NCBI RefSeq assembly: GCF_031085175.1
Contig: NZ_JAVHUY010000074.1
Location: forward strand, 1 to 34,974
From: Phytohabitans maris
Lineage (GTDB): Bacteria > Actinomycetota > Actinomycetes > Mycobacteriales > Micromonosporaceae
Direction: 5' to 3'
DNA length: 34,974 nt
Of this stretch, positions 1-34,974 are shown piece by piece. The translations under genes and the position numbers were made by a program. The notes beneath the pieces are model-generated. The model was not told where the DNA came from, did not search any database, and was given only the letters and a program-made list of their open reading frames with translations. Each line of letters starts with the position of its first letter. The first letter of the stretch is position 1.

Positions 1-20
1 CTAGTAGTGCTTTGTTAGGT
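1..20 (+). repeat. Left terminal inverted repeat of the IS701-type element
   Basis: The 20 bases ctagtagtgctttgttaggt are the exact reverse complement of 1523-1542. The first four (CTAG) are most likely the target duplication rather than the element. Confidence 0.9.
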
Positions 21-68
21 CGGCGTGTCGTGGGGTCGTCGGGGTGGTGCGGGTAGTTTCATGCTTCG

Positions 69-1412
69 GTGACTCCGGATGAGCTTTCGGTTGTGCGGCA
101 ACGCCTGGAGGCGTTCGCGGCGGACGTGTTCACGCCCTTGGCCCGGTCTGACCAGCGGGTCAAGGGCGAGACGTATCTGCGGGGGCTGTTGCTGGACGGG
201 CGGCGTAAGTCGATGCAGCCGATGGCGGCCCGGCTCGGCGTGGATCATCAGGGGCTGCAGCAGTTCGTGACCACGTCGACGTGGGACACCATGGCGGTGC
301 GGGCGCGGCTGGCCGAGCGGGCGGTAGAGTTGATCGACCCGGTCGCGTGGGTGTTCGATGACACCGGGTTCCCGAAGGACGGCACCGGCTCGCCCGGGGT
401 GGCCCGGCAGTACTCCGGCACCCTGGGCAAGGTCGCCAACTGCCAGATCGGGGTCAGCGTCCACGCGGTCACCGATACGGCGTCGTGCCCGCTGGACTGG
501 CGGCTGTTCCTGCCGGAGTCCTGGGACGCCGCCAAGGCCGGACCGGCCGCGGTCAAGGCGGCCAAGGCCAAGCAGCGTAAGACGTTGACGAATGCACCGC
601 GGGCCACCGCGTCTGTCGAACCGGCCGAGGTCGATGTTGATGCGGTCGCCGCTGCCGCGACCGAGACCGCGCGGCGGCGGCGCCGCAAGGCCGCGATTCC
701 GGAGGATGAGGGCCACCGTCCGAAGTGGATACTGGCAATCGAGATGATCGACGGGCTCGCTGCACACGGATTGCGACCACCCCTGGTCACCGCCGACTCC
801 GGCTACGGCGACAGCGGCCCGTTCCGGGCCGCGCTCGACGAACGCGGCATCCTCTACAGCGTCCAGGTCAAAGGCGAAACCCTCGCCCACCGGTCCGACG
901 CGGAACCCGCGCCACCCACGTGGTCCGGGCACGGCCGCCCACCGACCCGCCCGGACTACCCCGACGACGCGGCCAGCATTGCCCGGCACGTGCTCGACGC
1001 CGGCCGCGATGCCGCGACCACGGTCACCTGGCGCGAAGGCAGCAAAGGCATCCTCAGCTCACAGTTCGTGTTCCTACGGGTCCGTCCGGCTGGGCACCGC
1101 ATCCCCCGCAACCCCGACGGCAGCCTGCCCGAGCGGTGGCTGATCGCGGAATGGCCCGACGACGAGGCCGAACCGGTCACCTACTGGCTATCCAGCCAAC
1201 CCGCCGACACCGACCCCGTCGACCTGATCCGCACCGCGAAGATCCGCTGGCGGATCGAACACGACTACCGCGAACTGAAAACCGGCCTCGGCCTGGACCA
1301 CTTCGAAGGCCGCTCCTTCACCGGCTGGCACCGCCACGTCACCCTGGTCACCGCCGCGCACCTGTTCATCACCCTGCTGCGACACGACCCAAAAGCGGCT
1401 GCGCCGGCCTGA
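69..1412 (+). CDS. IS701 family transposase (zero-frame product)
   Basis: DDE transposase of 447 residues that mobilises the surrounding insertion sequence. Likely catalytic residues are D97/D98 in WVFDDTGF, D243 in VTADSGYGD and the glutamate in RWRIEHDYRELKTGLG (E397 or E402). The GTG at 69 is used because no in-frame ATG precedes the conserved N-terminus. The zero frame stops at 1410-1412 after DPKAAAPA. The minus-one frame continues with LTLYKVIRELQYLLATWTGACPTC and ends at 1528, which resembles the usual IS701 C-terminus. A canonical slippery heptamer C_CCA_AAA sits at the junction (1388-1394). The full protein may therefore be a 486-residue frameshift product, or the gene may carry a 1-base change. 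Family and DDE fold are clear; the frameshift is inferred. Confidence 0.9.
   Translation: MTPDELSVVRQRLEAFAADVFTPLARSDQRVKGETYLRGLLLDGRRKSMQPMAARLGVDHQGLQQFVTTSTWDTMAVRARLAERAVELIDPVAWVFDDTGFPKDGTGSPGVARQYSGTLGKVANCQIGVSVHAVTDTASCPLDWRLFLPESWDAAKAGPAAVKAAKAKQRKTLTNAPRATASVEPAEVDVDAVAAAATETARRRRRKAAIPEDEGHRPKWILAIEMIDGLAAHGLRPPLVTADSGYGDSGPFRAALDERGILYSVQVKGETLAHRSDAEPAPPTWSGHGRPPTRPDYPDDAASIARHVLDAGRDAATTVTWREGSKGILSSQFVFLRVRPAGHRIPRNPDGSLPERWLIAEWPDDEAEPVTYWLSSQPADTDPVDLIRTAKIRWRIEHDYRELKTGLGLDHFEGRSFTGWHRHVTLVTAAHLFITLLRHDPKAAAPA
1388..1394 (+). promoter_or_regulatory. Candidate -1 ribosomal frameshift heptamer in the transposase
   Basis: In the transposase frame the bases read C CCA AAA, matching X_XXY_YYZ. 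Slipping back one base replaces the last five residues before the TGA at 1410 with a 44-residue tail containing CPTC, ending at 1526-1528. No downstream pseudoknot was worked out. The alternative is an ordinary frameshift mutation or a simply shorter protein. Confidence 0.45.
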
Positions 1413-1522
1413 CCCTCTACAAGGTCATCCGCGAGCTGCAATACCTCCTCGCGACCTGGACCGGCGCCTGCCCCACATGCCACCAAACCGTGAAACCCTT
1501 ACACCACAACCAATCTCGAGTT

Positions 1523-1542
1523 ACCTAACAAAGCACTACTAG
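1523..1542 (-). repeat. Right terminal inverted repeat of the IS701-type element
   Basis: This is the perfect reverse complement of 1-20. Bases 1539-1542 (CTAG) match the left target copy. The stop codon of the minus-one-frame transposase tail (1526-1528) lies inside this repeat. Confidence 0.9.
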
Positions 1543-1543
1543 C

Positions 1544-1558
1544 CGGTCGTAGCGACCG
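1544..1558. other. Small perfect hairpin beside the IS right end
   Basis: CGGTCG-TAG-CGACCG forms a six-pair stem with a 3-base loop, one base outside the right CTAG. It may be the end of a terminator of a gene that lay left of the insertion, or a structural cue for insertion. No U tract follows. Confidence 0.3.
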
Positions 1559-1678
1559 CAAGCGCATCCCTGGCCCCTTGGTGCCGGCGCCTGCTCGATG
1601 CGGTGAACGGACCGCGGCTGTCGTTGAGCTCGCTCCGATCGGCGAGGGCACGTATGGTGTCCCGTCGTGGAGAGCCGG

Positions 1679-3805
1679 ATGCCGCCATGGGCAGAGGCGT
1701 TGAACGGGCTGGCCCGGCGGGTACTCGGACCGGCGGCGGGCGTACGGTTCGAGCCGCTGCCGGCGGCCGGGCGGAGCTACGAGTACACGGCTGCCGCGGG
1801 CACGCTGACGGTCGGCGCGACTGACGGAGTCAGCGCCGCCGTGGGTCTGCACGACTACCTGAGCACGGTCTGCGGCCGCTCGGTCGGCTGGGACACACTC
1901 CTCCCACTGGACCTGCCGTCACTCCCGCCCGTCCAGCGGCGCCGCGGCTTGGCACGGGTGCGGCACGGGTACTACCTGAACTTCTGCACGTTCAGCTACA
2001 CCATGCCGTACTGGGGCTGGGCCGAGTGGGAGCGCGAGATCGACTGGATGGCCCTCCACGGGATCACGATGCCGCTCGCCGCCACCGGCCACGAGGCGGC
2101 GCTGCTGCTCGCGTACACCCGGCTCGGCCTGGACGCCGGAACGGTCCGCGGTTTCCTGGGTGGGCCGGGCTACCTGCCCTTCCAGTACATGGGCTGCCTC
2201 GACGGCTTCGCCGGCCCGTTGCCACCGTCCTGGGTGGAGGGTCACCGCGTCCTGGGCGCCCGCGTCCTCGAACGGGAGCGCGCGTTCGGGATGACACCAG
2301 TGCTCCCGGCCTTCACCGGCCACGTCCCGCGCCAGCTCGCCGGGGCGGGCGCCACCAGTCGCGGCTGGGCCGGCTTCGAGACGTGGGTGCTCGACCCGAC
2401 CGACCCGATGTACCCGAGGATCGGCGGCGAGATCACCCGGGCGCAGCTCGAGCTCTTCGGTACCGACCACCTCTACGCCGGCGACCCGTTCATCGAGATG
2501 AAGCCGGTCGACGCCGACGCGTCGTACCCCGCCGCGGTGGCGAGTGCGACGCTCGCCGGGCTGCGCTCCGCCGACCCGGACGCGGTCTGGGTGATGCAGG
2601 CCTGGCCGTTCTCCTACCACGGCGAGTTCTGGACCGAGGAGCGGGTTGCCACGTTCCTCGGTGCCATCCCCGCGGAGCGCATGGTGCTGGTCGACCTCTG
2701 GGCCGAGTACGACCCGCAGTGGCGGCGCCTCGCCGGCTTCTCCGGCAAGCCGTGGCTCTGGTGCGCGCTGCTCAACTTCGGCGGGCGCACCGACCCGGTG
2801 GGTGACCCACGCGCGCTGCCGGAGCAGATCGACGAGGCGCTCGCCGCGCCCGACCCACCGGTCGGTCTCGGCCTCGCCATGGAGGCCATCCACAACAACC
2901 CGGCGTACTTCGAACTCGTCACCGACCAGATCTGGCACCCGGTCGGCGACGTCGGCGCGTGGACCGACGCCTTCGCCGAGCGTCGCTACGGGCCCGGCGC
3001 GTGGACAGACGATCTGCGGGTCGCCTGGCGCGGGCTGCTCGGCTCCGTCTACGACGCCCGCGGCCTGGAGATCTCCCCCGGGTTCCGCGGCGTCATGACC
3101 GCTCGGCCGTCGTACGCCCCGCTCCAGGACGGCGCGACGCGGCTGCGGGCCGACGTCGAGGGCCTGCTCTGGTACCCCGCACCCGTGCTCGCCGACGCCT
3201 GGCACCGCCTGGTCGAGGCGGCCGAGCGGTACCCCGAGCTGGTCCCGGGGCCGCTGGGGCACGATCTCGTCGAGGTCGGCATCGCGTACATGGCGAGGGT
3301 CGCCGACCGCTTCTGCCTCGCCGCCGTAACCGAATCTGCGTGCCTCGGGGCGGCGAGCGGCCCGCACCTCGACCGGTTCCTGCGTGTCTTCGACGACCTG
3401 GAACGGATGCTGGCGTGCCGGGACGAGTACACGTTCCAGCGGTGGGAGGCCGGGGCGCTGTCCTGGGCTACCGGCACAGCCGACCGCGAGGTGCTGCGCG
3501 ACAACGCCCGCCGCGTCGTCACCGTGTGGAGCCAGACGGCCGGCACCGACCTCGACGACTACGCGGGCCGCCACTGGGCCGGGCTGGTCGGCGGCTACTA
3601 CCGCGACCGCTGGCGGCTCTGGGCCGACGGCCTCGACCGGGCCCTGGCCGATCCCGGCGAGGAGGCGGCGCTGGCCGAGCGGCTGCGCGAGCGCGCCGAG
3701 ACGTTTCTGCGCGAGGGCCCGCTGCCGCCGGCGGCCGACCTCGCCGGTCTCGCCGCCGAGTCACGCCGGCTGCTCACCGCGTACGGCGACGCCCTCCCCG
3801 GGTGA
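1679..3805 (+). CDS. Alpha-N-acetylglucosaminidase, GH89 (NAGLU family)
   Basis: Hydrolyses terminal alpha-linked N-acetylglucosamine. The GH89 hallmark stretch YYLNFCTFSYTMPYWGW is followed by EREIDWMALHGITMPLA. The acid/base is probably E273 (DPFIEMKP) and the nucleophile E402 (LAMEAIHNNP), aligning with E316 and E446 of human NAGLU. The protein has 708 residues and no signal peptide, so it should act in the cytosol on imported oligosaccharides. ATG 1679 is preferred because GGAG lies 6 bases upstream; the in-frame GTG at 1667 would add four residues but has no well-placed ribosome site. The 3' end overlaps the convergent regulator gene by 45 bp, and no partner gene is co-directional. The family is secure; the natural substrate is unknown. 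Confidence 0.92.
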   Translation: MPPWAEALNGLARRVLGPAAGVRFEPLPAAGRSYEYTAAAGTLTVGATDGVSAAVGLHDYLSTVCGRSVGWDTLLPLDLPSLPPVQRRRGLARVRHGYYLNFCTFSYTMPYWGWAEWEREIDWMALHGITMPLAATGHEAALLLAYTRLGLDAGTVRGFLGGPGYLPFQYMGCLDGFAGPLPPSWVEGHRVLGARVLERERAFGMTPVLPAFTGHVPRQLAGAGATSRGWAGFETWVLDPTDPMYPRIGGEITRAQLELFGTDHLYAGDPFIEMKPVDADASYPAAVASATLAGLRSADPDAVWVMQAWPFSYHGEFWTEERVATFLGAIPAERMVLVDLWAEYDPQWRRLAGFSGKPWLWCALLNFGGRTDPVGDPRALPEQIDEALAAPDPPVGLGLAMEAIHNNPAYFELVTDQIWHPVGDVGAWTDAFAERRYGPGAWTDDLRVAWRGLLGSVYDARGLEISPGFRGVMTARPSYAPLQDGATRLRADVEGLLWYPAPVLADAWHRLVEAAERYPELVPGPLGHDLVEVGIAYMARVADRFCLAAVTESACLGAASGPHLDRFLRVFDDLERMLACRDEYTFQRWEAGALSWATGTADREVLRDNARRVVTVWSQTAGTDLDDYAGRHWAGLVGGYYRDRWRLWADGLDRALADPGEEAALAERLRERAETFLREGPLPPAADLAGLAAESRRLLTAYGDALPG

Positions 3806-4888
3806 GCCGCAGGACCGGCGCACCACGAGCTCGGCGCGGAGCAGCGTCGCGCAGGGCTCGGTGGTCGGGTCGTCCAGCCGCTCGTTCATCACTCGGACGG
3901 CGGCTCGGGCGATCGCACGGCAGGGCTGGCGCATCGTGGTCAACCGCACCGGCAGCAGCGTCGAGTAGCGCACGTCGTCGAAGCCGGCGACGGCCACGTC
4001 GGCCGGCACCCGCACCTCCAGCCGGGCCAGCGTCTGCAGTAGCAGGGCAGCGGTGAAGTCGTTGGCGCAGATGATGGCGTCGGGCCGGTCGCCGGCGAGC
4101 AGGGCGCCGATCGCCGCGTCGTCGGCGGGGTCGGCCGAGACGAGGATCGTCGACGGCGGGGTGAGGCCGTGGCGCCGTGCGGCGGCCGCGCACCCAGCCG
4201 CACGCAGGTCCGTCGTGGACGGATGGTTGGGGCGGGCCAGCAGGAGCAGCCGCTGGTGGCCGAGTGCGAGCAGGTGCTCGCCGAGGTGCAGCCCGGCGAG
4301 GAAGTTGTCGATGCCGACCAGGTCGAGCTCGCTGCGGGCCGGGAAGTCGCGCACGTCGCGGTCGAGGAGCACGACCTGCACGCCGGCCGAACGCAACGCC
4401 TCGACGACCCGGAGGTTGTGCCGCTCGCGGTCGGGCTCCGACTCCAGCGGCGCGAAGAAGACCCCGTCGACGCCCTGCTCCAGGTAGTAGCGGCAGAGCC
4501 GGTCGAGCTCGGCGACGCCCTCCAGCGGCGGAGAGTCGTCACCCCAGAGGACGGTCGAGCCCTCCGACTGGCAGCGGCGGGTGATCTCGGTGCAGATCGG
4601 GTCGAGCACCTCGGTGGCCCCCAAGCCCTGGGCGAGCAGGCCGAAGCTACGGCCGCGCTGGCCGGTGGCCGCGTCGCGGGCGAACGTGCCCGACCCGACC
4701 CTCCGCTGCACCAGGCCGGCCGTCTCCAGCTCGCGCAGCGCCCGGCCAGCCGTGGGGCGAGAGACGCCGTAGCGCCGGGCCAGCTGGTGCTCGCTCGGCA
4801 TCCGGTCTCCCGGCCGGACCGCGCCGGAGGCGATCTGCTCGCGTAGCGCGGCGACGATCTCCAGGTATCTGACGGCTCGCTCGGTCAC
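3761..4888 (-). CDS. GntR-headed, LacI-bodied transcriptional regulator
   Basis: A 375-residue chimera. Residues about 5-72 form a GntR-type winged helix (REQIASGAVRPGDRMPSEHQLARRYGVSRPTAGRALRELE..). Residues about 80-360 form a periplasmic-binding-like sugar effector domain of the LacI/GalR type, as in AraR-like regulators. It is expected to bind DNA as a dimer and release it with a sugar or sugar phosphate. It is divergent from the heptose operon and convergent with the GH89 gene, so either could be its target. The GTG at 4888 has no ribosome site but lies 6 bases from a TATAAC, suggesting a leaderless mRNA. The last 12 residues or so extend past the usual end (LVVRRSCG) and are encoded inside the GH89 3' end. 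The ligand is not predictable. Confidence 0.88.
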   Translation of the reverse strand: MTERAVRYLEIVAALREQIASGAVRPGDRMPSEHQLARRYGVSRPTAGRALRELETAGLVQRRVGSGTFARDAATGQRGRSFGLLAQGLGATEVLDPICTEITRRCQSEGSTVLWGDDSPPLEGVAELDRLCRYYLEQGVDGVFFAPLESEPDRERHNLRVVEALRSAGVQVVLLDRDVRDFPARSELDLVGIDNFLAGLHLGEHLLALGHQRLLLLARPNHPSTTDLRAAGCAAAARRHGLTPPSTILVSADPADDAAIGALLAGDRPDAIICANDFTAALLLQTLARLEVRVPADVAVAGFDDVRYSTLLPVRLTTMRQPCRAIARAAVRVMNERLDDPTTEPCATLLRAELVVRRSCGSPGEGVAVRGEQPA

Positions 4889-4894
4889 CCAGTT

Positions 4895-4900
4895 GTTATA
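4895..4900 (-). promoter_or_regulatory. Candidate -10 element for a leaderless regulator mRNA
   Basis: TATAAC on the minus strand ends 6 bases before the GTG start at 4888, so transcription would begin at or next to the start codon. No Shine-Dalgarno sequence lies upstream. No convincing -35 is seen. Confidence 0.45.
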
Positions 4901-4984
4901 TCAGCTTTCTTACCGGCGTACCGCACGCACAGCTAGCCCTCGGAACAAGAACGGCGCTAGATTGCCGTGCACGACCCGCCACGC

Positions 4985-4989
4985 GGAGG
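4985..4989 (+). promoter_or_regulatory. Ribosome site that fixes the start of the kinase-phosphatase gene
   Basis: GGAGG lies 10 bases before ATG 5000. The longer frame from 4967 lacks such a site, and its extra residues do not match the PfkB N-terminus. Together with the regulator gene start it bounds the 111-bp divergent intergenic region. Confidence 0.6.
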
Positions 4990-4999
4990 CAAAGCTGTA

Positions 5000-6898
5000 A
5001 TGACAACTTTGGCCGATCGGCTCCCCGACCTGATCGCCCGGTTCGCCGGGCTGAAGGTCGCGGTCGCGGGCGACTTCTGCCTTGACGCGTACTGGTCGCT
5101 CGACGGCGAACACGCGGACACGTCCGTCGAGACCGGGTTGCGCGTCCGGCGGGTCGCGGCGGCGCGGTACGGGCTCGGCGGCGCCGGAAACGTGGTGGCC
5201 AACCTGCGCGGCCTCGGCGTGGGCACGGTACGCGCCATCGGCGTGCACGGCGCCGACCCGTTCGGGGCCGCGCTCCGGGCCATGCTCGCCGACTGCGGCG
5301 CCGACCTGGCCGGGCTCCGCGACCTCGGCCCCGGCTGGCTCACCCACGTCTACGCAAAGCCGCACGTCGCGGGCCAGGAGCAGTCGCGGTTGGACTTCGG
5401 CAGTCGCGGCGCGCTGCCAGAACCGGCGGCCGACGCGCTCGTCGCCGACCTGCGCGCGGCCGCGCGGTGGGCGGACGTCGTCGTGATCAACCAGCAGACC
5501 AGCGGGTGCTTCGCCGACAAGGAGATCATCACCCGGATCAACACGGTCATCGCCGAGTCCCCGGCCTGCCTGTTCGTCGTCGACGCGCGGCAGGCCGCCG
5601 ACCAGTACCAAGGGGCGATCCTGAAGGTCAACGCCCGGGAGGCGGCGGCGATGCTGGGCCGGCCGGACGACCCGCCCCACTCCGACGACGACGCCGGCGC
5701 GTGCGCCCGGGCGCTGGCCCGCCGCACGGGCCGCCCGGTCGTGGTCACCCGCGGCGACCGCGGCCTCGTCGCGGCGGACGGCGACGCGCTGCACCACGCG
5801 CACGGCGTCGAGGTGACCCGGCAGACCGACCCGGTCGGGGCGGGCGACACGGTCACCGCCACCCTCACCGCACTGGTCGGCGCCGGCGCCGACCTCGCAC
5901 TGGCCGCCTCCGCCGCCAACCTCGCCGCGGCCTCCACGGTCACCAAGGTCGGCACCACCGGCACGGTCACCGCGGCCGACCTGGTCCGGCTCGCCGACGA
6001 CCCCGACTACCGGTACGGCGCCGACCTCGCGGACAACCCCGCCCGCGCGCGGTACGCCGACGGCACCGAGATCGAGGTGATCGTCCCGCTGCCGCCGGAC
6101 CCGCGCCCGCGGCACGTCATCTTCGACCACGACGGCACCCTCTCCACGCTGCGGCAAGGGTGGGAGGGCGTCATGGCGCCGATGATGGTCCGGGCCATCC
6201 TCGGGTCCCACCACGACACCGCCGGCGCCGCCGTAACCCAGCAGGTGCGCGCGGCCGTCGACGACTTCGTCGAGCGGTCGACCGGCGTACAGACGCTCGT
6301 GCAGATGGTGGGTCTCGTCGACCTGGTACGCCGCTTCGGCTTCGTACCGCCGGAGGAGATCCTCGACGAGCACGGCTACAAGGCCGTCTACAACGAGCAA
6401 CTGCTGCTCGGCGTACGCCGGCGCCTCGCGAAGCTGGCGGCGGGCCAGCTCGCGCCGGAGGACTTCCACGTCAAGAACGCGCTGCCGCTGCTGCGCCGCC
6501 TCCGCGACGCCGGCGTGACGCTCTACCTCACCAGCGGCACCGACCTCGCCGACGTCGTCGCGGAGGCGACCGCCCTCGGGTTCGCCGAGTACTTCCAGGA
6601 CCGCGTCTACGGCGCGGTCGGCGACATCACGGTGGAGGCCAAGAAGCTCGTGCTCGACCGCGTGGTACGCGAGCACGGGCTGGAGACCCACGGATTCGCG
6701 ACGTTCGGCGACGGACCCGTGGAGATGCGCGAGACCCGCAAGCGCGGCGGCATCGCGGTCGGCGTGTGCAGCGACGAGATCCGCCGGTACGGGTACAACC
6801 CGGCCAAGCGGGCGCGTCTCGTACGCGGCGGAGCCAGCATCCTCGTCCCCGACTACAGCGACCTCGACGCCATCCTCACCGTCCTGGGGCTCCGATGA
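5000..6898 (+). CDS. hldA: Heptose-phosphate kinase (HldE-N/HldA-like) fused to a HAD phosphatase
   Basis: A 632-residue fusion. Residues 1-350 are a PfkB/ribokinase domain of the HldE kinase type: VAVAGDFCLDAYW, GGAGNVVANLRGLGV, and the anion-hole/base motif DPVGAGDT with D283, then TKVGTTG. Residues about 370-632 are a HAD phosphatase with an inserted cap: D376-H-D378-G-T, a motif II SGT, then GDGPVE at 570-575. The kinase should make heptose 1,7-bisphosphate, and the HAD half is placed to remove the 7-phosphate, a step normally done by the small capless HAD GmhB. It is the first gene of the operon; its TGA overlaps the next ATG as ATGA. The kinase class is well supported. The HAD substrate, and whether the sugar is truly a heptose, are inferred from neighbours. 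Confidence 0.85.
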   Translation: MTTLADRLPDLIARFAGLKVAVAGDFCLDAYWSLDGEHADTSVETGLRVRRVAAARYGLGGAGNVVANLRGLGVGTVRAIGVHGADPFGAALRAMLADCGADLAGLRDLGPGWLTHVYAKPHVAGQEQSRLDFGSRGALPEPAADALVADLRAAARWADVVVINQQTSGCFADKEIITRINTVIAESPACLFVVDARQAADQYQGAILKVNAREAAAMLGRPDDPPHSDDDAGACARALARRTGRPVVVTRGDRGLVAADGDALHHAHGVEVTRQTDPVGAGDTVTATLTALVGAGADLALAASAANLAAASTVTKVGTTGTVTAADLVRLADDPDYRYGADLADNPARARYADGTEIEVIVPLPPDPRPRHVIFDHDGTLSTLRQGWEGVMAPMMVRAILGSHHDTAGAAVTQQVRAAVDDFVERSTGVQTLVQMVGLVDLVRRFGFVPPEEILDEHGYKAVYNEQLLLGVRRRLAKLAAGQLAPEDFHVKNALPLLRRLRDAGVTLYLTSGTDLADVVAEATALGFAEYFQDRVYGAVGDITVEAKKLVLDRVVREHGLETHGFATFGDGPVEMRETRKRGGIAVGVCSDEIRRYGYNPAKRARLVRGGASILVPDYSDLDAILTVLGLR

Positions 6899-7431
6899 CC
6901 GTCACCGAACCACCGCCGATCAGCACCGTCGGCCAGATCCTGCGGGCGCGGAAGCGACTGCACCGCTGCGGACAGCGCCTCGTGTTCACCAACGGGTGCT
7001 TCGACATTCTCCACAGTGGACACGTCAGCTACCTCACGTTCGCCCGCGCCCAGGGCGACGCGCTCGTGGTGGCGATCAACAGCGACGCCTCGGTACGGGC
7101 CAACAAGGGCCAGCGGCGCCCGATCAACCCGGCCGAGGAGCGGGCCGGAGTGCTACTGGGCCTGCGGGCCGTCGACCACGTGATGGTGTTCGAGGAGGAG
7201 GAACCGATCGCGGTGCTGGAGCAGATCCGCCCCGACGTCCTGGTGAAGGGCGCCGACTGGGCCCACTACGTGAGCGGCCGCAAAGTCGTCGAGTCGTACG
7301 GCGGCGAAGTCGTCCTCGCCGACCTCGTGCCCGGCCGCTCGACGTCAGGCACGATCGAGCGGGTGCTGCGCGCGTACGGCCCCACCGCCACCGCGGGTGC
7401 CAACGGTGGCCGCACGGAGCCCCGTTCATGA
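6895..7431 (+). CDS. hldC: Heptose 1-phosphate adenylyltransferase (HldC / HldE C-terminal type)
   Basis: A 178-residue cytidylyltransferase-fold nucleotidyltransferase. The nucleotide-binding motif is GCFDILHSGH with H40 and H43, followed by INSDASVRANKGQRRPINPAEERA and VLVKGADW, all typical of the RfaE domain II group. It should transfer AMP from ATP to D-glycero-D-manno-heptose 1-phosphate. It is a separate gene rather than fused to the kinase, as in organisms with HldA plus HldC. Both ends overlap neighbours as ATGA (6895 and 7428), indicating translational coupling. Selectivity for ATP over other nucleotides cannot be read from the sequence. Confidence 0.88.
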   Translation: MTVTEPPPISTVGQILRARKRLHRCGQRLVFTNGCFDILHSGHVSYLTFARAQGDALVVAINSDASVRANKGQRRPINPAEERAGVLLGLRAVDHVMVFEEEEPIAVLEQIRPDVLVKGADWAHYVSGRKVVESYGGEVVLADLVPGRSTSGTIERVLRAYGPTATAGANGGRTEPRS

Positions 7432-8399
7432 TCGTCGTCACCGGCGCCGCCGGCTTCATCGGGCGCAACGTCGCCGCGGCGCTCAACGCGCGCGGGCGCA
7501 CCGACCTGATCCTCGCCGACCGTCTCGGCACCGACCAGAAGTGGCGCAACCTACGCGGCCTGGAGTTCGAGGACCTGCTCACCCCCGAGGAACTGCCGAA
7601 CCGGCTGGAGTCCACACCGGACGGATCGGTCGAGGCGGTGTTGCACCTGGGCGCGTGCAGCGCCACCACCGAGACCGACGCCGACTTCCTGCTCGCCAAC
7701 AACTACCGCTACACCCGCCGCCTGGCGGAGTGGGCGGTGGCGCGTTCCGCGCGGTTCGTCTACGCCTCCAGCGCCGCGACGTACGGGGACGGCGCCCTCG
7801 GCTACCTCGACCACGACGCGGTCACGCCCACGCTGCGGCCGCTGAACATGTACGGCTACTCCAAGCACATGTTCGACCTGTGGGCACTGCGCACGGGACT
7901 GCTGGGGAAGATCGTGGGGCTGAAGTACTTCAACGTGTACGGCCCGCACGAGGACCACAAGGGCGACATGCGATCGGTCGTCAACAAGGCGTACGGGCAG
8001 ATCCTCGACGTCGGCCACCTGAGCCTGTTCCGGTCGCACCGGTCCGACTTCGCCGACGGCGAGCAGCGACGCGACTTCATCCACGTGGACGACGCGGTGG
8101 CGGTGACGCTGCACTTCCTCGACCACCGCGACGTGAGCGGCCTCTTCAACTGCGGCACCGGCACCGCCCGCACCTGGCTGGACCTCGGCCGGGCGGTCTT
8201 CGCGGCGATGGGGCGGGAGCCGGACATCCGCTTCGTCGACATGCCCGATGCGCTGCGGGCCAACTACCAGTACCTGACCCAGGCCGACCCGGCCAAGCTC
8301 CGCGCGGCCGGATACAAGGCCGACTTCCTCACCCTGGAGGAGGGCGTCGACCGGTACGTCCGCGGCCACCTCCGCACGCTCTACGCGGAGGCGTCATGA
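7428..8399 (+). CDS. hldD: ADP-glycero-manno-heptose 6-epimerase (HldD/RfaD)
   Basis: A 323-residue extended SDR that would convert ADP-D-glycero-D-manno-heptose to the L-glycero form. Rossmann motif TGAAGFIGRN sits at the N-terminus, the HldD marker CSATTETD in the middle, and catalytic Y142-x-x-x-K146 in MYGYSKHMFD. KGDMRSVV and QRRDFIHVDD follow as in HldD. The length matches the family. The start is the ATG overlapping the adenylyltransferase stop. It is the most diagnostic gene for calling this a heptose rather than a general sugar operon. Confidence 0.9.
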   Translation: MIVVTGAAGFIGRNVAAALNARGRTDLILADRLGTDQKWRNLRGLEFEDLLTPEELPNRLESTPDGSVEAVLHLGACSATTETDADFLLANNYRYTRRLAEWAVARSARFVYASSAATYGDGALGYLDHDAVTPTLRPLNMYGYSKHMFDLWALRTGLLGKIVGLKYFNVYGPHEDHKGDMRSVVNKAYGQILDVGHLSLFRSHRSDFADGEQRRDFIHVDDAVAVTLHFLDHRDVSGLFNCGTGTARTWLDLGRAVFAAMGREPDIRFVDMPDALRANYQYLTQADPAKLRAAGYKADFLTLEEGVDRYVRGHLRTLYAEAS

Positions 8400-8965
8400 A
8401 CGAGGTACTCCACGAGCACCTGGACGACCACCTCACCGCGGTGGCCGCCGTGCGCGACCTCGTACCCGAGGTGGTCGCGCTGGGCGAGGAGATCTGCCGG
8501 CGGCTGGAGCGGGGCGGCACCGTCTACACCTTCGGCAATGGCGGCTCGGCGGCCGACGCCCAGCACTTCGCCGCCGAACTCGTCGGGCGCTACCTGCGTG
8601 ACCGGCGCCCACTGCCGGCCATCGCCCTGTCGACCGACCCGTCCGTAACCACCTGCATCGGCAACGACTACTCCTACGCCAGCGTCTTCAGCCGGCAGGT
8701 CACCGCGCTGGTACGGTCGGCCGACGTCGTGATCGGGTTCAGCACAAGCGGCACCTCACCGTCCGTTGTGGAAGGTCTGGCGGCCGCGCGCCGCAACGGT
8801 GCCCTCACCGTGCTCTTCACCGGCGAGAAGGCGGCCGGGTCACCGGTCGCCGACCGGGTGCTGCCGGTCGCGTCCCGCGCCACCGCCAGGATCCAGGAGG
8901 GGCACGTACTGCTGCTGCACATGCTGAGCGAGCTCATCGACCGGTGGGCGGCCGGCGGTGGATGA
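8396..8965 (+). CDS. gmhA: Sedoheptulose 7-phosphate isomerase (GmhA)
   Basis: A 189-residue SIS-fold isomerase that makes D-glycero-D-manno-heptose 7-phosphate, the entry step of the pathway. Visible motifs are FGNGGSAADAQHFAAELVGRY, FSTSGTSPSV and the C-terminal IQEGHVLLLHML, which carry the family's catalytic Glu and His positions. It is coupled to hldD by ATGA and overlaps the following GH13 gene by 8 bp. Length and motifs are typical of GmhA/LpcA. Confidence 0.92.
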   Translation: MNEVLHEHLDDHLTAVAAVRDLVPEVVALGEEICRRLERGGTVYTFGNGGSAADAQHFAAELVGRYLRDRRPLPAIALSTDPSVTTCIGNDYSYASVFSRQVTALVRSADVVIGFSTSGTSPSVVEGLAAARRNGALTVLFTGEKAAGSPVADRVLPVASRATARIQEGHVLLLHMLSELIDRWAAGGG

Positions 8966-10589
8966 GTGGTGGCGGCGGGCGGTCGTGTACCAGGTGTACC
9001 CGCGCAGCTTCAGCGACGCGTCGGGCGACGGCGTCGGCGACCTCGCCGGCCTCCGCGCCCGGCTGGGATACCTGCGCGACCTCGGCGTCGACGCGGTGTG
9101 GCTGAGCCCTTGGTACGTCTCACCGTTCGCCGACGGTGGTTACGACGTGGCAGACTACCGCGACATCGACCCGTGCGTCGGCACGCTGGCCGAGGCGGAG
9201 GCGTTCTTCGCCGAGGCGCACGCGCTCGGGCTCAAGGTCCTGCTGGACATCGTCCCCAACCACTGCTCCGAGCGGCATCCCTGGTTTCAGGCGGCGTTGC
9301 GGGCCGGACCCGGTGCGCCGAAGCGGAAGTCGTTCCACTTCCGGCCCGGCCGCGGCGCGCATGGCGAGCTGCCACCCAACGACTGGCGCTCGCACTTCGG
9401 CGGCCCCGCCTGGACCCGGGTCACCGAGCCGGACGGGCGCCCCGGCGAGTGGTACCTGCACCTGTTCGCGCCCGAGCAGCCCGACTGGAACTGGGCGCAC
9501 GAAACGGTTCGGGCCGAGTTCGACAGCATCCTGCGGTTCTGGTTCGACCGCGGCGTCGACGGGTTTCGCATCGACGTCGCCGACTCCCTCGACAAACCGG
9601 CCGCTCTCCCGGACCAGCACGGCGCCCCGATCGGGCAGGAGCCGTTCCGCGACAACGAAGGCAACCACGAGATCTACCGACGATGGCGGCGCATCGCCGA
9701 CTCGTACCCCGAGCCGCGCGTGTTCGTCGGTGAGCTGTGGCTGGCGGGCGTGCCGGAGCGCCTCGCCCGCTACCTGCGTCCCGACGAGCTGCACACGGCG
9801 TTCGACTTCGACCTGCTCGGTGCGGCCTGGGACGCGGACGAGTTCCGGGCCGTCATCGACCGCTCGCTGCGGGCGCACGCCGCCGTGGGCGCACCCCCGA
9901 CGTGGGTACTGTCCAATCACGACGTTCACCGCCCGGTGACCCGGTACGGCCGCGCCGACACCCGCCTCGACCGGCTGCTGCTCGGCAGCCCCACGGACCT
10001 GGCCCTGGGTACGTCACGCGCCCGTGCCGCGCTGCTGCTGACCGCGTTCCTGCCCGGGGTGCTCTACCTGTACCAGGGCGAGGAACTGGGGTTGCCGGAG
10101 GTCGAGGACATCCCCGACGACCTGATCGAGGACCCGATGTTCCACCGCACCGCGGGTGTCGACCGCGGCCGCGACGGCTGCCGCGTACCCCTGCCGTGGT
10201 CCGGCGACGAGCCACCGTTCGGCTTCAGCCCACCCGGCGCGCACGCGGCGCCCTGGCTGCCCCAGCCGGTCGCTTGGAAGGCCCTGACGGTGCGGGCCCA
10301 GTCCGCCGACGCCGGCTCGCCACTGTCGCTGTACCGCCGCACCCTGCACCTGCGCCGCGCCGTGCTCCGCGCCGCCGACCCGCGGATGGAGTGGTTGTCG
10401 TCGCGGCCCGGTGTGCTGGCTGCCCGTCGCTCCCGGTCCGGCCCCGACGGCGCGGGCGGTGTCGTGCTCGTGCTCAACATGTCGGCCGGGTCGGTGCCGC
10501 TGCCAGACGGCCGGATCCTGCTCGCCTCGGCCGAACTGCCCGCGGCCGGCACCCTACCCCCAGACACCGCCGCCTGGCTGGACGCGTAG
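8958..10589 (+). CDS. GH13 alpha-glucosidase / oligo-glucosidase
   Basis: A 543-residue alpha-amylase-superfamily enzyme with N-terminal VVYQVYPRSFSDASGDGVGDL, typical of alpha-glucosidases. The catalytic triad is nucleophile D206 (GFRIDVAD), acid/base E259 (FVGELW) and stabiliser D322 (LSNHD). It has no signal peptide, so it should hydrolyse or transglycosylate small alpha-glucosides in the cytosol. Its GTG start lies inside gmhA, so it is translated with the heptose genes even though it has no known role in ADP-heptose synthesis. It could instead be a glucosyl-transferring enzyme in assembly or recycling of the product; that is speculation. Confidence 0.9.
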   Translation: MDEWWRRAVVYQVYPRSFSDASGDGVGDLAGLRARLGYLRDLGVDAVWLSPWYVSPFADGGYDVADYRDIDPCVGTLAEAEAFFAEAHALGLKVLLDIVPNHCSERHPWFQAALRAGPGAPKRKSFHFRPGRGAHGELPPNDWRSHFGGPAWTRVTEPDGRPGEWYLHLFAPEQPDWNWAHETVRAEFDSILRFWFDRGVDGFRIDVADSLDKPAALPDQHGAPIGQEPFRDNEGNHEIYRRWRRIADSYPEPRVFVGELWLAGVPERLARYLRPDELHTAFDFDLLGAAWDADEFRAVIDRSLRAHAAVGAPPTWVLSNHDVHRPVTRYGRADTRLDRLLLGSPTDLALGTSRARAALLLTAFLPGVLYLYQGEELGLPEVEDIPDDLIEDPMFHRTAGVDRGRDGCRVPLPWSGDEPPFGFSPPGAHAAPWLPQPVAWKALTVRAQSADAGSPLSLYRRTLHLRRAVLRAADPRMEWLSSRPGVLAARRSRSGPDGAGGVVLVLNMSAGSVPLPDGRILLASAELPAAGTLPPDTAAWLDA

Positions 10590-10658
10590 GCCCCGGCGGG
10601 CCGACGCGGTGGGTCACCTCGCGTACACCGGCCCGGCACGGGCCTTGTTGTCGACAGA

Positions 10659-10746
10659 CTCTCGAGCTGCCCCGGGTATGCGCCCGCTCCACCGGAGCGC
10701 CCGAGCGTCCCGGCCGCCTGGGCGCATAAGCGGGGCAGCTCGAGAG
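10659..10746. terminator. Large nested inverted repeat between convergent genes
   Basis: Arms of 27 bases (10659-10685 and 10720-10746) pair with only two mismatches. The outer 16 are perfect (CTCTCGAGCTGCCCCG) and the inner 9 are perfect (TATGCGCCC). Inside, CGCTCC-ACC-GGAGCG makes a second small hairpin. It lies between the ends of the GH13 gene and the convergent gene at 10757, so it is probably a bidirectional terminator without a U tract. Its size also fits a small mobile palindromic repeat. Confidence 0.6.
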
Positions 10747-10756
10747 CCCACCGCAA

Positions 10757-12946
10757 CTAACCCCCGGCCCGCGGAGAGCCGCACCGAACCCGCCAGGACG
10801 GCGGCCGGACCGACAGCAGCGCCATTTCGGCGTACCGGAGCGTGACGCTCAGCCGCGCACCGGCGACGGCCAGGTCGAGCCGTGTCTCGCCGCGGGTGTC
10901 GGCGCGGAAGCCCTCCTCCAGGTCGGCGGCGAGGACCCGGACCAGGCCGTCGGCCCGCTGCCAGGCCGTCACGGTGACCGGCCGGTCGGGGTGGACGAGG
11001 TCGGGCACGGGCGCGGCGCTCCCCCGCAACAGCGAAAGGAGCACGCGCGCGGTGAGCACGAACGCGTACGGGCTGCCCATCGCCTCGGCCAGTGGCACCC
11101 GGTAGTCGCGCACGACGCCGTCGACGACGCTGTGCTGGAAGTCTGGCGGGTCCCACAGCACGACGCCGCCGTCGACGACGAGGCACGGCGAGCCCTCGAC
11201 GGCGTACACGACCCGTCCCGGTCCACTGTAGACGTTCTTGGTGTAAGGGTGGTGGATGGCGAACTCGTCCGGCACCCCGGCCCGCTCCCACGGCGTCGCG
11301 TCGGCGAGGGCCGCGCCGCGGTGCACTTCCCCGACCTCACCGTCCGAACTGGAGAGACCGTAGCGGGGGTCGAGGCCGCCGGCCGGGCTGCCGACCAGGG
11401 CGACCGGCGTCCCCGTGGTGGCGAGCGCGGCGACCGGGTCCGCGCCACGCGCCGGAGTCTGCACCACGAAGAGGTCGCCGTCCACAGCGGACAGCCACTC
11501 GGTGCGGGTCGCCGACGAGATGGGTACCGACCATTTGAGCAGCGCTCCGGCCTGCTCGTCGAGCCACTCCTTGATGGTCCGCGCCGGCGCGTGCTCGGCC
11601 TGCCACCGCATCGCGGGGCGGTGGTACACAAGGGTCGGTCCGAAGACGCGAGTCGTCTCACGCGCGTCGGCGGTAGCCGCGGTGATGGTCTCGGCGAGGA
11701 ACGCCACGTCGTCGCGGGAGAGCAGTCGCCGCCCCTGGTTGGCCCAGGAGACGTACGCGCCGTCCCGCGCCACGAGCCCGCCGGGCGTCTTCACGAACGC
11801 GTGCTGGTACGCCCAGATGCCCCAGGCGAGGCGCTGGCGGGCGGTGTGGATGACGTTCCACGACTCCCACGCATCGAACGTCTCCACCAGTGGGTAGTGC
11901 CGCGTGCGTGTGCCGGCGAGCATCGCCGCGTGCAACAGCACGTTTCCGAGCTGGTAGGTCCAGCCGGCGGGTGGCCTGTTCCAGAACGTCTCGGCGCGCT
12001 GGCCGACTTCGTTCCAGGCACCTGCCCAGGTCTGGTCGATCCAGGCGTCCAGGTGTCCCTCGCGGGCGACGGACTCGAGGTCCACGCAGTTCACCCGCCA
12101 GCCCCCGACCGCGCTGGCGCCGTTCGAGTACCCGATGACGAGCGCGTCGGGATTGGCGAGCTTCGTCTGGCGTACCAGGTCGGCGGTGGCGGCGCTCCAC
12201 CGCGCGACCCGGTCCGGGTCAGGGTGCGCGGTCTCGCCGAAGATGCCGACCCGCTCGTACACGCCCGCGCCCATCATGCTGTCGCGCAGCACGATCGCGT
12301 CGAGCCCGACCGCGCGGGACAGGCTGCCCCACTGGCGCCCGAAGTACTCGGCGACCCGCGTGCCGGCGGCCACGCCGTCGGGGTAGGCGCCGTATCCGGT
12401 GGGGTCGGCGGAGAGCGTCGCGGTCACGTCGAAGAGCCGGATCGGCCACGGGCCGTCGACGAAGACGGCCGGGTGGCGCCGCGCCCAGCCGGAGTCGCTG
12501 GAGGCGTAGACGGACTCCCAGCCGATCACGAACGTGCCGACCTTCAGCTCCGGCACGCCGTGTGCCGCCGCGGACTCCCGCAGGTGCCGCAGCAGCGCGG
12601 CCAGCTCCCGGTATGTCCACGGCGGATAGTCGACCCGCTCGCGCTGTCCGGAACGGGCGAACCGCTCACGCCAGGCGGCCATCCGCTCCGCCACGGTACC
12701 GGTGAGGGGCGCGCGGTCGGTGACCATCGGCTCGAGGGTGAGCTGGCGCGGCAGCGGTATCGGCGCGTCAAGGCTTCCCCGCCAGTCCAGCACGTGGTCG
12801 GCGAGCCAGCCCAGGTTGACGATGACACCCCGCCAGCCGTCCACGCCGGCGAAGAGGGGCGCCATCCGCTCCCAGAACTCGTCCGCCGCGCGTCGCGGTC
12901 CACTGTGGTCGAACCAGAACAGGTCGATCTCGACGAAGCGGTCCAC
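10757..12946 (-). CDS. Uncharacterised protein, probable intracellular glycoside hydrolase
   Basis: A 729-residue protein without signal peptide or membrane segment that I do not recognise. The first 400 residues or so look like a (beta/alpha)8-barrel glycosidase: repeated beta-strand/acidic patterns such as GVIVNLGWLAD, LKVGTFVIGWESVY, LDAIVLRDSMMG and PLVETFDAWESWN, with several candidate catalytic acids. Parts after about 420 (GPTLVYHRP) recall the accessory domains of GH42-like enzymes, and the C-terminus looks like a beta-sandwich. It starts with GTG 9 bases after the permease stop, so it is the last gene of the ABC importer operon and probably acts on the imported glycan. The barrel prediction is moderate and the family unknown. 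Confidence 0.75.
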   Translation of the reverse strand: MDRFVEIDLFWFDHSGPRRAADEFWERMAPLFAGVDGWRGVIVNLGWLADHVLDWRGSLDAPIPLPRQLTLEPMVTDRAPLTGTVAERMAAWRERFARSGQRERVDYPPWTYRELAALLRHLRESAAAHGVPELKVGTFVIGWESVYASSDSGWARRHPAVFVDGPWPIRLFDVTATLSADPTGYGAYPDGVAAGTRVAEYFGRQWGSLSRAVGLDAIVLRDSMMGAGVYERVGIFGETAHPDPDRVARWSAATADLVRQTKLANPDALVIGYSNGASAVGGWRVNCVDLESVAREGHLDAWIDQTWAGAWNEVGQRAETFWNRPPAGWTYQLGNVLLHAAMLAGTRTRHYPLVETFDAWESWNVIHTARQRLAWGIWAYQHAFVKTPGGLVARDGAYVSWANQGRRLLSRDDVAFLAETITAATADARETTRVFGPTLVYHRPAMRWQAEHAPARTIKEWLDEQAGALLKWSVPISSATRTEWLSAVDGDLFVVQTPARGADPVAALATTGTPVALVGSPAGGLDPRYGLSSSDGEVGEVHRGAALADATPWERAGVPDEFAIHHPYTKNVYSGPGRVVYAVEGSPCLVVDGGVVLWDPPDFQHSVVDGVVRDYRVPLAEAMGSPYAFVLTARVLLSLLRGSAAPVPDLVHPDRPVTVTAWQRADGLVRVLAADLEEGFRADTRGETRLDLAVAGARLSVTLRYAEMALLSVRPPSWRVRCGSPRAGG

Positions 12947-12955
12947 TGTGGTCGG

Positions 12956-13801
12956 CTACTTGCCGGCGCCGGTGAGCGTGACGCCACGGATGATCTGGCG
13001 CTGGGCGATGACGAAGACGACGAGCACCGGCACGATGGCGATGCTGGCGGCCGCCATCAGCAACGGCAGGTTGGTGCTGTACTCGCCCTTGAACTGCGCG
13101 ATGAGCACCGGCACCGTGTAGTTTTCCGGGCTGCGCAGGAAGACCAGCGGCGCCAGGAAGTTGTTCCACGAGCTGACGAACGTGAACGTGCCGAGCGCCG
13201 CCAGCGGGGCGCGCAGCAGCGGCATGATGATCGACCAGAAGATGCGCCAGCGGCTGGCCCCGTCGATGAGCGCGGCGTCCTCCAGCTCCAGGGGTATGCC
13301 GCGGACGAACTGGCGGAGCATGAAGACGCCGAACGCGCTGAACAACCCCTCCGGCAGGATGATCGCCCAGTGCGTGTCGTACAGGCCGATGTTCGCCATG
13401 AGCAGGAAGACCGGGATGATCGTCAGCTGCCCGGGCACCATCATCGTGGCGAGGAAGAGCAGAAAGAGCAGGTTCTTACCGCGAAATCGCAACCGGGCGA
13501 ACGCGTACGCTGCCATCGCGCAAGTGACCAGTTGCAGCGCCACGATCATCACGGCGATGAAGACGCTGTTGCCGTACGCGCGCAGGAACGGGGCGGCCCG
13601 CCACACCTCGGCGTAGTTGCCCCACCGGGCGGGGTCGGGCAGCCACTTCGGCGGGAACACGAATACCTGCGGCTGGTCCTTGAGCGAGCTGAGGATCATC
13701 CACACGAACGGGACGACCATCAGCAGGGCACCCGCGGTCAGCAGGACGTGCAGGGAGACCGAGCGGGTGCGCTCGGCCGGGGAGGTCCGGCGACGGGACA
13801 T
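12956..13801 (-). CDS. Carbohydrate ABC transporter permease (MalG type)
   Basis: A 281-residue inner-membrane protein with six predicted hydrophobic segments (first at LLTAGALLMVVPFVWMIL). The ATPase-docking EAA-type loop LEDAALIDGASRWRIFWSIIMPLL lies near residue 190. ATG 13801 has GGAG five bases upstream, and only 2 bases separate it from the preceding permease stop. It pairs with the neighbouring MalF-type permease to form the channel of a CUT1 importer. No ATP-binding gene is nearby; a shared MsiK-like ATPase elsewhere is the usual solution in actinobacteria. Confidence 0.93.
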   Translation of the reverse strand: MSRRRTSPAERTRSVSLHVLLTAGALLMVVPFVWMILSSLKDQPQVFVFPPKWLPDPARWGNYAEVWRAAPFLRAYGNSVFIAVMIVALQLVTCAMAAYAFARLRFRGKNLLFLLFLATMMVPGQLTIIPVFLLMANIGLYDTHWAIILPEGLFSAFGVFMLRQFVRGIPLELEDAALIDGASRWRIFWSIIMPLLRAPLAALGTFTFVSSWNNFLAPLVFLRSPENYTVPVLIAQFKGEYSTNLPLLMAAASIAIVPVLVVFVIAQRQIIRGVTLTGAGK

Positions 13802-13803
13802 AG

Positions 13804-14751
13804 CTACTCCTCGTAGTGGACCCACCGCCGCTGCAGCACCAGTTGGCCCGCGGTCAGGATGAGCAGAAGGACGAACAGCACCACCGCGTACGCGGCGCTG
13901 GTGCCGAAGTCGAACCGGGCGAAGGCGAGGTCGTAGATCTGGAACACAATGGTCCTGGTGGAGTCGCCCAGGTAGCTGTTCTGCGGCGTCATCATGTACA
14001 CGGTGTCGAAGATCTGGAACGCGCCGATCAGCGACATGATCGTGAGGAAGAACAGCGTGGGCGTCAGCAGCGGGAGCGTGATGTGCCAGAACTTGCGCAG
14101 CGTCCCGGCGCCGTCGACCTCCGCCGCCTCCAGGTAGGCCGTCGGGATGCCCTGCAGGCCGGCGAGGAACACGACCATGAAGAAGCCGACACCCTGCCAG
14201 ATCGTCACCATGGCGATCGCGGGCACCAGATAGCTCGGCTCGGCCAGCCAGTCCGGCGCGTTGATGCCGAACCACTCCCGCAGGGTGCTGTTGAGCGGGC
14301 CGAACGTGCCGTTGAGCAGCCAGATCCAGATCACCGAAACCGCAACCTGGCTGGTCACCACCGGCATGAAGTAGACGATCCGGTACAGCGTGCGGAGCTT
14401 GCGCTGGTGCAGGGCGACCGCCACGACGAGCCCGGTGACGAGCTGGCCGGGGACGATCATCACGGCGAGCCACACCGTGTTGCGTATCGACTGCCAGAAG
14501 GCGTGGTCTCCGCGCAGCTCGCGGAAGTTGTCCAGGCCGACGAACGTGATGTCACCGATGCCGTTCCACTCGGTGAAGCTCAGATAGAGCGCGAACAGCA
14601 TGGGGCCGAGCACGAAGACCAGCAGCCCGACCATCTGCGGGCCGAGGAAGACGGCGGCCCAGCCGCCGTCGCGGGTCCGGCGACGGCGGCGCGGCGGGCG
14701 CTTGGGCGGGCCTGCCTTACTCGTGTCGGACGGGGTTAGCGTGGCCACCAT
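13804..14751 (-). CDS. Carbohydrate ABC transporter permease (MalF type)
   Basis: A 315-residue membrane protein with an Arg-rich cytosolic N-terminus (PPRRRRRTRDGG). Hydrophobic segments follow, starting at AAVFLGPQMVGLLVFVLGP, then the EAA loop YLEAAEVDGAGTLRKFWHITLPLL. It lies 112 bp after the binding-protein gene, with a strong hairpin in the gap, and is coupled to the second permease. Substrate is not deducible, but the surrounding glycosidases suggest an oligosaccharide. Confidence 0.93.
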   Translation of the reverse strand: MVATLTPSDTSKAGPPKRPPRRRRRTRDGGWAAVFLGPQMVGLLVFVLGPMLFALYLSFTEWNGIGDITFVGLDNFRELRGDHAFWQSIRNTVWLAVMIVPGQLVTGLVVAVALHQRKLRTLYRIVYFMPVVTSQVAVSVIWIWLLNGTFGPLNSTLREWFGINAPDWLAEPSYLVPAIAMVTIWQGVGFFMVVFLAGLQGIPTAYLEAAEVDGAGTLRKFWHITLPLLTPTLFFLTIMSLIGAFQIFDTVYMMTPQNSYLGDSTRTIVFQIYDLAFARFDFGTSAAYAVVLFVLLLILTAGQLVLQRRWVHYEE

Positions 14752-14787
14752 CGGCGTCTCCTTGCCTGTCGGTCCGTCGCGCCCGCG

Positions 14788-14837
14788 GGCCGAATGCGAT
14801 CATGCGCGGACCTGTGGGTGCATGATCGCATTCGGCC
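14788..14837. terminator. 18-bp perfect hairpin between binding-protein and permease genes
   Basis: GGCCGAATGCGATCATGC (14788-14805) is exactly complementary to 14820-14837, with a 14-base loop. It follows the binding-protein stop and precedes the permease start within one operon. Such structures usually act as partial terminators or 3' stabilisers, keeping binding-protein mRNA in excess. No U tract is present. Confidence 0.65.
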
Positions 14838-14863
14838 GGGCCGGCCGAGGTCTGCGCCGCGGA

Positions 14864-16219
14864 TCAGACCGAGCCCCGCTTGACGGCGTCGTTCACCTTC
14901 TGACCCATCTCGGCCATGATTCCGGGCAGGTCACCGCCCTCTGTGAAGTACTTGTCCAGCGGCTTGAAGATCAGGCTGGACAGGCCCGGCACCCGGGCCT
15001 CCTCGGTGGTGGAGGTGTACCCGATGTCCCGCAGGTCGATGAACGTCTGCGCGTGCGCCGGGTAGTTGGCGCCGAGCACCGCCTGGTCCGCGCCGTTGAT
15101 GCTGGGGATGGCGGCGCCGCCCTCGCCCTGGAGGATGAACTCCTGACCCTCCCGCGAGACGTACTCGGTGAGGATCCGGAAGGCGGCCTCGACGTTCTTC
15201 GCGCTCTTGTTGACGACCATCCAGGACGCCAGCACGATGGTCGGCGCCGGCTTGCCGTCCGCCGACGGGAGGCCGACGACGTCGGTCTTGAGCGTCTTGG
15301 CCTGGCGGTAGACGGGTACGACCCAGCGGCCGGTCACCGTGAACGCGAGCTGGTCGCCGGCGAACATCGCGTCGGCGCCCTGGCCCTGCGGCAGCGCCGA
15401 GGCGTACCAGGCCTTCTCGGCGGCGAGCTGGTCGCGGAGCCACTTGATGGCGCCGACCGTCTTCTGGTCCTCGTGCGCCACGAACCTGCCGCCGTCGAAG
15501 ATCTTCCCGCCAGCCGCGGTGATCCAGGGGTACAGCTCACCGTTCCAGTTGCTGAACACGAAGGCGCGCTTCTTGCCGGCGTGCACCTTGTCGACGAGGG
15601 TCTGGAAGTACTCCAGCGACCAGGTGCCGGCGGCGTACCGGTCGGCCGGCGACTCGGTCACCCCGACCGACTCGAGCACGCCCTGGTTGAACCACATCAG
15701 CATGGGATTGCAGGCGGCTGGTACTCCGAAGATCTTGCCCTCGGCGTCGGTGCCCGGCGCGAAGAGGCTGCGGTTGAAGGCATCCGTCTTCGACTTGCTC
15801 AGCGGCCCGTCGAGCAGCGGGCCGAGCTCGGCCAGCTGCTTGCTCGCGACGAGCTGGCCGAGCAGCGTGTCGCCGGCGAGGAAGACGTCCGGCGCGTTGC
15901 CGGCGGTGATCTCCGCGGTGATCTTCTTGGCGTAGCCGTCGGTGGGCAGGCCGATGAAGCGGGCCCGCACCGCCTTCTGGTCGGCGTTGAGCTTGTCGTT
16001 GAACTCCTCGTGCCGCTTGAGCAGGGCGGTGTCGCCCCAGAGGCTCCAGGTCGCCTCCACGGTCTCCGCGTCGCCAAGGGGGTTGTTGTCGTTCGAGCAG
16101 GCGGCCAGCACGGCGGCGGCCGCTCCCGACAGGCCGACGGCGGCGGTACCGCGAAGAAGGGAGCGCCTCGACAGGGCCGCGCTCGCTATGCGGGAGATGC
16201 TCTCGCGCTGCTGCGTCAT
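14864..16219 (-). CDS. Extracellular sugar-binding lipoprotein of an ABC importer
   Basis: A 451-residue family 1 solute-binding protein. The N-terminus has a twin-arginine motif S17-R-R-S-L-L-R and a lipobox LAAC with C41, so it should be exported by Tat and anchored as a lipoprotein. The mature part has the family pattern (ATWSLWGDTALLKRHEEFN, VFLAGDTLLGQLV, NQGVLESVGV). Start ATG 16219 is chosen because GGAGG lies five bases upstream; longer in-frame extensions would bury the export signal. It is the first gene of the importer operon, driven by a good promoter with a 15-bp palindromic operator. Confidence 0.93.
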   Translation of the reverse strand: MTQQRESISRIASAALSRRSLLRGTAAVGLSGAAAAVLAACSNDNNPLGDAETVEATWSLWGDTALLKRHEEFNDKLNADQKAVRARFIGLPTDGYAKKITAEITAGNAPDVFLAGDTLLGQLVASKQLAELGPLLDGPLSKSKTDAFNRSLFAPGTDAEGKIFGVPAACNPMLMWFNQGVLESVGVTESPADRYAAGTWSLEYFQTLVDKVHAGKKRAFVFSNWNGELYPWITAAGGKIFDGGRFVAHEDQKTVGAIKWLRDQLAAEKAWYASALPQGQGADAMFAGDQLAFTVTGRWVVPVYRQAKTLKTDVVGLPSADGKPAPTIVLASWMVVNKSAKNVEAAFRILTEYVSREGQEFILQGEGGAAIPSINGADQAVLGANYPAHAQTFIDLRDIGYTSTTEEARVPGLSSLIFKPLDKYFTEGGDLPGIMAEMGQKVNDAVKRGSV

Positions 16220-16302
16220 ATGTGCCTCCGATACAGGAGCAGTTGTTGTCCACTGATGGGGAGCGGCTGCCTTCGGCTCGTGAGGCTCTCCGCCGACCAA
16301 CC

Positions 16303-16317
16303 ACTGGTCTTACCGGT
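16303..16317. promoter_or_regulatory. Operator copy A, upstream of the ABC importer operon
   Basis: ACTGGTCTTACCGGT is a near-perfect palindrome of the shared motif ACYGGTNNGACCRGT. It begins 16 bases downstream of the -10 hexamer of the minus-strand promoter. The likely binder is the adjacent FadR-type regulator, whose family recognises TGGTnnnACCA-like sites. Confidence 0.7.
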
Positions 16318-16333
16318 TCGACAGGGTGACCGC

Positions 16334-16363
16334 ATTATTGGCGCGCCGAACCGGGCACGTCAA
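16334..16363 (-). promoter_or_regulatory. Promoter of the ABC importer operon
   Basis: Minus-strand TTGACG (16358-16363), 18-base spacer, AATAAT (16334-16339): close to the vegetative sigma consensus. The inferred start near 16327 gives a leader of about 108 bases that contains operator A. Confidence 0.6.
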
Positions 16364-16492
16364 CCCCGTGAGTCATGGATGTGACGGCGAGGTTACTGCC
16401 GCTCTCCGGTCCCAACGCTCGGCGGCGCGGGAGGCATCGACGGCCGGCGTTCCCGGGGCCGGGGCGACCTACCGCCGACCAGGCGCCGATTG

Positions 16493-16498
16493 TATGTT
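16493..16498 (+). promoter_or_regulatory. Candidate -10 of the FadR-type regulator gene (leaderless)
   Basis: TATGTT ends 6 bases before ATG 16505, so the transcript would start at the initiation codon. The -35 region is weak. Confidence 0.4.
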
Positions 16499-16504
16499 CG
16501 AGGC

Positions 16505-17332
16505 ATGACTGGTCCGACCAAATCCGCCGCCCCCCGGGCGACCCGCCAGCAGCTCGTCGAGCAGCTCAACCGCGAACTGCTCAACCAGAGCACCATGGCA
16601 CCCGGCTCCAAGCTCCCCTCGGAGCGGCAGCTCGCCGAGCGATTTGGTATCTCCCGCCCGGTCGTTCGCGAGGTGCTCCGCCAGATGCAGGAGCGCGGGT
16701 TGGTCGACATCGAGCCTGGGCGCGGCGCGTTCGTCCGCGCGGTGGGCGCACTCGACGCGGCGCGGGTCGCCGACGGGCTCTACCGCCGAGGCCAGGCGAC
16801 GGCCCGCCACCTCGTCGACGCGCGCGACGTACTGGAGAGCCGGGCCGCGGCCCTCGCCGCCGAGGAGGCGCTCGACCACGACATCGCCGCTATGGAGCGG
16901 GCGCTGGTCTGGTTCGACAACGCCAGCGGCGTGCTCGAGCGCGCCCAAGCCGATCTCGCCTTCCACAGCCTGGTGGCACGGGCGTCGCACAACCCGATCA
17001 TCGAGCTGATGTTCGGCTCGATCACGCGCTTCGTCTTCGAGCTGATGCTACGCAGCCTCGACGACCCCGCGGTGGCCCGCAAGGGCATCCCGCACCACCG
17101 GCAGATCCTGGCCGCCGTCAAGGCGCGGGACACCGCCACCGCCGAACGGATCATGTCGGAGCACATCCTGCTCGCCAAGAAGACGTACGGCGGCGACCTC
17201 GACGAGCCGCTCGACACGCTCGCCCGGCGGCGGATGGGCGAGCTGTTCGACAGCGGCGCGCTCGACGACCTCATCGCCACCGCCCTGCACCGCTTCGACG
17301 AGCCCGAGGGCGCCCGGCTGCTGACGCCTTAG
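16505..17332 (+). CDS. FadR-type GntR transcriptional regulator of the locus
   Basis: A 275-residue regulator. The winged helix at about residues 12-80 reads LPSERQLAERFGISRPVVREVLRQMQERGLVDIEPGRGAFV. The all-helical FCD effector domain at about 95-235 carries the usual acidic and His residues for a metal-bound organic acid (DARDVLESR, DLAFHSLVARASHN, HHRQILAAVKARD). Such domains often sense sugar acids, which fits the dehydratases next door. It sits between the importer operon and the galactonate operon, and an operator copy overlaps its first codons, suggesting autoregulation. The 40 residues after the FCD domain are unusual. ATG 16505 has only a very close GAGG, so leaderless translation is likely. 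Confidence 0.9.
   Translation: MTGPTKSAAPRATRQQLVEQLNRELLNQSTMAPGSKLPSERQLAERFGISRPVVREVLRQMQERGLVDIEPGRGAFVRAVGALDAARVADGLYRRGQATARHLVDARDVLESRAAALAAEEALDHDIAAMERALVWFDNASGVLERAQADLAFHSLVARASHNPIIELMFGSITRFVFELMLRSLDDPAVARKGIPHHRQILAAVKARDTATAERIMSEHILLAKKTYGGDLDEPLDTLARRRMGELFDSGALDDLIATALHRFDEPEGARLLTP
16508..16522. promoter_or_regulatory. Operator copy E, over the start of the FadR-type gene
   Basis: ACTGGTCCGACCAAA matches the shared operator in 13 of 15 positions and closely resembles the E. coli FadR site core. It begins right after the ATG, 9 bases past the candidate -10, implying negative autoregulation. Confidence 0.55.
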
Positions 17333-17356
17333 GTGGCAGCCGGCCGCCAGCCGATC

Positions 17357-17385
17357 TCGACTTTCGGACGGCGATCACTTACGCT
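17357..17385 (+). promoter_or_regulatory. Candidate promoter of the SIS-galactonate operon
   Basis: TCGACT (17357-17362), 17-base spacer, TACGCT (17380-17385). Moderate match; supported by operator B starting 9 bases downstream. Confidence 0.4.
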
Positions 17386-17394
17386 CACGGTCGA

Positions 17395-17409
17395 ACCGGT
17401 ATGACCAGC
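17395..17409. promoter_or_regulatory. Operator copy B, upstream of the SIS-galactonate operon
   Basis: ACCGGTATGACCAGC fits the shared palindrome and lies 20 bases before the ATG at 17430, between the candidate -10 and the ribosome site. Confidence 0.7.
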
Positions 17410-17429
17410 ACTCACTTTGTGGAGCGCAT

Positions 17430-18197
17430 ATGAGCCTTCGCTACGCCGAGATCGCGCGCGGCATCATCGAGCGCATCGAGCAGACCCAGGAGGCGAACAT
17501 CCGGGCAGCGGCCGACCTGTTCGCGGACCGGATCGCCGCGGGCGGCCTGGTGCACCTGTTCGGCGCCGGGCACTCCCGCATGGGCGTCGAGGAGATCGCG
17601 CCGCGGATCGGCACGATCGCCGGTTTCCACCCGATCGTGGAGCTCTCGCTGAGCTACTACACCAACGTGGTGGGCACAATGGGCCTGGCCCAGTCACTGT
17701 TCCTGGAGCGGATGGACGGCTTCGGCGAGTGCCTGCTCAACAACTACGTCTTCGACGCCGAGCGGGACGCGGCGCTCGTCATCTCTTCGACGGGCATCAA
17801 CAACGTACCGGTCGAGGTCGCGCTCGGGCTCAAGGCCCGGGGCCTGACGGTCGTCGGGATCACCAGCGTCAGCCACTCGATGTCGGTGGCGTCGCGGCAC
17901 CCGTCCGGGCAGCGCCTCTGCCAGGTCGCGGACATCGTCATCGACAACTGCACGCCCATCGGTGACGCCGCCATCCTCGTCGACGGCGCGGACCACCCGG
18001 TCGCCGCGACCTCGACGCTGGCCACCGTGACCATCGTGCACAACATCAACTACCTGCTCGCCGAAGGGCTCGTCGCCCGCGGCGTCAAGCCCCTCGTGCT
18101 CGGTACGCCGCACGGCACCGACCAGGAGGGCGCGGTGGCCGGCCTCAACGCCTACTACGCGGAGTACCGCCGGCGCACCGCGCGCACCGGCGCCTGA
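17430..18197 (+). CDS. SIS-domain sugar isomerase / phosphosugar-binding protein
   Basis: A 255-residue SIS-fold protein of the sugar-isomerase-domain group. HLFGAGHSRMGVEEIAPRIG forms the phosphosugar loop, and VISSTGINNVPVEVALGLKARGLTVVGITS is the second SIS half. It probably isomerises a phosphorylated (amino) sugar in the cytosol. ATG 17430 has GGAG five bases upstream. It is first in an operon with a galactonate dehydratase gene 15 bp downstream and a FAD oxidoreductase. Its exact substrate is unknown; it is distinct from the GmhA encoded earlier. Confidence 0.85.
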   Translation: MSLRYAEIARGIIERIEQTQEANIRAAADLFADRIAAGGLVHLFGAGHSRMGVEEIAPRIGTIAGFHPIVELSLSYYTNVVGTMGLAQSLFLERMDGFGECLLNNYVFDAERDAALVISSTGINNVPVEVALGLKARGLTVVGITSVSHSMSVASRHPSGQRLCQVADIVIDNCTPIGDAAILVDGADHPVAATSTLATVTIVHNINYLLAEGLVARGVKPLVLGTPHGTDQEGAVAGLNAYYAEYRRRTARTGA

Positions 18198-18212
18198 TCC
18201 CGGCGCACCACC

Positions 18213-19346
18213 GTGAAGATCACCAGACTCGAGACGTTCCTGGTCCCGCCGCGCCTGCTCTTCCTCCGCGTGGAGACCGACGACGGCGTGGTCGGCTGGG
18301 GCGAGCCGATCGTGGAGGGTCGGGCGCACACCGTACGCGCCGCGATCGAGGAACTCGCCGACTATCTGGTGGGTCAGGACCCGCTGCGGATCGAGGACCA
18401 TTGGCAGGTACTCACCCGCGGCGGGTTCTACCGCGGTGGCGCCATCCTCGCCAGCGCCGTCGCCGGCATCGACCAGGCGCTGTGGGACATCGCCGGCAAG
18501 GTACGCGGCGCGCCGGTGCACGAGGTGCTCGGCGGCCCGCTGCGCGACCGGGTACGGGTCTACGCGGGCGTACGCGGCGACCGCCCCGAGGCGATGGCCG
18601 AGCAGGCCCGGCAGGCCGCCGCCAACGGGTACACCGCGGTCAAGCTCGGCTCCGTCCAGCTGCCGCCGCTCGGTCCACCCTCCGATGTGGACGCCATCGT
18701 GGCCCGGATGGCCGCGGTACGCGAGGCGGTCGGCGACGGCTGCGACGTAGCGATCGACCTGCACGGCCGGCCAACCGTGCCGCTGGCCCGCCTGCTCGTG
18801 CGGGAACTGGAGCCGTTCCGGCCGCTGTTCGTGGAGGAGCCGCTCCGACCGGAGCTGAGCGACCAGATCGGCCGGATCGTCGAGGTGACGCCGGTGCCGA
18901 TCGCCACCGGCGAGCGCCTCTACCACCGCACCGAGTTCCGGCCGGTTCTGGAGGGCGGCGTGGCAGTGGTACAGCCGGACGTCTCGCACGCCGGAGGGAT
19001 CACCGAGACCCGGCGGATCGCCGCGGTGGCCGAGATGTACGACGCGCTCGTCGCCCCGCACAGCCCGCTCGGCCCCATCGCGCTCGCCGCCTGCCTCCAG
19101 GTCGCGTGCAGCGTGCCGAACTTCCTCGTGCAGGAGCAAACGCTCGGCGTACACGATCTGTCCTGGATGGACTGGCTGGTCGACCGGGACGTGTTCCGGT
19201 TCGCCGGCGGCTACCTCGACCGGCTGACCGGCCCTGGACTGGGCATCGACGTTGACGAGGCGGTGGTGCGGGAACTGGACCGCGAGGGCCACCGCTTCCG
19301 CAGCACCGTCTGGCGGCACGCCGACGGATCCTTCGCGGAGTGGTGA
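18213..19346 (+). CDS. dgoD: D-galactonate dehydratase (DgoD-type enolase superfamily)
   Basis: A 377-residue enzyme that removes water from D-galactonate to give 2-dehydro-3-deoxy-D-galactonate. The N-terminus MKITRLETFLVPPRLLFLRVETDDGVVGWGEP and the C-terminus RSTVWRHADGSFAEW closely follow E. coli DgoD. Metal ligands D182, E208, E234 and catalytic H184 (DLHG) and H283 (APHSPLG) are all present, shifted by one or two from E. coli numbering. The GTG start gives the conserved N-terminus but has no clear ribosome site, so it may depend on coupling to the SIS gene. Closely related sugar acids cannot be excluded. Confidence 0.9.
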   Translation: MKITRLETFLVPPRLLFLRVETDDGVVGWGEPIVEGRAHTVRAAIEELADYLVGQDPLRIEDHWQVLTRGGFYRGGAILASAVAGIDQALWDIAGKVRGAPVHEVLGGPLRDRVRVYAGVRGDRPEAMAEQARQAAANGYTAVKLGSVQLPPLGPPSDVDAIVARMAAVREAVGDGCDVAIDLHGRPTVPLARLLVRELEPFRPLFVEEPLRPELSDQIGRIVEVTPVPIATGERLYHRTEFRPVLEGGVAVVQPDVSHAGGITETRRIAAVAEMYDALVAPHSPLGPIALAACLQVACSVPNFLVQEQTLGVHDLSWMDWLVDRDVFRFAGGYLDRLTGPGLGIDVDEAVVRELDREGHRFRSTVWRHADGSFAEW

Positions 19347-19348
19347 AC

Positions 19349-20647
19349 ATGGCTTCTGACCCGACGTACACCGTCGACGTCCTGGTGGTCGGCGGCGGCT
19401 CGGCCGGCGCCACAGCCGCGATCGCCGCGGCCCGCGCCGGCGCGTCGGTGCTGCTGGTGGAGCGCAACCCGTTCCTCGGCGGTACGAGCACGGCGGTACT
19501 CGACACGTTCTACGGCTTCTACACACCCGGAGAGCGGCCGCGGAAGGTCGTCGCCGGGCTGCCGGAAGACGTGGTCGCGGGGCTGCGCGCGCTCGGGCCG
19601 GTGGTGGAGCGCCCCAACTCGTTCGGCGCGGGCACCGGCGTGACATACCACCCCGAGCACCTGAAGGTGGTCTGGGAAGACCTGGCCGCCGGCGCCGGCG
19701 CCCGGGTACTCCTGCACGCCCTGATGCATGAGGCCACAGTGGACGGCGACCGGGTGACCGGGGTGGCGCTCGCCACGAAGGCGGGCCCGCGGCGGGTCCG
19801 CGCCCAGGTGTTCCTCGACTGCTCCGGCGACGCCGACCTGTGCCACTTCGCCGGCCTGGGGTACGAGGCGGCGGGCGCCGACGCGCAGACGCTCACCACA
19901 ACGTTCAAGATGTGCAATGTGGACATGGAGCGGCGCCGGACCATCACCAAGGCCGACCTGTCCGCGCTGATGACCGACGCGGCGAAGTCGGGCGGGTACG
20001 ACCTGCCGCGGCGCGAGGGGAGCGACCACATCACGCCGGTCGACCACATGACGGCGACCGTGATGACCCGGCTCCCCTCGACCGAGCTCCGCGGCGGGCT
20101 CCGGGTCGACGCCACCGACCCGGAGCTGCTCTCCCGGGCCGAGATGGCCGGTCGCCGGCAGGCCCTGGAGTACGTGCGCTTCCTGCGTGACCGGGTGCCC
20201 GGGTACGAGCGGGCCCAACTGGCCAGCCTCAGCTCACAGATCGGCGTGCGGGAGACCCGCCGTGTGTACGGCGACTACCGCCTCAGCGCCGACGACGTGC
20301 TGTCGGCACGGCAGTTCGACGACCAGGTGGCGCTCTCCGGCGCACCCATCGAGGACCATCACGCCGGGGCGGGGACGGTGTGGCGGTACCTGCCCGAGGG
20401 AACGGCGGTCGGCGTGCCGCTGCGCACCCTGCTGGTCCGGGACGCGGCGAACGTCCTCGTCGCCGGGCGCTGCTTCTCCGCCACGCACGACGCTCACGCC
20501 GCCGTCCGCTCGATGGCGCAGTGCATGGCGATGGGGCAGGCGGCCGGCACGGTGGCCGCGCTCGCGGCGAACGCCGGCCGGGACCCGCGCGACCTGCCGA
20601 TCGCCGACGTACGCGACCGGCTCCGCAAGGACGGCGCCATCTTCTGA
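19349..20647 (+). CDS. FAD-dependent oxidoreductase
   Basis: A 432-residue flavoprotein. VDVLVVGGGSAGATAAIAAARAGASVLLVERNPFLGG is the N-terminal FAD Rossmann fold. NVLVAGRCFSATHDAHAAVRSMAQCMAMGQAAGTVAALA is the C-terminal FAD-binding signature of the FAD_oxidored family found near polysaccharide-degradation genes. No signal peptide is seen. ATG 19349 is preferred: GGAG lies 8 bases upstream, and the GTGs at 19340 and 19343 would overlap dgoD. It probably oxidises a sugar or sugar acid produced from the imported glycan; the substrate is unknown. Confidence 0.85.
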   Translation: MASDPTYTVDVLVVGGGSAGATAAIAAARAGASVLLVERNPFLGGTSTAVLDTFYGFYTPGERPRKVVAGLPEDVVAGLRALGPVVERPNSFGAGTGVTYHPEHLKVVWEDLAAGAGARVLLHALMHEATVDGDRVTGVALATKAGPRRVRAQVFLDCSGDADLCHFAGLGYEAAGADAQTLTTTFKMCNVDMERRRTITKADLSALMTDAAKSGGYDLPRREGSDHITPVDHMTATVMTRLPSTELRGGLRVDATDPELLSRAEMAGRRQALEYVRFLRDRVPGYERAQLASLSSQIGVRETRRVYGDYRLSADDVLSARQFDDQVALSGAPIEDHHAGAGTVWRYLPEGTAVGVPLRTLLVRDAANVLVAGRCFSATHDAHAAVRSMAQCMAMGQAAGTVAALAANAGRDPRDLPIADVRDRLRKDGAIF

Positions 20648-20661
20648 CGGCGCCGGCCGGG

Positions 20662-20683
20662 CCGCGGTCACCCTGAGCCGCGG
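20662..20683. terminator. Candidate bidirectional terminator between convergent genes
   Basis: CCGCGG-TCA, a 3-base loop and TGA-G-CCGCGG form a nine-pair stem with one bulge in the 37 bp separating the FAD gene and the convergent dehydratase gene. No U tract. Confidence 0.35.
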
Positions 20684-20684
20684 G

Positions 20685-21878
20685 TCAGACGTCGGCCGGG
20701 GTGCTGCGGCGGACCCGCATCAGCGCCTCCGCCTCCGGGCGCAGTGTCACGCCGAGGCCCGGTGCGTCGCCCACGCTCACCATGCCGCCGGCCACCTCGG
20801 GCACACCGACTACGAGGTCGGCGTACCAGGTGCGCAGGAACGCCCGCACGGTCTCCTGGATCAGCGCGTTGGGTTGGCTCATCGACAGATGGCAGCAGGC
20901 GGCGAACGTGACCGGCCCGGTGCAGTCGTGCGGCGCGATCGCCACGCTGAAGGCGTCGGCGAGCGAGGCTATCTTGCGTGCCTCGGTGAGCCCGCCGGTC
21001 CACTGGACGTCGCAGGTGACCACGTCGATGGCGTGCCGCTCCAGCAGGGGCAGGAAACCGCGCCGGCCCACACAGGTCTCCCCCACCGCGATCGGAACGT
21101 CCACGTCGGACCGGAGGCCGGCGAGCGCGTCGACGGCGTCCGGCCGGATCGGGTCCTCGACCCAGTAGACGCCGTACGGCGTGACCGCATCGCAGATCTT
21201 CGTGGCCGCCCGCCGGCTGAACAGGCCGTGCAGCTCGACCATGATGTCCATCTCCGGTACGGCGTCGCGGATCGCGGCGATCACCGCCACGCCCCGCGCC
21301 AGGTCGTCGCGGCTGATGTCGGCGCCGCCGGCGCGCTCGGCCGCCTGGTCGAACGGCCAGACCTTCATCGCCGGGATGCCTTCGCCGTACAGCTCGCGCG
21401 CCAGCTCGGCGGGGCGGGTGAGGAACGCGTTGAGGTCGTCGTAGTGTCCCCGGACGTCCAGGCCCCAGTTGCTGCTCTGCTGCAGCGAGGACGCGCTCAC
21501 GTAACCGCTGCCGGCGCAGGTGTTGTAGATGCCGATCTGCTGTCGTACCGGACCGCCGAGCAGCCGGGCCACCGGCAGACCGGCCCGATGCCCGAGCAGG
21601 TCCCACAGGGCCAGGTCGACCGCGCCGCGGGCCCTGGTGTCCACGCCGCCGCCCTGGAAACCGACGTACGGCGCGAGCGACGCGGCGGCCGCCTCCGGCG
21701 TGAGGTCGTCGACCGCGAAGAGCGCGGGAGCCAGCGAGGCATGCAGGTACGCCTCCACCGCGTCGGCGTCGTAGAACGACTCCCCGAGGCCGACCAGCCC
21801 GTCGTCGGTGTGCACCCGGACGAACACCACGTTGGGCTGGATGTCCTGGCGTAGGGTCTCGATGGCGAGGACCTTCAT
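20685..21878 (-). CDS. Mandelate racemase / muconate lactonising family dehydratase
   Basis: A 397-residue enolase-superfamily enzyme, probably a second acid-sugar dehydratase. Visible active-site segments are AMKVWPFD (Lys), VELHGLFS, WVEDPIRPD, IAVGETCVGRRGF and APHDCTGPVTFAACCHLS (His). The first metal-ligand position reads Glu rather than the usual Asp, as in some acid-sugar dehydratase subgroups. ATG 21878 has AGGGAG six bases upstream; the preceding TTG is unlikely to be used. It is monocistronic on the minus strand, divergent from the six-hairpin glycosidase operon, and shares with it an intergenic region carrying two operators. Substrate not predictable. Confidence 0.88.
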   Translation of the reverse strand: MKVLAIETLRQDIQPNVVFVRVHTDDGLVGLGESFYDADAVEAYLHASLAPALFAVDDLTPEAAAASLAPYVGFQGGGVDTRARGAVDLALWDLLGHRAGLPVARLLGGPVRQQIGIYNTCAGSGYVSASSLQQSSNWGLDVRGHYDDLNAFLTRPAELARELYGEGIPAMKVWPFDQAAERAGGADISRDDLARGVAVIAAIRDAVPEMDIMVELHGLFSRRAATKICDAVTPYGVYWVEDPIRPDAVDALAGLRSDVDVPIAVGETCVGRRGFLPLLERHAIDVVTCDVQWTGGLTEARKIASLADAFSVAIAPHDCTGPVTFAACCHLSMSQPNALIQETVRAFLRTWYADLVVGVPEVAGGMVSVGDAPGLGVTLRPEAEALMRVRRSTPADV

Positions 21879-21919
21879 CAACGGCTCCCTGGTGGGGGTG
21901 GATCGAGGGGGGCGGCGTA

Positions 21920-21934
21920 ACTGGACTTACCAGT
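21920..21934. promoter_or_regulatory. Operator copy C1, minus-strand side of the divergent promoter
   Basis: ACTGGACTTACCAGT is a palindrome differing from the consensus at one core base. It starts 18 bases downstream of the minus-strand TAACAT and should control the enolase-family gene. Confidence 0.65.
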
Positions 21935-21952
21935 CCGACCGGTAGGCCTCGC

Positions 21953-21962
21953 ATGTTAGCAT
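21953..21962. promoter_or_regulatory. Back-to-back divergent -10 elements
   Basis: ATGTTAGCAT contains TAGCAT on the plus strand (21957-21962) and TAACAT on the minus strand (21953-21958), overlapping by two bases. Each matches TATAAT at four positions, and each is followed by an operator copy. The -35 boxes are unclear. Confidence 0.4.
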
Positions 21963-21972
21963 GACCGGCACC

Positions 21973-21987
21973 TCTGGTATGACCGGT
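21973..21987. promoter_or_regulatory. Operator copy C2, plus-strand side of the divergent promoter
   Basis: TCTGGTATGACCGGT matches the shared palindrome. It begins 10 bases past the plus-strand TAGCAT and 44 bases before the ATG at 22017. A half-site (ATGACCGG, 21961-21968) lies beside it. Confidence 0.7.
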
Positions 21988-22016
21988 CAGCACCCGCTCC
22001 TGGGAGGGCCCACACC

Positions 22017-24131
22017 ATGACCCCGCGGATCATCGACCACCGGTACGCGCCCCCCAGCGTGTGGACCGCGATCTGCCACCCCGACGACCCCCACAAGTCG
22101 CTCGTCCGCGAGGACGGCGCGCTGATGTACCGGTTCCACGCCGCCGACGGCCGGCCGCAGTGGTGGTTCGGCCGGGTGGTCGAGTTCGGTCTCGCCACCG
22201 CGCACCGAGTGGAGCGGGTCGAGCAGCGAACCGTCGACGCGCGCACACCGCATGTGCTGACCACGCTGCACTACCCCACCGCGACGCTGAGCCTGTGCAT
22301 CTTCGCCCACGGCGGGCCGGGCACGCCGCGGTACGACGTCGTGCTGTGGGAGTTGACCGTCTCCCCCGATGTCGACAGCCTCCTCACCGGCCTGCACATC
22401 GACGTCCACGAGGCTGGCATCGCCGAGCGTGACCTGGCCCCTTGGCAGCCGGTGAGCGCGTTTCCCGAGGGCGACACCGGCACCGCGGCGCTGCTGGTGA
22501 GCGTGCCGGACCAGCTGGAGTTCGTGGCGTCGCGGGGCTTCCTGCCCGCGCGCGGGATGCGCACCGAGCTCGCCGCCGTACCCGGCGGGAAGCGCCGGCG
22601 CGGGGCGATCGTGCTACCGATCGACGGCGCGCCGCTCGACGGTATCGACCTGGAGTGGTGCGAGCGCGCCCGCGCCGAGGAGACCGCGTACTGGGCCGAG
22701 GTCTCGGCGGGCTGGCTCCCCATCAGCGTGCCGGACGAGTCGGTCCAGGACATGCTCGACTCCTGCGTCCGCAACATCCTGCAGGCGCGCGAAGAGGTCG
22801 ACGGACAGCTCGTGTTCCAGGTCGGCAGCGCGGTCTACCGTGGACTGTGGATGGTGGACGGACACTTCCTGCTGGAGGTCGCGCAGTACCTGCACCTGGC
22901 CGACGACGCCCGTCGCGGGCTGCAGACCATCCTCGCCTCGGCCAAGCCCAACGGCTATCTCGGCGTCATGGACTACATCGACCTCATCAAGGAGACCGGC
23001 GTCGGCATCGCCGCGGTGGTACGGCAGTGGGAGCTGACCGGCGACGACGGCATGCTACGCGACGCCTGGCCGGTGGTCCGGCGGGGCCTGGCGTACATCG
23101 AGTCGCTGCGCGAGCAGGCACGCGCCCTGCCGCCCGAGCACAAGGCGTACGCCCTCATGCCTCCGGCGTTCCCGGACGGCGGCTCGAGCGGCGCCCGCCC
23201 CGAGCTCACCACCGCACTCTGGACGCTGCACGGCATCCGCGCCGTGCTGACCGCCGCCCGGCACATCGCCCCCGAGGACGTGCCCGCCATCGCGGCACAG
23301 TACGACAGCCTCCTCGCCGACCTGCGCCGGGTGGCCGAGCGCGACATGGGCCGGCTGCCCGACGGCACGCCGTACCTGCCGATCGTGCTGCCCGGCGGAT
23401 CGGCGCACACCCACAACCTCGACGGCGAAGCACCGATCCAACAGCGGATCGTGCCGCAGACCTCGACCTGGGCGCTGGCCCACGCGATCTGGCCCGGCGA
23501 GATCTTCACCCCCGACGACGAGATCGTCCGGAACTACCTCGCTCTGCTCGACCGGATCGACGACACCGAGGGCATACCGGAGGGGGCGGGCTTCCTGCCG
23601 TACCGTTCACTGTGGACGTACTACGCCTCGTTCGCCGCACACGCCTGGCTGTACGCGGGCCGGCCGGACAAGGCCGTCGACTACCTGTACGACTTCGCCA
23701 ACCACGCCAGCGCGACCCGGGTGTGGCGGGAGGAGCAGTCGTTCGCCGACCACGGTGAGGGGCAGGTCTTCGGCGAGATGCCGCACAACTGGGCGTCCGC
23801 GGAGTTCGTCCGGCTCGTGCGCCACCTGCTCGTCTTCGAGGTCGGCGAGACGCTGCTCCTGCTGCCCGGCGCGCCGCCGGAGTGGCTCGCCGCGGGCGAG
23901 ATCCGGGTCGACCGCACGCCCACCCGGTTCGGCCCGGTCAGCCTCCTCGTCACCGCCGGCGACCGGACGATCGCGGTGGAGCTGCCGGACGGCCGGGGTC
24001 GCCTCGCCGAGTGCCTGCTGCACGTACCGGAAGGGACGTGGACGGTCACGGTCGACGGCACCAAGTACGGCGACACGGTGACCGGACCGGTCACGGTGTC
24101 GTTGCCGCGAGGAGACGCCGATGGGGCTTGA
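22017..24131 (+). CDS. Six-hairpin (alpha/alpha barrel) glycosidase-like protein
   Basis: A 704-residue cytosolic protein of a (alpha/alpha)6-barrel glycosidase type. The N-terminal 240 residues or so are beta-rich. The barrel at about 245-620 shows helical repeats and acidic motifs (YRGLWMVDGHFLLEVAQYL, GVMDYIDLIKETG, EGAGFLPYRSLWTYYASFAAHAWLY, FGEMPHNWASAEFVRLVRHLLVFE), and a C-terminal beta domain follows. The layout recalls GH78-like rhamnosidases and related six-hairpin families, but I cannot assign one. GGGAGG lies 9 bases before the ATG. The stop overlaps the next SDR gene by 11 bp. It likely hydrolyses an imported oligosaccharide. Confidence 0.78.
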   Translation: MTPRIIDHRYAPPSVWTAICHPDDPHKSLVREDGALMYRFHAADGRPQWWFGRVVEFGLATAHRVERVEQRTVDARTPHVLTTLHYPTATLSLCIFAHGGPGTPRYDVVLWELTVSPDVDSLLTGLHIDVHEAGIAERDLAPWQPVSAFPEGDTGTAALLVSVPDQLEFVASRGFLPARGMRTELAAVPGGKRRRGAIVLPIDGAPLDGIDLEWCERARAEETAYWAEVSAGWLPISVPDESVQDMLDSCVRNILQAREEVDGQLVFQVGSAVYRGLWMVDGHFLLEVAQYLHLADDARRGLQTILASAKPNGYLGVMDYIDLIKETGVGIAAVVRQWELTGDDGMLRDAWPVVRRGLAYIESLREQARALPPEHKAYALMPPAFPDGGSSGARPELTTALWTLHGIRAVLTAARHIAPEDVPAIAAQYDSLLADLRRVAERDMGRLPDGTPYLPIVLPGGSAHTHNLDGEAPIQQRIVPQTSTWALAHAIWPGEIFTPDDEIVRNYLALLDRIDDTEGIPEGAGFLPYRSLWTYYASFAAHAWLYAGRPDKAVDYLYDFANHASATRVWREEQSFADHGEGQVFGEMPHNWASAEFVRLVRHLLVFEVGETLLLLPGAPPEWLAAGEIRVDRTPTRFGPVSLLVTAGDRTIAVELPDGRGRLAECLLHVPEGTWTVTVDGTKYGDTVTGPVTVSLPRGDADGA

Positions 24132-24912
24132 CGTCGCGGGGCTGCGGGTCCTCATCTCCGGCGGTGCCGGCGCGATCGGCCGGGTCGTGGTGTCCACGCT
24201 GGCCCGCCACGGGGCGACGGTCGTGGTCAACGACGTGATACCCGACGCGGCGGCACGCGAACTGCTGCCCGAAGGCACCGGCTACACGCCCGGTGACTGT
24301 GCCGACGACGCGGCGGCCGAAGCGCTCCTCGACGCGGCCGAAGCGCTCGCCGGTGGGCCGCTGGACGCGGTCTGCTGCCACGCCGGAATCGCCGACTCGC
24401 ACCCGGTGACGTCGTTTCCCATCGACTCGTACGACCGCATCATGTCGACGAACGTGCGAGCGGCGTACCTGTTGGCCCGCGCGGCCGGGCGGCGCTGGCG
24501 CGAGAGCGGACGGCGCGGACACCTGGTCTTCACCACCTCGTGGGTGCAGGACGTGCCGTGGCCGGAGATCGCGCCGTACAGCGCCAGCAAAGCCGCGCTG
24601 CGTTCGCTCATGCGCTCGTTCGCGCGGGAGCTGGCGCCGTACGGTATCCGGGCCAACGCGGTCGCGCCCGGCATCGTTGGCGTCGGCATGGCCCGCCACC
24701 AATGGGACACCGATCCCGGGTACCGGGCCAGGGCGGAGCGGGCGATCCCGCTCGGCGAGTTGCAGACGCCGGAGTCGGTCGCGGACGCGTTCCTGTTCCT
24801 GCTCAGCCCGATGGCCGCGTACATGACCGGCACCGTGCTCCTCGTCGACGGCGGCGCGAGCCTGTACCCGATGGACGGCGGCGCGGTGGCCGACCCGGAC
24901 GCGGCGCCGTGA
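24121..24912 (+). CDS. Short-chain dehydrogenase/reductase
   Basis: A 263-residue classical SDR. The cofactor loop is SGGAGAIGR, CHAG replaces the usual NNAG, and a catalytic Ser lies in FTTSW. The active-site pair is Y-S-A-S-K, followed by ELAPYGIRANAVAPGIVG. It probably oxidises a sugar or sugar lactone with NAD(P). It is the second gene of the glycosidase operon, overlaps the first by 11 bp and is coupled by GTGA to the uronate-dehydrogenase-like gene. Confidence 0.88.
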   Translation: MGLDVAGLRVLISGGAGAIGRVVVSTLARHGATVVVNDVIPDAAARELLPEGTGYTPGDCADDAAAEALLDAAEALAGGPLDAVCCHAGIADSHPVTSFPIDSYDRIMSTNVRAAYLLARAAGRRWRESGRRGHLVFTTSWVQDVPWPEIAPYSASKAALRSLMRSFARELAPYGIRANAVAPGIVGVGMARHQWDTDPGYRARAERAIPLGELQTPESVADAFLFLLSPMAAYMTGTVLLVDGGASLYPMDGGAVADPDAAP

Positions 24913-25634
24913 CGGTCCTGGTGACCGGCGCGGCCGGTAAGGTCGGACGACTGCTGCTGCCGTCGCTGCGCGAGCGGTACGAGGTGCGGGGCGTCGACCG
25001 GCCCGACGGCGACCTCACTGACCCGTCCGTGGCGCTCGCGCTCTGCCGTGACGTGTCCGCGGTCGTACACCTGGCCGGCAACCCGTACCCCGGCGCGCGG
25101 TGGCCGGACCTGCGCGACAGCGCCGACATGGTCGCCAACGTGCTCGCCGCCGCCGTGGCCAACGACGTGCCCCAGGTGGTGCTGGCGAGCTCGGGGCACG
25201 CCATGGGCGGCTACGTCGACATTGGACGGCTGCCGGTGCGGCCCCAGTGGCCGGCGTACGCCTGCTGCGGGTACGGCGCGCAGAAGGTGCTGGCCGAGTC
25301 ACTCGGCCGGGTCTACCACGACCAGTACGGCCTGAGCGTGGTCTGCCTGCGCCTCGGCGGCGTACGCGAGGAGCCGCTCGCCACCACCTGGCTGCCCAAC
25401 TGGCTCAGCCCCGGCGACCTGGGGCGCGTCGTGACCGCAGCGCTGACCGCCGATGTCGGCTACGCCGCCTGCGCCGCGGTCTCCGCCAACACCGGCGGCT
25501 GGTGGGATCTCACCAACGAGATCGGGTACGAGCCGGTCGACGACTCGGCGCCCTGGACCGACCGCGTACGGGACGACACGCCGCCGCCGGGTGGGCCGGC
25601 GCGGCCGCGGTGGGGCCTGCTGCACCGCAGTTAG
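24909..25634 (+). CDS. Uronate dehydrogenase-like NAD-dependent oxidoreductase
   Basis: A 241-residue extended-type SDR. TGAAGKVGRLLLPSLRERYEVRGVD is the nucleotide fold. VHLAGNPYPGARWPDLRDSADMVANVLAAA, the catalytic Tyr-x-x-x-Lys in YGAQKVLAESLGRVYHDQYGLSVVCLRLG, and the C-terminal LSPGDLGRVVTAALTADVGYAACAAVSANTGGWWDL all follow bacterial uronate dehydrogenases, which turn galacturonate or glucuronate into the aldarolactone. SSGH replaces the usual SSNH. It is slightly shorter than the family norm (about 265). The GTG start overlaps the preceding stop. It points to a uronic acid in the degraded glycan, though other aldoses are possible. Confidence 0.82.
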   Translation: MTVLVTGAAGKVGRLLLPSLRERYEVRGVDRPDGDLTDPSVALALCRDVSAVVHLAGNPYPGARWPDLRDSADMVANVLAAAVANDVPQVVLASSGHAMGGYVDIGRLPVRPQWPAYACCGYGAQKVLAESLGRVYHDQYGLSVVCLRLGGVREEPLATTWLPNWLSPGDLGRVVTAALTADVGYAACAAVSANTGGWWDLTNEIGYEPVDDSAPWTDRVRDDTPPPGGPARPRWGLLHRS

Positions 25635-25648
25635 TGGGAGGTGAGGGC

Positions 25649-26320
25649 GTGCGCGCCTGGGTCGCTGGATCGAGCGGTGGTATCGGCGCCGCCTGCGTGG
25701 CCGGGCTGACCGGCGCCGGGTGGGAGGTGGTCGGCACCGATCTGCCCACTGTGGACATCACCCGCCCTGGCGTGGCCGAGGCGGCCGCCCCGGACGGCCC
25801 GCTGCGGGGGGCGGTGCACGCGATCGGCATGAGCGGTCGCCGGTTGGGCGACGGCCCGCTCTCCGCGTGCACGGACGAGGCGTGGGAGACCCTGCTGCGG
25901 GTCAATCTCAGCTCGGCGTTCTGGTTTCTGCGCGCTGCCCTCGCCCGCTGCGAACCCGGCGCATCGATCGTCCTCGTCGGCTCGGTCCTCGCCAGCTCGC
26001 TGGATCCGAGCTTCCTCACGGTCGCCTACCGGGTGTCGAAGGCGGCGCTGGTACCCCTGGTGGAGGCCGCCGCGTACGAGGCCGCGCCACGCCGGATCCG
26101 CGTCAACCTCGTCGCACCGGCGCTCGTCGACACCCCGATGGCCGCCCGTGCCAGCACCGACCCGCAGATCCGCGGCCGGCTCGACGCGCTCATGCCGCTC
26201 TCCGGCGCGCCCAGCGGCGCCTCGACGGTCGCCGACGCGGTCTGCTGGCTGCTCGGCACCGGATCGGCGCACACCACCGGGACCGTGGTACGCGTCGACG
26301 CCGGCTGGTCGCTGCGCTGA
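25649..26320 (+). CDS. Short-chain dehydrogenase/reductase (second in operon)
   Basis: A 223-residue SDR with GSSGGIG cofactor loop, VNLSSAF, catalytic Ser in LVGSVLAS and Y-R-V-S-K, then RRIRVNLVAPALVDTPMA. The protein is short because the segment after the first strand is trimmed. The GTG at 25649 follows a strong GGAGGTG. It ends only 9 bp from the end of the convergent FGGY kinase gene, with no room for a dedicated terminator. Substrate unknown, presumably a sugar derivative. Confidence 0.86.
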   Translation: MRAWVAGSSGGIGAACVAGLTGAGWEVVGTDLPTVDITRPGVAEAAAPDGPLRGAVHAIGMSGRRLGDGPLSACTDEAWETLLRVNLSSAFWFLRAALARCEPGASIVLVGSVLASSLDPSFLTVAYRVSKAALVPLVEAAAYEAAPRRIRVNLVAPALVDTPMAARASTDPQIRGRLDALMPLSGAPSGASTVADAVCWLLGTGSAHTTGTVVRVDAGWSLR

Positions 26321-26329
26321 CGGTCCGCC

Positions 26330-27751
26330 CTACCGCCGGAGAGCGCGGTCGGTGGCGTAGAAGGCGGAGAGGCGGGCGCGGCGCTCCCGGTGGGCGCCGG
26401 CGGCGGCCGGATCGGGGTCGCGGCGGTCTCGGACGCGGCGGTGGGCGCGGGCGAGCGCGGCGATCTCCTCCTCGGTCTCGGCCAGGGCGAGGATGGCGTC
26501 GCCGAGCGCGGCGCCCTCCTCGTCCACCGACTCCACCGCCACGCCAGCGGCGTCGGCGACGGCCTGCATCCAGAACGCCGACCGGGACGGCTTGCCGGTG
26601 GCCGACAGGACGGTCGCCGGGTTGCCCGCCTCGGCGACTACGGCGAGGTTGTCGGCGATCGCTGCGGCGGTGCCGTCCACAATGGCCCGGGTCAGCTCGG
26701 CCCGGCCGGTCGCCAGCGACAGGCCGGCGAAGACGGCGCGCGCGTGCGGGTCGTTCACCGGGTGCAGCTCCCCCGCCAGGTACGGCAGGAACAGCGCCTC
26801 GCCGGGGCGGGTCCGGGCCGCCTCGTCGAGCAGCTCGCCGACCGGACGGCCGGTGACCGACGACCACCAGACCAGCGCTCCCCCGCCGCCGGTCATCGAG
26901 CCGGACATGATGTCAACCTTGTCGCAGACGTGTGGGTAGCTGAGCAGGCGGCTGTCGTTCGACGCGCCGCGAGGCGTACCGACGCCGACGACGGCCGCGG
27001 TGCCGAGGCTGAGGAAAGCGTCGCCGGGCGAGGTGACGCCGGCCGCGAGCGCGGCGCTCGGGGCGTCCTCCCCGCCCGCGACGACGACGGTACCGGGCGG
27101 CAGGCCCAGATCCGCCCGGGCCGCGCCGACCGCGGTTGTCGCGGCGACAATCTCGGGGAGGAGTCCACAGTCGACGCCGGCGGCCCGGCACACGGGTGCG
27201 GACCAGTCGCGTGCCGGCCGGTCGAAGAGGTCGGAGATGCCGGCGTCGCTGGCGGACTGCACCCGCCGGCCGGTGAGCCAGGTCAGCAGCGAGCCGGCCG
27301 CCGAGGTGACGGTCGCCGTACCGGCCAGCGAGTCCGGCTCGTGCTGGCGGATCCAGGCGAGCTTGCTGGCCACGTTCCACGCCCCGATCGCGTTTCCGCT
27401 CGCGGCGAGGATCTCCGCGTGTAGCCGGGGGTCGAGCGTGACCGAGGCGGCGCGGCTGTCGAGGTGGATCAGCGCCGGGCGCACCGGCTGGCCGGACGCG
27501 TCGAGCAGGACGAGCGCCGCACCCTGTGCCGACACCGCGATCGCCGTGACCCCCGAGCGGTCGAGCTGGGACAGGGCGTCGGCCGCCGCGGACCACCAGG
27601 CGCGCGGGTCCTGCTCGGCCCAGCCCGGTGCCGGGGTGTCCACATCGTAAGGCGCGCCGGCCCGGGCGAGCACGCCCCGCTCCGGGTCGAAGAGGACGGC
27701 GGTGACCGAGCTGGTGCCGACGTCGAGGCCGATCGCGAGCCCGTCACGCAT
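26330..27751 (-). CDS. FGGY-family carbohydrate kinase
   Basis: A 473-residue sugar kinase of the xylulokinase-like FGGY group. The N-terminal phosphate loop is GLDVGTSSVTAVLFD, then GWAEQDPRAWW, VSAQGAALVLLD and AGGEDAPSAALAAG with the catalytic Asp. SLGTAAVVG and the C-terminal signature LSATGKPSRSAFWMQAVADAAG complete the fold. It is the last gene of the GH16 operon and its start overlaps the phosphotriesterase-family gene by 8 bp. It should phosphorylate a keto-sugar, polyol or acid sugar. The C-terminal 50 residues are very Arg/Ala/Glu-rich and may form a helix. Confidence 0.9.
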   Translation of the reverse strand: MRDGLAIGLDVGTSSVTAVLFDPERGVLARAGAPYDVDTPAPGWAEQDPRAWWSAAADALSQLDRSGVTAIAVSAQGAALVLLDASGQPVRPALIHLDSRAASVTLDPRLHAEILAASGNAIGAWNVASKLAWIRQHEPDSLAGTATVTSAAGSLLTWLTGRRVQSASDAGISDLFDRPARDWSAPVCRAAGVDCGLLPEIVAATTAVGAARADLGLPPGTVVVAGGEDAPSAALAAGVTSPGDAFLSLGTAAVVGVGTPRGASNDSRLLSYPHVCDKVDIMSGSMTGGGGALVWWSSVTGRPVGELLDEAARTRPGEALFLPYLAGELHPVNDPHARAVFAGLSLATGRAELTRAIVDGTAAAIADNLAVVAEAGNPATVLSATGKPSRSAFWMQAVADAAGVAVESVDEEGAALGDAILALAETEEEIAALARAHRRVRDRRDPDPAAAGAHRERRARLSAFYATDRALRR

Positions 27752-28676
27752 GGCCGTACGCCCGGCGCGGGTTTTCCACCATGATGGCCTCGACCTCGGA
27801 CGGGCCGAGCCCGTGCGCGGCGAGCTTGGGCACCACGGTCCGGAAGAGGTGGGCCAGGCCGGGGCCGCCGCCGTAGTTCTCCCAGTACTGCCGGCGGGCG
27901 AGGTCCTGTCCCAGCACGACCCGGTCGCCGTGGCCGCGCTCGACGACGCCGCGGGTCAGCTCCACCGCCACCTCGTCGGGGCGGCGGTCGAGGCGTCCCA
28001 GCCAGTCCAGGCAGACGGTGGCGCCGCGGGCGCAGGCCTCGGCGAGCTGGTCGGCGTCGCAGTGCCGGTCCATGTGGGAAAGGATCACGCGCTCCGGGGC
28101 GACGCCGTGCCGTTCCAGCACGTCGAGCTGGTGCAGCGCGGCCGGGAAGCTGTCGGTGTGGGTGATGACGGGCAGGCCGGTCTCCGCCGCCGCGAGGCCG
28201 ACCGCGACGAGGAGCTTCGCCTCGACCGGGGTGGGTACGTCGCCGGTGGTGGCCACCTTGACGACGCCCGGCCGGGTGCGCGAACGGCCGATCCCGTCGG
28301 TCCACTCGGCGACGACGATCTCGGCGATACGGTCGGTGTCGTACCGGCGTACCCAGTGGTCGGCGGGATAGTAGCGGGCGCGGTGGAAGCCGGTGCTGGC
28401 GATGACGACGGTCCCGGTCCGGCGCGCGACGGCGGTCAACCCGTCGACGTCGCGCCCCACGCCGATCGGCATGCAGTCGACGACCACCCGGCCGCCGGCC
28501 TCGCGCATGGCGGTGGTCTCGCGGACCGCGGCCTCCACGTCGTCGAGGAGGAAGTCCGGCTCCAGCTCGACCGGGAGTCCACGTTGGATGAACAGGTGGC
28601 CGTGGCAGTCGGTGGGCCCCCAGTCGGCGGGGTCGACCGGCCCGAGCACCGACGTGACCGTGCCCGGGCTCACCAT
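27744..28676 (-). CDS. Phosphotriesterase-family hydrolase, probable sugar lactonase
   Basis: A 310-residue amidohydrolase-superfamily protein. The binuclear metal site is complete: HGH in TDCHGHLF, a Lys in GVVKVATTG to be carboxylated, His in THTDS, His in LSHMDR and Asp in LGQDLARR. Characterised relatives in sugar operons hydrolyse phosphorylated sugar lactones, and its position beside an oxidoreductase and a kinase suits lactone opening. ATG 28676 overlaps the upstream FAD gene stop by 7 bp. A true phosphotriesterase activity is unlikely in this context. Confidence 0.86.
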   Translation of the reverse strand: MVSPGTVTSVLGPVDPADWGPTDCHGHLFIQRGLPVELEPDFLLDDVEAAVRETTAMREAGGRVVVDCMPIGVGRDVDGLTAVARRTGTVVIASTGFHRARYYPADHWVRRYDTDRIAEIVVAEWTDGIGRSRTRPGVVKVATTGDVPTPVEAKLLVAVGLAAAETGLPVITHTDSFPAALHQLDVLERHGVAPERVILSHMDRHCDADQLAEACARGATVCLDWLGRLDRRPDEVAVELTRGVVERGHGDRVVLGQDLARRQYWENYGGGPGLAHLFRTVVPKLAAHGLGPSEVEAIMVENPRRAYGHA

Positions 28677-30280
28677 CGGGTCCCCTCGGGCCAGCGGAGC
28701 TGGAAGCCGTCGGCGGTCAGCCGCTCCTGGAACGCCTCGGGCCGCGCCTGCACCTGGTGCGGGGTAGCGCCGGTGGCGAGGCAGTGGGCGGCCAGTGCGC
28801 CGGCCGCCTCGCCGCAGGCCCACTCCACGGGGTGCATCCGGTAGCAGCCGTTGGTGACGTGGGTGGTGCCGATGTTCTTCGCCGCCGCGAGGAGGTTTGT
28901 CACCCGCACCGGGAGCAGGGCGCCGAGCGGTATCTCGAACGGCTGCGGCAGGCCGCCGGAGACGATGCCGCCCCGGGTGGTGGTGTGACGGTCGATCCAG
29001 TAGTAGTGCCCCACGCCGACCGAGTCGGGGTAGCGCCGGGCGTCCCGGTCGCCGAGGATCGCGATGGAGACGTCCTGCTCGACGATGGTGGTCACGGCCC
29101 GGATCCGGCGCGACTCCCGCACGTACGGGATCTTCGCCAGCCCGTCGGCGGTGCCGGTGACGTCTGGGCAGAGGCGCAGGCCGGGCCAGCCGGTGCCGCC
29201 GTCGGGGCGGGGTGCCTCGGTCTGCAGCCAGTACAGCAGTGAGAGGCTGAGCTGCCGGGCCTGCTCCTGGTGGAACGCGGCGTCCGGGGTGCCGAAGATC
29301 GGGCCGCCGGTGTAGTCGTTCATCGGCCAGTTGACGACCGTGATGTCGCTGTCGTACGTGCCGGGTTGGAGCTGCCGGCGGCACCGCACCCGGCGGTACG
29401 TCCAGAGCTCCAGCGAGTGCGGCAGGTTGCGGTGGTCCGCGTCGATCGCCCGCGGGTCGTCGTCGGGGTTGACCACTAGCTGGTACGGGCGCGGCGGGAT
29501 GTCCGCCTCGGCCGGGCCGAGGTAGTCGAGGATCGGGCGCCCCTGCCAGGCTGGCGGCCGCCAGGCGCGGAAGTGGTCGTACGCCGTGGGCCGGTCGATG
29601 GTGTGGTCCTCACCCTCGCGGTGTTCGATGGCGAAGCACCAGGTGGCGCTCTGCATGTCGAGCGGGTCGGCCGTGTCGGCGGCGCTCGGCTCGCCGGTCT
29701 CCGCCCGGGACTCCTTGCCGCTGACATGCTCGATGCCGCCGAGGTCGAGCAGGTCGCCGAACTCGGTGGCGTCGAGCACGTACCGGGCGTGCACGGTCAC
29801 CTCGCCACCGTCTCGTGTGGACAGGAGCGTCACCGCGTCTATCCGGTCGCCGGTCGTGTGTACGGCCACCGGCGTGTGCTCGGTCAGCAGCCGCAGCCGC
29901 CCGTCGGCCCGGTACGGCGCGAGCAGCTCGTCGATGACGGCGAGCGCCGCCCGCGGCTCGGCGCAGAGCGGGCTGGCCCAGCCGGCACCGGGGTTGAGCC
30001 GCGGGTCGTCGCGGGCCGCGTCGGTGAGCGGAAGGTTCTTCCGGTACCAGTCCCGGATCGCCTCCCGGAAACGGCGGTAGGCGCGCGACGCGCCGGTGTG
30101 CTCGATCCGGCGGTGGTCGTCGGGCGGACACAGCGCGGCGGTGAGCTGGCCGCCGAGCCAGTCGGTCGGCTCGGTCAGCACGGCGCTCGCCCCGTTGCGC
30201 AGCGCCGCGAGGGCCGCCGCGACTCCGCCCATGCCACCGCCGACGACGAGCACCTGGGTCTGGGTCTCCTGCACTTGCAC
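28670..30280 (-). CDS. FAD-dependent oxidoreductase (second, longer type)
   Basis: A 536-residue flavoprotein. VLVVGGGMGGVAAALAALRNGASAVLTEPTDWLGGQLTAA forms the FAD fold, and NLLAAAKNIGTTHVTNGCYRMHPVEWACGEAAGALAAH the C-terminal FAD-binding signature of the FAD_oxidored family common next to polysaccharide lyases and hydrolases. GTG 30280 is preferred because AGGGA lies just upstream; the in-frame ATG at 30310 has no ribosome site. No export signal. It likely oxidises a sugar to a lactone or keto sugar for the next two enzymes. Confidence 0.84.
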   Translation of the reverse strand: MQVQETQTQVLVVGGGMGGVAAALAALRNGASAVLTEPTDWLGGQLTAALCPPDDHRRIEHTGASRAYRRFREAIRDWYRKNLPLTDAARDDPRLNPGAGWASPLCAEPRAALAVIDELLAPYRADGRLRLLTEHTPVAVHTTGDRIDAVTLLSTRDGGEVTVHARYVLDATEFGDLLDLGGIEHVSGKESRAETGEPSAADTADPLDMQSATWCFAIEHREGEDHTIDRPTAYDHFRAWRPPAWQGRPILDYLGPAEADIPPRPYQLVVNPDDDPRAIDADHRNLPHSLELWTYRRVRCRRQLQPGTYDSDITVVNWPMNDYTGGPIFGTPDAAFHQEQARQLSLSLLYWLQTEAPRPDGGTGWPGLRLCPDVTGTADGLAKIPYVRESRRIRAVTTIVEQDVSIAILGDRDARRYPDSVGVGHYYWIDRHTTTRGGIVSGGLPQPFEIPLGALLPVRVTNLLAAAKNIGTTHVTNGCYRMHPVEWACGEAAGALAAHCLATGATPHQVQARPEAFQERLTADGFQLRWPEGTRW

Positions 30281-30352
30281 CGCTTCCCTACTTCTGTCCC
30301 CTGTGGACATTGCGTGTGGGCCGGGCGGCCGCGCCGCCGCGAGGCGACACGG

Positions 30353-30369
30353 CCAACCCGGCCGGTTGG
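30353..30369. terminator. Hairpin downstream of the GH16 gene
   Basis: CCAACC, 5-base loop, GGTTGG, lying about 10 bases past the GH16 stop on the minus strand. It may partly terminate transcription so that the secreted enzyme is made in excess over downstream genes. Confidence 0.35.
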
Positions 30370-30379
30370 TGGTTTGCTG

Positions 30380-32107
30380 TCAGTCGAACACGCGGACGTA
30401 GTCGACGTACATGTCGGCCTTGTTGTCCTGGTAGCTGAGGTCGATCGGGAAGCCGCTGCCCATGGCGAGGTCGACCATGAAGAACATGTCGCCGTGCGCC
30501 GGTGCGGGCGTGGGCATCCGCCACACCTCGACGTTGTCCAGGTAGTAGATGACGTCGGTCGAGGTGACCTTGACGCCGTAGAGGTGCCACGCGTTGCCGC
30601 TGTCGCCGAACCCGTACGACGTGAGCACGTGGCTCTGGTGGAAGTCCGGGTTGCAGCGCCAGCAGTGCACAGCCCGGCTCGACCGCTTCATGTTGGTCGA
30701 CTGGGCGTGCAGCTCCACGGCGTCCAGCTCGGCGCTGGGCACCAGTCCTTCGGTGACCCTGTTCTTGCCGATGACCCAGAACGCGGGCCACGGGCCGTAG
30801 CCGCCCGGCGCCTTTATCCGGGCCTCGAAATAGCCGTACGTAGTGGCGAAGCCGGTGCCGTCGGTACGCAGCGACGAGAGCATGCCGCCGACGTACGTCC
30901 GACCCCAGCCCTTCGGGTCGGGGAAGCCCGGCGCGGCCTTGTGTCCGCGGATCCGCAGGTACTCGTTTTCCAGGATCGCGAAGGGGTTCTCCGACGAGCT
31001 CTGCTCCGCGAAGATGGCGTCACCGAACTCGGCACCGGTCGGGTCGTACGGCCCGGTCGAGGCGTAGGTGGCGCCGGCGCCCGTGCGCGAGGTCGACAGC
31101 GGGCCGCTGAAGTCCTCCAGGTACGCGACGCTCATGCCGGCCGCCTGCGGCGGCGCCGCCGGAACACCCTCGTTCCAGGACACGCCGACGTCGTTGTAGA
31201 GCGACCAGTAGACGTGGTCTTCCTTCGTGTAGTTGGGGTTGCCGGCCGGTGAGTCCCAGGCGCTGACCTGGAGGTTGGTCGGGCCGTGCGGGTATTGGGA
31301 GGCGGGGAAGGTGCACTGGGTGAGGCCGGTCACCGGGTCGGGCGGCAGGATGGCGAACCAGCTGTCGTAGCCGTTCGGCGACGAGTTGTTCGCGTCCGGC
31401 TGGTGCCAGGCGCGGCAGGCGAGGTTCTGCATGCCGGGGGCGTAGATGGTGATCACGGTGTTGCCGGTGACCGTGGACCCGTACGCCGGGGAGACGACGC
31501 AGATCCGGTACTGGGTGCACGTGCCCGGCGGGGGCGAGGTGGGCGGGGGTGTGGTGGGCGTGGCCGTGGTGGGCGACGGGCTCGGGCCGCTGCCGCCGTA
31601 GACCTCGAACTCGGCGAGGCCGACGTTGGCGGTGGTGGACTTGACACTGTCCACCGTGAGCTGCACCCAGGTGACCGTCTTGGCCGCGAACGAGACCGTC
31701 GTCCCGCTGGAGGCGTTGTTGACCAGGGCGCCGACCGGCAGCGACGACCCGTCGCTGAAGGTGAGCGTGCCGGAGGTCACCTGGTCGGCGGTGTTGGGGC
31801 GGTCGAAGAGGACGACACTGGTGACGCTCTGCGCGGACGACCAGGTGAGCCGCGCCCACGCGCCGACCTTCTGGCCGTTGCTGGCCCATTCCTTGCTGGC
31901 GTCGGCCGGGTAGCCGGCAACGACGCCGTCCTTGATGGCGTTGACCGAGTAGCCGGAGTAGGTGCTGCTGGCCGTAGCGGTGGCGGATGCGGCGATGTTC
32001 GTGTCCGCCCACGCGGGCAGCACGGTCACGGAGACCGCCGCGACCACGGCGACCGTGCCCGCGGCGGTGGCGACCAGCGCCGCCCGGATGGGTCTGAGTA
32101 CCTTCAC
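30380..32107 (-). CDS. Secreted GH16 glycanase with N-terminal carbohydrate-binding domain
   Basis: A 575-residue secreted enzyme. Residues 1-35 are a Sec signal peptide ending AWA. Residues about 37-170 are a discoidin/F5-8C-like binding domain (NIAASATATASSTYSGYSVNAIKDG .. NVGLAEFEVYG). A Pro/Thr/Ser linker at about 171-195 leads to a roughly 100-residue Ig-like module, and the GH16 catalytic domain fills about 330-575. The catalytic motif is SAELDAVELH, the ExDxxE of GH16. It would cut beta-glucans or galactans outside the cell. GTG 32107 has GGAGG six bases upstream. It is the first gene of the operon running to the FGGY kinase and the only secreted hydrolase in the window. Confidence 0.9.
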   Translation of the reverse strand: MKVLRPIRAALVATAAGTVAVVAAVSVTVLPAWADTNIAASATATASSTYSGYSVNAIKDGVVAGYPADASKEWASNGQKVGAWARLTWSSAQSVTSVVLFDRPNTADQVTSGTLTFSDGSSLPVGALVNNASSGTTVSFAAKTVTWVQLTVDSVKSTTANVGLAEFEVYGGSGPSPSPTTATPTTPPPTSPPPGTCTQYRICVVSPAYGSTVTGNTVITIYAPGMQNLACRAWHQPDANNSSPNGYDSWFAILPPDPVTGLTQCTFPASQYPHGPTNLQVSAWDSPAGNPNYTKEDHVYWSLYNDVGVSWNEGVPAAPPQAAGMSVAYLEDFSGPLSTSRTGAGATYASTGPYDPTGAEFGDAIFAEQSSSENPFAILENEYLRIRGHKAAPGFPDPKGWGRTYVGGMLSSLRTDGTGFATTYGYFEARIKAPGGYGPWPAFWVIGKNRVTEGLVPSAELDAVELHAQSTNMKRSSRAVHCWRCNPDFHQSHVLTSYGFGDSGNAWHLYGVKVTSTDVIYYLDNVEVWRMPTPAPAHGDMFFMVDLAMGSGFPIDLSYQDNKADMYVDYVRVFD

Positions 32108-32179
32108 AAGCTTCCTCCGAGGTCATGTGGGTACTGGAATCAGGTGCTCCGGACACTCCTTCCAGCGAGAGGTGGAGCA

Positions 32180-32194
32180 TCTGGTATGACCAGT
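32180..32194. promoter_or_regulatory. Operator copy D, upstream of the GH16 operon
   Basis: TCTGGTATGACCAGT is a 14-of-15 match to the shared palindrome, 17 bases downstream of the predicted -10 on the minus strand. It extends the regulon about 15.7 kb from the FadR-type gene. Confidence 0.7.
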
Positions 32195-32211
32195 CTGACT
32201 GGACGGCCAAC

Positions 32212-32241
32212 AGTATCGTCCGTGTTACGCGCCGGAGTCAA
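32212..32241 (-). promoter_or_regulatory. Promoter of the GH16 operon
   Basis: Minus-strand TTGACT (32236-32241), 18-base spacer, GATACT (32212-32217), the same spacing as the importer promoter. The inferred start near 32205 gives a leader of about 98 bases containing operator D. Confidence 0.55.
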
Positions 32242-32343
32242 TGGCGAGACGAAACCGGCGACGACACCGCGCAAGGGCAGGCAAAAGCGACACGCCGAGA
32301 TCGTGAGATGTGCCGTGCGATCAGCGGCCGAGGCCGCGAACCG

Positions 32344-32913
32344 TCAGGAGGCGCGGAGGCGGCGCCATGCGGCGAGGAGGCCCACCGCGTGGACCCCGTT
32401 GGTGATCTCTCCGCGATCCATCATGGACATGACCTCGTCGAGCGGTATGCGGTGCAGCGTCATCGTCGCCTCTTCGAAGACCCGCTCGTACGCGAACTCC
32501 GGGCCGACCGGCGACAGATCGCGGGCGAGGAAGATCCGGATCTTCTCGTCGGCGATCCCCGGCGTGGTATAGATCGTGATGAGCAGCTCCCAGCGCGCGG
32601 CGGTCAGACCAGCCTCCTCCGCGAGCTCCCGGGCGGCGGCCGCCGACGGATCCTCGCCCGGGACGTCGAGCAGCCCCGCCGGCACCTCCCACAGCACCTC
32701 CCGCACAGGGTGGCGGTACTGCCGCAGCATCACGACCCGCTCCTCGTCGTCGATGGCGACGACGCAGACCGCCCCCATGTGGCGCAGGTAGTCGCGCACG
32801 GCGCTGGTGCCGTCCGGCATCCTCACGGTGTCGGTCACCACGCTGAAGAGCGCGCCCTGGAAGTGCTCCCTCGTCCCGGTCACCCGGTACGGCGCCTGCG
32901 TGTCGCTGCTCAA
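32344..32913 (-). CDS. NUDIX hydrolase, ADP-ribose pyrophosphatase type
   Basis: A 189-residue hydrolase with the NUDIX box AGLLDVPGEDPSAAAARELAEEAGL (one extra residue between G and E, as common in ADP-ribose pyrophosphatases) and downstream Glu-rich FAYERVFEEATMTLHRIPLDEV. It would cleave ADP-ribose or similar NDP-sugars. The frame stays open far upstream to 33231, but conservation starts near TQAPYRVTGTREHFQGALFSVV. TTG 32913 fits this best; GTG 32883 is the alternative. It is separated from the GH16 operon by 236 bp and carries no operator, so it is probably ordinary housekeeping. Confidence 0.85.
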   Translation of the reverse strand: MSSDTQAPYRVTGTREHFQGALFSVVTDTVRMPDGTSAVRDYLRHMGAVCVVAIDDEERVVMLRQYRHPVREVLWEVPAGLLDVPGEDPSAAAARELAEEAGLTAARWELLITIYTTPGIADEKIRIFLARDLSPVGPEFAYERVFEEATMTLHRIPLDEVMSMMDRGEITNGVHAVGLLAAWRRLRAS

Positions 32914-33142
32914 CGGAGACCCGCCGCTACGCGTGCGCTCGATCCCATGTTCGACCTTCCCGCGATCGTGGCGGATGACGCCCGTGACGAGACGGGATGA
33001 TCTCCTGGTCCCCCTCGGTTCGTCAAGGACCCCGGTCACCCAAACGACTGCGGCACACCCCGCACAACAAGATCGAGTGACTGGTCCGCCGGGGCGGTTC
33101 GCGGCATCCTCACCATGCCCGTGTGCGCCTGCCGGGAAGGGA

Positions 33143-33165
33143 GGCCGGGGTGCGAACCCCGGGCC
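33143..33165. other. Stable hairpin with GCGA tetraloop
   Basis: CCGGGGT-GCGA-ACCCCGG, extended by two further pairs after a bulged G. Possibly a terminator. It resembles a tRNA T-arm on the minus strand but no tRNA surrounds it. Confidence 0.4.
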
Positions 33166-33193
33166 ACCCGACCCTGGGCCACACCCCGACCGG

Positions 33194-33209
33194 CACCCGA
33201 GCTCGGGTG
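33194..33209. repeat. 16-bp perfect palindrome
   Basis: CACCCGAGCTCGGGTG is perfectly self-complementary with no loop. It could be a protein-binding site; no second copy was seen in the window. Confidence 0.45.
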
Positions 33210-33375
33210 TCCTGCGACCCGACCCAGCCACTGGCCACCCATGAGCCAGCGATCAGCACTGGCACACCCGCGGCGATCGCCGCCTGCGCACAACGCAGCC
33301 GCCGCACCCCCACCAAGATCACATTCTGGGGCCGTCACCGCGAGGCCATCGAACGGTGCCGCCTAAGCTTGTTCT

Positions 33376-34866
33376 TTAACCTTTGCGCTGGTTGTGCGCG
33401 GTGATGGTCAGGTCGCGTTTGACGGTTTTGCCGACGTCGTGGCGGGGTGTGGGGCGTCGGTTTCGTGAGCCGGGCGGGCGTCCGGGTCCGGGTTTGCCGG
33501 GTTTCGGTGCGCTGGCTGGCAGGGCGGTGTTCGGGCGGATGTTCCGAAACCCGCGGCGGACGCGGGCTGGGGTGAGTCGGCCCGGCAGCGCGGGTCGTTC
33601 CCAGGGGCGGCGTAGGTCCGCTGCGAGGGGTCGGGCCAGCCGCAGTTGGGTGTGCGCGACGATGATCAGCCAGGTCCAGCGGTCCGCGGCTTGTGGGGTG
33701 CGTAGTTTCGGGCGGGTCCAGCCGAGGGTTTGTTTGAACAGGCGGAAGGTGTGTTCCAGGTCGAATCGGCGTAGGAAGGACTGCCACCAGCGGTCGATGT
33801 CGGCGGCGGTGGCACCGGTGGCGGAGCACCACAGCCACAGTGGTTTGGGGTCGCGGTCGCCGGGCAGATGCTCGACCTGGAGGCGGATCAGGGTGCCTTC
33901 GATGACGGGTAGGTCGCCGTGGTGGTCGATCCAGCAGGTGCGGCGGGTCAGGCGTGGGTGCAGCCGGTCCCAGCCGGCCGCGGTTGCGGTGCCGTACCGG
34001 CTGGTGGCAGTGGTCGTCTGGTGTTGCGGTGTCGGCCAGGTGGCCGGGGTGTCCAGCCGGAACTCGGGCCCGTGCTTGGGTGGCCTACCCGTGGTGCCCG
34101 CCGGCCGGGCCGGTTTGGGCAGGCGCAGCACCCGGTCGGCGCGGAGCCGGCCGAGCAACTGGACGGGCAGGTCGGTCAGCACATGGGCGAGCCGGGCGGT
34201 GTCGTAGCCGGTATCGGCGACGATCAGAATCTCGGGGTCACCCTGGCGCCAGTGCCCCGCCTCGATGAGCCGGTTCACCACGTCGCGGAGTTGGTCGGCG
34301 GTGACTGCGGTGGCGTCATCGGCCGGGCCGAGCCGTTGCGCGTCCAGGATCGCGGTCCATGAGGTGCGGCCGGACTCCAGCGCGGCCACGAACGAGTACG
34401 GCCAGCCAGGGATCATCTGCGCCTGGCCCTTGGCCCGGCCGTAGACGTGGCAGAACAGCCGATCCGGCGAGGTCACCGCTTCCGGCCGTAGCCAGTTACT
34501 GACATCGACCGCCAACACGATCCGGGCATCGGCGGTGCGTGGCAGCGGCAGACCGGCCAGCGTCACACGCAGCCGGGCGATGTCGATATCGCCCCAGTTC
34601 AGGCCGTCGTACAGGGCACCGTGACCGCGGCGATGCTCGGCGGTCAGTGACAACTCGGCCAGGCTGGTCACCGGCCCGTCAGCGCACAGCACTGCGTCGG
34701 TCAACTCGAACAACGCGTCCGTCCTCGCCGTCAAGCACCGGTAGTAGTCGCGGCGGAACGCCGCCAAACGTGCCGCCGGCGCCAACGCTGCGGGCAGCGG
34801 CGTTGCGGGCGTGTCGGGCAACACCAGACCACCGAGGTAGTCCACAATCGTGGCCACGGCCACCAT
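33376..34866 (-). CDS. DDE transposase of a second insertion sequence
   Basis: A 496-residue transposase related to the IS701/DDE_5 superfamily but clearly different from the left-edge one. Probable catalytic residues are D121 (LAVDVSNW), D218 (LIVADTGYD) and E371 (RRFDLEHTFRLFKQTLGW). The C-terminal 60 residues are basic and Pro-rich. The ATG at 34866 gives the expected N-terminus. The element end on the 3' side may be just after CTAA at 33363-33366, a YTAR-type sequence. The other end was not found in the last 108 bases, so the element probably runs past the window. Family level is fair. Confidence 0.85.
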   Translation of the reverse strand: MVAVATIVDYLGGLVLPDTPATPLPAALAPAARLAAFRRDYYRCLTARTDALFELTDAVLCADGPVTSLAELSLTAEHRRGHGALYDGLNWGDIDIARLRVTLAGLPLPRTADARIVLAVDVSNWLRPEAVTSPDRLFCHVYGRAKGQAQMIPGWPYSFVAALESGRTSWTAILDAQRLGPADDATAVTADQLRDVVNRLIEAGHWRQGDPEILIVADTGYDTARLAHVLTDLPVQLLGRLRADRVLRLPKPARPAGTTGRPPKHGPEFRLDTPATWPTPQHQTTTATSRYGTATAAGWDRLHPRLTRRTCWIDHHGDLPVIEGTLIRLQVEHLPGDRDPKPLWLWCSATGATAADIDRWWQSFLRRFDLEHTFRLFKQTLGWTRPKLRTPQAADRWTWLIIVAHTQLRLARPLAADLRRPWERPALPGRLTPARVRRGFRNIRPNTALPASAPKPGKPGPGRPPGSRNRRPTPRHDVGKTVKRDLTITAHNQRKG

Positions 34867-34974
34867 CCGTTCTTCGTGTCCTGCCAGGGAACCGAAGGAT
34901 CATCGGACGGTGGCCGTTCCACGTCGAGCATCGACACGCCGACGTCTACAAAGGACAGCAGTCACCACCGACGG

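Follow-up and report, generated by a model that had tools for sequence, protein, structure and literature searches.

Six near-identical palindromes spread over one gene cluster in the window, the whole 34,974-nucleotide stretch of Phytohabitans maris DNA analysed here, are judged from sequence to be, very probably, where the repressor encoded in that cluster binds. The predicted regulon adds a fresh case to a familiar class of bacterial gene switches. The regulator gains a defined motif, a predicted regulon of six promoters and relatives from several further families of the phylum, which together make its ligand and pathway directly testable. Moreover, the operator lying over a start codon offers a modest example, open to checking, in which a single piece of DNA is used for both coding and autoregulation.

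Palindromes, genes and regulator of the cluster

The palindromes reported in the first-pass annotation are present at 16303, 16508, 17395, 21920, 21973 and 32180, and their core centre, described there as NNG, is in fact MNK (CTT, CCG, ATG, CTT, ATG and ATG, respectively). The pattern YGGT-N3-ACCR is found in five of the six, the exception being 21920, with a half-site TGGA. With up to two mismatches from the consensus, the window contains 23 strand matches against 4.83 +/- 2.52 in shuffles, a count equalled by none of 100 dinucleotide shuffles of the window. Scored with a weight matrix derived from them, the six sites reach 17.6-23.1, five having at least 18, a level expected 0.01 times in 35 kb under a base-composition model. 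A third half-site, 9 bp upstream of the core, is clear by eye in four copies and poor at 16303 and 16508.

Gene order divides the cluster into six apparent transcription units, each with one core site. All copies had been placed in front of such units, which holds for five, while the 16508 copy is intragenic, occupying codons 2-6 of the regulator frame after the ATG at 16505. The FadR-type (GntR + FCD) regulator is encoded on the plus strand at 16505-17332, and the predicted operator at its own start spans 16499-16522 (plus strand, core 16508-16522); with a score of 17.6, this is the weakest of the six copies. The importer operon, delimited by gene order on the minus strand (10757-16219), comprises a binding protein (14864-16219), permeases (13804-14751 and from 12956) and a 729-aa protein without family match (10757-12946). 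Its predicted operator, at 16303-16326 (minus strand, core 16303-16317, score 21.9), lies 84 bp upstream of the start codon for the binding protein, the poor third half-site reaching 16326. Plus-strand genes for a SIS-domain sugar isomerase, a galactonate dehydratase and a FAD_oxidored protein (17430-20647) have a predicted operator at 17386-17409 (plus strand, core 17395-17409, score 18.4). An enolase-superfamily (MR/MLE) protein, a class-level assignment without specific substrate, is encoded on the minus strand at 20685-21878, divergently from a plus-strand unit (22017-26320) for a 704-aa protein without family match, an SDR, a NAD-epimerase-like protein and another SDR. The predicted operators of this pair are found at 21920-21943 (minus strand, core 21920-21934, score 21.3), where the copy is overlapped by a weaker palindrome at 21929-21943, and at 21964-21987 (plus strand, core 21973-21987, score 20.6); divergent, overlapping -10-like hexamers, TAACAT on the minus and TAGCAT on the plus strand, occupy 21953-21962. 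Finally, a GH16 protein, a FAD_oxidored protein, a PTE-family protein and an FGGY kinase, one minus-strand unit by gene order (26330-32107), are headed by a predicted operator at 32180-32203 (minus strand, core 32180-32194, score 23.1), and a separate promoter may precede the FAD gene within this unit. The 704-aa and 729-aa proteins have no meaningful mutual similarity in BLAST; the former is matched by no Pfam or NCBIfam family and by nothing credible in the PDB, and its structural model (mean pLDDT 46) is too poor for use.

The regulator contains the GntR winged helix (PF00392, 65.3 bits) and the FCD domain (PF07729, 81.4 bits), both exceeding the gathering threshold, which supports its earlier prediction as FadR-type. 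In the eight of 14 sequences that were aligned, R41, R51, R55, E56 and G74 are invariant, as are D150, H154, H198 and H220. Among these, R41, R51, R55 and G74 were equated by eye with FadR R35, R45, R49 and G66 (PMC4494728, Table 1), and D150, H154 and H198 align with the metal triad Asp146, His150 and His195 described for DgoR (PMC7674646). The site geometry is the GT-N3-AC of the FadR family, forming a TKGT-N3-ACMA-like palindrome. The best NCBIfam match is NanR (NF003011), at 110 bits and under its 260-bit cutoff, and the 50 Foldseek matches listed for the regulator model are VanR-, NanR-, LldR- and FadR-like structures, with query TM-scores of 0.32-0.60. The GntR/LacI-type regulator at 3761-4888 was tried as owner of the sites and rejected: no good site is located nearby, and its locus (L075) scores 5.5.

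Distribution of the sites and alternative readings

The 9.87-Mb genome was searched by patterns, each compared with a reversed control in forward-strand counts, which cover pattern-matching sites only. No pattern tried was enriched genome-wide over its reversed control: the consensus with up to two mismatches was found 1313 times against 3122, WCYGGTNNNWCCRGN 118 times against 197, CYGGTMNKACCRG 82 times against 73 (these 82 places being scored in part) and WCTGGTMNKWCCRG 13 times against 26, the looser patterns falling at dozens to hundreds of places, at chance level. The distinctive feature is the local cluster of sites, not genome-wide abundance. The tight pattern WCTGGTMNKWCCRG has 23 distinct places in the genome, four of them inside the window, where 0.07 would be expected from the remaining 19 places (Poisson P ~8e-7). 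The first-pass annotation had named many equal-scoring sites at unrelated promoters as evidence against a local regulon; when these were sought by patterns, the four window places scored above all 19 outside. Tight-pattern sites scoring above 20 number four, all in the window; two others exceed 19, both within ORFs. Fifteen of the 19 outside places lie in ORFs passing a GC3 coding filter, a rough filter that flags the intergenic 21973 site too. The remaining four, at C16:110794, C38:18732, C67:203876 and C76:21092, are beyond the coverage of the filter and may be distant targets; the scores in this group are 17.4, 17.0, 15.0 and 13.9.

Thirteen presumed orthologs, 42-55% identical, were collected from other genomes, several from a shared genus or family. 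A good site is found within 1.5 kb of the regulator in 12 of these loci, against only one of 29 other GntR-family genes of the regulator's own genome (33 matches, of which 29 had loci and were scored), a comparison that supports the proposed link between regulator and sites. The thirteenth ortholog, at L050, has a best score of 8.0 within 1.5 kb and two sites at the start of the gene run, some 4.5 kb distant. The third half-site in its 9-bp register recurs across sites; weaker overlapping matches at ortholog loci were not counted as sites. The description of the regulon as one for sugar acids is supported by the galactonate dehydratase, which scores over its NCBIfam cutoff, and by the fact that all 13 other loci have an enolase-superfamily gene no more than 5.5 kb from the regulator (counted without control loci); paired permeases occur in eight of the 13. 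Another search, across 39 genomes from the family of genome G414, yielded only two relatives, both already known, and three weak loci from a scan of genome contigs with the single regulator protein were left out. No title or abstract among the papers listed by searches of an open-access collection names this ortholog group.

The half-site and -10 tests covered 24 of 27 listed sites, oriented by hand from gene direction; L036:12115 and L086:12690 (probably coding, by eye) and L039:10609 (a near copy of L038:10587) were left out. A TANNNT hexamer is found within 30 bp before 16 of the 24 oriented sites and after four, the count before sites having a mean of 5.1 and a maximum of 12 in 2,000 shuffles. 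The other eight sites have none before them; 16303 lacks a strict TANNNT upstream, and at L085:14870 the hexamer is on the opposite side of the site.

Three other readings were weighed against repression by the cluster's own regulator. The sites could be bound by a different FadR-type regulator encoded in this genome, with the cluster regulator acting elsewhere, since 33 further GntR-family matches exist and the TKGT-N3-ACMA motif is described as common to the subfamily (PMC4494728); this is unlikely, given the contrast between orthologs and other GntR-family genes and the presence of one site on the regulator's own start codon, an arrangement repeated in four other loci. Activation as the main outcome is less probable still: activation by FadR-family proteins from upstream positions is possible according to PMC6608401, and L085:14870 is upstream of its -10-like hexamer, but 16 of the 24 sites stand against or downstream of such a hexamer, in a blocking position. 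As for the idea that GC-rich DNA yields such copies by chance or within coding sequence, the best excess of any pattern over its control is 82 to 73, and most outside copies are within putative coding frames; yet six copies stand at six promoters, no shuffle reached the window count, and the sites beside orthologs in other genomes already contradict this reading, which is hardly credible.

Proposed switch and the start codon inside the operator

The preferred explanation, considered likely, is an autoregulated, sugar-acid-responsive repressor, encoded at 16505-17332, that blocks RNA polymerase at six promoters. The regulator dimer would recognise ACYGGT-N3-ACCRGT and, without inducer, occupy the -10 element or the DNA just downstream at the promoters of the importer, the regulator itself, the dehydratase operon, both divergent arms and the GH16 operon, where it would block RNA polymerase. 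A pathway sugar acid, or a carboxylate derived from it, would enter the metal-containing FCD pocket and release the dimer, so that the cluster, repressor gene included, would be induced. Binding, repression, effector class and leaderless start are predicted parts of this explanation.

At the 5' end of the regulator gene, GGY-ATG-ACNGGT is found in five of 14 loci, namely this one (GGC-ATG-ACTGGT) and four others. In all five a -10-like hexamer, counted by eye, is located 6-8 nt before the ATG; here it is TATGTT (16493-16498, plus strand), six bases before the regulator ATG. The placement of the ATG between two half-sites suggests that the regulator mRNA is leaderless. At L036 the operator is retained, and its ATG begins not the regulator but an upstream frame of 15 codons, which overlaps the regulator start. 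A more elaborate proposal is possible but doubtful: in part of the ortholog group the start codon would be the 3-bp operator spacer, the leaderless mRNA would begin inside the operator, and the first residues of the protein, MTG, would be dictated by DNA binding; the operators would each consist of three to four half-sites phased in a 9-bp register, with neighbouring dimers competing for or sharing one. ATG/CAT spacers are also found at 17395, 21973 and 32180, where there is no start codon, and ATG may therefore be merely a preferred spacer.

Comparison with known systems

The system resembles the FadR subfamily as described by Suvorova et al. 2015 (PMC4494728) in its GntR and FCD domains, GT-N3-AC palindrome, divergent paired sites and extra half-sites. 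That study reports divergent promoters with paired sites, often each near its own operon, and, in 13 FadR-subfamily groups, weaker additional half-sites at a distance of 7-12 nt from the centre of the site. Extra boxes are thus already known in the family, those found here being in a 9-bp register, with 11 nt between the site centre and their near edge; the GC-rich ACYGGT half-site, in contrast, was not seen among the groups in the consulted parts of that study.

Like Escherichia coli DgoR (PMC12288454, PMC7674646), the regulator is a GntR/FadR-type sugar-acid repressor, here predicted, with an Asp-His-His triad. DgoR (7c7e) is also its top PDB sequence match, with 119 bits of profile similarity, a sequence resemblance rather than established orthology. 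The same sources describe two inverted repeats overlapping the DgoR promoter, an arrangement like the one predicted here. The DgoR IR1 is a TTGTAGTACAA-type repeat, whereas the sites here read ACYGGT-N3-ACCRGT and the TTGTA-type repeat is absent from them. The likeness to E. coli NanR consists of the best NCBIfam match and repeated half-sites, but NanR is described as reading TGGTATAW direct repeats (PMC4494728) and the core here is inverted. HypR of Streptomyces coelicolor is likewise described as an FCD-type autorepressor of a catabolic cluster, with a site over its own -10 region, and differs in motif (CTNTGCMATGTCAC) and substrate (PMC6608401). Finally, CrtR of Corynebacterium glutamicum is an autoregulated repressor whose gene reportedly gives a leaderless transcript, as is predicted here; it is of MarR type, its site is in the crt intergenic region, and no start-codon overlap was seen in the consulted parts of that report (PMC5401885).

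Palindromes in the window and across the genome

All six 15-bp palindromes (ACYGGT-N3-ACCRGT) that the first-pass annotation had placed at 16303, 16508, 17395, 21920, 21973 and 32180 were found there, their centre reading MNK and not NNG as had been claimed. The position in front of genes held for five of them, with distances taken between site edge and start codon: 16303 lies 84 bp before a binding-protein gene, 17395 lies 21 bp before a SIS gene, 21920 lies 42 bp before an enolase-superfamily gene, 21973 lies 30 bp before the gene of a 704-aa protein and 32180 lies 73 bp before GH16. The remaining copy, 16508, is located inside the gene of the FadR-type regulator (16505-17332, forward strand), immediately 3' of its ATG. 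With these corrections, the observation is confirmed. The window holds 23 strand matches to the consensus with at most two mismatches, against 4.83 ± 2.52 in 100 shuffles. A weight matrix built from the six sites on both strands scores these training sites at 17.6 to 23.1 bits; by composition, 0.01 sites scoring at least 18 are expected in 35 kb. A weak palindrome at 142, the core of which recurs at position 143 of contig C19, falls within the first of two DDE_5 transposase genes (57-1412 and 33376-34866) located at both contig ends, which are probably made up of repeated insertion sequences.

By G+C content and gene make-up, the genome looks like that of an actinobacterium. Across all of it, no pattern tried was enriched over its reversed control in forward counts: 1313 against 3122 when two mismatches were allowed, 118 against 197 for another pattern, 82 against 73 for the core CYGGTMNKACCRG and 13 against 26 for WCTGGTMNKWCCRG. 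It is the local cluster that stands out, not the genome-wide number. With both strands considered, WCTGGTMNKWCCRG, which misses the sites at 16508 and 17395, occurs at 23 distinct places, four of them within the window; the density of the other 19 predicts 0.07 there (P about 8e-7). Many equal-scoring sites at unrelated promoters had been named as grounds for rejecting the regulon; by WCTGGTMNKWCCRG, the outside places all score below the four in the window (20.6-23.1), the best two reaching 19.6 each, both within ORFs. Fifteen of the 19 lie in ORFs passing a GC3 filter and four do not (17.4, 17.0, 15.0 and 13.9), the filter being a rough one, based on stop-to-stop frames, which flags the intergenic 21973 site too. 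Copies of TCTGGTCCGACCAGT are present within two ORFs of the same genome (L110 and L126; C29:32132 and C89:205526) and, judged by eye, both encode the peptide W-S-D-Q, making them a coding mimic of the operator.

Sites beside presumed orthologs of the regulator

The regulator, which features GntR and FCD domains, is uncommon, as the few matches among the genomes searched show: in samples that may overlap, non-own matches numbered four among 200 family genomes (E 1e-40), three among 396 phylum genomes and six among 394 class genomes (profile, E 1e-60), and 39 genomes of one other family yielded no further ortholog. The 13 non-own presumed orthologs are 42-55% identical; two come from one genus and others share families. 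With only window sites used to train the matrix, 12 of the 13 loci had a site scoring 14 or more within 1.5 kb, and nine had one scoring 16 or more. Of the other GntR-family genes in the window's own genome, 29 were scored; one reaches 14 and none 15 (Fisher P 1.5e-8, loci being counted as independent despite their relatedness), and Markov-resampled ortholog loci gave a mean of 0.35 of 13 with a site. This comparison supports the proposed regulator-site link, with the palindromes as predicted operators of the FadR-type regulator. In the exception, L050, the best site within 1.5 kb scores 8.0; in a 20-kb stretch of this locus (L085), sites scoring 21.9 and 19.2 stand some 4.5 kb away from the regulator. 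In raw counts, all 13 loci have an enolase-superfamily gene no more than 5.5 kb from the regulator, and eight have paired permeases near it. A second GntR-family regulator of the window (3761-4888), with a LacI-type sensor domain, adjoins an alpha-N-acetylglucosaminidase-family gene; no good palindrome was found near it.

Architecture of the predicted operators

Of 27 listed sites, 24 were oriented and used for the promoter test. A TANNNT hexamer occurs within 30 bp upstream in 16 of them and downstream in four, the shuffles averaging 5.1 and never exceeding 12 in 2,000. Five of the six window sites have it upstream, 16303 being the one without, and at the divergent promoter two hexamers overlap at 21953-21962, each followed by its own operator. 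As read from sequence, this arrangement would be the layout of a blocking repressor, with the regulator obstructing promoters from sites downstream of -10-like hexamers.

At the 5' end of the regulator gene, GGY-ATG-ACNGGT is present in five of 14 loci (own, L036, L040, L041 and L042), with a -10-like hexamer 6-8 nt upstream of the ATG, and is absent in the other nine between -200 and +60 of the aligned start. A leaderless start inside the operator would be the simplest reading for those five. In L036, near 10082-10126, the operator ATG, read by eye, starts an upstream frame of 15 codons, and the TGA of that frame overlaps the ATG of the regulator. Alternatively, ATG may be just a favoured spacer, since operators away from starts carry ATG or CAT spacers too: the 12-mer occurs 20 times in 696 kb of loci (overlapping loci counted repeatedly), once at 21976 in an operator whose ATG is no start codon, and the operators at 17395 and 32180 have likewise ATG or CAT spacers.

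When flank hexamers of the 24 sites were scored against the half-site at 95 offsets, the top two were exactly -9 and +18 (z 2.7 and 3.8 against the other offsets), a 9-bp register of an extra half-site. It lies on the -10 side in the window, clear in four of six sites, and more often on the far side in other loci; four half-sites are present in L038 and L039, and three plus a poor fourth in L083 and L084.

Pathway, likely effector and known systems

The units encode a sugar importer, a SIS-domain isomerase, a galactonate dehydratase (550 bits, cutoff 311), a second enolase-superfamily protein of unassigned substrate, FAD oxidoreductases, SDRs, a PTE-family protein, an FGGY kinase and GH16. Judged from these genes, including the dehydratase above its cutoff, the earlier sugar-acid regulon label is a fair one, in the broad sense of "sugar-acid catabolism". 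The 704-aa protein (22017-24131) matched nothing in Pfam or NCBIfam and nothing credible in the PDB; the L036 regulator locus carries a 45% homolog (L036:14795-16942), and a model of low confidence points to a beta - all-alpha - beta arrangement. Pfam and NCBIfam likewise gave no match for the 729-aa protein (10757-12946) that closes the importer operon.

In the FCD domain, D150, H154, H198 and H220 do not vary among the eight sequences aligned out of 14. Of these, the first three line up with the metal triad given in PMC7674646 for DgoR of E. coli, whose structure, 7c7e, is the best PDB sequence match of the regulator; by this analogy, the effector is likely a carboxylate held by metal. For a leaderless start, CrtR of Corynebacterium glutamicum offers a precedent, being in an excerpt of PMC5401885 an autoregulated repressor with a leaderless transcript. 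Section 17 of PMC4494728 already describes additional boxes close to FadR-subfamily sites, which makes the 9-bp-register half-site a refinement. The proposed mechanism is a conventional one, and the cluster would join the FadR-type local repressor regulons.
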